Below are positions 1-55,213 of a DNA stretch of 55,213 nt, piece by piece. Under the pieces are notes generated by a model, which saw only the letters and a list, made by a program, of their open reading frames with translations, was not told the DNA's origin and searched no databases. Both the position numbers and the translations under genes were made by a program. This DNA is from Ruminococcus sp. Its GTDB lineage: Bacteria > Bacillota > Clostridia > Oscillospirales > Ruminococcaceae. Every line of letters begins with the position of its first letter. Position 1 is the stretch's first letter. The stretch covers positions 1 through 55,213 of the forward strand of contig JAFUXL010000018.1 in NCBI GenBank assembly GCA_017470905.1. The letters are read 5' to 3'.

Positions 1-290
1 ATCCGTCAATTATAGCTGCTTGTGCCGATCAAGGGTATCGCAGAACCTTCAAAAATACTTTCGAGACTTTCCATAATATCCGTATTGATATTTCTCCAAG
101 AATCAAAAATACATTTGAAGTTCAACCGCTCCGCTGGAAAGCAGAGCGGACATTGTCGTGGTTTCAAAGCTCTCGTCGCCTTTCTAAGGATTATGAGATT
201 AAAGCCGTTCATGCTGAAACTATGTGCATAATCTCGCATATCCATACCCTTCTTCGCAGATGCTGAGTCTATGTGGACAGGTTCTCAAAA
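1..290 (+). mobile_element. Right-hand end of an IS5-like insertion sequence
   Basis: The transposase stop at 264-266 is followed within about 25 bases by GTGGACAGGTTCTC (273-286) and then by a different open frame that reads as surface protein. The element therefore probably ends around 285-290. The left end is outside the window, so neither the terminal inverted repeat nor a target duplication can be verified; the boundary is inferred. Confidence 0.6.
3..266 (+). CDS. IS5-type DDE transposase, C-terminal fragment (5' end outside window)
   Basis: Reading from base 3, an open frame of 87 codons runs from the window edge to TGA at 264-266. It contains RWKAERTLSWFQ followed by RRLSKDYE, the C-terminal signature of IS5/IS4-type transposases, in which the Glu of the RWxxER segment is the last catalytic acid of the DDE triad that cuts and joins element ends. 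The frame has no internal stop, so this end of the gene looks intact, but the N-terminal part and the first catalytic acids lie outside the window. Shorter ATG-initiated frames overlap it in other phases and look like shadows. The family call rests on the signature and is firm at superfamily level; the exact IS group cannot be assigned from this tail. Confidence 0.85.
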   Translation, partial: PSIIAACADQGYRRTFKNTFETFHNIRIDISPRIKNTFEVQPLRWKAERTLSWFQSSRRLSKDYEIKAVHAETMCIISHIHTLLRRC

Positions 291-988
291 AAATCGAGAT
301 AGCCGCCGAAGATATATTTTCTGATGGTATGTCTTCTGGCTGGAGTGGTAGTTATGATTCTCTTGTTTGGAATGGCACAGCGGCTGATTCTGTTACATTG
401 TCAGCCTCAATAATAGATATAATGGGATTTAAACAAATCGCATACACGCTTGAAGCACTCTCGGATATATCCGATACCACTGTAACAGTTGATACCGATA
501 ATCAGAAAGTTTCGGTTACACGAGGCAATGCTTTTATTCCCGAAGATGAATATGAAGTGACATACGGCACGACCGCCGAGACTGCAACTGAAACATTCCC
601 GACTGCCCCCGGCAAGTATTATGCTTTTGTTACTGCAAAGGCAGACAGCGAAAACTACACAGGTACGGCAACAAGTGAGCAGTTCACTGTCGATGTAACA
701 CTTGCTGACGGCAAATACACGCAGACCGCAGAAAAGGACGGCAAGCATTACACCAGATTTGTATTTGTAAAGCCCATGTCCGAGATTGAGGGCAAGAGTA
801 AAGCAAAGTTTACGGCACACTATAACGACAATGACTATCCCTTTGAGACAAGCAGCTACTATACAGGTATGACTTCGAACGGCATTTCCTATACGCCCGA
901 ATCTGAGAACAGCATACTGTTTGTTGTAACTATCACAAGCGGTTCAGACATCAGTGCTGACCTTACCTGCGATATTGCATTTGAATAA
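284..988 (+). pseudogene. 5'-truncated surface protein remnant with MBG/Ig-like fold
   Basis: The frame is open from inside the IS end to TAA at 986-988. It has no signal peptide and no credible start with a ribosome site: the first ATG in frame (224) lies inside the transposase gene. The middle carries EYEVTYG...PTAPGKYYAF...ADSENYTGTA, typical of bacterial Ig-like (MBG) repeats of secreted proteins, followed by a roughly 75-residue C-terminal beta-rich segment with no sortase motif. I infer that the IS insertion removed the signal peptide and N-terminal domains, leaving an unexported 3' piece. An alternative is that the gene is expressed from a promoter in the IS end. A 43-residue peptide gene starts 15 bases downstream and may have belonged to the same transcript. 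Confidence 0.6.
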
Positions 989-1002
989 TGGAGGATTCTA
1001 TC

Positions 1003-1134
1003 ATGAAAGAAAAGTACACAGCTCCCGAAATGGAAATCATCGAATTTGATACTGAAGATGTTATCACCACTTCGATGACTAACGGCGGTACAGCCGGAGA
1101 CTTCGGCGGAAACGGCGATATTCAGATTCCGTAA
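1003..1134 (+). CDS. 43-residue peptide with conserved-looking KYTAPEMEIIEF head and Gly-rich tail
   Basis: ATG at 1003 is preceded by GGAGGA (990-995) at good spacing; stop TAA at 1132-1134. The product starts MKEKYTAPEMEIIEFDTEDV, then ITTS, and ends in a Gly/Asn/Asp-rich tail (NGGTAGDFGGNGD). The head has a YxxP motif followed by alternating hydrophobic residues, which resembles leaders of ribosomally made, modified peptides (lasso-type leaders use YxxP) and similar small clostridial peptides. No modification enzyme, protease or transporter for such a peptide is visible nearby, so the role is open. It is cotranscribed with the truncated surface gene upstream and closed by a strong terminator 15 bases downstream. 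Confidence is high that it is a gene and low for function. Confidence 0.7.
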   Translation: MKEKYTAPEMEIIEFDTEDVITTSMTNGGTAGDFGGNGDIQIP

Positions 1135-1149
1135 AAGTAAAGGCAGGAA

Positions 1150-1182
1150 GGCGGCGGCGGAGTATCTCTGCCGCCGCTTTTA
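1150..1182 (+). terminator. Rho-independent terminator
   Basis: GCGGCGGC (1151-1158) pairs with GCCGCCGC (1170-1177) around a short loop and is followed by TTTT. It closes the small peptide transcription unit before the lipoprotein gene. Confidence 0.8.
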
Positions 1183-1198
1183 ACAGGAAGGACACAAT

Positions 1199-1717
1199 AT
1201 GAAATATACTACCATAGTGCTTGCTTTGCTGTTCTGTATGCTCCTGACAGGCTGCGGCGGTGAGGACATCAATGCCGATACAGACAGCTCGGTCACAGAA
1301 ACCACAATAACGGCTGTGCAGGACACCTCTGCTGACGATACAAGCGTGGATACGGCAGAAAGCAAGAATACCATGAATACCGAAAAATCTACTGCAATAA
1401 AGGATAGCTCTGATTCTCCCGAAAGCGATACAGCTTTAGAGGACGGTGGGGACTATACCGATGCTCCTGCTGTGACTGCTGAAAAACCCTCTGACAATAC
1501 AAATACAGTTATTACGGCAAAGCAAACTGAAAAGAAAGAAACCACAACCACTACGAAAAAATCCGAAACCGAAAAAGTCACTGCAACCAAATCCGCTGAA
1601 ACTACTGAATCAACAAAGGCAGAAACACAAAAGCCTGCTTCGGCTACCACAAACGCAGCCGAAACAGAGCCAAATGTTGAGAATAACAACGTCATGACTG
1701 ATGATGGTCTGAACTGA
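1199..1717 (+). CDS. Thr/Ser-rich lipoprotein of unknown function
   Basis: ATG at 1199 follows CAGGAAGGACACAAT. Residues 1-19 form a lipoprotein signal peptide ending in the lipobox LTGC, with Cys19 the predicted lipidated residue. The remaining ~150 residues are a low-complexity, unstructured Thr/Ser/Glu/Lys sequence with many TTT and TES runs and no recognisable folded domain. Such sequences normally act as linkers between a membrane anchor and an extracellular domain, yet the frame stops at TGA without reaching one. It may be a truncated or degraded lipoprotein whose C-terminal domain was lost, or a genuine short spacer protein. The 500 bases downstream hold no coding continuation that I can read. 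A similar Ser/Thr-rich lipoprotein with a folded domain lies at 43007. Confidence 0.65.
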   Translation: MKYTTIVLALLFCMLLTGCGGEDINADTDSSVTETTITAVQDTSADDTSVDTAESKNTMNTEKSTAIKDSSDSPESDTALEDGGDYTDAPAVTAEKPSDNTNTVITAKQTEKKETTTTTKKSETEKVTATKSAETTESTKAETQKPASATTNAAETEPNVENNNVMTDDGLN

Positions 1718-1877
1718 TCACCGCTTGTTCCTGTTGATTGACCTGAAACCATAGAAGATGTGACATTGCTTACTTTGCAAAAAAGTTTTTGCCGCCTCGA
1801 AAAATACCCATTCTGCGTGGTATCGCACTGCGGAAATCTTGAAAATACGCAGAATTAAGAGATACTGTCTGCATTCC

Positions 1878-1905
1878 GCAGCGACTGCTATGCAAGAGTC
1901 GCTGT
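1878..1905 (+). other. Inverted repeat in the gap before the pilus operon
   Basis: CAGCGACT and AGTCGCTG flank a 10-base loop. No U-run follows, so it is not a clear terminator. The rest of 1718-1958 shows nothing I can assign. Confidence 0.4.
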
Positions 1906-1959
1906 CACTGTTGATAAATTGTACCCGAACAGGTCAAATCATTTGTTGGAAAATGACAA

Positions 1960-1988
1960 TTGATTTTGGTTTCTTTATATGATATAAT
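1960..1988 (+). promoter_or_regulatory. Distal promoter of pilus operon (TTGATT-17-TATAAT)
   Basis: TTGATT at 1960-1965 and TATAAT at 1983-1988 with exactly 17 bases between them. It lies about 230 bases upstream of the first pilus gene. Confidence 0.7.
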
Positions 1989-2053
1989 AGTAGAGGTGAT
2001 TGAAGATTTAAATGGTTAATTGTAAATTTTTTGTGAATTTTAGGCAGGAAAGG

Positions 2054-2082
2054 TTGACAAGATTATGCTGAGCTGCTATAAT
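2054..2082 (+). promoter_or_regulatory. Proximal consensus promoter of pilus operon (TTGACA-17-TATAAT)
   Basis: Both hexamers are perfect consensus (2054-2059 and 2077-2082) with 17-base spacing. Predicted start near 2089, giving a leader of about 130 bases before the TTG start at 2219. A promoter this strong would normally need downstream or repressor control. Confidence 0.85.
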
Positions 2083-2138
2083 CAGACAGACAGACGGGGA
2101 AACTATACCTATTTTTATATGGTAATATTGATATATAC

Positions 2139-2183
2139 AGCACTTAGAGCATAGTAAAAATTATTATGTTCTGAGTGCTTTTT
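2139..2183 (+). terminator. Leader hairpin with U-run, candidate attenuator of the pilus operon
   Basis: AGCACTTAGAGCATA (2139-2153) pairs with TATGTTCTGAGTGCT (2165-2179) through 15 positions with two G-U pairs, followed by five Ts (2179-2183). It lies between the consensus promoter and the first pilus gene, so it would stop transcription before the operon unless read through. I see no obvious competing antiterminator or known riboswitch core upstream. Confidence 0.65.
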
Positions 2184-2218
2184 GCTGTTTGCAGGATTTA
2201 TTTCAAGAGAGGGGGATT

Positions 2219-5113
2219 TTGAAATTGAATCGATTGCTGATTTCCACGCTTTGTATGGCAACAGTGCTGGTTTCTGCAAATGAAACATTATTGCAGGAAA
2301 CTGTGAAAATATTTCCTGTTGTTACAAGTGCAGAAAGTATTGCATGTGAGGAAGAAAAAACAGTTGACAATCCTGAACCACCGACAGAAACCACATTCAA
2401 TGACAGCATTGTGAAATACAGTGCCGAAACGGAAAATTACTATATTGAAGTGAATGCAGAACAGAATATTTTCCCTGAAAATACGGAATTTTATGTTTCT
2501 GAGCTGTCACCCGATGACGAAATATACATATCTGCATATGAGCAGATTGCAGAAGAAAATGACGACAGCATTTACTTTTCTGCGCTTGACATCTGTTTTC
2601 TTTATCAGGGTGAAAAAACCGAACCGGACGGAATTGTCAATGTAAGTATCGAACTGAAAAATATTTCCGAAGAGGAAACCCCTGAAAATATTGAAATCTA
2701 CCACATTCCGGACGATACTATGATACCGGAATTGATGGAAAGCTATCAGGAAGAATCTGTTATTTCATTTGAAACTGACAGCTTTTCGACTTATACGGTA
2801 TATTGGCGCAACGGAAATACAAATATGTTTGGTATTCAATGTAATTACGTTGATGAGGACGGAACAGCCATCAATGGAAATTCAGGAAGCCGTAATATCA
2901 CAATCTCAGCTAACAGCAGTGCAAAAACCTATTTTTATCCTGCTGATTATGCAGTCGATATTGATGAATATGAATTTGTGGAAGCCCAATATAACGGAAA
3001 GCCTGTCAGCTATATTACGGGTTACAGGAATACCTGGGGATATGGGTATGCTACTGTCTTCTACACAGACGGAAACAGTTCTTCGCTTACAAGAACCGGC
3101 GGTACTGTATCTGTTCCGCTTAATTTTATTTATAAACAATCTTCAAAATTGCGAATCAATGATACAGTGCTTAATAACGGATTATTCAGTGCAGTTCTGA
3201 CGGATGATACCGAACATGGTACGGTTTCATACACATGGTATCGTAGAATTGCCGGAAGTTCTGATGAATGGGAAGAAGTTACCATTGATAACAGCATAGG
3301 AAGCGTTTATAATCTGCCATATTACCAGACCAGCTCAGGCTACCGCTATGATAATACGGAAAACTGGATAAATGTTGTATATGACAGAACAACGGCTAAA
3401 AAAACACATGATTTGGAAACAGGAGAAATTTTGGAGTACATGGTAAAAGCCGTTGATTCCTATGGCAATGAATATACCTCTTCTGCTGTTACTGTTCCGT
3501 ATTATGATGACATTATGAACGGAGATTTTGAAATACCTGTGATTTCAGGCGATACAAACAAACAGCTGCCCTGTCAGACAATTGACGGAATTTATTGGAA
3601 AACCACAGCAAGCGATAAAAATATTGAAATTATCCGACCGTCCTATAATTCGGGTACAGCAATAATGCAATACGGCAGTGGAATCAGTTCGGTGCATGAT
3701 TCGCAGTGTGCGGAAATCCTTGCAGAAGCATCAGGCGCATTGTATCAGGATTTAATCACGATTCCGGGAACTGTCATGAACTGGGAATTATATCATCTTG
3801 CAAGAAGCGGAAATTATGTTTCCAAAAATAGCACGGAAAATGAAAACTCCATGTATGTCCTGCCCGTGAATGCAGAATGGTTTATTACAGAAAACGACAG
3901 GGAATATCTGCTGCTGAACGGAGATGCCAACCAAAAATATGACCTTTCCAGCAGTTCAAGTATTGCCGCTTTGCGGAATGTTCTTGCCTCGGGCAGTGTA
4001 TATGGTGCGCAGTTGGTTGAGAGTGATGCAAGTGGATTGACATATCATTTTGGAACGTACACTGTACCGGAAGAGCAGTTTGTAACAAGATTTTTATTTC
4101 TGTCCGTAGAAGGAAGTACTACCTCCGGCGGAGTCAGTGAAACCATGGGCAATATTATTGATGATGTAAGGTTCAGCACGGAACTCCCGAGACCAACTCC
4201 AAATACTGCTGTACTGAAGGTGAAAAAAATCGTCACAGGCTTAACGGCAGAGGAACTTGAGGATTATCATGTTGAAATGACCGTATATCTGGAAAACAGC
4301 ACGACAATTGCCGAAATGATTGGCGGAAATATTGCAAGAAAAACACTTTCGGGATTTTCTTCACCTGCCAATTATACAGCAAATGCAGACGGAACCGTCA
4401 CAGCAGAGCTGGAAGCAAGCTTTGTATTCAGTGCAAGCAATGCCATTCAATATTATGTCACAGAATCCATGTGGGGTGAACCGCCCGGCGTGACGGTATC
4501 CAGCAGTAATGAAACGGTCTATTACCTTGATTCCAATGGAACGGCTCCCGTTACACAGGCACAGTCAGGCACCCGTTCTGATACGGTAGTTGTGAACAAC
4601 ACCAGCAGTAATGTCGTATTCAGAAATGATTATGCTAAAAATAAACTTATTCTGACAAAGGATATACTCGGAACAGCTTTTCAGGGAGAATATGTTTTTT
4701 ATATTTATCATCAGAATTATCAGGAAGGCGATGCGCCGGTTGCAGAAGTCATTCTCAACCAGGATAATAATTATTATGCAGAACTGGATATTGCATCAGG
4801 TGATTATGTCATCGTTGAAAAAACAGACGAGGAGCAAATCAGTGATACGGAGTATGGTTTTTCCTGGGAAAGCGTGGAATATGCGTCAGACTCTCAGCTG
4901 ACCCAAATCAATGAAAAAAGCGTTGCCTTTTCAGTAGCAGGCACAGAAGAAGTCAGTATCACAGCAAAAAATAATTATTATATGCCTGTTCCTGCCGGTA
5001 TCCATGATAATCATTTGCCTGTTGTCAGATATTTGCTTTTATCGGTTTTACTGTTTTTGGTTTATAAAATCGCTTTTTATTTGTTGAAAAAAGGAGATTA
5101 TGATGAAGAATAA
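2219..5113 (+). CDS. Pilus tip/ancillary adhesin, sortase-anchored (Cpa-like position)
   Basis: I choose TTG at 2219 because AGAGGGGG precedes it at normal spacing and it begins the signal peptide MKLNRLLISTLCMATVLVSA; the upstream TTG at 2189 lacks a ribosome site. The 964-residue product has an N-terminal beta-rich region (to ~430), a jelly-roll-like domain (~430-660, starting MNGDFEIPV, with ALYQDLITIPGTVMNWELYH) resembling carbohydrate-binding or adhesin beta-sandwiches, and pilin/Cna-B type domains (~670-915, with KVKKIVTG, VTESMW and IVEKTD). The C-terminus has the sorting signal VPAGI, a membrane span and the tail KKGDYDEE. It is first in a five-gene pilus operon and overlaps the next gene. 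By position it corresponds to the streptococcal tip protein Cpa, but I do not see a clear thioester-domain motif, so ligand and tip function are inferred. Confidence 0.8.
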   Translation: MKLNRLLISTLCMATVLVSANETLLQETVKIFPVVTSAESIACEEEKTVDNPEPPTETTFNDSIVKYSAETENYYIEVNAEQNIFPENTEFYVSELSPDDEIYISAYEQIAEENDDSIYFSALDICFLYQGEKTEPDGIVNVSIELKNISEEETPENIEIYHIPDDTMIPELMESYQEESVISFETDSFSTYTVYWRNGNTNMFGIQCNYVDEDGTAINGNSGSRNITISANSSAKTYFYPADYAVDIDEYEFVEAQYNGKPVSYITGYRNTWGYGYATVFYTDGNSSSLTRTGGTVSVPLNFIYKQSSKLRINDTVLNNGLFSAVLTDDTEHGTVSYTWYRRIAGSSDEWEEVTIDNSIGSVYNLPYYQTSSGYRYDNTENWINVVYDRTTAKKTHDLETGEILEYMVKAVDSYGNEYTSSAVTVPYYDDIMNGDFEIPVISGDTNKQLPCQTIDGIYWKTTASDKNIEIIRPSYNSGTAIMQYGSGISSVHDSQCAEILAEASGALYQDLITIPGTVMNWELYHLARSGNYVSKNSTENENSMYVLPVNAEWFITENDREYLLLNGDANQKYDLSSSSSIAALRNVLASGSVYGAQLVESDASGLTYHFGTYTVPEEQFVTRFLFLSVEGSTTSGGVSETMGNIIDDVRFSTELPRPTPNTAVLKVKKIVTGLTAEELEDYHVEMTVYLENSTTIAEMIGGNIARKTLSGFSSPANYTANADGTVTAELEASFVFSASNAIQYYVTESMWGEPPGVTVSSSNETVYYLDSNGTAPVTQAQSGTRSDTVVVNNTSSNVVFRNDYAKNKLILTKDILGTAFQGEYVFYIYHQNYQEGDAPVAEVILNQDNNYYAELDIASGDYVIVEKTDEEQISDTEYGFSWESVEYASDSQLTQINEKSVAFSVAGTEEVSITAKNNYYMPVPAGIHDNHLPVVRYLLLSVLLFLVYKIAFYLLKKGDYDEE

Positions 5114-5645
5114 AAAAGAACTGACTGCTGAGCAGCTGGCACTCAGACGAAAGAGACAAAAAAATGACATTGTCAGATTTTTTGCGAAACTGATAATGAT
5201 GATTGCGGTCGGTATTGTGACATTCTGTTTTATATTCGGTATTGCCATTGTTCCGGATGATGATATGCGTCCTGTTATGCGCGGCGGTGACATTGTTCTG
5301 TATTACAGAAACTTTTCCGCACTGCGACAGAATGACATTGTTGTTTACAGGCAGTCTGAAAATCTGCACTGCGGCAGAGTCATTGCAATGGCAGGTGATA
5401 CCGTCGAAGTGACCGCCGAGGAAACGCTCATCATCAACGGCAGTACCATGTCGGAACAGGATATTTTTTATAAAACTCCTGCCTATGAAAATGGTATCAC
5501 CTACCCCGTAACATTAAACAGCGACGAATATTTTTTACTTGGCGATTATCGTCAGAATGCCAAGGACAGCCGTTATTATGGAGCTGTCTCCGTTAATGAT
5601 ATAACAGGTAAAATTATTACCGTAATAAGAAGAAACAACTTATAA
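5103..5645 (+). CDS. sipA: SipA-like signal-peptidase homologue lacking catalytic Ser and Lys (pilus assembly)
   Basis: The protein has the type I signal peptidase (S26) layout: a cytoplasmic basic N-terminus, one membrane span (~31-50) and an extracellular beta domain ending in DYRQNAKDSRYYGAV (the LGDNRxxSxDSRxxG box). The active-site box normally SMxP reads D-M-R-P (Asp54 from this start), and the Lys before the conserved Arg of the KRV box is Gly91 in HCGRVIAMAGD. Both catalytic residues are therefore missing. As I recall, streptococcal SipA of FCT pilus loci carries the same Asp/Gly pair and acts as an assembly factor rather than a peptidase; the 37-residue spacing here agrees. ATG 5103 has better spacing from AAGGAG (5091-5096) than ATG 5100. 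The gene overlaps the adhesin gene and precedes the backbone pilin. Confidence 0.85.
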   Translation: MKNKKELTAEQLALRRKRQKNDIVRFFAKLIMMIAVGIVTFCFIFGIAIVPDDDMRPVMRGGDIVLYYRNFSALRQNDIVVYRQSENLHCGRVIAMAGDTVEVTAEETLIINGSTMSEQDIFYKTPAYENGITYPVTLNSDEYFLLGDYRQNAKDSRYYGAVSVNDITGKIITVIRRNNL

Positions 5646-5667
5646 CTTCTGAAAGGATTGGTTGATT

Positions 5668-6909
5668 ATGAAAAAAACAAAAAGAACTTTGAGCAAGGCT
5701 CTTGCTGCAATCGCCGTATCTGCTTTTTTGCTTGCGTTTTCTGCACCGTCCGTTGCACAGCTTTCGGCTTCCGCTGCTGATGATGCTGCAAACTTTACTT
5801 ACGATGCACGAACAATTACAAAGCTTCTGGACAAAAAGAATACTACCTATGCTCCCGATACAAAATTTGACTTTGTGATTTCTACCGAAAATGATACCGC
5901 ACTGCACGCTACCACCATAGGAACCACCTCTGTCAACTGGAAATGGGGCGGTTCAGGCGATAATGCGCTGATTTCCTTTTCAAATACGGAAAAGGGCAAA
6001 TTCTCCAGCTCCATTGCTTTTTCTCCGTCTGATGACGATATTGGCAAAACACAGCTTACAGGTACTTCCGATATTTACATCAATACTGACTTGCTGAAAC
6101 CTGGAACGACACTTGTTCCGGGTGTGTATCGCTATAAAATTACCGAAAACATCAATGAGTCATACGAAGGAATTACCTATTTCATTACTGCGGACAGTGT
6201 TGCTCCGGCTTTCGTTCAGGATGGAACGACACAGGAAAGATATGTCTATGTTTATGTTGCTTATATTGATGTTCAGGACAGCAGCAAGGGACTTAAAGTG
6301 ACAAATATGACCATCAGCCACGCAACTGAAACCGAAGGTGTTGAGGTGAAGTCCGACCTGAACTGGAGAAATGAATACTACACCAAGACTTATGGTTTTC
6401 ATCTGAAGAAACAGGTAACAGGTAACTCCGGTGACCAGAGTAAACCGTTTGCGTTTACTGTTTCTGTAAAATCCTCTTCTTCTCCCAACGAAAAGTATCG
6501 TGTTGTATTTAATACGACCGGCAGAGAACCAATTGACATCAAATCAGGTGAAAGCAAAACCATTACCCTCAAACACAATGAAGAGGTGACAATTTGGGGA
6601 GTAACACAGAGTGATGTTGTCTCCATCACAGAAAATGACTACACAGGTGACGGATATATTACATCATATCAGCCTGACGACTACTTTACTGATGACAGCG
6701 AAGAGCATTCGAACTATACATTTACCGGACATCTTAAAAATGCTCCTACTGTAAACAATCTTAACGCCTATGTTTATTATACGAACACGAATAATGTAAA
6801 TGTGCCGACAGGTCTTGTCCGTGACTATGCACCTTATGCACTTCTTGTTTTAGTTGCAGGCGGTGCAGGAGCAGGTTATTACGCTATCGGACGCAAGCGT
6901 GAAGAATAA
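5668..6909 (+). CDS. fctA: Major backbone pilin, FctA/Spy0128-like, with VPTGL sorting signal
   Basis: ATG 5668 follows GAAAGGA. The 413-residue product has a signal peptide (~1-37, ending ASA), two beta-sandwich pilin domains (~43-230 and ~240-375) and the C-terminal sorting signal VPTGL plus membrane span plus RKREE. Each domain shows the ingredients of an intramolecular Lys-Asn isopeptide bond: a Lys in the first strand (TITKLLD; FHLKKQV), a Glu in a late strand (YKITENI; SITENDY) and an Asn near the end (KVTNMT; HLKNAP). This matches the two-domain streptococcal shaft pilin, which is polymerised by a dedicated class B sortase; such a gene overlaps this one. It is probably the most abundant protein of the operon. 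Confidence 0.85.
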   Translation: MKKTKRTLSKALAAIAVSAFLLAFSAPSVAQLSASAADDAANFTYDARTITKLLDKKNTTYAPDTKFDFVISTENDTALHATTIGTTSVNWKWGGSGDNALISFSNTEKGKFSSSIAFSPSDDDIGKTQLTGTSDIYINTDLLKPGTTLVPGVYRYKITENINESYEGITYFITADSVAPAFVQDGTTQERYVYVYVAYIDVQDSSKGLKVTNMTISHATETEGVEVKSDLNWRNEYYTKTYGFHLKKQVTGNSGDQSKPFAFTVSVKSSSSPNEKYRVVFNTTGREPIDIKSGESKTITLKHNEEVTIWGVTQSDVVSITENDYTGDGYITSYQPDDYFTDDSEEHSNYTFTGHLKNAPTVNNLNAYVYYTNTNNVNVPTGLVRDYAPYALLVLVAGGAGAGYYAIGRKREE

Positions 6910-7660
6910 TCATTTATTGGGCATATTCTCTTTTCTTGCAAGAACCGGAGAAAAAGTGCTTGACCTGATATTCGGTATGTTCATGATACTTGTTTTACTG
7001 TATGGCGGTTACTGCGTCTATGACATACATCAGGTCAGGCAAAATGCCTTTGTAAGTGAGAAAATGCTGAAATACAAGCCTGACATTGAGGACGAAGAAG
7101 CTCCCACACTGAAAGAAATGCAGAGTATTGCTTCTGATGTGTTCGCATGGCTTACCGTTGACGGGACACATATTGATTACCCCGTTGTGAAATGCAATGA
7201 TAATTTCGATTATGTCAACAGAGATGTTTATGGAGACTTTTCATTTTCGGGTGCAGTTTTTCTGGATTGTCAGAACCACATTGAAATGACGGACAGTTAT
7301 AATATTCTTTATGGTCATCATATGGACAATGGTGCAATGTTCGGCGATTTGGAAAAATTTGAAAGTAAAGATTTCTTTGATAAACACAAAACAGGGGTTT
7401 TGCAAACAATAGGAGCTGTTTACTATATTCAGTTTTTCGCATTCTGTTCCATAGATGCCTATGACAAAATGCTTGCCCGTGACCCTTTGGAAGTAACAGG
7501 TGAGAATATGAGCGAATTTATTGATTATATTTATGCACATTCTCTCTGTTCGGATGAAATCGATATTTCTTCCGATGATAAAATTGTCTCCTTGTATACT
7601 TGTCATGATGCGGTGACAAACGGGAGATATTTGCTGTTCGGGAAGCTTATCCGTAAATGA
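6899..7660 (+). CDS. Class B sortase, pilin polymerase
   Basis: The 253-residue protein has an N-terminal membrane span (~22-40) and an extracellular sortase fold. Visible active-site elements are His in LYGHHMDNGAMFGDL, Cys in SLYTCHDA and Arg in NGRYLLFGKL, the class B arrangement used for pilus assembly in FCT loci. I take GTG 6899 (MKNNHLLG), which overlaps the pilin stop by 11 bases and suggests coupled translation; ATG 6854 lies deep in the pilin gene. The ribosome site is weak at GTG, so the start is less certain than the identity. It would form isopeptide links between VPxG-type sorting motifs of the flanking genes. Confidence 0.9.
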   Translation: MKNNHLLGIFSFLARTGEKVLDLIFGMFMILVLLYGGYCVYDIHQVRQNAFVSEKMLKYKPDIEDEEAPTLKEMQSIASDVFAWLTVDGTHIDYPVVKCNDNFDYVNRDVYGDFSFSGAVFLDCQNHIEMTDSYNILYGHHMDNGAMFGDLEKFESKDFFDKHKTGVLQTIGAVYYIQFFAFCSIDAYDKMLARDPLEVTGENMSEFIDYIYAHSLCSDEIDISSDDKIVSLYTCHDAVTNGRYLLFGKLIRK

Positions 7661-7684
7661 CTTACTGCTAAAAGGAGGTGTCCT

Positions 7685-8386
7685 GTGAAATATTGTGCTG
7701 TAGCTATAGTCATGATAATTGGTTTATTATTCTGTTTTCCGTCTTATGCATATGCGGAAAATTCAGTAAATGAAATCAGTCTGCCTGTGATAACTGTTGA
7801 CAGGAATGATGCTATTCCGGAAGATACAATATTCACGGTACACCTCGAAAATGTAACAGAAAATGCTCCTTTGCCGGATGAAAATGTTTTGCTCATGCTG
7901 AAAAACGAAAACAGAAATTTTGATGCCATTCTTTTTGATAAACCGGGCTATTATGAGTATCGCATATGGCAGGAAATTTGTCCTGACAAAAATATTGTGA
8001 CCGATACCACAGGATACCGTCTTGGAGTATATGTTATTTATAACAATGATAAGCTGCTGAATGAACTGACCTTATGGAAAGAAGACGAAAAAATCAAGAC
8101 AAATTCCATTGTATTTGAAAATGATTGTCTCGGTATCATAACCACAGCCGAAACTTCGTCCGCAACAACATCCAAAACCACTGTCGCTGCAAATAAAACC
8201 ACAACTGCTGTTACAGTTAAAACCGGCGAAAGCACAACAACTTCCGACGATGACAATAATAATATGAATATTTTTGAAACCATTTTTTCACCGCATACAG
8301 GGCAGGGTTCACCTGTGGGAATAATAATATGTTTGGTAATTGGTCTTGTGTTAATGATATTGTGTCATAGAAATAAAAATAATTGA
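7685..8386 (+). CDS. Minor pilin / basal anchor, FctB-like
   Basis: GTG 7685 is preceded by AAAGGAGGTG. The 233-residue product has a signal peptide ending AYA, a single beta-sandwich pilin domain (~28-155, with PGYYEYRIWQE at the position of the strand that holds the catalytic Glu in such domains), a Thr/Ser-rich linker (~158-200), an LPxTG-like motif SPHTG, a membrane span and the tail CHRNKNN. Size, domain content and last position in the operon match the FctB base pilin of FCT islands, which attaches the finished pilus to peptidoglycan. The sorting motif differs from VPxG of the other pilins, which fits a housekeeping sortase elsewhere attaching it. Confidence 0.75.
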   Translation: MKYCAVAIVMIIGLLFCFPSYAYAENSVNEISLPVITVDRNDAIPEDTIFTVHLENVTENAPLPDENVLLMLKNENRNFDAILFDKPGYYEYRIWQEICPDKNIVTDTTGYRLGVYVIYNNDKLLNELTLWKEDEKIKTNSIVFENDCLGIITTAETSSATTSKTTVAANKTTTAVTVKTGESTTTSDDDNNNMNIFETIFSPHTGQGSPVGIIICLVIGLVLMILCHRNKNN

Positions 8387-8411
8387 AATGATAATTGACT
8401 TTTGTACTGCA

Positions 8412-8446
8412 CAGCGGCTCTGTTACAATTCAGAGCCGCTGTTTTA
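8412..8446 (+). terminator. Terminator of pilus operon
   Basis: Perfect 11-bp stem CAGCGGCTCTG / CAGAGCCGCTG with an 8-base loop, followed by TTTTAT. Confidence 0.9.
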
Positions 8447-8492
8447 TAACATACTGACTGCTCCGTCTGTCAAATGTCATTTAACGCACGGG

Positions 8493-8534
8493 AAAAGCCG
8501 TAAATACGCTGTATCACGTATTTACGGCTTTTTT
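8493..8534 (+). terminator. Second tandem terminator, likely bidirectional
   Basis: Perfect 16-bp stem AAAAGCCGTAAATACG / CGTATTTACGGCTTTT with an 8-base loop, followed by more Ts. The A-run on the left arm would make it work on either strand. It insulates the pilus operon from the regulator operon. Confidence 0.9.
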
Positions 8535-8604
8535 GCCTTGTCCGGAAATATTCATTTTGCTTCGGCGGGCGGACATAAAAATTCAGAGAATTTTCAAAAA
8601 ACTA

Positions 8605-8661
8605 TTGACATTCACTGCCGTATCTGTTATACTGTATATAGATAGATATTAACAGTATAAC
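8605..8661 (+). promoter_or_regulatory. Promoter and palindromic operator of the gntR-ABC operon
   Basis: TTGACA (8605-8610) and TATACT (8628-8633) are 17 bases apart. A perfect 10-bp inverted repeat, GTTATACTGT (8626-8635) and ACAGTATAAC (8652-8661), overlaps the -10 box and the start region, 14 bases before the regulator ATG. This is a likely autoregulatory site of the GntR protein. Confidence 0.8.
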
Positions 8662-8674
8662 AGAGGAGCGTTCC

Positions 8675-9046
8675 ATGAAAATTGTTATCAAAAACAAATC
8701 CGACCTGCCAATCTATGAACAGATTGAACAGCAGATAAAAGCACAGATTTTAGACGGTACAGTCAGGGAGGACGAGCAGCTGCCGTCTATCCGACAGCTT
8801 GCCCGTGATTTGAAAATCAGTGTTATCACCACAACAAGGGTCTATAATGACCTTGCAGACGAGGGCTTTATCATTTCCGTTGCGGGAAAGGGCTATTTCA
8901 TCGCCCCAAGGAATAACGAGCTTTTGCGTGAGCGTATGCTTTATGAAATGGAAGAGGGGCTGGAAAAAGCCGTTGCCAACGGGAGAAATGCAGGACTGAC
9001 AGATGAAGAAATTATCACTGCACTCAAAAAATTTATGGAGGGTTAA
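8675..9046 (+). CDS. GntR-family transcriptional regulator, YtrA subfamily
   Basis: This 123-residue protein has a winged-helix GntR DNA-binding domain (residues ~10-77: PIYEQIEQQI, LPSIRQLARDL, TTTRVYNDLADEGF) and only a short C-terminal helix (~90-120) instead of a large effector domain, which defines the YtrA subfamily. Such proteins usually repress an adjacent ABC transporter operon and respond to cell-envelope antibiotics or related stress. SD GAGGAG precedes ATG 8675. The stop is one base before the ATPase start, so the operon is tightly coupled. A perfect palindrome over its promoter is the expected target. The inducer is unknown. Confidence 0.9.
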   Translation: MKIVIKNKSDLPIYEQIEQQIKAQILDGTVREDEQLPSIRQLARDLKISVITTTRVYNDLADEGFIISVAGKGYFIAPRNNELLRERMLYEMEEGLEKAVANGRNAGLTDEEIITALKKFMEG

Positions 9047-9047
9047 T

Positions 9048-9932
9048 ATGGAAAATATTTTGGAGATTAACGGACTTTGTAAGTCATATGAGGATTTCGC
9101 ATTGAAGGATGTGAGCTTTTCACTGCCAAAGGGATTTATTATGGGATTTGTCGGAGAGAACGGCTCAGGCAAGACCACGACAATCCGTGCAATTCTCAAT
9201 ATGGCAAAAATTGACGGCGGTAAAATCAGCGTATTCGGGCTGGACAGTGTAACCGATACCATTGCCGTTAAAGAGCGTCTGGGGGTGGTATTTGACAGCC
9301 TGTACCTTGCGGAGCATCTGAATGTCAGACAGATTGAACAGCAGCTAAAGCCCTTCTACAGGGACTGGGACAGCGGTGAATTTTTCAGCCGTATCAGGGA
9401 ATTTGATTTGCCCGATAACAGGAAAGTCGGCGATTTTTCCAAGGGCATGAAAATGAAACTGATGATTGCCATTGCTCTTTCACACAAGGCGGAGCTTATA
9501 ATTCTGGACGAGCCAACAAGCGGTCTTGACCCTGTTGCCCGTGATGAACTGCTTGACATTCTTGCGGAGTATATCGAGGACGAAAACAGGGGAGTATTAT
9601 TTTCCACACACATCACTGCCGATGTTGAGCGTATTGCCGATTATGTGACTATTCTCCACAACGGCAGGGTCTGGTATACAGGAACCAAGGACGAACTGTC
9701 AGAAAGCTATGCTGTTGTCAAGGGGGCAGAGGAGGATATTCCGTCCGCACTGAAAGAAAAACTGATTGGTTTCCATGCCTATCGCAACGGTTTTGATGCA
9801 CTTATCAGGACATATGACCTTGCAGGTATTTCCAGTTCTCTCGAATATGAAAAAGCAAGCATTGATGAAATTCTCGTCTACATTGCAAAGGAGGATAAGC
9901 ATGAGAGACATTCTGAACGTAATGCGGTTTGA
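9048..9932 (+). CDS. ABC-2 type transporter ATP-binding protein
   Basis: Start ATG 9048 directly follows the regulator stop, with GGAGGG just upstream; a longer frame from 9003 would overlap the regulator. The 294-residue protein has Walker A GENGSGKTT, signature FSKGMKMKL, Walker B LIILDEP and switch His STH, followed by a ~70-residue C-terminal extension. It powers the two adjacent ABC-2 permeases, probably for export of a peptide, lipid or antibiotic. The last 32 bases overlap the first permease gene. Confidence 0.92.
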   Translation: MENILEINGLCKSYEDFALKDVSFSLPKGFIMGFVGENGSGKTTTIRAILNMAKIDGGKISVFGLDSVTDTIAVKERLGVVFDSLYLAEHLNVRQIEQQLKPFYRDWDSGEFFSRIREFDLPDNRKVGDFSKGMKMKLMIAIALSHKAELIILDEPTSGLDPVARDELLDILAEYIEDENRGVLFSTHITADVERIADYVTILHNGRVWYTGTKDELSESYAVVKGAEEDIPSALKEKLIGFHAYRNGFDALIRTYDLAGISSSLEYEKASIDEILVYIAKEDKHERHSERNAV

Positions 9933-10617
9933 TTTCCTCACCGCAAAGCCGTTAGCCATTGGCGGAATGATATTCACTGTTTTGATATTCGGCATACTGA
10001 GTATGTTGTTTTCGCCGATTATCGCCGTTTATATCACATTTTCCTCAATGGTGTTTGTGATACCCTTGCAGGGCATTGCAGATAAAAACGGATTTAATAA
10101 ACTCTACGGCATTCTTCCGGTTAAGAGAAAAAATATTACAAGAGCGAGATTTATTTACATCTTTCTGGTGCATTTTCTGACGGAGTTGCTGGAAGCTGTG
10201 ATTATCTGCATTGCAAAATTTGCTGAATTATATAAAATTCTTCCAAATCAAAACAGCGAAACCATGCAGATGGTGAAAAACAGTTTTGCAGATACACGAA
10301 CAACTTTACTGGCATTGTTCGGAATATTTACATTGCTTTGTCTTCTGTTCGCTTTTATGGAAATGATGGGGCAGATATTCGGCAGAGAGAATGAATTTAA
10401 AATCATCATGATAACGCTGGGCATACTGGCTTTGATTGCGTTCGGGTTTTCGGTTCTCTCTGAACATGACCTGATACCGGTGGTAAAATTGCCGGGCTTG
10501 CCGTATACTGTTTCAGGTATGGTGAAACTGGGCATAGCGGCGAATGCTGTCATATTTGTGATATGCCTGTTATTTGGCGAAATCACGGCTAATAAACTCG
10601 CAAGGCGTGAACTCTGA
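9901..10617 (+). CDS. ABC-2 type permease
   Basis: ATG 9901 is preceded by AAGGAGG and overlaps the ATPase gene; upstream ATGs in the same frame lie inside that gene without a ribosome site. The 238-residue protein has about six hydrophobic segments (around residues 22-55, 95-112, 135-155, 168-185 and 208-228) and an early cytoplasmic loop NGFNKLYGILPVKRKNITRAR. This loop type is seen in small ABC-2 permeases next to YtrA regulators. It forms the membrane channel with the next gene. Confidence 0.85.
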   Translation: MRDILNVMRFDFLTAKPLAIGGMIFTVLIFGILSMLFSPIIAVYITFSSMVFVIPLQGIADKNGFNKLYGILPVKRKNITRARFIYIFLVHFLTELLEAVIICIAKFAELYKILPNQNSETMQMVKNSFADTRTTLLALFGIFTLLCLLFAFMEMMGQIFGRENEFKIIMITLGILALIAFGFSVLSEHDLIPVVKLPGLPYTVSGMVKLGIAANAVIFVICLLFGEITANKLARREL

Positions 10618-10629
10618 GGAGGTTCAGAA

Positions 10630-11442
10630 ATGGATAAGAACTATCAAACAAAGATACTTGATTTAATCCGTACAGATTTAATCACCATAAACGGAGGGAA
10701 GAACAATCTGAAAATAGTCACCATATTAATGGCACTGCTTTTCGGAGGACTGGGCTTTCTGTTTTCGCCGCTTATGGGGTTATATGTACCATTGGTAATC
10801 AGCACATTTTTTGTGCCGATGCTGTTTCAGAACGAGATGAAATATCACAGCGAAAAGATGTTTGCAATATTGCCGATTGAACGGAAGGATTTGGTGCGTT
10901 CCCGGTTTATCATGTCTATCGTGCTGTATCTTGTATGTGCAGCGGTGTTTTATTTGCTTATGCTGATTTCCCTCAAATTAAAGCCGTATTATATGATGTA
11001 CGGGGAAGATGCCTCAAATATGGACATTATCAGATTGCTTGCACAGAATACTGACGGAAGCATGACAGAACTGGGTATTTTCAATCTGCTGTATTTCTTG
11101 GCATTTTCGTTCGGATTTATGTTAATATCGGGAAATCTGCGGAAATATTTCAAGGACAGCAAAGCCTTTGATGCCACGTTGTCAGGCGGACTGAAAAAAG
11201 CCAAAAAGCGTGACTATTACTATGCTTTTATTGTATTTGCGGTCATTACAGTAATCGTCCTTGGTATTACAGATGTCCTGCCCGTCAGAAATGCAGTTGT
11301 TCCTTTTTTACAGCTTTTCATACAGCTTGCGCAGATTGCAAACGGCTTTCTGCTTGGTGCAGTATTTGTGACGGTGGCAGTATTTTCGACAATTTACAAA
11401 TACATCTGTGCGATGCTTGAATATGATGAAAAGGAACTGTAA
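10630..11442 (+). CDS. ABC-2 type permease, paralogue of the preceding gene
   Basis: This 270-residue six-TM protein starts 12 bases after the previous gene with SD GAGGAGG. It shares the same plan as its neighbour, including FSPLMGLYVPL near the start and a loop EKMFAILPIERKDLVRSRF that aligns with NKLYGILPVKRKNITRARF. The two permeases probably arose by duplication and form a heterodimer with the ATPase. Substrate unknown. Confidence 0.85.
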   Translation: MDKNYQTKILDLIRTDLITINGGKNNLKIVTILMALLFGGLGFLFSPLMGLYVPLVISTFFVPMLFQNEMKYHSEKMFAILPIERKDLVRSRFIMSIVLYLVCAAVFYLLMLISLKLKPYYMMYGEDASNMDIIRLLAQNTDGSMTELGIFNLLYFLAFSFGFMLISGNLRKYFKDSKAFDATLSGGLKKAKKRDYYYAFIVFAVITVIVLGITDVLPVRNAVVPFLQLFIQLAQIANGFLLGAVFVTVAVFSTIYKYICAMLEYDEKEL

Positions 11443-11454
11443 GGAGGGCTTTTT

Positions 11455-13326
11455 ATGAACAGAATATTTAAAAAATTTGTAACGGCTCTTTGTGCAGTAA
11501 TGGTATTTTTATCTCTCAGTGTTTCCGCAGTCCATGCAGATGAAGAAGAAGAAACAGTTTTTTTGCCTTCCGGAAAGGGTGTAAAGTGGTTTCAGTTACA
11601 AATGCAGATGACCGCTGACGAAAATAACAGTGAGGAACGTCTTTTTGCCTCTGCTGCGGTGGGACTGTTTCAGGGAGATGAAGTGCTGTATACCGGATAT
11701 TACGGGGAAACGGACATTGAAAATCAAATTCCTGCTGATGAAAATTCCGTCTATGAATGGGGCAGTATTTCCAAAACGCTGATATGGGTCAGTGCAATGC
11801 AGCTTTATGAACAGGGAAAGCTTGACCTTGACCGTGATGTCAGAGAATATCTCCCTGATAATTTCTTTCAGCATCTTTCCTATGATGAACCAATCACCAT
11901 GCTGAACCTGATGAACCATAATGCAGGCTGGCAGGAGACCACTTGTCCCATATGGGAAACGGATGAAAATACGATACTCCCTCTCGGTGAGGCATTGCAG
12001 GCGATTGAACCTGCACAAATTCACCGTCCGAATGAAGTGACCGCCTATTCCAACTACGGTGCGGCAGTTGCAGGATATGTCATTGAATGCATTACAGGTC
12101 AGGACTTCTGCGAATATGTTCACGAACATATCTTTGAACCGCTTGGAATGGAGCATACTGCACTCAATACCACACACAGCGACAATGCATGGGTTTATGA
12201 ACAGCGCAAAAAAATGAAAAGTTATCAGTTCTTTTTAGGAAACTGTGTTGACCTCGGAAGCTGTCTGAATTATGTTCCTGCTTATCCGGCAGGGGCGGCG
12301 ACAGGGACACTTACCGATTTGATGACCTATGCACAGGCTCTCGTGAATGATACTGCACCATTATTTCAGAACCCCGAAACACAGGAATTTTTATTCACGG
12401 GAACAGATTTCTACGGAGCGTCTGACATTCCCATATGTGCGCATGGCTTTTGGTGTGAGGAACACGCTGTCCGCACTTACGGTCATAACGGCGCAACAAC
12501 AGCAGGTCAGGCGGATATGATTTTTGACCTTGAGTCCAAAACAGGGCTGGTTGTCATGGTGAATGAACCAAACGGAAACTGGTATCTGAATTACGCTCCT
12601 GACATTGCATTCGGTGAGCTTCCGCCTGAAAAATATGTTTCGGGAACATCGGAACAGGCTGAATTGAACGGATACTATCTTCCTGCACGTTCTACTTATC
12701 GTGGAATGCTGAAGTTTATGCCTTATCTCAGCGCAGTTTCATTAAGTAACTCAGGAGATGCTGAAAAAATCGGCGATAATTTGTATCAGCTCAGGCATGA
12801 GGGATATATTGCAGACGAAACAGCAATTATTCTGGGGGAAAAGATTTATCCTGACGGCAGCACCGCACTGCAGCAGCCGTCTGTGGATTTAATTCATGAC
12901 AAATTCTATATTGTGAAATTATGCCTGTTCACAGTCTATGTTCTGTCGGCTGTGGCAGCCGTGTATCTCCTGCTCATTCGCCGAAAGTTGAAAAAACATG
13001 AAAAACGGACAATCTGTCACGGCACAGGGGTCATGACCGCAGGTCAGATTGCAAGGACGGTTTCTGTTTTGGCACTGCTTGGGACATATGTGGCTTATGC
13101 ACAGTTCAGCGGCGGTATTCCCTTCACAACAGGTGCTGTCCTCGGTATAATGCAAATGCTTTGTATTGCAGTGTGCGTCATATCTGCCGTCAGCTCCTGC
13201 ATTTCAATTCCGTCACACAAAAAAGAGAAAATGCTCGTCGTTCGTTATGTCCTGAATACAATCGGCTGTGTGCTGCCCATTCTTGCGGTTCTGTATTTTG
13301 AGATGTACAGATTTTGGGGCTGTTGA
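11455..13326 (+). CDS. Membrane-anchored serine hydrolase (beta-lactamase/PBP class C fold)
   Basis: This 623-residue protein has a signal peptide (~1-29), a beta-lactamase-family domain (~60-400) and about four C-terminal membrane spans (~485-620). All three active-site motifs are present: SxxK as S104-I-S-K107, YxN as Y198-S-N200 and HxG as H344-N-G346. Members act as D-Ala peptidases, esterases or peptide hydrolases on the outer face of the membrane. It begins 12 bases after the second permease, with SD AAGGAGG, so it belongs to the regulator-ABC operon. The pairing of an exporter with an external serine hydrolase suggests detoxification or processing of an envelope-active compound, which is inference. 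Confidence 0.85.
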   Translation: MNRIFKKFVTALCAVMVFLSLSVSAVHADEEEETVFLPSGKGVKWFQLQMQMTADENNSEERLFASAAVGLFQGDEVLYTGYYGETDIENQIPADENSVYEWGSISKTLIWVSAMQLYEQGKLDLDRDVREYLPDNFFQHLSYDEPITMLNLMNHNAGWQETTCPIWETDENTILPLGEALQAIEPAQIHRPNEVTAYSNYGAAVAGYVIECITGQDFCEYVHEHIFEPLGMEHTALNTTHSDNAWVYEQRKKMKSYQFFLGNCVDLGSCLNYVPAYPAGAATGTLTDLMTYAQALVNDTAPLFQNPETQEFLFTGTDFYGASDIPICAHGFWCEEHAVRTYGHNGATTAGQADMIFDLESKTGLVVMVNEPNGNWYLNYAPDIAFGELPPEKYVSGTSEQAELNGYYLPARSTYRGMLKFMPYLSAVSLSNSGDAEKIGDNLYQLRHEGYIADETAIILGEKIYPDGSTALQQPSVDLIHDKFYIVKLCLFTVYVLSAVAAVYLLLIRRKLKKHEKRTICHGTGVMTAGQIARTVSVLALLGTYVAYAQFSGGIPFTTGAVLGIMQMLCIAVCVISAVSSCISIPSHKKEKMLVVRYVLNTIGCVLPILAVLYFEMYRFWGC

Positions 13327-13345
13327 GCAAATTTTTAAAACCGGC

Positions 13346-13374
13346 TTGCAATTCTCTCCGTGATATGTTATAAT
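13346..13374 (+). promoter_or_regulatory. Upstream promoter of the leuA leader (TTGCAA-17-TATAAT)
   Basis: TTGCAA 13346-13351 and TATAAT 13369-13374, 17-base spacing. It lies 67 bases upstream of a second, stronger promoter. Confidence 0.55.
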
Positions 13375-13412
13375 AATCACAGACAGCATAAAAAAATTTT
13401 TTCCGAAAACAC

Positions 13413-13441
13413 TTGACAAATCAGAAAATATGTAGTATAAT
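13413..13441 (+). promoter_or_regulatory. leuA: Main leuA promoter (TTGACA-17-TATAAT)
   Basis: Perfect hexamers at 13413-13418 and 13436-13441 with 17-base spacing, placed just upstream of the T-box leader. Confidence 0.85.
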
Positions 13442-13454
13442 ACGGATTAATACA

Positions 13455-13738
13455 TGAAAATGCGATGACGGGAACAAAAGCCTTGAATGTTTTCACAGAG
13501 AGCTGCCGTGCGGTGAAAGGCAGTATAACGTAAAAGGTCATAACTCCTCCCTGAGCAGTCGGCTGAAAGCTCTGATTTTTAATCGTGCGATTAGGTCTGA
13601 ACGGGTTCTCCCGTTACAGAGATATGTGTTTTATGACACAGATGAGTGGGTGTATTCGTACACCAAGAAGAGTGGTACCACGGAGTATAGTCATAACTTC
13701 GTCTCTTCCATGCCTTGCATGGGGGAGATTTTTTTATC
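13455..13738 (+). ncRNA. T-box leader riboswitch, leucine-specific, controlling leuA
   Basis: The region has the full T-box order. Stem I carries the AGAGAG and GGTGAAAGGCAG segments (13496-13524). A specifier-loop candidate AACTCC (13542-13547) presents CTC, a leucine codon. The T-box AGAGTGGTACCACGGAG lies at 13669-13685, and a terminator GTCTCTTCCATGC / GCATGGGGGAGAT with a T-run lies at 13701-13738. The UGGU of the T-box can pair with ACCA, the 3' end expected of tRNA-Leu with discriminator A. When uncharged tRNA-Leu binds, the antiterminator forms and leuA is transcribed. The next codon is also CTC, so the exact specifier phase is uncertain, but both readings give Leu. Confidence 0.93.
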
Positions 13739-13754
13739 CTCCAAAAGGCTTAAA

Positions 13755-13789
13755 TTAATTCATAATTCAGAATGCATAATTCTGAATAA
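13755..13789 (+). repeat. AT-rich palindromic repeat, copy 1
   Basis: TAATTCATAATTCAGAATG and its near-mirror ATAATTCTGAAT follow the T-box terminator. It belongs to the dispersed family built from ATTCATAATTCATAATGCAT. Confidence 0.7.
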
Positions 13790-13885
13790 AAAGGGGGCTT
13801 GGGGGATAAGCCGCCCCTTGCGCTGAGAGTGAACGGAGCGTAGCGCAGTGAACGAAAGCGCAAGGGGCGGCGTTCCCCCATTCCC
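13790..13885 (+). repeat. Long hairpin repeat, family 1, copy 1 (upstream of leuA)
   Basis: Perfect 15-bp arms GCCGCCCCTTGCGCT (13810-13824) and AGCGCAAGGGGCGGC (13857-13871) enclose a 32-base loop containing two GTGAACG motifs. Outer arms GGGGGA and TTCCCCC extend the stem. It ends 17 bases before the leuA start and leaves the ribosome site free. Confidence 0.85.
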
Positions 13886-13901
13886 GAATGGAGGATTTTT
13901 T

Positions 13902-15569
13902 ATGAAGAATATCGAAAAGTACAAAAGACAGTTTTTCGAAGCACCAAAAACAGCTATGAAATGGGCTGAAAAGTCATACATAGACAAGGCTCCCCTCTGG
14001 TGCAGTGTCGATTTGAGAGACGGCAATCAGGCACTTATCACACCGATGAGTCTTGACGAGAAGCTTGAATTTTTCAGGGAACTCGTCAGAATAGGCTTCA
14101 AGGAGATAGAGATAGGCTTTCCCGCCGCCTCTGAAACGGAATATGATTTTTGCCGCATACTTATTGAACATGACATGATACCCGATGATGTGACAATACA
14201 GGTACTCACGCAGTCGAGGGAACATATAATCGAAAAGACCTTTGAGGCACTAAGGGGCTGCAAGAATGCAATAGTACATCTCTACAATTCGACATCTCTT
14301 GCGCAGAGGGAGCAGGTTTTCCGCAAAAACAGGGAGGAAATCAAGGAAATTGCCGTATACGGCGCAAGGCTTTGCAAGGAATACCGTGAAAAATACGAAG
14401 GAAATTTCAGATTTGAATACTCTCCCGAAAGCTTCACGGGAACAGAACCCGAATACGCACTCGAAGTCTGCAATGCCGTACTCGATGTATGGCAGCCGAC
14501 AGAAAACGATAAGGTAATAATCAATCTCCCCGTTACGGTACAGCTTTCAATGCCCCATGTATATGCCAATCAGGTTGAATATATATGCGATAATATAAAA
14601 TACAGGGAGAATGTGATAATATCGCTCCATCCGCACAATGACAGGGGCTGTGCGGTTGCCGATACTGAAATGGGACTTCTTGCGGGAGCAGACAGGGTTG
14701 AGGGAACTCTTTTCGGAAACGGCGAAAGAACGGGAAATGTTGATATTATAACCCTTGCCATGAATATGTATTCCCAGGGAGTTGACCCCTGTCTTGATTT
14801 CAGTGACATACCTGCCGTAACGGAAATATACACAAAGCTCACGGGAATGAATGTCAGTGAAAGACAGCCCTATTCGGGAAAGCTTGTCTTTGCGGCATTC
14901 AGCGGTTCACATCAGGATGCTATCGCAAAGGGCATGAAATGGAGAGAAGAGGGTCACAGCGAACACTGGACAGTGCCTTATCTTCCGCTTGATCCCGAAG
15001 ATGTCGGCAGGGAATATTCTGCGGACGTAATAAGGATAAACAGTCAGTCGGGCAAGGGCGGCATAGGCTATATACTCGAAACGAGATACGGCTATAATCT
15101 CCCGAAGAAAATGTGTGAAAGTCTAGGCTACAAGGTCAAGAGCATTTCCGACCACCAGCACAAGGAACTCATGCCCGATGAAGTATATAATATATTCAGG
15201 GAAAACTATGTCGATATAATCAGCCCGATAAATATAATCGAAACGCATTTCGTGCAGAAAAACGGCATACAGGCGATAGTCAGCTTTGAATACAACGGCA
15301 GGAATGTGACAGCCTCCGACACGGGAAACGGCCGTCTTGATGCGGTAAGCAATGCGCTGCGTTCGTATACGGGGGCGGACTATAATATCAATACATATTC
15401 CGAACACGCACTCGAAGTCGGTTCAGCCTCCAAAGCCGTGTCCTATGTGGAGATAACATCTTCTGACGGACAGAGCTTCTGGGGTACGGGAATAGACAAT
15501 GATATTATAACCTCCTCCGTCAAGGCACTTGTAAGTGCGGTCAATAATATGATTAATATGGGAGCATAA
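13902..15569 (+). CDS. leuA: 2-isopropylmalate synthase
   Basis: First committed step of leucine synthesis: acetyl-CoA plus 2-ketoisovalerate to 2-isopropylmalate. The 555-residue product has the HMGL-like TIM barrel (CSVDLRDGNQAL at ~30-41, metal ligands in HPHNDRG at ~246-252, FGNGERTGNVD) and a C-terminal regulatory domain (~420-555) that in the family binds leucine. Length and the DLRDGNQALITPM motif fit the long type related to yeast and actinobacterial enzymes. ATG 13902 has SD GGAGG; the longer frame from 13848 would begin inside the repeat hairpin. It is controlled by the leucine T-box leader upstream. ilvB follows after 220 bases with its own promoter. Confidence 0.96.
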   Translation: MKNIEKYKRQFFEAPKTAMKWAEKSYIDKAPLWCSVDLRDGNQALITPMSLDEKLEFFRELVRIGFKEIEIGFPAASETEYDFCRILIEHDMIPDDVTIQVLTQSREHIIEKTFEALRGCKNAIVHLYNSTSLAQREQVFRKNREEIKEIAVYGARLCKEYREKYEGNFRFEYSPESFTGTEPEYALEVCNAVLDVWQPTENDKVIINLPVTVQLSMPHVYANQVEYICDNIKYRENVIISLHPHNDRGCAVADTEMGLLAGADRVEGTLFGNGERTGNVDIITLAMNMYSQGVDPCLDFSDIPAVTEIYTKLTGMNVSERQPYSGKLVFAAFSGSHQDAIAKGMKWREEGHSEHWTVPYLPLDPEDVGREYSADVIRINSQSGKGGIGYILETRYGYNLPKKMCESLGYKVKSISDHQHKELMPDEVYNIFRENYVDIISPINIIETHFVQKNGIQAIVSFEYNGRNVTASDTGNGRLDAVSNALRSYTGADYNINTYSEHALEVGSASKAVSYVEITSSDGQSFWGTGIDNDIITSSVKALVSAVNNMINMGA

Positions 15570-15581
15570 AATTAATTTCTT

Positions 15582-15608
15582 TATCTCTCCGCCGCAGGCG
15601 GAGAGATA
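15582..15608 (+). repeat. GC palindrome, family 3, after leuA
   Basis: TATCTCTCCGCC and GGCGGAGAGATA form a perfect 12-bp stem with a GCA loop. No U-run follows, so termination is doubtful; it may protect or process the mRNA 3' end. Confidence 0.7.
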
Positions 15609-15690
15609 CGCAAATCTCCATATTTTTCTTACTCGGACGGATAAATTAAGAAAAAATATAAAAATTTCTGTGCATTATGAAAAAATACCC

Positions 15691-15729
15691 CTTTACAGTA
15701 TTGATTTTGAGCGTGTAAAGTGTTATAAT
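15691..15729 (+). promoter_or_regulatory. ilvB: ilvB promoter with overlapping inverted repeat
   Basis: TTGATT (15701-15706) and TATAAT (15724-15729), spacing 17. CTTTACA (15691-15697) and TGTAAAG (15714-15720) form an inverted repeat around the -35 box, a possible operator. Confidence 0.7.
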
Positions 15730-15789
15730 AGAATAAATCGGGAACAGTTCTTTCTGTTTCTCACAAATAAATAAGAAGGAAAATTTGAT

Positions 15790-17529
15790 ATGAAAATTTC
15801 AGGAGCAAAAATTGTCGTTGAAACCCTGATAGAACAGGGCTGCGATACAGTATTCGGCTATCCGGGCGGACAGGTTATAAACCTCTTTGACGAGCTTTAT
15901 CTGAGCCGTGACAGAATAAAACACGTCCTCACCGCACACGAACAGGGTGCATCCCATGCCGCCGACGGCTACGCAAGAGCCACGGGAAAAGTCGGTGTGG
16001 TTATCGCCACTTCGGGTCCGGGGGCTACAAATCTCGTAACGGGAATTGCCACGGCACATCTCGACTCCGTTCCTATGGTTGCGATAACGGGAAACGTTCC
16101 GTGCAGCCTTATCGGACGTGACAGCTTTCAGGAGGTTGACATAGTAGGCATAACAATGCCCATAACAAAGCATAATTTCATCGTAAAGGACATACGTGAG
16201 CTTGCGGACGTACTGCGGACTGCCTTCAAGATAGCAAAATCGGGCAGACCGGGTCCTGTACTTGTCGATATTCCGAAAGATGTACAGACGGCTGTATGGG
16301 ACTTTGAGCCGAAGCCCGACCCCGTAAGACCATATCCCCTCAGATTTGCCTCGGAGGGAAAACTCAAAAAAGCCGCAGAAATGATTAACAATGCCGAAAG
16401 ACCATATATATATTTCGGCGGAGGAATTATAACGGGCAAGGCATCGAAGGAACTCATCGCCCTTTCGGAAAAGGCGGATATGCCTATGGGCTGTTCGCTC
16501 ATGGGACTTTCGGCAATACCCTCAAATCACCCGAATTTCCTCGGCATGAACGGTATGCACGGTCATTATGCATCGTCAGTCGTACAGGACGAGGCTGACC
16601 TTGTTATAGCACTCGGCGCACGTTTTTCCGACAGAGCCACGGGAAAGAAAGAGAGATTTAACAAGAATTTCAGAATAATACATATCGACATAGACAGTGC
16701 GGAGCTGAATAAAAATATAAATTCTGACCTCGCAATAGAGGGAGATATAAAGGACGCTCTTTTCAGGCTCATCTCAATGATAAACGAGAGAAAACGCCCC
16801 GAATGGCAGGAGAGAATAAATGCCCTCCGCACCGAGGAGCAGTCGAGACTTGAAAGCGCACTCAAATCCGCATATGAGAAAAACTGCACAAACTGCGTGA
16901 ATAAATGCGGCATGACGGGTATCTCCGCCGGGGAAAGACTTGACCCGTATGCAATCATTGATATAATAAGCTCTCATGCATCGGAGGACGATATAATTGT
17001 CACCGATGTCGGACAGCACCAGATGTGGACGGCGCAGAGGTATCCGTTCAGAAAGCCGAGAACCTTTCTCACAAGCGGCGGACTGGGAACTATGGGCTAT
17101 GGCATGGGTGCGGCAGTCGGTGCGTGCGAGGCTTCGGGCAGACAGACAATATTATTTACGGGTGACGGCAGCTTCGGAATGAATTTAAATGAGCTTGCAA
17201 CATCTGTAACTCAGAATATCCCCCTGATAATCGTAATAATGAACAACGGCGTACTTGGAATGGTAAGACAGTGGCAGACATTATTTTTCGACAAGCATTA
17301 TTCAAACACCACCCTGAACAGAAAAACCGATTTTGTAAAGCTTGCGGAGGCTTTCGGTGCGCAGGGAAAGAGGGTCTGTACCCGTGAGGAGCTTGAAAAT
17401 GCCGCAGACGAGGCTTTTTCATGCGGCGGAACGTATATAATCGACTGCGCTGTTGACTGCGATGAATTTGTACTCCCCATGCTTCCGCCGGGCGGTTCAA
17501 TCGAAGATATAATAACGGAAATCAAGTGA
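15790..17529 (+). CDS. ilvB: Acetolactate synthase, large catalytic subunit
   Basis: TPP-dependent condensation of two pyruvates, or pyruvate with 2-ketobutyrate, in valine/leucine and isoleucine synthesis. The 579-residue product shows the catalytic Glu in AHEQGASHAADGYAR (Glu51), SGPGATN, the FAD region FLGMNGMHG and the TPP/Mg motif GDGSFGMN followed by NN (~457-486), all at the expected spacing. Full length compared with the family. SD AAGGA precedes ATG 15790. ilvN follows after 10 bases. Its own promoter separates it from T-box control of leuA. Confidence 0.96.
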   Translation: MKISGAKIVVETLIEQGCDTVFGYPGGQVINLFDELYLSRDRIKHVLTAHEQGASHAADGYARATGKVGVVIATSGPGATNLVTGIATAHLDSVPMVAITGNVPCSLIGRDSFQEVDIVGITMPITKHNFIVKDIRELADVLRTAFKIAKSGRPGPVLVDIPKDVQTAVWDFEPKPDPVRPYPLRFASEGKLKKAAEMINNAERPYIYFGGGIITGKASKELIALSEKADMPMGCSLMGLSAIPSNHPNFLGMNGMHGHYASSVVQDEADLVIALGARFSDRATGKKERFNKNFRIIHIDIDSAELNKNINSDLAIEGDIKDALFRLISMINERKRPEWQERINALRTEEQSRLESALKSAYEKNCTNCVNKCGMTGISAGERLDPYAIIDIISSHASEDDIIVTDVGQHQMWTAQRYPFRKPRTFLTSGGLGTMGYGMGAAVGACEASGRQTILFTGDGSFGMNLNELATSVTQNIPLIIVIMNNGVLGMVRQWQTLFFDKHYSNTTLNRKTDFVKLAEAFGAQGKRVCTREELENAADEAFSCGGTYIIDCAVDCDEFVLPMLPPGGSIEDIITEIK

Positions 17530-17539
17530 GGTGAATGTC

Positions 17540-18037
17540 ATGAAACAGTATGTAATAGGCGTTATAGTTTCAAACGTAACGGGTGTGCTTTCAAGAGTTT
17601 CGGGAATGTTCACAAGACGGGGCTTCAACATAGACTGTCTCACGGTCGGCGAAACGGAGTCGGCAGGATTTTCGAGGATTACCGTTGCATTCCACGGAGA
17701 CGATGAAGTCAAGGAACGTATTCTCAAACAGCTTGAAAAACTCCATGATGTAAAGGAAGTGGAAATTCTCGACAAGCACGAAACCGTAATCCGTGAACTT
17801 CTTCTTCTCAAGGTGAGAAATTCCCCCTCGACAAGACAGGATATAATGGCAGCCGTTGAGATATTCCGTTCAAAGATAGTTGATTATTCAACAACGGCTC
17901 TTGTATGCGAGCTGACGGGAGAGACCTCAAAAATAGATGCATTTATCGAGCTTATGAAAACATACGGCATTATGGAGATGTGCCGCACGGGAATGGTAGC
18001 TATCGAACGAGGCGAAAACTGCCTCAAAACCAGGTAA
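17540..18037 (+). CDS. ilvN: Acetolactate synthase, small regulatory subunit
   Basis: The 165-residue protein has an N-terminal ACT domain (YVIGVIVSNVTGVLSRVSGMF, RGFNIDCLTVG) that in the family binds valine for feedback control of IlvB, and a C-terminal ALS_ss_C domain (~85-160, ending GIMEMCRTGMVAIERG). ATG 17540 has GAGGTG at correct distance, better than the GTG at 17531. It lies 10 bases after ilvB. An AT-rich repeat begins directly at its stop codon. Confidence 0.94.
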   Translation: MKQYVIGVIVSNVTGVLSRVSGMFTRRGFNIDCLTVGETESAGFSRITVAFHGDDEVKERILKQLEKLHDVKEVEILDKHETVIRELLLLKVRNSPSTRQDIMAAVEIFRSKIVDYSTTALVCELTGETSKIDAFIELMKTYGIMEMCRTGMVAIERGENCLKTR

Positions 18038-18172
18038 ATTCATAATTCACAATGCATAATTCATAATTATTATCTGTTGCGGCAGGTATGCTCCGTTCCT
18101 CACGCCGCAGGCGGGAGGAACAAATATAAAAATTTTTAATTCATAATTCTTAATTATGAATTGTGCATTGAA
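18036..18172 (+). repeat. Composite repeat: two AT-rich arms around a GC palindrome
   Basis: Left arm AATTCATAATTCACAATGCA (from 18037) and right arm (18137-18172, AATTATGAATTGTGCATTGA) are inverted relatives. Between them a GC palindrome at 18095-18121 has GTTCCTC / GAGGAAC and CGCC / GGCG around GCA. The left arm abuts the ilvN stop at 18035-18037. Confidence 0.65.
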
Positions 18173-18233
18173 TTTCCGCTTAATTCCGTTAATAACGGTT
18201 AAGATAATATTATTATTGACAAAGGAGAAATAA

Positions 18234-19271
<1,038 letters not shown>

Positions 19272-19281
19272 TAAATTGCGT

Positions 19282-19307
19282 TTTCCCGCCCTTTCACGGG
19301 CGGGGAA
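19282..19307 (+). terminator. Hairpin after ilvC, probable weak terminator
   Basis: TTTCCCGCCC pairs with GGGCGGGGAAA over a short loop. Downstream bases are AT-rich but lack a clean T-run. Confidence 0.5.
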
Positions 19308-19571
19308 ATATTATATAATAAATTTAATCAATACATAATTTGAATTATCGTTTTATAACTTAAAGTATATTTTCAGGCAGATTTCTTAAAACGGTATAGA
19401 AATTTCAATTACAATAAGTATAAAATTCGCAAATTATTAATAACTTGTTCATAATTTCTTCATATTATTGCAACATTTTCACAATGTTATCACAATAATT
19501 TATTAATATTTTATTAACGAAACGTTCATATTTCACAGCGTTCCGTAATATTAACGAAATGGGGAAATTTT
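19308..19571 (+). other. AT-rich gap with no gene
   Basis: Very AT-rich (many TTATTAA runs) with a loose inverted pair AACGAAACGTT / ACGGAACGCT region near 19518-19548. It may hold the promoter of the next gene, but no convincing -35/-10 pair was found. Confidence 0.4.
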
Positions 19572-20048
19572 ATGAAAGACAAGGGCTATTGGAAATTCAG
19601 GCTGTCGTTTTCGCAGATATTGGGAATTATTCTCATATTTGCAGGATTGTTCATGATATGGTATTTCGGAGTTGAGACAGCCGGCAGGAAAAAAATCTCC
19701 GATGAAAGCATAACCGATGAAGATATTCAGGAGTACATCGAAATGCAGGAGGATATAAACGCAAGACAGAACGAAACCCTCAGAATACCTATGGTGATAT
19801 TGGGCGGAGTATTTATTCTTGCGAGTGTACCGCTTTTCTATGCGCCATATGATGACAAGGGACTCAGGCTCCGTTGGAAAATCAGAAAGCACGAAAGACC
19901 CGAAGATGATAATGACGAAAATCTCAAAGACCCCGAATTTGATTATCCCGATGATGATTTTGATTTCATTATCCGCCGTGAGACATATGAACTCCTCCAC
20001 AAGCAGCAGCTTGAAAATATAAGAAACAAAAGAAAGAAAAACCGATAA
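19572..20048 (+). CDS. Two-TM membrane protein with acidic then basic cytoplasmic tail, unknown function
   Basis: The 158-residue protein has hydrophobic segments at ~14-33 (ILGIILIFAGLFMIWYFG) and ~74-92 (IPMVILGGVFILASVPLFY) with a short acidic connecting loop, then a tail rich in Asp/Glu (~105-135) and a Lys/Arg end (NKRKKNR). No family is recognised. It lies within the ilv gene run, between ilvC and ilvD, but has no obvious link to amino acid synthesis. SD GGGGAAA is modest at ATG 19572. Confidence 0.75.
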   Translation: MKDKGYWKFRLSFSQILGIILIFAGLFMIWYFGVETAGRKKISDESITDEDIQEYIEMQEDINARQNETLRIPMVILGGVFILASVPLFYAPYDDKGLRLRWKIRKHERPEDDNDENLKDPEFDYPDDDFDFIIRRETYELLHKQQLENIRNKRKKNR

Positions 20049-20056
20049 TAATCAGC

Positions 20057-20080
20057 ATTTCTCCGCCGCTGCGGAGAAAT
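20057..20080 (+). repeat. GC palindrome, family 3, before ilvD
   Basis: ATTTCTCCGC and GCGGAGAAAT, perfect 10-bp stem with a 4-base loop. Same type as the palindromes after leuA and before leuC and ridA. Confidence 0.65.
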
Positions 20081-20130
20081 ATAAAGAATAAATTAGAAAT
20101 ATAAAATAAATTGAATGAGTAGGTGTAAAA

Positions 20131-21798
20131 ATGAGTGAAAATTTTTTCTGTTCGGGAGCAGATAAAGCCCCCCAGCGTTCCCTTTTCAATGCGCTCGGTC
20201 ATACAAAGGAAGAAATGCGCCGTCCGCTTGTCGGAATTGTATCTTCCTACAACGAAATTGTACCCGGTCATATGAACATAGACAAGATAGTCGATGCCGT
20301 AAAGCTCGGCGTTGCAATGGCAGGCGGAACTCCCGTTGTATTCCCTGCAATTGCCGTATGTGACGGAATTGCAATGGGTCATGTCGGAATGAAATATTCA
20401 CTCGTAACCCGTGACCTCATTGCCGACTCAACGGAATGCATGGCACTTGCGCACCATTTTGATGCTCTTGTAATGGTACCCAACTGCGATAAAAACGTCC
20501 CCGGACTGCTCATGGCAGCCGCAAGGATAAATGTCCCTACTGTATTTGTAAGCGGAGGACCAATGCTTGCAGGTCACGTCAAAGGCAAAAAGACAAGTCT
20601 CTCGTCCATGTTCGAGGCTGTCGGCGCATATACGGCAGGAAAAATATCGGCGGAAGATGTAGAGGAATACGAAAACCATGCCTGTCCCACCTGCGGTTCG
20701 TGTTCGGGAATGTATACGGCAAATTCCATGAACTGTCTGACGGAAGTCCTCGGCATGGGATTAAAAGGCAACGGAACTATACCTGCTGTTTATTCCGACA
20801 GAATACGCCTTGCTAAAGAGGCAGGTATGCAGGTTATGGAGCTTTACAGTAAAAATATCCGTCCGCTCGATATAATGACCGAAAAGGCATTTTATAATGC
20901 GCTCACGGCGGATATGGCTCTCGGCTGTTCAACCAACAGTATGCTCCACCTCCCTGCGATAGCAAACGAATGCGGAATAGAGATAAATCTTGACACGGCG
21001 AACGAGATAAGCGCAAAAACTCCTAATTTATGTCATCTTGCCCCCGCAGGTCATACCTATATGGAGAATTTGAACGAGGCAGGCGGAGTTTATGCCGTAC
21101 TCAATGAATTATCCAAAAAAGATTTAATCAATCTCGACTGCATGACCGTTACGGGAAAGACAGTAGGGGAGAATATTAAAAACTGCGTAAACCGTGACCC
21201 CGAAACCATAAGACCGATTGACAATCCCTACAGCGAAACGGGCGGTATTGCCGTATTAAAGGGAAACCTTGCCCCCGACAGGTGCGTTGTCAAGAGAAGC
21301 GCAGTCGCTCCCGAAATGCTTGTTCACAGGGGAACGGCAAGGGTTTTCGACAGCGAGGAGGAAGCTATAAAGGTTATCTATGAGGGCGGCATAAAGGCAG
21401 GCGACGTTGTTGTTATCCGTTATGAGGGTCCCGCAGGCGGTCCGGGAATGAGGGAGATGCTTTCGCCCACATCGGCAATTCAGGGCGCAGGTCTCGGCTC
21501 GTCTGTTGCACTGATAACGGACGGAAGATTTTCGGGAGCAACCCGTGGTGCGGCTATCGGTCATGTATCCCCCGAAGCTGTAAACGGCGGAACTATCGCA
21601 TATGTAAAGGACGGGGATATTATCTCGATAGATATTCCCAACTACAGCATAACCCTCGAAGTATCGGACGAGGAACTCGAAAACCGCAGAAAGACCATGC
21701 CAATAAAGCGCAAGGATAATATCACGGGCTATCTCAAACGCTATGCACAGCAGGTATCCTCCGCCGACAAAGGCGCAATCATAAATAAAAATTCATAA
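20131..21798 (+). CDS. ilvD: Dihydroxy-acid dehydratase
   Basis: Dehydrates the dihydroxy acids made by IlvC to 2-keto acids, the last common step before transamination. The 555-residue product has the Fe-S ligand segments in NCDKNVPG and [18 protein letters not shown], plus CDGIAMGH and [14 protein letters not shown], as in the IlvD/Edd family; full length. The start at ATG 20131 has a weak AGGTG site. The stop TAA (21796-21798) lies within an AT-rich repeat, which supplies the last codon TCA and the stop. Confidence 0.96.
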
Positions 21799-21832
21799 TT
21801 CATAATGCATAATTTTAATTCAGAATTATTTG
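21790..21832 (+). repeat. AT-rich palindromic repeat overlapping the ilvD stop
   Basis: AATTCATAATTCATAATGCA followed by TAATTTTAATTCAGAATTA. The ilvD stop codon lies inside it. Confidence 0.7.
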
Positions 21833-21851
21833 GTGAAGCTTGAATAAATTA

Positions 21852-21930
21852 AGAGGAAATTTTCGCACTTGTGCTGGGAGTGAACGAAGCGTAGCGCAGT
21901 GAACGAAAGCACAAGGTTTAAAGGGCGAAA
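21852..21930 (+). repeat. Long hairpin repeat, family 1, copy 2a
   Basis: TTGTGCT (21869-21875) and AGCACAA (21908-21914) enclose a 32-base loop with the two GTGAACG motifs. Outer arms AATTTTCGC and GCGAAAATT pair, and differ completely in sequence from the GC-rich outer arms of copy 1. Confidence 0.8.
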
Positions 21931-21950
21931 ATTGACGATTTTAGATAAGG

Positions 21951-22036
21951 AGGTTTGGGGGAAAGCAGCCGCTTGCGCTGAGAGTGAACGGAGCGCAGCG
22001 CAGTCAGGGCGCACAACGGCGGCGTTCCCCCCATTC
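21951..22036 (+). repeat. Long hairpin repeat, family 1, copy 2b (degenerate right arm)
   Basis: The left arm GCAGCCGCTTGCGCT and the first half of the loop are intact, but the loop diverges after GCGCAGCGCAGT and the right arm is partly broken, ending GGCGGCGTTCCCCCC. It abuts the start of the next gene. Confidence 0.7.
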
Positions 22037-22041
22037 TAAAT

Positions 22042-22560
22042 ATGAATAATATAAAAAAATTTATTGACGGTCTTGAAATTAATGATATTCCTTGGGGGAG
22101 AATGATTACCGCTTACGGCACGGCTGAAAATTATCCCGAATATCTTGAAATACTGGACAGTATGCAGAATATTGAAGAAATGGATAAGGCTCTTGACGGC
22201 TTATCGGAATTTGAACATCAGAGTACAATGTTTCCGCCTGCACCGTTTGCGCTTGTATTTCTTGCAAGAACTTATAGAAAGGCATTGAATACGGATACTC
22301 CCGAAGCCGAATGGCTTGTGAACGAGCTGAAAAATTCCTTTGATTATTATAATGAGGTGTGCGAAGATGCCGAAAGCATGGAACACGCAGAGCCTTTGCA
22401 GAATTTTCAGGATATGCTTGACAGGAAATATCTCCTCTCGGAAGAACCCGATGAAGAAGAACTCGAAGAAGTTTTTGAGAATTTTATTCCCGACGATTTG
22501 TTTTACAGCCTGTATTATTATTCGGGCATGATAATTTCGGATATACTGGGTAAAAATTAA
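22042..22560 (+). CDS. Acidic protein of unknown function
   Basis: The 172-residue, strongly acidic protein (many Glu/Asp, with EEPDEEELEEVFENF near the C-terminus) is predicted largely helical, with no signal peptide or membrane span. I recognise no family. ATG 22042 lies 5 bases after the hairpin repeat and shows no Shine-Dalgarno sequence, unlike almost every other gene here, so translation may be weak or initiated differently; no later start is obviously better. It sits between ilvD and leuC. Confidence 0.65.
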   Translation: MNNIKKFIDGLEINDIPWGRMITAYGTAENYPEYLEILDSMQNIEEMDKALDGLSEFEHQSTMFPPAPFALVFLARTYRKALNTDTPEAEWLVNELKNSFDYYNEVCEDAESMEHAEPLQNFQDMLDRKYLLSEEPDEEELEEVFENFIPDDLFYSLYYYSGMIISDILGKN

Positions 22561-22591
22561 TTATGACTGTTATTTAACTTATTTAAAAAAC

Positions 22592-22619
22592 TGTTTTCTC
22601 CGCCGCAGGCGGAGGAAAC
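22592..22619 (+). repeat. GC palindrome, family 3, before leuC
   Basis: TGTTTTCTCCGCC and GGCGGAGGAAACA around GCA, with one T-G mismatch inside the stem. Confidence 0.65.
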
Positions 22620-22647
22620 AGGACAATTAAGAAAAGAGGTTATTGAA

Positions 22648-23922
22648 ATGGGTATGACCATGACACAGAAAATCCTTGCGCATCATGCAGGACTTGACAC
22701 CGTTCAGGCAGGACAGCTTATACTTGCAAATCTTGATTTGGTACTCGGCAACGATATAACTTCTCCTGTTGCCATAAAGGAATTTGCAAAGCTTGGAAAG
22801 GACAGCGTGTTCGACAAAAATAAAATAACAATGGTTATGGACCATTTCGCACCGAACAAGGATATTAAAGCCGCACAGCAGTGCAAGATGTGCCGTGATT
22901 TCTGTATTGAAAAGGATATTGCCCATTTCTATGACGTGGGAAAAATGGGCATAGAACACGCCCTGCTCCCCGAAAAAGGTCTTGTCACCGCAGGAGATGT
23001 CGTAATCGGCGCAGACTCCCATACCTGTACATATGGCGCACTGGGGGCATTTTCCACGGGTGTCGGCTCTACTGATATGGCTTTCGGCATGGCATCGGGA
23101 AAGGCATGGTTCAAGGTTCCCTCCGCCATTAAAATCAATCTCACGGGAAGTTTGAGAAAATACGTTTCGGGCAAGGACGTAATATTAACTCTCATAGGAA
23201 AAATCGGCGTTGACGGCGCACTGTACAAATCCCTTGAATTTGACGGCGAGGGGCTTAAAGCACTGAGCGCCTCCGACAGACTGTGCATATCAAATATGGC
23301 GATAGAGGCAGGCGCAAAGAACGGAATTTTTGCGGTCGATGAATTAACTCTTGAATATCTTAAAAATCACGGAGCAGGCGAGCCGACTGTATATAAAGCA
23401 GATGATGATGCCGAATACGATGAAGTTATAGATATAAACTTATCCGAAATCGAGCCGACTGTGGCATTTCCGCATTTGCCCGAAAATGCAAGGACTTTCA
23501 GTAATATAGATATTATCAGAATAAATCAGGCTGTAATCGGTTCATGCACCAACGGCAGGCTGGAGGATTTAATCGCCGCCGCAGAAATTCTCAAAGGCAG
23601 AAAATGCGCCGAAAATGTCAGGGTCATAGTCATACCGGCAACACAGCAGATATATCTTGACGCTCTCAGAATGGGGCTGATTGAAATATTCATAGAGGCC
23701 GGCGCAGTTGTCTCAACTCCTACCTGCGGACCTTGCCTCGGCGGATATATGGGAATACTTGCGGAGGGCGAAAGAGCAATAGCTACTACCAACAGAAATT
23801 TTGTCGGACGTATGGGACATACCGGGTCGGAGGTCTATCTTGCAAGTCCTGCAACGGCTGCCGCAAGCGCAGTTACAGGCATAATAACAAGCCCGTGGGA
23901 GGTAATGAACTATGAAGTATGA
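22648..23922 (+). CDS. leuC: 3-isopropylmalate dehydratase, large subunit
   Basis: Isomerises 2- to 3-isopropylmalate with LeuD. The 424-residue aconitase-family protein has the active-site and cluster regions [19 protein letters not shown] (Cys of the first cluster ligand), SCTNGR and [10 protein letters not shown] (the two further Cys ligands of the [4Fe-4S] cluster). The length is that of the bacterial/archaeal short type. It overlaps leuD by 11 bases. SD AAGAGG. Confidence 0.95.
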
Positions 23923-24403
23923 GGGAAAAGCAATAAAATACAGCGACAACGTTGACACGGACGTAATAATTCCTGCACGCTATCTCAATACAAGCGAACC
24001 CGAACAGCTTGCCGCACACTGCATGGAGGATTTGGACAAAACATTCGTAAGCCGTGTAAAACGGGGGGATATGATTGTTGCAGGTCAGAATTTCGGCTGC
24101 GGTTCTTCCCGCGAACACGCTCCGATAGCAATAAAGGCGAGCGGAATATCCATAGTAATCGCAAAGAGCTTTGCAAGGATATTCTACAGAAATGCCATAA
24201 ATATCGGGCTTGCGATAGTAGAATGCCCCGAAGCCGCAGAGGATATAAACGAGGGCGATACAATCCGGGCAGATATGGACAGCGGAATAATTAAAAATCT
24301 TACAAGCGGAAAAGAATACAAAACACAGCCCTTCCCCGAATTTATACAAAATATAATAGAAAACGGCGGTCTTATGAACTCCGCCGAAAAGGGAATTTTA
24401 TGA
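23912..24403 (+). CDS. leuD: 3-isopropylmalate dehydratase, small subunit
   Basis: The 163-residue swivel domain partner of LeuC carries the typical [14 protein letters not shown] and [10 protein letters not shown] motifs; the latter contacts substrate. It overlaps leuC upstream and the next gene by 4 bases (ATGA), which indicates coupled translation. Confidence 0.95.
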
Positions 24404-25554
24404 TAGATAATATTTACAGTGACAGAAAAATTTCAGCAGGTACTTTTAAATACAGGGATACGGAAATAAAGGTGTTTTTTCCGAATGATTTGAATGAATA
24501 TGCCGAACGGTGCGTGCAGCATTTCGTTAATCTTTCCGAGGAGGATATTCTCGAAATATGCAGGGGAATACATACCGCATATAAGGAAAGAAGCACAATT
24601 TTTGCAAGAAGATTTACAATTCCCCGAAACAGGCGCATTGAGCATATGCTTGATTACTGCAAGTTTGAAAGCATCGAAATCAGCGGACAGTACAGTGAAA
24701 AACCGTCATATTTCGTCCATGCCCTGTCGGGCTGGGGACATCTTAAAATAATTATCATTGACGGCTGGAAGCCCTGTGTTTTCAATAATCTTGATTATCA
24801 GCCCATTGTTGTGCGTGAATATAAAAAGCCTGTAATGAAAGACGGTATAATATATGATGAGATGAACGAGGAATGCACCTTTAAAAGCGGAGTTTTCAGA
24901 AATCGCGGCGGCGAGAGCAGGATAGAGATATATTTTGACGAAGAATGGGATTTTGCGGCAAAATGCGCAGAGCATATCCGTACAATGCCCGATGATATGA
25001 TTGAGAAAATCTGTTCGGGGATATTAAACCAATATAACAATCAGACAGAGCGTACTCTTCCCGGGCTTGAAAAAACAACCGATATCCTGCAATACTGCTT
25101 CTTTGAAGATGCTGATGTGTATTACAATGATGATGAAATACCCGCCTACATACTCAGAGGCACGACCGAATGGGGCAGTCGTCTGTATATTACGGTAAAG
25201 GGCAGTAAAATCCTTTTCGTGGGCAGCGGGCAGACAGAGCCGTTTTTCGACGAGGATTTGTATGAAATGATGAGCATGAACGACCTTTACCCGAAAAAAT
25301 ATATCCCCGTCCCCGAAACAGGAGTATTCACAATGGCAGCCGTTGAATTTTACAGGGGCGGCAGACAGTATCATTACCGCTGCGAAATTGAGGGCATATC
25401 CGTCGGCGACACGGTAACAGTCCAGACAGGATACGGATTTAAGGAAGTAAGGGTCATTGATATATTTACGCAGGAAAAATCAGAGCTTCTCCTGCCCTTG
25501 GAAAAATACAGGTTCATACTTAAAAAATGCACAGCTCAGGAGGATTTTGAATGA
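24400..25554 (+). CDS. Unknown protein with two tandem copies of one domain, inside the leu operon
   Basis: The 384-residue soluble protein contains an internal duplication. Residues ~15-140 ([49 protein letters not shown]) align with ~170-295 ([48 protein letters not shown]). A third, different C-terminal domain (~325-375, [20 protein letters not shown]) resembles small beta-barrel modules. No catalytic motif is visible. It overlaps leuD by ATGA and leuB by ATGA, so it is translated as part of leuC-leuD-orf-leuB, yet its role in leucine synthesis is unknown. It may be a sensor, scaffold or an unrelated passenger. Confidence 0.8.
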
Positions 25555-26618
25555 TATACAATATTTCTTTGCTTAAGGGTGACGGAATAGGAACGGAAAT
25601 AGTTGACAGCACAGTTAAGGTTCTTGAAAAAACGGCGGAAAAATCCGGCGACAAATTTAACTTCACGTCATATCTCATAGGCGGTGCGGCGATTGACGAA
25701 ACGGGTCAGCCTCTCCCACAGGAAACAATTGACGGCTGTCTGAAAAGCGACAGCGTACTCCTCGGCGCAGTAGGCGGCTATAAATGGGATAACCTTTCGG
25801 GCGACCAAAGACCCGAAAAGGCTCTCCTCGGCATACGCTCGGCACTCGGGCTTTATATCAATCTGCGCCCCGCAAAATTATATCCCGCATTGAGGAACGC
25901 ATCTCCCCTTAAGGACGAAATAGTCGGCGGCGGCTTTGATATAATGATAGTGCGTGAGCTTACGGGCGGAATATACTTCGGCGACAGGGGATACCGTGAG
26001 GGAAAATACGGGGAAGAAGCATTTGATACAGAAGCGTACAGCGTAACGGAGATTGAAAGAATTGGCAGGGTTGCCTTTGAAACTGCTATGAAAAGAAATA
26101 AGAGGCTTTGCAGCATTGACAAGGCGAATGTCCTCGAAACATCAAGGCTCTGGAGAAAAATCATGCATGAGCTTTCGGGGGAATATACCGAAGTCGAATA
26201 CAGCGATATGCTTGTCGATAATGCCGCCATGCAGATTGTGAGAAATCCGGGACAGTTTGATGTTATAGTAACATCGAATATGTTCGGCGATATATTGTCC
26301 GATGAAGCATCGCAGATAACAGGCTCGATAGGTATGCTTGCCTCTGCGTCTCTGGGCGATAACAAACCCCACCTTTATGAGCCTATACACGGAAGTGCGC
26401 CCGATATTGCCGGAAAGGATATTGCCAACCCCATAGCTGCAATACTTTCGGCGGCTATGATGATGAGATATTCATTCAACAGGGCGGATATGGCTGAATG
26501 TATCGAAAATGCCGTTGACAGAGTGCTTGAAAATGGCTGGCGCACGGCGGATATATCAAATGACGGAAATTATATAAAATGCAGTGAAATGACGAAAAAG
26601 ATAATTGAGGTTTTGTAA
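25551..26618 (+). CDS. leuB: 3-isopropylmalate dehydrogenase
   Basis: NAD-dependent oxidative decarboxylation of 3-isopropylmalate. The 355-residue product has the substrate arginines in [29 protein letters not shown], the Lys-bearing [12 protein letters not shown] and the metal/NAD region [10 protein letters not shown] with [12 protein letters not shown]. Full length. It overlaps the preceding gene by 4 bases and shares one base with the next start, so all three are tightly coupled. Confidence 0.96.
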
Positions 26619-27829
26619 TGACTGATAAAATACTTGAACTTTGCAGAAAAAGAGATTTGACCATAATATTCCGACCGATAGGAAATGACGGAGTTTTCAG
26701 CGAGCTTATGCGCCTGCTTGATGCCGACCCGACAAAAACCGAGGATTTTCTGTGTCAGTACTCAAATTTTGTTACCGAACTGTACCTGAACAGCACTTCA
26801 AATCTCAGCGAATATATACTCAAAATCGTGCTGGAGTCGGATAATATGTACACGCTGCTCATATCCGAGGGGCAAACGCCCGATATTAATATGAATAACT
26901 GTCTTATGCACGAATTGCAGTTTTTGCAGGAGCTTTCGCAGCTTACCCCCGAAGATTTTACGGAGGAGCTTGATTATGAGGGCTTTCTGCCGATGTGGGA
27001 AATTTCAGATATTGACGTGGCAGGCAGCTTTGTCGAAAGAATGAAGCTGATAAACCGCTACGGTTTCGGCAAGTGGACTAAAAGCAATATGTTCGTCCTG
27101 CGTGACGGTGAAATTATCCCTGTCGAACACCCCGACAAACAGAGCCTTTCGGATTTGTACGGCTACGAAAGGGAACGTCAGGCTGTTATAAACAATACCC
27201 TTGCACTGCTTGACGGAAAGCCCGCACTTAATACTCTCCTCTACGGTGATGCAGGTACGGGAAAATCCTCGACAGTAAAGGCAATCGCAAATGAATTTTC
27301 CGAAATGGGTCTGCGCCTTATCGAGATAAAAAAGGAACAGCTGTGCGACATTCCTGCAATAACAGAAGAAATAAGCGGCAATCCGCTGAAATTCATAATC
27401 TTCATAGACGACCTCTCGTTTTCGGCAGGAGAGGACGGTTTCGGAGCATTGAAAGCCATGCTGGAGGGTTCTGTATCGGCAGGCTCCGAAAATATGGTCA
27501 TCTATGCGACAAGCAACCGCAGACACCTCGTCAAGGAAAAATTTTCCGACAGACAGGGAGACGATGTTCACAGGAATGATACAATGCAGGAGAATTTGTC
27601 GCTTTCGGCACGTTTCGGACTGCGTGTGAATTTCAGCCGCCCCGACAAGAAAAATTATATATCCATAGCGGAGAAGCTTGCAAAATCAAGGGGAATTTCC
27701 ATGCCTGATGAGGAATTTTTCCTTAAAGCCGAACAGTTTGCATTATCGTCAGGCAACGGACGTTCGCCGAGAACGGCTAAACAGTTTGTCGATATGCTCC
27801 TTTCGGAGAGAATAAACGGAGATGAATAA
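26618..27829 (+). CDS. AAA-type ATPase of the DUF815 family
   Basis: The 403-residue protein has an N-terminal helical domain (~1-180) and an AAA module with Walker A YGDAGTGKSS (~208-217), Walker B FIIFIDDLSF, sensor-type YATSNRRHL and the family-typical FSDRQGDDVHRND followed by LSARFGLRVNF. DUF815 ATPases are widespread in Clostridia; their biological role is not established as far as I know. It starts at the last base of leuB's stop and overlaps ilvA's alternative start, so it is embedded in the amino acid operon. Confidence 0.88.
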   Translation: MTDKILELCRKRDLTIIFRPIGNDGVFSELMRLLDADPTKTEDFLCQYSNFVTELYLNSTSNLSEYILKIVLESDNMYTLLISEGQTPDINMNNCLMHELQFLQELSQLTPEDFTEELDYEGFLPMWEISDIDVAGSFVERMKLINRYGFGKWTKSNMFVLRDGEIIPVEHPDKQSLSDLYGYERERQAVINNTLALLDGKPALNTLLYGDAGTGKSSTVKAIANEFSEMGLRLIEIKKEQLCDIPAITEEISGNPLKFIIFIDDLSFSAGEDGFGALKAMLEGSVSAGSENMVIYATSNRRHLVKEKFSDRQGDDVHRNDTMQENLSLSARFGLRVNFSRPDKKNYISIAEKLAKSRGISMPDEEFFLKAEQFALSSGNGRSPRTAKQFVDMLLSERINGDE

Positions 27830-27830
27830 T

Positions 27831-29030
27831 ATGCTTACACTCGACAAAATATATCATGCAAAATATGTGCTTAAAAATGTCATCAGGGAAACGGACGTAA
27901 TATATGCGCCCAAGATAAATACAGACTCGGAGATATACTTAAAGACGGAGAATTTACAGATAACAGGCTCTTTCAAGGTCAGGGGAGCGTATTACAGAAT
28001 GTCGTGCCTTTCCGATGATGAAAAGGCAAGGGGAGTAATAGCCTGTTCTGCCGGAAACCATGCGCAGGGAGTTGCCCTTGCCGCCGCAAAGAACGGCATA
28101 AAATCAATTATATGTCTGCCTGACGGTGCGCCCATATCAAAGGTTGAGGCAACGAAAAGCTACGGTGCGGAGATATGTCTTGTCAAAGGAGTTTATGACG
28201 ATGCGTATGCGGAGGCTCTGCGCCTTAAAGACGAATACGGCTATACATTCATTCATCCCTTTGACGATGAGGACGTAATCGCAGGACAGGGAACCATAGG
28301 TCTTGAGCTTCTCGAACAAGTCCCCGATATTGATGCGGTGATAGTACCCATAGGCGGCGGCGGACTTGTTTCGGGCGTTGCATATGCCGTAAAAAGCCTT
28401 GACCCGAAAATAAAGGTCTACGGAGTACAGGCATCGGGTGCGCCGAGTATGTACAATTCCGTAAGAGATAAAAAAATCGAACGTCTTGAAATCGTTTCCA
28501 CAATAGCAGACGGAATAGCCGTAAAAGAACCGGGGGAGAATACATTCAGGATAATTTCCGAATATGTTGACGATATAGTCACCGTGACGGATGATGAAAT
28601 ATCCGCCGCAATACTCGCCCTCATGGAACAGCAGAAGCTTGTGACGGAGGGAGCAGGCGCAGTATCCGTTGCGGCGGCAATGTTCAGCAAAGTCCCGATA
28701 AAGGGCAAAAAAGCCGTATGCCTCCTTTCGGGCGGAAATATAGACGTTACAATACTTTCGAGAGTAATCAAGAGAGGACTTCTCATGACGGGAAGAACGT
28801 ATTCAATGAATATCGAACTCATAGACAAGCCTGGTCAGCTGATGGACGTTTCGAGGATAATAGCCCAGCTCGGCGGAAATGTAATTTCAATTCACCATGA
28901 GCGTGCGAATGAGGGTTCTGCGGTCAACGGCTGTTATCTCAGAATTGTCCTTGAAACGAGAAATTATGAACATATCGAGGAGATTAAAAAGGCTCTGCGT
29001 GAGAATAATTTCAAGATAGCAAACGAATAA
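27831..29030 (+). CDS. ilvA: Threonine ammonia-lyase with C-terminal ACT domain
   Basis: Makes 2-ketobutyrate from threonine, the entry to isoleucine synthesis. The 399-residue PLP enzyme has the Schiff-base Lys49 in ITGSFKVRGAY, the phosphate loop SAGNHAQGV and VPIGGGGLVSG, then a single ACT domain (~327-399, MNIELIDKPGQLMDVSR). The short single-ACT form is the type often called catabolic (TdcB-like plus ACT), but the operon context supports a biosynthetic role. I choose ATG 27831, 10 bases after GGAG; ATG 27822 is too close to that site. ridA follows. Confidence 0.94.
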   Translation: MLTLDKIYHAKYVLKNVIRETDVIYAPKINTDSEIYLKTENLQITGSFKVRGAYYRMSCLSDDEKARGVIACSAGNHAQGVALAAAKNGIKSIICLPDGAPISKVEATKSYGAEICLVKGVYDDAYAEALRLKDEYGYTFIHPFDDEDVIAGQGTIGLELLEQVPDIDAVIVPIGGGGLVSGVAYAVKSLDPKIKVYGVQASGAPSMYNSVRDKKIERLEIVSTIADGIAVKEPGENTFRIISEYVDDIVTVTDDEISAAILALMEQQKLVTEGAGAVSVAAAMFSKVPIKGKKAVCLLSGGNIDVTILSRVIKRGLLMTGRTYSMNIELIDKPGQLMDVSRIIAQLGGNVISIHHERANEGSAVNGCYLRIVLETRNYEHIEEIKKALRENNFKIANE

Positions 29031-29044
29031 TAAAAAGCCTTGTC

Positions 29045-29063
29045 TCTCCGCCGCAGGCGGAGA
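29045..29063 (+). repeat. GC palindrome, family 3, before ridA
   Basis: TCTCCGCC and GGCGGAGA around GCA, right after the ilvA stop. Confidence 0.65.
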
Positions 29064-29117
29064 AATATCAGAAAATATAAAAATTTTATCCGCTCACACG
29101 GGCAAAGGAGAATAATT

Positions 29118-29495
29118 ATGATAAAAGTACACACAGAAAAAGCCCCAGCAGCAGTAGGACCCTATTCACAGGCAATTATTTCGGGGGGAATGGTTTACAC
29201 CAGCGGTCAGATTGCTATTGACCCGTCAACAAACCAAATCGAAGCCGATACTATCGAGGGACAGACCGAACAGGTTATGCAGAACCTTAAAAATGTCCTC
29301 GAAACGGCAGGCTCGTCATTTAAAAAGGCTGTAAAGACTACCTGTTTCCTTGCGGATATGAACGACTTTGCGGCTTTCAACGAGATTTACGGCAGGTATT
29401 TTACATCGCTCCCAGCAAGAAGCTGCGTTGCCGTAAAAACTCTCCCGAAAAATGCCCTCGTTGAAGTTGAAGTAATCGCTGAAACCGTACTGTAA
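29118..29495 (+). CDS. ridA: RidA family 2-iminobutanoate/enamine deaminase
   Basis: Hydrolyses the reactive enamine/imine intermediates released by PLP enzymes such as IlvA, protecting PLP enzymes from 2-aminoacrylate. The 125-residue protein shows the family pattern: [18 protein letters not shown], the conserved Arg in [13 protein letters not shown] and VEVEVIA. ATG 29118 has AAAGGAG; a longer frame from 29040 would run through the GC palindrome. Location directly behind ilvA is functionally coherent. Confidence 0.95.
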
Positions 29496-29506
29496 GGAGG
29501 ATTTTT

Positions 29507-30445
29507 ATGAAAGTACACGAATTGCAGGAAAAAATATTAGAATTAAAAAAAGAGACGAATACGGCAATCCTCGCCCACAGCTATCAGGCAAGGGAGATTG
29601 TCGAAATCGCCGACTATACGGGCGACAGCTATAAATTAAGCGTTGATGCAGAAAAAACCGATGCGGAAAATATTCTGTTCTGCGGAGTGCATTTCATGGC
29701 TGAAACCGCAAAAATGCTCTCGCCGCAAAAGCGTGTTTTCCTTGCAAACAAGGACGCAGGCTGTCCTATGGCTGAACAGATGGACAGGGAGCTTATATCC
29801 CAGTTGAGGGAAAAAGAACCCGACAGAACCGTTGTCGCATATATAAATACCACCGCATCGCTCAAAACTGTCTGTGATGTGTGCGTCACATCTTCGAGCG
29901 CACTGAGAATTGTAAAGGCTCTCGACAGTGACAAGATATTGTTTATCCCCGACTGCAACCTCGGAGACTGGGTAAAGAAACAAATCCCCGAAAAGGATAT
30001 TAAGCTCCTGCACGGCGGCTGTCCGACCCATGCGGCTGTTACCGTAAATGAAGTTAAAAAGGCTAAACAGCAGCATCCCGATGCATTGTTCCTCGTTCAC
30101 CCCGAATGTGTACCGGCAGTCGTTGAGCTTGCCGACTATGTAGGCTCTACTTCGGGCATAATGGAGTATGCGAAGAAATCGGAACACAAAGAGTTTATAA
30201 TCGGAACGGAGACTTCTATTGCAGAGCATTTGCAGTATGACTGCCCCGACAAGAAATTCTATCCCGTCACGAGGGATATAGTTTGCAGGAATATGAAACT
30301 GACCACCCTCCCCGATGTCTATAACTGCCTTACGGGAATAAAAAATAATTCCCACGACTATAACTCCCTTGAAATCATCATGGAAGATGAACTCATAGCA
30401 CAGGCAAGAAAATGCATTGATGAAATGATAAGGCTCGGTGGCTGA
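29507..30445 (+). CDS. nadA: Quinolinate synthase
   Basis: Condenses iminoaspartate and dihydroxyacetone phosphate to quinolinate in NAD synthesis, using a [4Fe-4S] cluster. The 312-residue product shows the triplicated NadA fold: AHSYQAREIVEIADYTGDSY, FCGVHFMAETAKML with a cluster Cys, VTSSSA preceded by CVT, HPEC and GTETSI. nadB and nadC are not in this window. SD AAGGAGG. It follows ridA after 11 bases and is nearly joined to hydE. Confidence 0.94.
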   Translation: MKVHELQEKILELKKETNTAILAHSYQAREIVEIADYTGDSYKLSVDAEKTDAENILFCGVHFMAETAKMLSPQKRVFLANKDAGCPMAEQMDRELISQLREKEPDRTVVAYINTTASLKTVCDVCVTSSSALRIVKALDSDKILFIPDCNLGDWVKKQIPEKDIKLLHGGCPTHAAVTVNEVKKAKQQHPDALFLVHPECVPAVVELADYVGSTSGIMEYAKKSEHKEFIIGTETSIAEHLQYDCPDKKFYPVTRDIVCRNMKLTTLPDVYNCLTGIKNNSHDYNSLEIIMEDELIAQARKCIDEMIRLGG

Positions 30446-30446
30446 T

Positions 30447-31487
30447 ATGCTTGAACTTGTCGAAAAATTGTATGAAAATCATGATTTGACAGACGGCGAA
30501 CTGAAACAGCTTATTCTTACAGATGACAAGGCTGCGGAAGAATTGCTTATAAAAAGGGCGGACGAGACAAGACAGAAATATTACGGAAAGAAAGTTTTTC
30601 TGCGTGGACTTATCGAAATTTCAAGCTTTTGTAAAAACAATTGTCTCTACTGCGGAATAAGGCATGACAATAAAAATGCCCAGAGATACAGGCTCTCCCG
30701 TGAGGAGATATTATCATGCTGTGAAAACGGCTATGAACTCGGCTTTCGTACTTTCGTAATGCAGGGCGGAGAGGACGCTTATTATAACGATGAATTTATG
30801 TGCGGTATAATAAGCGAGATAAAAAATAAATACCCCGACTGCGCCGTGACGCTCTCCCTCGGCGAACGTTCAGGACAAAGCTATAAACGCATGAAGGAAG
30901 CAGGTGCGGACAGGTATTTGCTGCGCCACGAAACCGCAAGCGATGAACTTTATAAAAAACTTCACCCCAATGAAATGAGCCTCGAAAACAGGAAAAAATG
31001 CCTTTTCAACCTCAAAAAACTCCATTATCAGGTGGGAGCAGGCTTCATGGTCGGCGCACCTTTCCAGACGGTTGAGAACATCGTGGAGGATTTGAGATTT
31101 TTGCAGGACTTGCAGCCGCAGATGATAGGCATAGGACCTTTTATTCCTCATCATGATACGCCGTTTAAAGGCGAAAAACAGGGAACTCTTGAACTTACTT
31201 TAAGACTTCTCGGAATAATAAGGCTGATGTTTCCGAAAGTATTGCTGCCTGCCACGACTGCGCTCGGCACGATTTCTCCCATAGGACGGGAACTCGGACT
31301 GAAAACGGGCTGCAACGTTATCATGCCGAATTTATCGCCCGTGAAAGTAAGAAAGAAATATGATTTGTATGATAACAAGATATGCACGGGCGAGGAGGCT
31401 GCCGAATGCCGTGGCTGTCTGCAAAGGAGAGTAAAATCTGTCGGCTACGAGATAGTTTCCGAAAGAGGCGATTTTATCAATGCATAA
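30447..31487 (+). CDS. hydE: [FeFe]-hydrogenase maturation radical SAM protein HydE
   Basis: The 346-residue radical SAM enzyme takes part in building the H-cluster of [FeFe]-hydrogenase. It has the cluster motif CxxxCxxC as C62-KNN-C66-LY-C69, then MQGGEDAYY, SLGERS and VGAGFMVGAPFQT, and the family-typical GIGPFIPHHDTPF. HydF, HydG and the hydrogenase are not in the window. ATG 30447 follows the nadA stop by 1 base; the GTG at 30438 lies inside nadA. The final codons and stop (AATGCATAA) are part of an AT-rich repeat. Confidence 0.92.
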   Translation: MLELVEKLYENHDLTDGELKQLILTDDKAAEELLIKRADETRQKYYGKKVFLRGLIEISSFCKNNCLYCGIRHDNKNAQRYRLSREEILSCCENGYELGFRTFVMQGGEDAYYNDEFMCGIISEIKNKYPDCAVTLSLGERSGQSYKRMKEAGADRYLLRHETASDELYKKLHPNEMSLENRKKCLFNLKKLHYQVGAGFMVGAPFQTVENIVEDLRFLQDLQPQMIGIGPFIPHHDTPFKGEKQGTLELTLRLLGIIRLMFPKVLLPATTALGTISPIGRELGLKTGCNVIMPNLSPVKVRKKYDLYDNKICTGEEAAECRGCLQRRVKSVGYEIVSERGDFINA

Positions 31488-31586
31488 TTCATAATTAAGA
31501 ATTTATTTGCCGTTGGCAAATCAGGTGTTTCTGTAATGCCAACGGCATTACCAATTATGAATTATGCATTATGAATTATGAATTAA
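31482..31586 (+). repeat. Composite AT-arm repeat, copy A (after hydE)
   Basis: Arms ATGCATAATTCATAATTAAG (31482-31501) and AATTATGAATTATGCATTAT (from 31555) surround a core with GCCGTTGGCA and TGCCAACGGC, a second inverted repeat. A near-identical ~90-base copy follows the next gene. Confidence 0.75.
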
Positions 31587-31606
31587 CTACAGGGAGTGTT
31601 TTTATT

Positions 31607-32545
31607 ATGAGAGTACGGTTTCATCTGCCCGATTTTTCGGGGAGATTTAAATTAAATCTTATGTTTGCGGAAATGCTGAAAAATAAACCCGAATTTTTCC
31701 GTGAGGGCGTTGAAATAGCATCGTTCTACGGCGTTTTTCCGCCGTCTATATGGAACGGCGGAAGAACTCAGGGCGGTGTCTGCGACAGAGTATTCATAAA
31801 ACAGGTTATAAAGGCTTTCAACGACAGGGGTATTCCGCTCAGGTTTACGTTTACAAATCCTGCTCTTGAAAAGAAACATCTTAACGATAATTTCTGCAAT
31901 ATGGTTATGAACCTTGCCAACAACGGCATGAATGAGGCGATTGTCATGTCGCCGCTGCTGGAGGATTATATAAGAAAAAATTATCCAAAATATAAGCTGA
32001 CAAGCTCAACGTGCAAGAGAATTACCGACCCCGAAAAGCTTGAAGAAGAGCTTGGAAAGGATTACAGCATTGTAGTTGTTGACTATGATTTCAACAATAA
32101 TTTTGAAGTCCTCGAAAAGCTTCCCAGAAAACAGGACTGCGAACTGCTGGTTAATGCCTGCTGTGAGCCGAACTGCCCCAGACGTTCGGCGCATTATTAT
32201 TCGATAGGGGAGCAGCAGATAGCCTATAACGAGCATATAAAGAAATATCCGAATGTTCCGTTTGATGTTGAAAAATATGACCCCCAGCATTTCAGGGACT
32301 GTCCTTATTCGCAGAGGGGAATTTTCGAGATAAGGAATTTGAGGACGCATATTTCGCCCGATGACATATGGGAAAAATATGTGCCTATGGGATTTGAACA
32401 GTTCAAGATTGAGGGAAGAACCGCAAGCCCTTTCAATATCCTTGAAACGTATATGTATTATATGGCGAAGCCCGAATGCCGTGACGAGGCGAGGTTTACA
32501 CTTCTGAAAGCCCTCGAAAACAGCAAAGCGATAGTATATAATTAA
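31607..32545 (+). CDS. U32-peptidase-like protein with candidate Fe-S cysteines, paralogue 1
   Basis: The 312-residue protein ends in a U32-family-like box, GFEQFKIEGR (residues 262-271); the F/K-IEGR motif is the hallmark of the U32 barrel. It also has Cys185, Cys186 and Cys190 in NACCEPNC and Cys232 in RDCPYS, recalling the four-Cys [4Fe-4S] site of U32 proteins such as UbiU/UbiV. U32 members act in ubiquinone, tRNA and rRNA hydroxylation or as collagenase-like proteins. The overall sequence is divergent, so this is tentative. ATG 31607 has GGGAGTG; a frame from 31571 would begin in the repeat. An adjacent paralogue starts 205 bases downstream. Confidence 0.55.
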   Translation: MRVRFHLPDFSGRFKLNLMFAEMLKNKPEFFREGVEIASFYGVFPPSIWNGGRTQGGVCDRVFIKQVIKAFNDRGIPLRFTFTNPALEKKHLNDNFCNMVMNLANNGMNEAIVMSPLLEDYIRKNYPKYKLTSSTCKRITDPEKLEEELGKDYSIVVVDYDFNNNFEVLEKLPRKQDCELLVNACCEPNCPRRSAHYYSIGEQQIAYNEHIKKYPNVPFDVEKYDPQHFRDCPYSQRGIFEIRNLRTHISPDDIWEKYVPMGFEQFKIEGRTASPFNILETYMYYMAKPECRDEARFTLLKALENSKAIVYN

Positions 32546-32633
32546 GAATTTACTTGCCGTTGGCAAATCAGATGTTTCCGTAATGCCAACGGCATTACTA
32601 ATTATGAATTATACATTATGAATTATGAATTAA
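32545..32633 (+). repeat. Composite AT-arm repeat, copy B (after paralogue 1)
   Basis: About 90 bases nearly identical to 31495-31586, including GCCGTTGGCAAATCAG and TGCCAACGGCATTAC. It overlaps the stop codon of the gene before it. Confidence 0.8.
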
Positions 32634-32733
32634 AAGGGGGCTTGGGGGAAAGCTGCCTCTTGACCTGAAAGCGAACGGAGCGCAGCGTAGTGAACGAAAG
32701 GTCAAGGCTTAGATGGCAGCTCCCCCATTTCAA
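32634..32733 (+). repeat. Long hairpin repeat, family 1, copy 3
   Basis: TTGACCT (32660-32666) and AGGTCAA (32699-32705) enclose a 32-base loop with GCGAACG and GTGAACG. Outer arms GGGGGA..AGCTGCC and GGCAGCTCCCCC pair. It ends 18 bases before the next start codon. Confidence 0.85.
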
Positions 32734-32750
32734 ATAAGGAGTGTTTTATT

Positions 32751-33701
32751 ATGAGAGTTAGGTTTCATCTTCCCGATTTTGCAGTACATTATAAATTTAA
32801 TCTTGTATTCGCCGAAATGCTTAAAAATTGTCCGCAGTATTTCCGTGATGGAGTTGAGATAGCCTCGGTATACGGTGCGTTTCCCCCGTCATTATGGAAC
32901 GGCGGACGCTTTCAGAGCGGTGTATGCAGTGAGGATTTCATAAAGCAGGTTATATATTCTTTCAATTCGAGGGGTATTCCCCTGCGCTTTACTTTCACAA
33001 ATCCCATGATTGAAGAGGAGCATTTAAGCGATGAATACTGCAATATGATAATGAAATTAGCGGACAACGGTCTGAATGAGGTTATAATCATGTCGCCGCT
33101 GCTCGAAAATTATATCCGTGAAAATTATCCTAAATATAAGCTTACAAGCTCAACGTGCAGGAGAATTACCGACCCCGGAAGGCTTTATGATGAAGTGAAC
33201 AAGGATTATCACATAGTAGTGATAGATTATGATTTGAATAACAGATTTGACATTCTCGAAAAAATCCCCGACAAGGAAAAATGCGAAATACTTGTCAATG
33301 CCTGCTGTAATCCTGCCTGTTCCCACAGAAGTCATCACTATCGGACGATAGGTCAGGAACAGATAATATATGCACAGCACGTTAAAAATCACCCGAACAC
33401 TGATTTCAGCTTTCAGGAATTTTTCGATAGTCACCCCGAAAGCGATTATGAGAGAAACTGCAATTGTATGCAGAGGACGGTATTCGAGATAAAAAATCTC
33501 AGCACGCATATCCCGCCCGATGATATATGGGAAAAATATGTGCCTATGGGCTTTTGTCAGTTTAAGATTGAGGGGCGTTCCTTTGATTTGTTTAATTTAA
33601 TGGAGCATTATATGTACTATATGATAAAACCCGAAGTCCGTGACGAGGCAAGATTTATTCTTACGAGACAGCTCGTCAGAAACAACATCATACGAATTTA
33701 A
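32751..33701 (+). CDS. U32-peptidase-like protein with candidate Fe-S cysteines, paralogue 2
   Basis: The 316-residue tandem paralogue of the preceding gene matches it clearly along the whole length (MRVRFHLPDF, NGG, LTSSTCRRITDPG, NACCNPAC, DDIWEKYVPMGF, QFKIEGR). The NACC..C cysteines are conserved. The fourth lies in ERNCNCMQ, with an extra Cys. Conservation of cysteines after this much divergence argues that they are functional. ATG 32751 has AAGGAG. Function unknown; both genes follow nadA and hydE, which also encode Fe-S enzymes, but no direct link is shown. Confidence 0.55.
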   Translation: MRVRFHLPDFAVHYKFNLVFAEMLKNCPQYFRDGVEIASVYGAFPPSLWNGGRFQSGVCSEDFIKQVIYSFNSRGIPLRFTFTNPMIEEEHLSDEYCNMIMKLADNGLNEVIIMSPLLENYIRENYPKYKLTSSTCRRITDPGRLYDEVNKDYHIVVIDYDLNNRFDILEKIPDKEKCEILVNACCNPACSHRSHHYRTIGQEQIIYAQHVKNHPNTDFSFQEFFDSHPESDYERNCNCMQRTVFEIKNLSTHIPPDDIWEKYVPMGFCQFKIEGRSFDLFNLMEHYMYYMIKPEVRDEARFILTRQLVRNNIIRI

Positions 33702-33722
33702 TGCATTATGAATTATGAATTG
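33695..33722 (+). repeat. AT-rich palindromic repeat overlapping the paralogue 2 stop
   Basis: AATTTAATGCATTATGAATT followed by ATGAATTG; the TAA stop at 33699-33701 is inside it. Confidence 0.65.
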
Positions 33723-33739
33723 ACAAGGGAAGTGTTTTT

Positions 33740-35239
33740 ATGAAGGCTGCGGCAATATTCAGCGATAATATGGTTTTACAGCAGAACAAGCCCGTCAGAA
33801 TTTTCGGAACAGGCAGTGACGGAGAAAAAATAACAGCAAAAATACTCGGAAATACGGCTTTCGGGTATGTGAAAAACGGTAAATGGGAAATAATTCTTCC
33901 GCCCATGAAAAGCACGGATAGCTGCTCTCTGGAAATAAAATCTCCGTGCGAAACGATTATTTTCAATAATGTCGCAGTTGGCGAGGTATGGCTTGCAGGC
34001 GGTCAGTCAAATATGGAATTTGAACTGCAAAACGATAAAAACGGCTTTCAGGCTCTGAAAAACTGCGGAGACGAAAATGTCAGATTTTATTATACAAGCA
34101 AATGCAGTATGCTCGGTGAGGATTTAATCAGGAGCGAAGAAAATTCACGCTGGACAACAGCATCACAGGAAAATTCAAAAAACTGGTCTGCCGTGGGATA
34201 TTATTTTGCAAGGGAACTGAGCAGAAAATTAAACGTCACCGTGGGAATTATAGGCTGCAACTGGGGCGGTACTTCCGCAAGCGTATGGATTTCGAGGGAA
34301 TATTTACAGCGTGACGAGAGACTTCTCCCGTATATTCTTGATTATGAAAAAGCAGTAAAGGGCAAGACTGCCGAACAGATGATTGCGGAATATGACGAAT
34401 ACACGGCTTATCAGACAGAATGGGAAAAGAAAAAAGATGCCTGCTATATGGAAAATCATAATATAAAATGGAGCGAGGTAATTAAAATCTGCGGCGAAAA
34501 CCGTTACCCCGGTCCCCTCGGCTGTAAAAATCCAATGCGCCCATGCGGACTTTACGAAACCATGATAAGCCGCATAAAGCCCTATACAATAAGGGGATTT
34601 CTCTATTATCAGGGAGAGTCGGACGACCACAGACCGAAAAGTTATTATGCGCTTTTAAGCTCTCTCATAGAATGCTGGAGAAAGGAATGGAAAGACAGCG
34701 AACTGCCGTTTCTCAATGTACAGCTTCCCATGTTTAAATATGCCGATGACCCCGACTATAAAAACTGGGCGGAAATAAGACAGGCGCAGCTGAATGTATA
34801 CAAGACGGTGAGAAATACGGGGCTTGCCGTAACTCTCGACTGCGGAGAATTTAATAACATTCACCCCGTTGACAAAGAACCTGTCGGACACAGATTGTAT
34901 TTGCAGGCTCTGAGCGAAGTTTATGGGATTGCAGAAATATCCGAAACCATGCCGCCCGTGTTTCGTGAATTTTACCGTGAGGGCGATGATATAATTCTGA
35001 TGTTTGATAATCCCTGCGATTTTGATGTCAGGGGAGAACTTAAGGATTTTGAAATATCATACGGAGAAGAATATATCTCCGCAGAGGCAAGAACTGACGG
35101 CGACTGTATAATTTTAACTGCCGAAAAGGACAGGGAGGTCAGAGCCGTAAGATACCTCTGGACTAATTATACGAATGTAACACTTTATGCTCAGAACGGC
35201 TTACCCGTCCCGGCATTTATTTTAATGCATAATGCATAA
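33740..35239 (+). CDS. Sialate O-acetylesterase-type (SASA/SGNH) carbohydrate esterase, cytoplasmic
   Basis: The 499-residue protein has no signal peptide. The SGNH catalytic elements are visible: Ser90 in LAGGQSNMEF, the Gly/Asn blocks IIGCNWGGTSASVW and YYQGESD, and the catalytic Asp/His region NNIHPVDK (~375). Family members remove O-acetyl groups from sialic acids or plant glycans. Lack of an export signal suggests that it acts on imported oligosaccharides, for example acetylated pectin fragments released by the dockerin lyase at 36.7 kb, which is inference. The last residues MHNA and the stop come from an AT-rich repeat, so the original C-terminus may have been replaced. Confidence 0.88.
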   Translation: MKAAAIFSDNMVLQQNKPVRIFGTGSDGEKITAKILGNTAFGYVKNGKWEIILPPMKSTDSCSLEIKSPCETIIFNNVAVGEVWLAGGQSNMEFELQNDKNGFQALKNCGDENVRFYYTSKCSMLGEDLIRSEENSRWTTASQENSKNWSAVGYYFARELSRKLNVTVGIIGCNWGGTSASVWISREYLQRDERLLPYILDYEKAVKGKTAEQMIAEYDEYTAYQTEWEKKKDACYMENHNIKWSEVIKICGENRYPGPLGCKNPMRPCGLYETMISRIKPYTIRGFLYYQGESDDHRPKSYYALLSSLIECWRKEWKDSELPFLNVQLPMFKYADDPDYKNWAEIRQAQLNVYKTVRNTGLAVTLDCGEFNNIHPVDKEPVGHRLYLQALSEVYGIAEISETMPPVFREFYREGDDIILMFDNPCDFDVRGELKDFEISYGEEYISAEARTDGDCIILTAEKDREVRAVRYLWTNYTNVTLYAQNGLPVPAFILMHNA

Positions 35240-35253
35240 TTCATAATTCATAC
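35224..35253 (+). repeat. AT-rich palindromic repeat forming the 3' end of the esterase gene
   Basis: AATGCATAATGCATAATTCA and continuation. It encodes the final codons of the esterase. Confidence 0.7.
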
Positions 35254-35317
35254 TACTATGATTGAGCAAATTTAAAATTTTTGTGATAGTATAAAAGAAA
35301 TTATAATAAAAAACAAT

Positions 35318-35345
35318 GTTCCCCCCGACTACAGTGGGGGGAAAC
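35318..35345 (+). repeat. GC hairpin, family 3-like
   Basis: TGTTCCCCCC and GGGGGGAAACA around a 9-base loop. No T-run follows. Confidence 0.55.
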
Positions 35346-35408
35346 AGAAAAATACAGAAATTTTTGTGCATTATTTCAAAATGCTTATTTATGATATAAA
35401 AAATACTC

Positions 35409-35437
35409 TTGTAATTTGTTTTAAAGCATGATATAAT
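35409..35437 (+). promoter_or_regulatory. Promoter of the RING-finger gene (TTGTAA-17-TATAAT)
   Basis: TTGTAA 35409-35414 and TATAAT 35432-35437 with 17 bases between. Another AT-rich repeat copy (35459-35485) lies between it and the start codon. Confidence 0.65.
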
Positions 35438-35458
35438 ATTGATGTGACGAATTAATAT

Positions 35459-35485
35459 AATTATGCATTATGAATTATGAATTAA
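35459..35485 (+). repeat. AT-rich palindromic repeat in the 5' UTR
   Basis: AATTATGCATTATGAATTAT and AATTAA, immediately before the ribosome site of the next gene. Confidence 0.65.
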
Positions 35486-35498
35486 AGAAAGGGTTTTT

Positions 35499-36413
35499 AT
35501 GAATTATATTGGTGAAAGATGTGTTGTCTGCAATAATGTCTTTGACGAAAATTCGGACGTTGTTGTCTGCCCCGAATGCGGTGCGCCGCATCACAGGGAA
35601 TGTTATATGAAAGAAAACAGATGCGGATTTTTCCTTAGCCATATCGGCGGTGTAAAATGGGAGCGCACTGTCACCCGAAATGCAGAGCCTGAAATTTCCC
35701 GTACAGGGGAAAATTATTATACAGAAGAAGAAACAGCTGCCGAAAATGCTTTTCATGAAGAGCGTTTCAATATAACGGAGGACGAATATCTCTTTTCGGC
35801 TAAATTCCTCGGATATAACCCGAATGAGGATATAGGCGGCGCAACCATTAAAGAAGCCGCAGATTTTGTAAAAAGCAACAAGGTTTACTATATACCCATA
35901 TTCAAAAGAATGAAAGACATGGGCAAAAAAATCTCTTTCAATATTTTAAGTCTGCTCTTTCCTCAGGTCTTTTTCGCAAACAGAAAGATGTGGGGCTGGG
36001 CTTTGATAAGCTCTGCACTGTCGGTAATTCTCTCGATACCTGCGGCACTGATGATTGTAATAGATGACGGTATGCAGAACGGCTATCAGGAATTTACGAG
36101 TATTCTGACGGATTTTCTTATGAACAACAGGTCTGTGATTACGGCGATTACGGATATATGCAGTTTCTTTGAATTTGGCATAAGGATTTTGTTCTGCCTT
36201 TTCGGAAACAGTCTTTATTACCGATTTGTCCTGAAAAATCTGAAAAAATTCAGAAAAATCGGAATTTCCGATGAAAAGACACTTTCTCAGGCGGGGGGAG
36301 TAAGCTTTCTGAATATTCTGGGAATTATAGCCATAAACTTTTTCATGGCGATGTTCTGTTTTTTCATGGTCATAGCTTTTCTGCACTTTTCCGTGCTGTT
36401 TATAAGCGGCTGA
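35499..36413 (+). CDS. Prokaryotic RING-finger / zinc-ribbon membrane protein (DUF2628-like C-terminus)
   Basis: The 304-residue protein begins with a RING-type zinc module: C8-VV-C11, then VVCPECGAPHHRECY and NRCGFF, matching prokaryotic RING finger family 1. A linker follows, then three or four membrane spans (around 165-190, 225-245 and 275-303) with FFANRKMWGWALISS, typical of DUF2628 proteins. The function of the family is not known to me; the zinc module is presumably cytoplasmic. It has its own promoter upstream and a terminator downstream, so it is monocistronic. Confidence 0.8.
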   Translation: MNYIGERCVVCNNVFDENSDVVVCPECGAPHHRECYMKENRCGFFLSHIGGVKWERTVTRNAEPEISRTGENYYTEEETAAENAFHEERFNITEDEYLFSAKFLGYNPNEDIGGATIKEAADFVKSNKVYYIPIFKRMKDMGKKISFNILSLLFPQVFFANRKMWGWALISSALSVILSIPAALMIVIDDGMQNGYQEFTSILTDFLMNNRSVITAITDICSFFEFGIRILFCLFGNSLYYRFVLKNLKKFRKIGISDEKTLSQAGGVSFLNILGIIAINFFMAMFCFFMVIAFLHFSVLFISG

Positions 36414-36421
36414 TAATTATT

Positions 36422-36459
36422 AAAAAAGACGGTTCTTTCGTGAGCCGCCTTTTTTATTT
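36422..36459 (+). terminator. Rho-independent terminator
   Basis: AAAAAGACGGTTC and GAGCCGCCTTTTTT form a stem with a 5-base loop and a T-run. Confidence 0.85.
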
Positions 36460-36563
36460 ACAAAAATTTAATAAAGACAAGATTAAAATAATTATATAAT
36501 TAAATTCCGATTAATACTGCGCTTTTTTATTTAGTCTATTTATTTTAAAAATGCCGCAAATAC

Positions 36564-36592
36564 TTGACAAATCAGGAATTTTTTGATATAAT
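36564..36592 (+). promoter_or_regulatory. Promoter of the PL11 lyase gene (TTGACA-17-TATAAT)
   Basis: Consensus hexamers at 36564-36569 and 36587-36592 with 17-base spacing. The leader is about 65 bases. Confidence 0.85.
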
Positions 36593-36664
36593 GTTACTTA
36601 CTATAAAGAATTACACAAATAGGCAGTGTATTTAGTTAATTTATTTTATCAAGGAGGAATTTCT

Positions 36665-39600
36665 ATGAAGAAAAACCGTAAAGCACCCAAAGCCCTCTCT
36701 CTTGCTTTGAGTGCTGCCCTTTCGCTTTCGTTGCTTCCTTTCGTACCTGTTCTCACATCGGACGCAAGAACAAGCGATGAATACTTCCTCAGAGGCGATG
36801 TTGTCGGCGATGACGGTATAACAGGCGTTGACGCAGCCGCTATTCAGGAATATGATGCAAAGGCAAGACAGCTTGACGACAAACAGATGCTCGCCGCAGA
36901 TGCCAATGCAGACGGCAAGGTTTCAATCTCCGATGCCGTTGCAATTTTGCAGTGGCTTGTAATGTACAACTACAACAGCGGTACTACAGGCGAATATGTT
37001 CCGCTTTCGCAGGAGGAGTACCCCGACAACGATTTTTCGGGCAATTCCTCACGCTATATCGAGACAGACATTGCCGGTACCTATAAGCTCAGAATAAAAT
37101 ATACGAACAGTACGGGCGCAGACGCTGAAATCACAGTCCGCACGGACGAGGGATATACAACTGTTACCTGTCCGCCCACGGACGGAAACGAGGGAGAGCT
37201 TGATATAGTAATCCCCGTTGAGACCGCAGGAACGCATTCTTTCTCCTTTGAGTCGGAAAATGCACAGGTAAGCACCGCTAAAATCATAAGAACAGCAAAT
37301 CTCAGCGATGATTTCACTAAAGAGCGCACGCCCATTGAGACCAAGCCGCAGGAGCAGGAAACCACTGCCGCAGCCACCACTACAGCCGCCCCCGAAACCA
37401 CCGTTGTAACCACTGCTCCCGAAGTTAAAAACAATAACAGATACTATGCCGCAGATGCGGTTATCTTCGAGGGCGTTGTCGAAAATACAAACGAGGGATT
37501 TGAGGGAGCTAAGGGCTATGCCAATGTTGATAACAAAGTCGGCAGCTCCGTTGAATTTACGGTAGATGTTGCCGAGGACGGAAACTATAAGATAGATTTC
37601 AGGTTTGCAAACGGCACAGCCGCATCAAGACCCATGCAGATAGTCCTGAACGGTTCGGACGACCTGTATTATGTCGATTTTGCAGGAACAGGCGCATGGA
37701 CAACATGGGACAACGAGGCAGTTGTCCTCCCCCTCAAAGCAGGAAAGAACACCATAAAAGCCGTTTCAACCACGGAAACGGGAGGTCCCAATATAGACTA
37801 TATTGACGTTTCAAAAACCGGGGAAAAACCTATAGAGCCTGTAAAGACCATGAGATTTTATGCCGCAGATGCGGAATATCACAAGGGCTGGGAGGAAACT
37901 TCAAACACGGGATTTGAGGGCAAGGCTTATGTCAATTATGACAACTCCATAGGCGGATACGTTGAATGGACATTTGAAGCTCCGCAGGACGGAAATTATG
38001 AAGTAGACTTCAGGTATGCAAACGGCACAGACGTAAACCGCCCCATAAAGCTAATAACCAACGGCGACAGAACTCACGGTCAGTATGTTGATTTCAAGGG
38101 AACGGACGCATGGACAACATGGGGCGATACAAAGGCAGTCGTTTCACTCAAAAAGGGTACGAATACACTCAAAGCCTATGCCACCACGAACGCAGGCGGT
38201 CCTAATATGGACTATATCGAAATAACCCAGACGGGACAGTCCGCACCCAATGCAAAGGCAACACATGGCAGGCAGGTTGAAAAGCTTAACCGTGGTGTTG
38301 TAATGGCTCACGCTAAAAACGGCAACCTCGTAAGCTGGAGACTCCTTGCGACAGATGACGAGAACACCACATTCGACCTCTGGAGAATAAGAGATACGGG
38401 CAATGTCAAGCTTGGCACATTTACAATGGACGATGCATCGAATTATTTCGATGCGGAGGGTACTGCAACGGATACCTATACGGTAGATGTATCGGTGAAC
38501 GGAGTATCTACGGAATTTGCACAGGCATCAACCAATTTCACCAACACGAACAGCGGTGTAAGCGGTGCGTATTTCGATATTCAGCTAAAACAGCCCGCAG
38601 GACTTACAATGCCTGACGGAACCACCTGTACATATTCGCCGAACGACTGCTCAGTCGGAGATGTTGACGGCGACGGACAGTACGAACTCTTCGTTAAATG
38701 GGACCCCTCAAATTCGCAGGATAACTCAAAGAACGGCTATACGGGAAATGTATACATAGACTGCTACAGGCTTGACGGCACAATGCTCTGGAGAGTTGAC
38801 CTCGGAAAGAATATCCGTGCAGGTGCGCATTATACGCAGTTTATGGTATACGACTTTGACGGAGACGGCAAGGCTGAAATGATTTGCAAGACCGCTGACG
38901 GAACTGTTGACGGCACGGGTAAGGTTGTCGGTGACGGTTCAAAGGACTACAGAAGTGATGCTGGACGTATCCTCACGGGTCCGGAATATCTCACGCTCTT
39001 TGACGGTGCAACGGGCAAGGCTCTCGATACGGTTAATTACAAGCCGGGAAGAGGAAATGTCGGCGACTGGGGCGATACATACGGAAACCGTGTTGACAGA
39101 TTTACCGCCTGCGTTGCATATCTTGACGGCAAGAACGCATATGCCTGCTTCGGCAGAGGATATTATACAAGAATGGCAGTTACCGCCTACGGAGTATCGG
39201 GCGGAAAGCTCAAAGAATACTGGGCATGGGATACGGGACATAACGTATCCGCACTCGGCTACGGCGACGGAAATCATCACTGCATGGGCGCAGACGTTGA
39301 CCAGGACGGCAAGGACGAGGTTGTATGCGGTTCGGTAATCATTGACGATAATGGACAGGTTCTGAATACGACATCACTCGCCCACGGCGATGCTATCCAT
39401 ATAGGCGATTTTGACCCAAAAAATCCGGGACTTGAAATATTCCAGTGTCTTGAGGACGATACACACCCCAACGGTACAGTTGTAAAATGCGGCGTTATTC
39501 TCCGTGACGCAGCGACAGCAAAGGTACTGTTCAGAGAACAGGCTATAGGAGCGGACGGAAAGGGTGTTGATACGGGCAGATGTCTTGCAGATAACCTCAT

Positions 39601-40093
39601 CACAGGCAACGGCGGCGCAGAAATGGTCGGCTCACACAACGGCGTTGTATATTCCGCAACAGGCGACCATGAAAAGGTCTGCGACTGGTCTAATATCACC
39701 AAATGGGGACAGAACTCCGTTGTATACTGGACGGACGTTCTCGAAAGGGCAGTCCTCGACAGAACTATGGCTGACCAGTACGGCAAGGGCAGAGTATTCA
39801 CGGGCGACGGTGTCGGATATAACAACGCATCCAAGTCGAATGCCTGCATAACCTGTGACCTCATGGGCGACTGGAGAGAGGAAATGCTCTTCCCGTGCGG
39901 AACGGACAAGATAAGAGTATTCACGACAACATACACCACGGATTATAATATTTATTCGCTCATGCACAATCCTCAGTACAGAGTACAGGTTGCATCGCAG
40001 AACAACGGCTATAACCAGCCTCCGCATACCGACTACTATCTCGACACAACGGAATACACAAGACCCGAAGAACCCGATGTATGGACTAATTAA
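36665..40093 (+). CDS. Rhamnogalacturonan lyase (PL11) with N-terminal dockerin and two CBM35-like domains
   Basis: Cleaves the rhamnogalacturonan I backbone of pectin outside the cell. The 1142-residue product has a signal peptide (~1-34), a type I dockerin (~42-101, with GDVVGDDGITGVD and the canonical calcium loop DANADGKVSISD), a beta domain (~125-220), a Thr-rich linker (~222-255), two CBM35-like domains (~258-381 and ~397-521, both with YYAADA or FYAADA starts and GGPN.DYI ends) and a PL11 propeller (~536-1140; GDVDGDGQYELFVKWDP, DFDGDGKAEM, CMGADVDQDGKDE, CDLMGDWREE). The dockerin targets it to a cellulosome cohesin. Its N-terminal position is unusual. ATG 36665 has AAGGAGG. Confidence 0.93.
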   Translation: MKKNRKAPKALSLALSAALSLSLLPFVPVLTSDARTSDEYFLRGDVVGDDGITGVDAAAIQEYDAKARQLDDKQMLAADANADGKVSISDAVAILQWLVMYNYNSGTTGEYVPLSQEEYPDNDFSGNSSRYIETDIAGTYKLRIKYTNSTGADAEITVRTDEGYTTVTCPPTDGNEGELDIVIPVETAGTHSFSFESENAQVSTAKIIRTANLSDDFTKERTPIETKPQEQETTAAATTTAAPETTVVTTAPEVKNNNRYYAADAVIFEGVVENTNEGFEGAKGYANVDNKVGSSVEFTVDVAEDGNYKIDFRFANGTAASRPMQIVLNGSDDLYYVDFAGTGAWTTWDNEAVVLPLKAGKNTIKAVSTTETGGPNIDYIDVSKTGEKPIEPVKTMRFYAADAEYHKGWEETSNTGFEGKAYVNYDNSIGGYVEWTFEAPQDGNYEVDFRYANGTDVNRPIKLITNGDRTHGQYVDFKGTDAWTTWGDTKAVVSLKKGTNTLKAYATTNAGGPNMDYIEITQTGQSAPNAKATHGRQVEKLNRGVVMAHAKNGNLVSWRLLATDDENTTFDLWRIRDTGNVKLGTFTMDDASNYFDAEGTATDTYTVDVSVNGVSTEFAQASTNFTNTNSGVSGAYFDIQLKQPAGLTMPDGTTCTYSPNDCSVGDVDGDGQYELFVKWDPSNSQDNSKNGYTGNVYIDCYRLDGTMLWRVDLGKNIRAGAHYTQFMVYDFDGDGKAEMICKTADGTVDGTGKVVGDGSKDYRSDAGRILTGPEYLTLFDGATGKALDTVNYKPGRGNVGDWGDTYGNRVDRFTACVAYLDGKNAYACFGRGYYTRMAVTAYGVSGGKLKEYWAWDTGHNVSALGYGDGNHHCMGADVDQDGKDEVVCGSVIIDDNGQVLNTTSLAHGDAIHIGDFDPKNPGLEIFQCLEDDTHPNGTVVKCGVILRDAATAKVLFREQAIGADGKGVDTGRCLADNLITGNGGAEMVGSHNGVVYSATGDHEKVCDWSNITKWGQNSVVYWTDVLERAVLDRTMADQYGKGRVFTGDGVGYNNASKSNACITCDLMGDWREEMLFPCGTDKIRVFTTTYTTDYNIYSLMHNPQYRVQVASQNNGYNQPPHTDYYLDTTEYTRPEEPDVWTN

Positions 40094-40104
40094 ATCATAA
40101 ATAA

Positions 40105-40137
40105 AAAACTTCCCCGCCAATTATGGCGGGGATTTTG
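40105..40137 (+). terminator. Shared bidirectional terminator between convergent genes
   Basis: AAACTTCCCCGCC and GGCGGGGATTTT around AATTAT. It sits between the lyase (+) and the SCP gene (-) and can serve both. Confidence 0.8.
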
Positions 40138-40155
40138 CGTAATGTACAAAGCATT

Positions 40156-40181
40156 TTAATTATGCATTATGAATTAATTAA
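40156..40181 (+). repeat. AT-rich palindromic repeat overlapping the stop of the minus-strand SCP gene
   Basis: TTAATTATGCATTATGAATT and AATTAA; the SCP stop (40178-40180 on the minus strand) is at its edge. Confidence 0.65.
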
Positions 40182-40960
40182 AAGAGTTTTACGGGGAGAG
40201 ACATACTGCTGTTCAGTATGTATTTCTGAAGTATGACGGCATCTGCGAGGGTAATAGTACCGTCCTGGAGACAGTCCGCACTTTCAAGCTGCAAATCGTT
40301 CAGATAAACGCTGTCGCTGTCGTCCGTGAGATACTGCATAAGCAGGATATAATCAAACATATCCACTGCATCATCGCCGTTCAAATCTCCGCAGCATTTC
40401 GGAACAATCTTGTATCTTTCGGGGATATACTGTCCGTCGAAAGGAGTTTCCTTTGCGCTTTCGATAAAGAGCTGCTGCCAGTACCAGCCGTAGGTGCTGT
40501 TCTGCTCATATGTAACGGCTGCGCCCATGTGAGTTACATCGGGGTTCATAATAGCCGCCCAGTGCTTGGGGGAATTTTTCCACTGCTCGAAAGTATCCTC
40601 GGGAGTTGAAAGCCCTGCGGCAATATTTTCGGCAGCGTACCAGAAAGGAGCGATATTCTGGTCGATAACGGTAGAGAATTTGGTTCCGTCAGGTCTTTTG
40701 TGGTTCCAGAAATCTATAAGCTCCCTTACTCTTATATGTGCGAGGTCGTTGAGATAGGGAACAGCATAGACGGGCTTAAGACCTGCATCCGTTCTTGCCT
40801 CGTTTACGAGAATGATTATTTTTTCCGCATACTCATTGAAATCAACATCCTCCGCCTCCGCATTCATTGGTCTGAACGAAAAGCCTGCGCCTAAAACAAG
40901 CATTACGAGAGCCGTCACAGCAGCGGTAAATCTTTTTAAACACGGTTTTTGGTCACTCAT
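40178..40960 (-). CDS. Secreted SCP/CAP-domain protein with C-terminal dockerin
   Basis: The 260-residue protein has a signal peptide (~1-35, ending AEA), a CAP/SCP domain (~42-170: LVNEARTDAGLKPV, LAHIRVREL, WYAAENIAAGLSTPEDTFEQWKNSPKH with the conserved Glu and His, and MGAAVTY) and a type I dockerin (~190-255: CGDLNGDDAVDMFDYILLMQYL and a second repeat DCLQDGTITLADAVILQKYIL). Bacterial CAP proteins have unclear enzymatic roles. A dockerin means that it is displayed on a cellulosome or scaffoldin, perhaps in binding or host/biofilm interaction. It is the only clear minus-strand gene in the window. Reverse-strand AGGAGGTG precedes its ATG. Confidence 0.92.
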   Translation of the reverse strand: MSDQKPCLKRFTAAVTALVMLVLGAGFSFRPMNAEAEDVDFNEYAEKIIILVNEARTDAGLKPVYAVPYLNDLAHIRVRELIDFWNHKRPDGTKFSTVIDQNIAPFWYAAENIAAGLSTPEDTFEQWKNSPKHWAAIMNPDVTHMGAAVTYEQNSTYGWYWQQLFIESAKETPFDGQYIPERYKIVPKCCGDLNGDDAVDMFDYILLMQYLTDDSDSVYLNDLQLESADCLQDGTITLADAVILQKYILNSSMSLPVKLF

Positions 40961-41408
40961 AAAAACACCTCCTTTTCAGATATAGTTCAATCTCCGTTGC
41001 CCTTATACCTTTATATCTTCTTTATTATTATTCTACCACAGAAAAAATTTTTTTAAAAGGGATTATTCATATTTTTGTTAATTTTATACAAACAAAATCT
41101 ACTTTTTGTACAAAATAAAGAAATACAAAGCGTTATTATTTCTGTTCCTTATACTCTGCGGACGGGAATATAGCGTGTGATAAGGCATTTTCCGCAAAAA
41201 CCGGCGAATTTTGTCTTTTACCGAAAGTATATTGCACTGTTTTGTATACATTACGATATTTCACACAGATTTCACAAAAAAATTCAGAAATATTAAGAAA
41301 AATAAAATTTCTTTAAGATTATTTTAAGACAGCAGGATTATAATAACATCAGAAAATCACGAAAGGAGTGTGAATCCGATACGGCTCTCTCCCGTATTCG
41401 GAGAATAT
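40961..41408. promoter_or_regulatory. Divergent intergenic region with Pho-box-like repeats and a -10 box
   Basis: AT-rich, no gene seen. TTTCACA occurs at 41259-41265 and again at 41270-41276, exactly 11 bases apart, and TTAAGA at 41293, 41313 and 41324 (the last two 11 apart). TATAAT at 41339-41344 is a likely -10 for the VTC operon without a good -35, which fits an activator-dependent promoter. The 11-base period is that of PhoB/PhoP boxes. Confidence 0.4.
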
Positions 41409-42197
41409 ATGGCAATTAATACTTTTGCAAGAAAAGAAATAAAGTTCCTCCTCAACATGGAACAGTATGAAAACCTCATGGAAACGCTTCAGGAGTACAT
41501 GAACCCCGATAAATACTGCGTAGGCGGCAAAGAGTACGGCATCTACAACATCTACTACGACACCCACGACGATTATCTCATAAGAGAGTCCCTCTCAAAG
41601 CCCTACTACAAGGAGAAAATCAGGCTCAGAAGCTACTACTCCCCCGCAGCTCCCGATGATACGGTTTTCCTCGAAATAAAGAAGAAAATTGGCGGTATCG
41701 TTACAAAAAGACGTGTTTCGATGACACTTGCGGAGTCGGACGAATACTTCGCAACAAGACACAAGCCCGAAACCAAGAAATACATCACGGAGCAGGTTTT
41801 CAAGGAACTCGATGTTTTCCTCGACAGCTATCCGATAGCCCCCAAGCAGTACATAAGCTACCAGAGAGAGGCTTTCTTCGGAAAGGACAACAAGGACTTC
41901 CGCCTTACATTCGACAGAAAGATAACCGAACGCCGCTTTGATTTGAGCCTCGACAAAGAGAGCTACGGCAATTATATAATCGGCGAGAACCAGAGACTTA
42001 TGGAAATAAAGGTCTCCGACTCAATGCCACAGTGGCTCGTTGAAAAGCTCTCCGAACTCAAAATCTACAAGACGAGCTTTTCAAAATACGGCAGGGCTTA
42101 TCAGAACTTTGTGTACGAACAGGCTATGACATCGAGAAAAATTTATATCTCGGGCATATCAATGGTAAACAATCAGTTAATGAACAGGAGTGTGTAA
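41409..42197 (+). CDS. VTC-domain protein (polyphosphate polymerase-type)
   Basis: The 262-residue protein is essentially one VTC tunnel domain. The charged strands typical of the triphosphate-tunnel fold are visible: FARKEIKFLLN at the start, EKIRLRSYY, VFLEIKKKIGG, RLTFDRKI, RLMEIKV and KTSFSKYGRAY. In yeast VTC4 this domain makes polyphosphate from ATP; bacterial stand-alone versions often lie beside DUF4956 membrane proteins and CotH-like or DUF4353 proteins, as here. I choose ATG 41409 (GGAGA upstream), where the family's usual N-terminus begins, over GTG 41370, which is one base from its ribosome site. Confidence 0.88.
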   Translation: MAINTFARKEIKFLLNMEQYENLMETLQEYMNPDKYCVGGKEYGIYNIYYDTHDDYLIRESLSKPYYKEKIRLRSYYSPAAPDDTVFLEIKKKIGGIVTKRRVSMTLAESDEYFATRHKPETKKYITEQVFKELDVFLDSYPIAPKQYISYQREAFFGKDNKDFRLTFDRKITERRFDLSLDKESYGNYIIGENQRLMEIKVSDSMPQWLVEKLSELKIYKTSFSKYGRAYQNFVYEQAMTSRKIYISGISMVNNQLMNRSV

Positions 42198-42199
42198 TT

Positions 42200-42940
42200 A
42201 TGAGCGATTTTTTCAGCAGTTTATTGGTAGACAAGGGTGACGGTGAGGCAACTGATATTTTTGCCGATGCTCCGGCACAGACAGTATCCGTAGGTGTAGG
42301 CTCATTTATAATGTGTATCGTAGCCGCTCTTATAATAGGACTTCTCATCAGCTTTGTGTATATGCTCACGCATAAGAAAGAGGGCTATGCCCAAAGTTAT
42401 GTTGTGACAATGATAATGCTTCCGCCCGTCGTTGCACTCATGCTCCTGCTCATAAACAATACAGCAGGCGCACTCACAATAGCAGGTACATTTACACTCG
42501 TAAGGTTCAGAAGTGTCCCCGGAGACCCGAGGGATATGGCATACATATTCTTCTCGATGGCAGTCGGTGTTGCCTGCGGTCTCGGATATATAGGCTTTGC
42601 AATCGTATTCTTCGTAATAATCGCAGCCGCAATGATAATCCTCAATGCAGTTAATTTCGGCGCAGCAAAGAGCAGCCACATGACGCTCAAAATCGCTATC
42701 CCCGAAAACCTCGACTATCAGGGAGTATTTGAACCCGTACTCGATAAGTACACTACATTCCACAAGCTAAGAAGAGTTAAGACAACGAATTTCGGCACAC
42801 TCTTTGAACTTATCTACAGTGTTGACGTGAGCGACAATATCGACCAGAAGAAATTTATTGACGAACTCCGCACACTCAACGGAAATATGACAATCAATCT
42901 CGTATTTTTCAGATACGATGACAAGATTTACGAAAAATAA
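42200..42940 (+). CDS. DUF4956 membrane protein
   Basis: The 246-residue protein has four hydrophobic segments (~33-55, 67-85, 90-100 and 112-145), the conserved stretch FTLVRFRSVPGDPRDMAYIFFSMAVG split by the third and fourth segments, and a soluble C-terminal ACT-like domain (~150-246). This is the DUF4956 pattern; the family is strongly associated with VTC-domain genes and may export or anchor polyphosphate. It begins 2 bases after the VTC stop. Function inferred from association only. Confidence 0.88.
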   Translation: MSDFFSSLLVDKGDGEATDIFADAPAQTVSVGVGSFIMCIVAALIIGLLISFVYMLTHKKEGYAQSYVVTMIMLPPVVALMLLLINNTAGALTIAGTFTLVRFRSVPGDPRDMAYIFFSMAVGVACGLGYIGFAIVFFVIIAAAMIILNAVNFGAAKSSHMTLKIAIPENLDYQGVFEPVLDKYTTFHKLRRVKTTNFGTLFELIYSVDVSDNIDQKKFIDELRTLNGNMTINLVFFRYDDKIYEK

Positions 42941-42948
42941 TACCCCCG

Positions 42949-42984
42949 TGAAATTGTCAGACCTCTTCGGTCTGACTAATTTCA
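42949..42984 (+). other. Strong intercistronic hairpin
   Basis: TGAAATTGTCAGACC and GGTCTGACTAATTTCA form a near-perfect stem with one bulged base and a 5-base loop. No T-run follows, so it is more likely an mRNA stability or processing element than a terminator. Confidence 0.6.
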
Positions 42985-43006
42985 TATCGGCAGAAGGAGC
43001 GTTTAT

Positions 43007-44371
43007 ATGAAATACAGCAAAATTTTATCGGCGGCACTTATAGCCCTCTTGTGTTCCGTATCGTGCGGAAAGGAAGAAAGCATTACCGTTCAGGAAGTAC
43101 CCTCTTCAAGCTCACAGGTCAGCCGTGCAGAGGAAGAGCCGACAACGGAAGAATTTTCCGAAACATCAGAAACAACCGTTATAACATCTTCGCATGAGAC
43201 ACAGACTTCGGCAGGTACTCAGACCACGGTATCTTTGTCTGTTTCGGCAGTATCGTCAGTATCTTCAACTGCATTGTCATCAGTACCGGCGGTTTCTGCG
43301 ACAGTCACCTCATCGGCGGTTACGACTGTATCGGTAGATACTTCATCTTCAAATAGTGCAAATTCAAACAGTGCAAACAATTCGGACAATACGAATAATG
43401 CGGACAATAATTCCGATGCGTCACAAAATCAGCAGGAGCAGGAGACTGAACCAATTCAGGAAGAGTCACCGTATACCGCAGAGATAGAACTCGGCGGAGA
43501 TATAAAGGGCGAAAATGTAACTTCGGACGGCGACAGAGTGATTATCTCGGCAGGCGGCGACTATCTCATCACGGGCAGCCTTTCGGACGGTCAGGTATAT
43601 ATTGATGCACCCACGGAGGATAAAGTAAAGATAATTCTCGACAGTGTTGACATATCCTGTTCATACGGCCCTGCAATCCTCGTCAATGATGCTAAAAAAT
43701 GCACGATAGAGCTTGCGGACGGAAGCTATAATGTTCTGCATGACGGCGGAGAAGATAAGGTTAATGACGGAGTTATCTTCTCGAATGATACCCTTAAATT
43801 CAAGGGCGAGGGTACGCTGGAGGTAAATTCGGGAAATGCTCACGGTATTGCAAGCGATGACGATGTTGTAATAGAAAGCGGTACATATTATATAAATTCC
43901 GTTAAATCGGGAATATTTGCGCATGATGACATAAGCATAAACGGCGGAGAGCTTGAAATAAAGGGCGGTACGAACGGCATAAAATCCAAGGGAACTGTTA
44001 ATATCAACGGCGGAAAAACTGTTGCCTACGGCGGCACAAAGGAGGAGAAAAGTTCAGTTTATGCCGGCATTGCGCTGAATTACACGGGCGGAGAACTCTA
44101 TGCCGCAGGAAATAAGGTCACTGCACCTGCTGTTTCCGCAAATCCCTACATAGTGGCGGATTTTAAAAACGGCTTGTCCGCAGGAACGAACGTCAGCCTT
44201 TATCTTGACGGAAATGAAATATCCTCGCTTACACCGCACAACAATTTCAGATGCGTAATAATTCTTTCGTCCGACATTCAGACAGGCAGCAAATTTATTG
44301 CCAATGCTGACGGCAACGAAACGGAGGAATTTACTGTAAGCGATATACAGAATGTTTTCACAATAGAATAA
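43007..44371 (+). CDS. Lipoprotein with Ser/Thr linker and beta-helical DUF4353 (carbohydrate-binding) domain
   Basis: The 454-residue protein has a lipobox SVSC (Cys20), a long Ser/Thr/Val/Asn linker (~25-150) and a right-handed beta-helix-like DUF4353 domain (~155-454) with repeated GGDYLITGSL, NGGELEIKGGTNGIKSKGTVNINGGK and similar turns. DUF4353 proteins are extracytoplasmic and are often called carbohydrate-binding; they commonly accompany VTC/DUF4956/CotH genes. SD AAGGAGC, ATG 43007. Third gene of the VTC operon, closed by a strong terminator. Confidence 0.85.
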   Translation: MKYSKILSAALIALLCSVSCGKEESITVQEVPSSSSQVSRAEEEPTTEEFSETSETTVITSSHETQTSAGTQTTVSLSVSAVSSVSSTALSSVPAVSATVTSSAVTTVSVDTSSSNSANSNSANNSDNTNNADNNSDASQNQQEQETEPIQEESPYTAEIELGGDIKGENVTSDGDRVIISAGGDYLITGSLSDGQVYIDAPTEDKVKIILDSVDISCSYGPAILVNDAKKCTIELADGSYNVLHDGGEDKVNDGVIFSNDTLKFKGEGTLEVNSGNAHGIASDDDVVIESGTYYINSVKSGIFAHDDISINGGELEIKGGTNGIKSKGTVNINGGKTVAYGGTKEEKSSVYAGIALNYTGGELYAAGNKVTAPAVSANPYIVADFKNGLSAGTNVSLYLDGNEISSLTPHNNFRCVIILSSDIQTGSKFIANADGNETEEFTVSDIQNVFTIE

Positions 44372-44379
44372 AATTTTCA

Positions 44380-44430
44380 GCCGTCATTTTTTCGTATTTG
44401 TCTATGCGAATAAAATGACGGTTTTTTATT
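44380..44430 (+). terminator. Terminator of the VTC operon
   Basis: CCGTCATTTT and AAAATGACGG with additional TTCG / CGAA pairing inside, followed by TTTTTTA. Confidence 0.88.
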
Positions 44431-44608
44431 TAAAATTATAGTGTATATTGCCTTAAAAAATGGTTTATGATTAATATTAATTATTTATTAATATGTAATA
44501 TCAGAATACTTATTAATAAAAAATTAACTTGAATTTTTTGGAAAAAAGTGTAAAAAGTACATAATATTATAGTTTAGTGTACAATTACATATTGTAAAAG
44601 GAGAGATT

Positions 44609-44635
44609 ATGAAATATAATATATACAGCAATTGA
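44609..44635 (+). CDS. Possible 8-codon leader ORF with good ribosome site
   Basis: AAAGGAGAG precedes ATG 44609 by a normal distance, yet the frame stops after MKYNIYSN. An alternative frame from TTG 44632 gives a 63-residue hydrophobic-looking product with unusual composition. Either this is a decayed gene or a short leader peptide over a transcribed non-coding region. The strong ribosome site is the only solid evidence. Confidence 0.3.
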   Translation: MKYNIYSN

Positions 44636-44851
44636 AGAATACAGGTATTCATCACCTCGTACCCTCCCCTCTCATGTGCTTGGTGCTGTTTGTTTTTTCA
44701 AGTGCATTGGATAGAGAGATATTTGTTAATTTAAAAAGCAAATCCCTTTCATTTGTAATTTTTTCATGTTTTCTATTCTCAATAACTTATTTTAACTATT
44801 TAGACTGCGACCCTCAGTGCTAAACGGCTCTGCCGTATGGGTCAATATGTC

Positions 44852-44884
44852 TCGCTTCCCGAAAGGGAGGCGAATTTTTTTGTT
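44852..44884 (+). terminator. Rho-independent terminator of an unidentified transcript
   Basis: TCGCTTCCC-GAAA-GGGAGGCGA followed by seven Ts. It indicates that the region 44.6-44.85 kb is transcribed although no convincing gene is seen there. Just upstream, GACCC and GGGTC (about 44810-44850) also pair. Confidence 0.8.
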
Positions 44885-44918
44885 TTGTGAAATTTGCGTG
44901 AAAGTTTATATAATTCGC

Positions 44919-44947
44919 TTGACAAATTCAATAATGTGTGATATAAT
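44919..44947 (+). promoter_or_regulatory. Promoter of the ribbon-helix-helix gene (TTGACA-17-TATAAT)
   Basis: Consensus hexamers at 44919-44924 and 44942-44947, spacing 17. Two tandem hairpin repeats fill the 5' UTR, giving a leader of roughly 215 bases. Confidence 0.85.
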
Positions 44948-44966
44948 TCTAATCAGGAACTGAAAA

Positions 44967-45048
44967 AGGGGTTTGGGGGAAAAGCCACCCCTTGATCTGA
45001 TAGTGAACGAAAGGTCAAGGTTACAAAGGGGACGGCATTCCCCTATTC
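44967..45048 (+). repeat. Long hairpin repeat, family 1, copy 4 (short loop)
   Basis: TTGATCT (44992-44998) and AGGTCAA (45012-45018; one T-G pair) with a 13-base loop holding a single GTGAACG. The loop lacks 19 bases compared with other copies. Outer arms GGGGAAAAGCC / GGCATTCCCC pair. Confidence 0.8.
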
Positions 45049-45051
45049 AGG

Positions 45052-45157
45052 AAAGGGGGTTGGGGGAAAAGCTGCCCCCTTGACCTGATAGTGAACGAAA
45101 CGCAGTAAAGTGAACGAAAGGTCAAGGCTGCAAAGGGGGCGGCATTCCCCCATTCAG
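45052..45157 (+). repeat. Long hairpin repeat, family 1, copy 5 (tandem with copy 4)
   Basis: TTGACCT (45080-45086) and AGGTCAA (45119-45125) enclose a 32-base loop with two GTGAACG motifs. Outer arms GGGGGAAAAGCTGCCCCC and GGGGGCGGCATTCCCCC pair. Confidence 0.85.
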
Positions 45158-45169
45158 AAAGGTGATGTG

Positions 45170-45811
45170 ATGAAGAAAAGTGTTTACAGTCTCGTCCTTA
45201 TGGACGATGTTATCAGGGCTGTTGATGAAGAGGCTTACAGGCTCGGCACAAGCAGGTCAAATCTCATAAACCAGATACTTGCACAGCATTTGTCCTGCAT
45301 TACCCCCGAAATGCGTATGCGTGATATATTCGGCTATGCCGCCGGGCTGATAAGCAATTCATTGCAGATACAGCAGCAGCGTTCCGCATCGCTCATGACC
45401 ATGAAAACAGCTCTTGAATACAAATACCGCCCGACCGTCAATTATAAGGTGGAGCTGAAAAGGATACCCGATGAATTTATTGGCAGTCTGAAAGTGCGGA
45501 TACGCACACAAAGTCCTGCACTTATCGCCCTGTTCAACGGCTTTTTCGCATATGTCGTGAGGACGGAAAAAAATCTGCTGTCGCAGAAAGGATATGATAA
45601 TTATGTTTTTTCTCTCGGTGACGGAATGTTTTCAAGGGGACTAATTAACAGCAGTCTTTCCGATGAAAAGACAGGCGAGGCGATAGGGGAATATATAACG
45701 GTACTTAACCGTGCGGTAGGAGCTTATTTTTCATCGCCCGAAAATTTCAGGGAAAGTATCCCCTTCTTTGAGGAAGATTACAGGAAAATGCTCGAAAAAT
45801 ATATAATTTAG
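45170..45811 (+). CDS. Ribbon-helix-helix N-terminal protein of unknown function
   Basis: The 213-residue protein starts with a probable ribbon-helix-helix (CopG-like) DNA-binding unit (SVYSLVLMDDVIRAVDEEAYRLGTSRSNLINQILAQHL, written here as its ends: SVYSLVL and RSNLINQIL). A ~160-residue C-terminal domain without recognised family follows (~60-213). The form suggests a transcriptional regulator or plasmid-partition-like protein. ATG 45170 has AAAGGTG; a longer frame from 45110 starts within the hairpin repeat. It is followed by clpB after an AT-rich repeat. Confidence 0.7.
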   Translation: MKKSVYSLVLMDDVIRAVDEEAYRLGTSRSNLINQILAQHLSCITPEMRMRDIFGYAAGLISNSLQIQQQRSASLMTMKTALEYKYRPTVNYKVELKRIPDEFIGSLKVRIRTQSPALIALFNGFFAYVVRTEKNLLSQKGYDNYVFSLGDGMFSRGLINSSLSDEKTGEAIGEYITVLNRAVGAYFSSPENFRESIPFFEEDYRKMLEKYII

Positions 45812-45822
45812 GAAATATAATT

Positions 45823-45862
45823 TATGCATAAATTAATTATGCATTATGAATTATGAATTAAC
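45823..45862 (+). repeat. AT-rich palindromic repeat before clpB
   Basis: ATGCATAAATTAATTATGCA followed by TTATGAATTATGAATTAA. It offers a false upstream ATG (45846) in frame with clpB. Confidence 0.7.
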
Positions 45863-45875
45863 AGGAGGTACGTTT

Positions 45876-48470
45876 ATGAATACAGAGAAATTAACACAAA
45901 AATCAATTGACGCTGTAAGAAAGGCTAAGAATATAGCCGTTATGCAGTCAAATCAGATTATCGAACCCGTTCATCTTCTTGCAGGACTTCTGAAACAGGA
46001 AAACGGTCTTATTCTCCAGCTTCTGAAAAAAATGAATGTAGATGCTGATATTTTCGAGTCCGAAACGGATAAGAAAATAAATTCTCTCCCCAAGGTAACA
46101 GGCAGCGGCAGGAGCAGCAATGTTTCGCTCTCCGCAGAAACCGACAGAATACTTACCAATGCCGAGAATATCGCATCGAATATGAAGGACGAATTTGTTT
46201 CGGTTGAGCATATCATGCTTTCGCTCATGGACAGCAAGGACAGAGATACCGCACAGCTTTTCAGAACCTTCAACATAGGACGTGATGTCTTTTTAAGCGC
46301 ATTGATGTCCGTAAGAGGAAATACAAGGGTTACTTCTGAGAACCCCGAAGAAACCTATGATGTTCTTACAAAATACGGTCAGGAGCTTGTCGGACTTGCA
46401 AAGAGAAACAAGCTTGACCCCGTTATCGGACGTGACAGCGAAATCAGAAACATTATCCGTATTTTGTCCAGAAAAACCAAGAACAATCCCGTTCTCATCG
46501 GTGAGCCGGGTGTCGGAAAAACTGCAATTGCAGAGGGTCTTGCGCTCCGTATCGTTGCAGGAGATGTCCCCGACAGCTTAAAGGACAGGAAAGTATTTTC
46601 CCTCGATATGGGCGCACTCGTGGCAGGTGCGAAATACAGGGGCGAATTTGAAGAGCGTCTTAAAGCCGTCCTCAACGAGATAAAAAACAGCAACGGTCAG
46701 ATTATAATGTTCATAGACGAACTGCATACCATAGTCGGCGCAGGAAAATCGGACGGAGCAATGGATGCAGGAAATTTGCTGAAACCAATGCTTGCAAGAG
46801 GCGAACTCCACTGTATAGGTGCGACAACTCTTAACGAATACAGACAGTATATCGAAAAAGACCCTGCACTCGAAAGACGTTTCCAGCCCGTACTCGTAAA
46901 CGAGCCGAGCGTTGAGGACACTATCTCGATACTGCGTGGACTTAAAGAGAGATATGAGGTTTTCCACGGCGTTAAAATCCATGACAATGCGCTTATTTCT
47001 GCGGCGGTATTATCCAACAGGTATATAACCGACAGATTTCTCCCCGATAAGGCTATCGACCTGATAGACGAGGCCTGCGCTACAATAAGGACGGAAATGG
47101 ACTCCATGCCGACCGAGCTTGACGAGATAAACAGAAAGATGATACAGCTTCAGATTGAAGAAACCGCACTCAAAAAAGAAAGCGACAACATCTCGCAGGA
47201 ACATCTTGAGGAAATTCAGAAAGAGCTTGCGGAACTCCGTGAGAAATTCAACAGCATGAAAGCCAGATGGGAGAACGAAAAGAACGATATTTCAGCCGTT
47301 CAGAAAATCCGTGAGGAAATTGAAAGCGTGAGCGGAGAAGTCGAAAAGGCAAAGCGTGAATATGATTTCAACAAAGCCGCAGAACTCGAATACGGCAGAC
47401 TGCCCCAGCTTAAAAAACAGCTTGAAGAACTTGAACATAAAGCCGAAGAGGATTTGAAAGGAGAACGTCTGCTCCGTGATAAGGTCACAGAGGACGAAAT
47501 TGCAAAAATCGTATGCCGCTGGACAGGCATACCCGTTTCAAAACTCATGGAGGGCGAAAAGGAGAAAATCCTCGGTCTTGAAAATCTCCTCCATAAGCGT
47601 GTAATAGGTCAGGACGAGGCTGTCACGAAAGTGAGCGAGGCTATACTCCGTTCAAGGGCAGGCATACAGGCTCCCGACAGACCTATCGGCTCTTTCCTTT
47701 TCCTCGGTCCTACGGGTGTCGGAAAGACGGAGCTTGCAAAGGCATTGTCCGAAATTTTATTCGATGACGAGAAAAATATAATCCGCATTGACATGAGCGA
47801 ATACATGGAAAAATTCAGCGTGAGCCGTCTTATAGGTGCGCCTCCCGGATATGTCGGATATGACGAGGGCGGTCAGCTTACCGAGGCTGTGCGCAGAAAG
47901 CCCTACAGCGTTATACTCTTTGACGAGATAGAAAAGGCTCATCCCGATGTGTTCAATATATTATTGCAGGTACTCGATGACGGACGCATTACGGACTCAC
48001 AGGGTCGCACTGTCGATTTCAAGAATACTATTATAATACTCACATCAAATCTCGGTTCGCCCTATATCCTTGACGGCATAGACGAAAACGGCGAAATAAC
48101 GGACGATGCAAGGGCAAAGGTGGACGGTCTGCTCAAAACACAATTCCGCCCCGAATTTCTGAACCGTCTCGATGAGATAATATTCTACAAGCCCCTTGCA
48201 AAGACGGAGATAATCAAAATCGTTGACCTTATGCTTGCCGATTTGCAGAAACGTCTTGACGACAAGCACATAAAAATCAATGTCAGCGACGAGGCGAAGA
48301 ATTATATAGTTGACTGCGGCTATGACCCCAATTTCGGTGCAAGACCCCTGAGAAGATTTATCCAGCGCAAGGTCGAGACACTCATCGCAAAGAAAATCAT
48401 CGGCAGCAACCTCTCCGCAGGCGACAGCATTGATATTGAACTCCAAAACGGCGAGCTTGTTGCCTTCTGA
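45876..48470 (+). CDS. clpB: ClpB-type disaggregase (AAA+ chaperone)
   Basis: The 864-residue Hsp100 protein reactivates aggregated proteins with DnaK. It has the N-terminal repeat domain (~1-145), NBD1 with Walker [10 protein letters not shown] and IMFIDELHT, a middle coiled-coil domain (~400-520) that distinguishes ClpB from ClpC/ClpA, NBD2 with Walker [10 protein letters not shown] and [13 protein letters not shown], and a C-terminal domain with [10 protein letters not shown]. Full length. ATG 45876 has AGGAGG; the frame from 45846 is an artefact of the repeat. No CIRCE element is seen upstream. Confidence 0.95.
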
Positions 48471-48586
48471 TACCTCCCTGTTACTTCACATCATGCGAAA
48501 AATAGGCATTTTTATAGATGATTTGAATAAAACTGCTCCAAGTTTAAGCTTTTAATCGGTCGTTTTGCCATTTTTTTAAAAATTCC

Positions 48587-48615
48587 TTGACAAATCGCTC
48601 CAAAGGGTATATAAT
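48587..48615 (+). promoter_or_regulatory. Promoter of the HU gene (TTGACA-17-TATAAT)
   Basis: Hexamers at 48587-48592 and 48610-48615 with 17-base spacing; leader about 30 bases. Confidence 0.85.
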
Positions 48616-48649
48616 TCAATTATAAATTTGAAATATGGAGGATAAATAC

Positions 48650-48925
48650 ATGACAAAGACTGAACTTATCGGCGTTGTTGCCGAAAAGACCGATTCCACC
48701 AAGAAAAACGCAGAGGCTGCCGTAAACGCAGTTGTTGCCGCTATCACAGAGGCTCTCGTAAATGGTGAGAAGGTTTCTATCGTCGGCTTCGGTACTTTCG
48801 AGGTTCGTGACAGAAAAGAAAAGCAGGTAAAGAATCCCCAGACACACGAAATGATGATTGCACCCGCTTCAAAGGCTCCTGCTTTCAAGGCAGGTCAGGC
48901 TCTTAAAAACGCCGTAAATAAGTAA
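48650..48925 (+). CDS. hup: HU-family nucleoid protein
   Basis: The 91-residue histone-like protein has the HU fold: MTKTELIGVVAEKTD, VSIVGFGTFEVRDRKEKQVKNPQT (the beta-arm segment, longest part here) and APAFKAGQALKNAV. It bends and compacts DNA as a dimer. ATG 48650 follows GGAGG; the ATG at 48635 overlaps that ribosome site. A Lys/Ala-tailed protein gene follows after 18 bases. Confidence 0.95.
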   Translation: MTKTELIGVVAEKTDSTKKNAEAAVNAVVAAITEALVNGEKVSIVGFGTFEVRDRKEKQVKNPQTHEMMIAPASKAPAFKAGQALKNAVNK

Positions 48926-48943
48926 TTTGAGGAGGTAACTATC

Positions 48944-49336
48944 ATGGCAAGAGGTAAGAAGAAAGAGACCGCTGTTAAGGCTGTCGCAGAAGAGGTAAAA
49001 GCTCCCGTTGCTGAAGAGAAAGCAGCTGCTCCCACCGAGGAGACAAAGGCTGAGGAAGTAAAGGCTGCTCCCGCAGAGGAAAAGAAAACTGCTGCCAAAA
49101 AGCCTGCCGCTAAGAAAACTGCTGCTCCCAAGACAACCGCTAAGAAAACAACAGAGGAAAAGAGAGTTGTTATCCAGTTTGCAGGCAGCGAAATTTCAGG
49201 CGCAGAGCTTGTTGAAAAGGCTAAGGCTGCTTCGGGTATCGCAAATGCAAAGAAAATTGACGTTTATGTAAAGCCCGAGGAGAACAAGGTATACTACGTA
49301 ATTGACGATTTTGCAGGAAGTTTTGACCTTTTCTGA
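48944..49336 (+). CDS. Lys/Ala-rich histone-H1-like tail fused to a small C-terminal domain (DUF6465-like)
   Basis: The 130-residue protein has a low-complexity N-terminal tail (~1-72) rich in Ala, Lys, Glu and Pro with AAKKPAAKKTAAPKTTAKKT (H1-like), then a compact domain (~73-130: KRVVIQFAGSEISGAELVEKA, KKIDVYVKPEENKVYYVIDD, end positions given) resembling DUF6465. The tail would bind DNA through charge, and the gene is cotranscribed with HU (SD GAGGAGG, 18-base gap), so a nucleoid-associated role is a fair inference. No enzyme motif is seen. Confidence 0.8.
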   Translation: MARGKKKETAVKAVAEEVKAPVAEEKAAAPTEETKAEEVKAAPAEEKKTAAKKPAAKKTAAPKTTAKKTTEEKRVVIQFAGSEISGAELVEKAKAASGIANAKKIDVYVKPEENKVYYVIDDFAGSFDLF

Positions 49337-49357
49337 TTATAGATTAAAAATTTAAAG

Positions 49358-49383
49358 CCGCTGCACACGCAGCGGTTTTTTTA
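49358..49383 (+). terminator. Terminator of the HU operon
   Basis: CCGCTGC and GCAGCGG around ACAC, followed by TTTTTTTA. Confidence 0.9.
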
Positions 49384-49393
49384 TTTTATATTG

Positions 49394-49530
49394 ATTTGTG
49401 CAGAAATCACAAATATCCTTGGAAAAAATTTTTACGAGTTAAAAGAATTAAAGTTTCTTCGGTTATATTGATTTTTTGATTTGACTGTTATTTGTGCAAG
49501 TTTCATAAATGCCCTCGAAAAAATTTTTTA
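49394..49530 (+). promoter_or_regulatory. Paired direct repeats upstream of the adhesin promoter
   Basis: Two related ~41-base stretches, 49394-49434 and 49490-49530, share ATTTGTGCA at the start, a central AAAT and GAAAAAATTTTT near the end, and lie 96 bases apart. They may be regulator sites or an old duplication. Confidence 0.45.
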
Positions 49531-49540
49531 TATTATGGTA

Positions 49541-49569
49541 TTGAAATTGTTTATAAATTGTGATATAAT
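49541..49569 (+). promoter_or_regulatory. Promoter of the giant adhesin (TTGAAA-17-TATAAT)
   Basis: TTGAAA 49541-49546 and TATAAT 49564-49569 with 17-base spacing. Confidence 0.75.
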
Positions 49570-49651
49570 AATTGCACAAGGTTATGGCATATTCCTGAGC
49601 CTGTTTTATGCCGTAACTTTGATTAAATATATTTTAGAAAGGGTGGAATAA

Positions 49652-52600
49652 ATGCAAAAAAAATCCATAGGTAAACGTCTGCTGTCAGGTGTTACTTCGG
49701 CATTGCTTGCATTTTCCTATGCGTTGCCTGCTGGTCTCCGTGGCGGAGGAGGCGGTTCGCTTATGCGTGCGAATGCTGCTGGCAACATGGTCGAAAACGT
49801 TGCAAAAGCTGACGGAAACATCCACGACGGCGTTGTTTGCAGTCCAAAGGAATTGAGCCAGTCAGACCTGCTTGTAGGTTCAGGAAGTATTCTTGCGGCG
49901 GAAGACGGCTCTGCAGCAGGAGCGATTAAGAACGCCGAAAAAGAGTATTTTCTTGGTATAGCTTCACAGTTTGCCATATTCCTTGAAAATGACCTCACAG
50001 TAAAGGACGCGGACGCAGAAGGACGAGTTGCCGTTGGCGGTAATATTGAATTTACCGGCGGCTATAACTATCAGGTCGGAAACGGCGACTATGGCACCAT
50101 GACAGCATTGAAAAATACTGACTTATACGGAGGAAAGGTTGAGAATTTTGCTCATGCCATAGCAAACGGTTATATTGTCAATATCAATCCTCTGTCAGGA
50201 ACAAACGCAGGTTATACAAACGGAAGACAAGGACTTGTTACTTCTGATAATACAGCATATTATCCCGTAGACGAGGACTTGTTTAAAAGATTTGTTGTCG
50301 GAGATTTTGCAAACTCTCAGCATACTGAATGGCATGAAGATACAGGCTGGGCACCAGTTAAATATCCGTACAATTCTGACGGTCTGCATGACCCCGACAA
50401 GCTCGGCTTTCATGTAAATGAGGAAGCACAGTTTTACGACGGTGATATACTTGATGTAAAAGCTTATTTTACATATTTGAGAGGACAGGCTGAAAAGCTT
50501 TCAGATAAAAAATCAAGCGGTGCTACAGCTGAATGGCAAAGCTCAGACAGAGGCGGAAGTAAGCTTGTACTCACTTATACAGGTCCGGAAACTGAAACCA
50601 TCTACTTCACTGTTGATAGTTGGGATAACAACATAGACGAGGTAGTCATCAAAGGCGATATTAGCGGTGGCGAAAATTATATAATCAATTGTCCTACCGG
50701 AAAGGTGAATATCAGTAATGATGTCAAGACAACCATAAACGAAAAGACTATTTCCAACTATGATTATTACAACAGAGAAAAGCCCAATAGTGAGACAGAT
50801 TATAAGGCTAATAACGACCCTGCATCATCACAGCTTCTTTATAACTTCTATAAGGCAGATGATGTTTATATCAGCAAAAATTTCAACGGTACAATTTTTG
50901 CACCGAATGCAGATGCAAGATCGGGTGATGGCTGTGAAGGACACCTTTCGGGTGCGCTTATAGCTAAATCCTTTACAGGCGGTCTGGAATTTGGCTATCG
51001 TCCGTATCTCGGACCTGCATCGCTTGTAAATTCAGAAACAGGCTATACCATTGACATCTCAAAAACCATAAAAGGCACAAACAAAACACATACAGGCGCA
51101 GAAATCGGTCTGTATGACGGCGAAAGTCTCGTTTCTTCAGTGAAAACTGATGATATTAAAGGACTGACAATCAATAACAAGCAGATTAACGGTCAGCTTG
51201 GATTTGACATTGACGCTCCTTCCGTTGCCGATGTTGAGGCAGCAGGAGAAAAAGGGCTTGCATTGTCAAAGACCTTTACAATCAAGGAAGTTGGTTCTGT
51301 TGACGGATATGTCAGCGGCAATAAATCATACGAGATAAAGCTGACAAAGACATTTAAGATAATTGACGGAATTGATGACCCTGTTGCAGTAATGACAGTT
51401 ATCAATGCAGGGGAAAATGAATATAAAATAGAGGTTGAGCCTGCTGATATAACTGACAGTCAGATAGGAACACTCAGCTATACTATTGACGGTGTTGAGA
51501 TAACAGCTGCAAATACCGAGGAAGTATGGTCTGTTGAGGCGGATACAACGTCTGTAACAGATACTGTTTCGATGTTTGCTGTCGGCGGAAAAAACTACTA
51601 TATCAATACTTCAACAGGTTCGGTTTATCCGCAGATAACATTCGGCGATGACCCCGCAGCTTTCGAGAATACCGCTCAGTTCTGGCTGAAAAAGGTTGAC
51701 GCAAGCGGACAGCTTCTCGGAGGTGCAACTCTTGCTATATACAGGGGTACTGTAAGCAGCTGGTTTGGCAATATGCCTTATATCACACAGAACACAACTG
51801 AAAATAATCCCGGTAAATATACCATAGGAACTGGAAACGGCGAAATTGCTACGGGTCAGGTTTACACTGTTATAGAAATCAATGCCCCGAGAGATGGAAG
51901 AGAACGTTATCAGCGTGCGGCAAACAGATATTTTGTTGTAGACCCCGATACATATGATATTTACTGGACTACAGATACTTCACTCTCGAGTGATAATTTC
52001 AAAACTGTCGGCACAAAGCTCGAAAACGGAATTATGAGCATTACTAACGTAAAGAGTAATTCTATCGAGATTGCAAAGACAAACACAACAGGTGATTATC
52101 TTGAAGCAACATTTGAAATATACAAGGTCGGCGACGACGGAAAAGATACACTTGTTGACACAGTAAAAACTGTAGCAGGAACCAAAGATGAAGGTTCGGC
52201 TACTCCTACCAATGAAGAGAACTTTACAGAAGGTCAGTACTATATATTGGAAAAAGAAGAACCTTTCGGCTATAAGAAGGTTACTGAAAAGCAGTATTTC
52301 TACATCGACAGCGCAAACGAAGTTCATGCAGGCAAGAAAGATAAGATTGTTACTGTTGAAAAAACATATGATAATGAGCCTGTTACATATGTGCTTGACA
52401 GAAACGGTAATGGCGATATGGATGCCTCTATTGATGCGAAATATGCCGGATTTACTGTTTCAAAGATAGCTTTCAACGGTGTTGACGTATGGGAAAACAG
52501 TCATAAGGCACAGATAAAGCCCGATGGTCAATACAATCCCAATTATGAGTACAATCTGTATACTTCAAAAGAAGCCCCAATAATAGTCACTCCGAGTGAA

Positions 52601-55213
52601 ATGACTGTTGGCTCAAATGGTACGATGAAAATAAATTACTGGAATGCTTATATGTATTCAGTAACATATTATGTATCAGGTACTGTCACAGAGGACACAA
52701 CTGAAAAAGACGAAACACCCGACAATGTTATCTCCGTTGAGGGCAGAACAGTAACTTTCCCGAACCAGAAAGCAGCTTCAATGACTGTCGGCAAGATTGA
52801 TGATGCATTGAAAGTCAAGGAAGTCAGCGGAAATGGCATTACAACCGAGTCTGACGGAAAGAAACTCGGCGGAGCTGTTATGAAGCTCACATTTGAAACT
52901 CCTGCTGACGGCGAAAAAGCAACCACTCTTGAGGGAATGAAAGCATATCGTTCAGATGACTCCACAGTGGAAGTTGAATTGACACGCAGTGAGGATAACA
53001 TGACAGTTGAATGGACGACAAGCGATGAATATGATGTTGTCTTCATGGGAATACCTGACGGTATATACACACTTGAAGAGGTTTCCTCTCCTGACGGATA
53101 TAATCCGATTCAGACAGCAACACTTACCGTTACAAACGGTATTTGTACAAAGGATATAGTCAAGGGTTCTGATGATAAGGATAATACAAACGTTAAGTGG
53201 AGCGATGAAACAGGACTTGCTGTTGTTGACTCTGCATACTCCGTATCTGTCCGTAAGACAAGACCTACAGGCGCAAGCACCGATACACCTGTTGCAGGTG
53301 CAAAGCTTAAGCTTACAGGTAAGGATACGAACGGCAATGCTATAGACTTCACTAATGTTAAAGCTCACGATTCGCAGTACTTCCTGGCAAACGGTGTGGG
53401 CTACAACAACCCTGAAGAACCAATAAACTACAGATTGAACGAAACCATCATAGAGAATGAGTCCTCCGGTACTGAATATGTATGGCATTCGACAGGTTCG
53501 GCAGTTGTATTCAACGCACTCCCTGTTGGTACATATAAAATAGAGGAAATTGAAACTCCCCTCGGATACCTTACGGCAAAGCCGAGAGAGTTCACAGTCC
53601 AGAGAAACAAAGAGGGCGGACTCTATATCTCAGACGGAAGAGATTCATGGGCTGACTATGATTCAATTACCGTAAGCGACGTTATGCAGGATATAACTAT
53701 CAGCAAGAGAGAACTGGGCGGCAAGGTTATCGAAGGCGGAGACGAAAATCTCGTATTTGAACTTACCGGTACAAATCTTGAAAATATTGCTGCAAAGAAA
53801 ACATATTCCGGAGAACAGCTTGACAATGTTACGGTAACAGACAAGACAGAAGATAATAAGTACAATACGGTAACTATCGAACTTCCTGCAGGAAGAAGCG
53901 TAACCGAGCTCAGAGGCAATACATTTATCAATGTAGAAGTAGCAGGAGTAGAAGGCTACGAAGCAAGTACTGTTGACGAACAGGATGCAGTTACCAAGCA
54001 AGTAACAAGCGCAGAGGGCGCAACAATTACAATTTCCGGTCTTTATGACGGTATTTATCATGTAGTACTCGATGACAAGTCTGAATATGTTATAAGAGTA
54101 AACTACGATGAATTGACCAACGGAAATACGACAGAGGTAACAGAGCTTACAAAGCTGACAGCAAATAACGGCAAGATTACTCTTGACAAAAATGTTATCA
54201 AAAACGGCGATGTTACACTCACAAGTCTTTCAGACGGCACTTACAAGCTTAAAGAAGTAAATGCTCCTTCTGATGAATATGAAACCGTTTCGGAATTTGA
54301 ATTTACAATTGCAGACGGCAAAATACAGAAGGATTCAATTAAGGCTGCAACAGACGGCGACACCACAGAAACTGAAATTAAGAATGGTAAAGTTTCCGGC
54401 GAAGGTACTTCAGTTTTGTTAATTGAGGACGAGAAAAAAGCAGAAGAAACCACCACAGTTGCAGTTGAAATCAGCAAGCAGGACATAAACGGAAACGAAG
54501 TCAAAGGCGCAGAGCTTGAAGTGTACACAGTTATTACTTCAACAGACGAAAGCGGAAACGTTGAAACCGTCACAAGCGTTGTTGACAGCTGGACATCAAA
54601 CGGCGAAAACACACATACAGTCGGCGGACTTGAAGCAGATAAAGAGTATGTACTCAAAGAGACAATCGCTCCGGAGGGCTATAAAGTCGCTGATGAAATA
54701 ACATTCAAAGTCGATAAGGATAATAATGTAACAACTGTAAATAACGGAAAGGTTACTGCAACAGAGGACGGAAAACAGGTTCTCATAATGGAAGATGACC
54801 TCTTATCCGTTACAATCAGCAAGAAAGCAGTCACAAACGGCAAGTCCGAAAACCTTGAAGGAGCCGAAATAGTTGTAAGATACACGGGCGAAGACGAAAT
54901 TACATTTGAAAATGTAACCATTGACGGTCTTGAAAAGCTTACAAGCGGCACAGCAGAAATGGGCAAGACATATGTCGTTGACAAGACTGCAAAGACAATA
55001 ACATTCATTTCGACCACAAAAGATACCGAGATAAAGGGACTTCCCGCAGGTGATTATGCTCTCGAAGAGAAAACAGCACCTCTCGGCTACAACAAAGACA
55101 CAATGATTGAGTTTGCAATTGATAAGAACGGTGATGTTAAGGTTGATGACAATATCATCGAAACCCTTGAACTCACAGACAAGGTTATCGGGCTTGAGAT
55201 AAGCAAGGTTGAA
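49652..55213 (+). CDS. Giant surface adhesin: choice-of-anchor A domain plus many Cna-B/SpaA repeats (3' end outside window)
   Basis: The frame stays open from ATG 49652 (AGAAAGGGTGG upstream) to the window end, at least 1854 codons. A signal peptide (~1-42: KRLLSGVTSALLAFSYALP, ending ANA) is followed by a choice-of-anchor A domain (~70-455: YFLGIASQFAIFLENDLTV, GRVAVGGNIEF, IFAPNADARSGDGCEG). From ~690 on there are at least seven SpaA/Cna-B modules with strand-one motifs such as FWLKKVDASGQ, IEIAKTNTTG, VSVRKTRPTGAS, ITISKREL, VEISKQDINGN and VTISKKAV, and closing motifs such as LEEVSSPDGY, IEEIETPLGY, LKETIAPEGY and LEEKTAPLGY. These modules often hold internal isopeptide bonds and form stiff stalks. 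The anchor is beyond the window. It could be tip or partner for a second pilus. Confidence 0.92.
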   Translation, partial: MQKKSIGKRLLSGVTSALLAFSYALPAGLRGGGGGSLMRANAAGNMVENVAKADGNIHDGVVCSPKELSQSDLLVGSGSILAAEDGSAAGAIKNAEKEYFLGIASQFAIFLENDLTVKDADAEGRVAVGGNIEFTGGYNYQVGNGDYGTMTALKNTDLYGGKVENFAHAIANGYIVNINPLSGTNAGYTNGRQGLVTSDNTAYYPVDEDLFKRFVVGDFANSQHTEWHEDTGWAPVKYPYNSDGLHDPDKLGFHVNEEAQFYDGDILDVKAYFTYLRGQAEKLSDKKSSGATAEWQSSDRGGSKLVLTYTGPETETIYFTVDSWDNNIDEVVIKGDISGGENYIINCPTGKVNISNDVKTTINEKTISNYDYYNREKPNSETDYKANNDPASSQLLYNFYKADDVYISKNFNGTIFAPNADARSGDGCEGHLSGALIAKSFTGGLEFGYRPYLGPASLVNSETGYTIDISKTIKGTNKTHTGAEIGLYDGESLVSSVKTDDIKGLTINNKQINGQLGFDIDAPSVADVEAAGEKGLALSKTFTIKEVGSVDGYVSGNKSYEIKLTKTFKIIDGIDDPVAVMTVINAGENEYKIEVEPADITDSQIGTLSYTIDGVEITAANTEEVWSVEADTTSVTDTVSMFAVGGKNYYINTSTGSVYPQITFGDDPAAFENTAQFWLKKVDASGQLLGGATLAIYRGTVSSWFGNMPYITQNTTENNPGKYTIGTGNGEIATGQVYTVIEINAPRDGRERYQRAANRYFVVDPDTYDIYWTTDTSLSSDNFKTVGTKLENGIMSITNVKSNSIEIAKTNTTGDYLEATFEIYKVGDDGKDTLVDTVKTVAGTKDEGSATPTNEENFTEGQYYILEKEEPFGYKKVTEKQYFYIDSANEVHAGKKDKIVTVEKTYDNEPVTYVLDRNGNGDMDASIDAKYAGFTVSKIAFNGVDVWENSHKAQIKPDGQYNPNYEYNLYTSKEAPIIVTPSEMTVGSNGTMKINYWNAYMYSVTYYVSGTVTEDTTEKDETPDNVISVEGRTVTFPNQKAASMTVGKIDDALKVKEVSGNGITTESDGKKLGGAVMKLTFETPADGEKATTLEGMKAYRSDDSTVEVELTRSEDNMTVEWTTSDEYDVVFMGIPDGIYTLEEVSSPDGYNPIQTATLTVTNGICTKDIVKGSDDKDNTNVKWSDETGLAVVDSAYSVSVRKTRPTGASTDTPVAGAKLKLTGKDTNGNAIDFTNVKAHDSQYFLANGVGYNNPEEPINYRLNETIIENESSGTEYVWHSTGSAVVFNALPVGTYKIEEIETPLGYLTAKPREFTVQRNKEGGLYISDGRDSWADYDSITVSDVMQDITISKRELGGKVIEGGDENLVFELTGTNLENIAAKKTYSGEQLDNVTVTDKTEDNKYNTVTIELPAGRSVTELRGNTFINVEVAGVEGYEASTVDEQDAVTKQVTSAEGATITISGLYDGIYHVVLDDKSEYVIRVNYDELTNGNTTEVTELTKLTANNGKITLDKNVIKNGDVTLTSLSDGTYKLKEVNAPSDEYETVSEFEFTIADGKIQKDSIKAATDGDTTETEIKNGKVSGEGTSVLLIEDEKKAEETTTVAVEISKQDINGNEVKGAELEVYTVITSTDESGNVETVTSVVDSWTSNGENTHTVGGLEADKEYVLKETIAPEGYKVADEITFKVDKDNNVTTVNNGKVTATEDGKQVLIMEDDLLSVTISKKAVTNGKSENLEGAEIVVRYTGEDEITFENVTIDGLEKLTSGTAEMGKTYVVDKTAKTITFISTTKDTEIKGLPAGDYALEEKTAPLGYNKDTMIEFAIDKNGDVKVDDNIIETLELTDKVIGLEISKVE

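Follow-up and report, generated by a model that had tools for sequence, protein, structure and literature searches.

REP and REPIN sequences, as far as the parts of two papers drawn on here describe them, are high-copy extragenic hairpins in which the structure is kept while the stem varies, and they are non-autonomous mobile DNA in single-stranded form; REPIN doublets are described there as randomly distributed in extragenic space (PMC3116915, PMC8266576). The pneumococcal BOX, RUP and SPRITE repeats are presented, in the passages of a third paper used here, as small interspersed repeats that are limited to a clade, have strong secondary structure and can be co-transcribed. Their neighbours have no single function, they are over-represented between convergent genes, and BOX and SPRITE have no certain mobilising enzyme (PMC3049150).

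The hairpin repeat described here, of which no account was found in the open-access literature searched, is likewise a high-copy extragenic palindrome able to fold as single-stranded DNA (ssDNA). Like the pneumococcal repeats as portrayed in those passages, it is clade-limited and structured and may be co-transcribed, its neighbours are of mixed function, and searches for Y1_Tnp and RVT_1 found no mobilising enzyme for it. However, it is fixed at the Shine–Dalgarno (SD) sequence, in contrast to the random placement given for REPIN doublets in the parts cited, and it lies 5' of the SD in the sense direction with a spacing of 40-45 nt, not between convergent genes as the cited passages give for BOX, RUP and SPRITE. 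REP hairpins carry a conserved tetranucleotide, GTAG or GTGG, on their 5' side; no conserved GTAG-type motif was noticed by eye in the present repeat. It resembles MITEs in being short, non-coding and present in high copy, with inverted-repeat arms and presence/absence polymorphism between relatives. It differs from them in its asymmetric end, the pairing outer arms being followed on the right by a 13-nt tail, in having no clear target duplication (AAGAGG on the left, A(A)GGAG on the right), and in that no parental transposon was found.

Copies in the window and in related genomes

Two types of the repeat are distinguished by their arms, which are AAATTTTCGC/GCGAAAATT in type A and TGGGGG/CCCCCA in type B. 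The window, that is, the whole stretch of 55,213 nucleotides that was analysed, holds six copies, all on the + strand, where an earlier note on this sequence had placed them. Copy 1 (13790..13883) has type B outer arms, a core at 13816-13865 and the inner stem TTGCGCT/AGCGCAA. It sits between the terminator of the leuA T-box leader (13456..13709, + strand; an Rfam match of 101.7 bits) and the SD at 13890-13894, which precedes the leuA ATG at 13902, and it is the best match of its family in the genome, at 78.5 bits. Copy 2a (21850..21946) is of type A, with a core at 21867-21916 and the inner stem TTGTGCT/AGCACAA; its tail GACGATTTTAGAT (21934-21946) runs into AAGGAGG (21947-21953), directly after which copy 2b (21954..22041) begins. 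Copy 2b is a degenerate type B element of 27.6 bits with a partial core at 21974-22013, and it extends up to the ATG at 22042 with no SD in between. Copy 3 (32634..32735; type B; core 32658-32707, inner stem TTGACCT/AGGTCAA) is followed by the SD AAGGAG (32736-32741) and an ATG at 32751. Copies 4a (44965..45049; core 44990-45020, TTGATCT/AGGTCAA; 31.6 bits) and 4b (45052..45156; core 45078-45127, TTGACCT/AGGTCAA) are both of type B and precede an ATG at 45170. A sigma-70-like promoter read from the sequence, TTGACA-17-TATAAT (44919..44947, + strand), lies about 18 nt upstream of copy 4a, and both copies would therefore be transcribed as a 5' leader.

The four start codons named in the earlier note hold, as do its compensated inner stems, including the single G-U pair in the core at 44990. 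The constant 32-nt loop that it described is present in the four cores that begin at 13816, 21867, 32658 and 45078, but the loop is shortened to 13 nt in 44990-45020, and the right half of 21974-22013 is degenerate. The copy listed at 21852 had been taken as the odd one out; it is instead the sole representative in the window of the commoner type A, the other five being of type B. When folded as DNA, four of the six copies beat all 200 dinucleotide shuffles, whereas the segments 21839-21936 and 44963-45051 were equalled by 2 and 10 of the 200 shuffles, respectively. The pattern GGAGCGTAGCGC with up to three mismatches was uninformative in the window (22 found against 24.24 expected).

Other repeats are also found in the window. 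One consists of 7-nt units (AATTCATAATTCATAATGCATAATT and its complement) and occurs at 13757, 18037, 21790, 31560, 32607, 35459 and 45835, in several cases just 5' of genes; another is an intergenic palindrome, CTCCGCCGCAGGCGGAG, at 15570, 22581 and 29029. The paralogous neighbours 31571-32545 and 32751-33701 are 75-80% alike in DNA over long stretches, with a type B element in the leader of the latter.

The six copies are a sample of a high-copy family in rumen Ruminococcus. The covariance model R1, built from 80 cores of the own genome (G000), has at least 148 matches (E up to 0.01; 150 candidates scored) in its 2.04 Mb, and AGTGAACGAAAG with at most one mismatch occurs 114 times there, against 16 for the reversed control. 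The copy numbers should be read as minima, because at most 150, 48 or 15 candidates per genome were scored in the own genome, the genus and the order, respectively. In at least 7 of the 32 own contigs, a copy lies no more than about 300 bases from an end, and the true number is therefore probably higher. With up to 48 candidates scored per genome, three of the 125 genomes from the genus gave R1 matches, namely the own genome, G041 and G077, and the other 122 were without the repeat. Under the stricter filters used for the order sample, with 15 candidates scored per genome, only the own genome among 394 gave a match, and the 393 others gave none. A scan of named genomes with one stringent form returned eight contigs, all from the Ruminococcus MAGs RGIG7051 (sheep rumen) and UBA4383, which correspond to G041 and G077. 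In an argH tree of 31 genomes, the three carriers form one clade with support of 100/97, and no repeat was found in its sister, G005. One contig filed as viral (L288, IMGVR_UViG_3300021431_000623) holds four cores at 3329-5041.

Anatomy and covariation of the hairpin

Stretches of the three carrier genomes gave 227 cores in 150 arrays, 184 with type A arms and 43 with type B arms, and the core has its standard length in 200 of the 227. A type A unit begins with (A)AGAGGAAA and an outer stem of variable but pairing sequence, followed by the inner stem TTGnnnT/AnnnCAA. In its loop, Watson-Crick steps of 2 bp alternate with G·A mismatches (GA/GA, GNA/GNA) up to a 3-nt tip, mostly GNA or ANA; the outer arm then closes the hairpin and the tail GACGATTTTAAAT ends the unit. 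Type B shares the core and a TTTTAAAT-like tail but not the arms. Units also stand in tandem, each spanning about 96 nt. The G16·A37 and A17·G36 mismatches are present in 80/80 own cores and in all 81 distinct cores of the relatives (G041 and G077), G20·A33 in 79/80 and 80/81, and A22·G31 in 73/80 and 81/81. GCGNAGC is known as a DNA mini-hairpin; a tip strictly of this kind was dropped, since the tip is G..A in only 56 of the 80 own and 48 of the 81 relatives' cores (A..A in 13 and 27, T..T in 10 and 2). Another loop family (TTGCCGTATGAACGAACGTAATG...) can, by eye, be read as having its steps in the same order. A small insert, TCCCCCAAGGGGACTTCCTTCGGGCGA, lies in or beside the outer stem of several elements (L067:3060; L073, - strand; L191:3310; L055, - strand).

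The stems covary strongly. In the own alignment A3, which leans towards paired stems because its cores were located by at least six paired bases with G·U allowed, and from which 2 of 82 distinct cores (one misplaced, one of 49 nt) were left out, pairing extends to 97.5% of cells; two-sided changes affect 133 cells, whereas shuffles gave 36.5 and sliding the alignment gave no more than 13. Consistently, 97.8% of cells pair in the relatives' 81 cores with four loop pairs added, and two-sided changes number 187 against 57.0 in shuffles. The added pairs, 14-39, 15-38, 18-35 and 19-34, are absent from the search model behind the relatives' alignment A4, and three of the four show two-sided changes there; in the own cores, 15-38 is weaker, with 66/80 paired and no two-sided change. 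The earlier note had proposed arms that covary around a conserved loop and had allowed that a larger alignment might lack covariation; the arms do covary, in the own genome and again in two others. Chance hairpins were rejected on the shuffle comparisons of folding and covariation.

Placement before ribosome-binding sites

The repeat is dispersed, restricted to one clade and placed next to the SD. Among the type A arrays that could be scored, 87 of 109 have an SD and a start codon 25-60 nt after the core on the sense strand, as the earlier note had suggested from the window, and 22 do not. The core ends a median of 42 nt before the start codon (5-95%, 40-45). Type B arrays, which are often placed elsewhere, have this arrangement in 20 of 37, with the same median, and random positions have it in 685 of 6000. 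Four arrays cut by contig ends were excluded from this count, and genes were called by simple scripts of our own, by which the next downstream gene is in the sense direction in 119 of 150 arrays. Of the alternative raised in the earlier note, a mobile repeat with random placement, the first part stands, in that the repeat is dispersed in high copy within one clade; its placement, however, is the opposite of random.

Filled and empty sites can be compared between relatives. The last 190 nt of 29 congener leuA leaders have the T-box terminator, a short spacer and the SD but no element, and the leuA leader of G041 has a type B element whose inner stem differs from the own one. No element is present in 28 congener argH leaders; in the own genome and G041, it lies directly 5' of the SD-spacer-ATG that the congeners also have. 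The clearest empty/filled pair, own L062 and G077 L190, shares the flank TATGAATTATAAAC, which is followed by AGGAGG in the empty form and by AAGAGG-element-AGGAGG in the filled form. SD-like sequence flanks the element on both sides, the left AAGAGG or AGAGG differing from the SD on the right. The left-side logo is AAGAGGAAA, with AAGAGGA in 50 of 102, and the right side is A(A)GGAG. The left hexamer may be carried by the element or may be a decayed copy of the target.

Among orthologues in the own genome and the fetched stretches of G041 and G077, the element is present in both at 16 loci, in the own genome only at 11, in the relative only at 8 and in neither at 123; in one locus set, the motif script located the start in part of the loci and those rows are not counted. 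Own counterparts exist for 10 of 33 G041 arrays and 7 of 23 G077 arrays, above a chance expectation of about 5% roughly estimated from 100/1850 genes. The carriers are only 56-57% identical at four-fold sites, and at free core positions shared sites have an identity of 0.398, where random pairs have 0.391. Shared positions thus persist past neutral divergence, which leaves two readings: selection keeps the structure in place, or the same leaders receive copies again by re-insertion or conversion. Such long persistence with the structure intact looks like kept function.

Mobile DNA or leader RNA

On balance, the repeat is probably a REP/MITE-like hairpin of mobile DNA, dispersed and non-autonomous, which homes in on ribosome-binding sites and joins mRNA leaders. 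Its folded sense strand, as ssDNA during replication or as an extruded hairpin, would be recognised by a putative mobilising protein; integron attC is also recognised by folded-strand structure. Insertion would be aimed at an A(A)GGAG-like sequence, which would fix both place and direction, and the mobilising protein may by now be lost from the carriers. Once inserted, the element would be transcribed in the leader, where it may stabilise the mRNA or shift translation, and regulation by the element is possible. A more specific proposal is tentative: that the machinery recognises the SD itself, in one direction genome-wide, that an enzyme outside both the HUH Y1 transposases and the reverse transcriptases reads the purine-rich, non-canonical sense-strand fold with its G·A steps, and that the repeat is a portable mRNA leader cassette.

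The profile searches for a mobilising enzyme covered the Y1_Tnp and RVT_1 families. Y1_Tnp (PF01797) has no match in G041 or G077, and the own genome has one truncated match (profile 69-121 of 121), an IS605-like relic; the repeat therefore differs from the REP/REPIN-RAYT system, as far as these incomplete genomes tell, and the result speaks against a RAYT/IS605 partner. The truncated fragment lies at L094 (G000:C28, about 8723), followed by a frame that is TnpB-like by eye. RVT_1 (PF00078) has no match in the own genome (73.75% complete), G041 (93%) or G077 (81%), and this likewise speaks against a reverse transcriptase partner; 7 of 17 other congeners searched have one.

A cis-acting leader RNA is the first alternative, in which the folded mRNA leader acts on stability, perhaps as a 5' stabiliser, or on translation, and dispersal is secondary. 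Like a T-box or another cis-regulatory leader RNA, the repeat lies between a promoter or terminator and the SD, and its sense placement, the G·A-rich loops, which are known RNA motifs, and the shared positions that outlast near-saturating neutral divergence with stems intact all agree with this. Of 109 type A arrays, 25 have a -35/-10 pair in the 90 nt upstream in sense and 7 in antisense; however, the -10 match alone is no commoner in sense (82 of 109) than in antisense (90 of 109). Rfam matched only the leuA T-box in the window and nothing over any element there or in six further loci, and this speaks against a known riboswitch or leader RNA, in agreement with the earlier note, which had recognised no regulatory RNA class.

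If sense RNA were under selection, G·U would be expected to far exceed A·C among imperfect pairs. The ratio of G·U to A·C is 19:18 in the element stems, whereas it is 229:8 in 30 leuA T-box leaders of the genus. At covarying pairs, G·U makes up 3/704 and 14/623 standard cells in the element against 34/574 in T-boxes. Because RNAalifold derived the T-box structure from the T-box alignment itself, which favours G·U over A·C, the contrast is somewhat overstated, but this bias is not likely to be large enough to explain it. Covarying helices are thus present in the element, but the G·U tolerance of an RNA is absent, which argues against ordinary RNA-level selection. The earlier note had left the choice between a folded RNA and an ssDNA hairpin; the RNA half is weakened by this result, and the ssDNA half fits better.

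Other observations also speak against a leader RNA. Of 52 downstream proteins listed, 20 were scanned, of which 12 pass the curated cut-off and 5 have no match at 1e-30; the scanned genes form a mixed set with no common theme (dnaK, lepA, pyrG, gltX, ftsY, argH, purF, hisD and others). The SD is hardly more accessible with the element, its unpaired probability in 82 type A leaders having a median of 0.56 against 0.50 with the element shuffled. Strong SD exposure was therefore not found, which gives only weak backing to the remark in the earlier note that the SD usually stays free. With the repeat also missing from most of the genus, leader RNA as the primary nature of the repeat is unlikely.

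The second alternative does without a dedicated enzyme. Replication would slip at the hairpin and switch templates between SD-like direct repeats, so that the palindrome is copied and corrected; tandem units, perfect Watson-Crick arms and spread would follow. Adjacent units are indeed 95-98 nt apart in 61 of 77 pairs, SD-like hexamers stand on both sides of the element, stem changes are two-sided with few intermediates, and the Y1_Tnp and RVT_1 searches gave no transposase or reverse transcriptase candidate. In three cases (L171:8818, L172:11433, L174:9299), a type A unit sits within a type B core, at the tip of its loop; in two of them, the type B core resumes on the other side. Against this, the G·A mismatches are near-invariant, although correction of the palindrome would be expected to remove them; a match of six bases gives little guidance to unlinked loci, and the restriction to one clade would still have to be explained. 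Slippage as the sole source of the repeat is quite unlikely. A SINE-like retroelement, spread by target-primed reverse transcription with its 3' end annealing at the SD, is very improbable: the 3' tail is retained in 181/181 type A and 40/42 type B cores while units with a lost 5' part exist, but deletion explains 5' loss equally well because the 3' side abuts the SD, the 5'-shortened copies have no left SD in the cases read, and RVT_1 is missing from the carriers though present in several congeners.

The common view is that small repeats in bacteria end up where they are least harmful. The present repeat, probably a mobile DNA hairpin, occupies the position at which a gene is most sensitive, immediately 5' of its ribosome-binding site, and does so at many loci, dnaK, lepA and pyrG among them. 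Because it sits mostly there, the leaders of many unrelated genes have been rewritten. Strong stem covariation alone is no proof of RNA function, because here the ratio of G·U to A·C points to DNA. The repeat is a natural experiment that can show how inserted structure is tolerated or put to use in mRNA leaders, and it can serve to test whether SD sequence is able to guide a transposition system.
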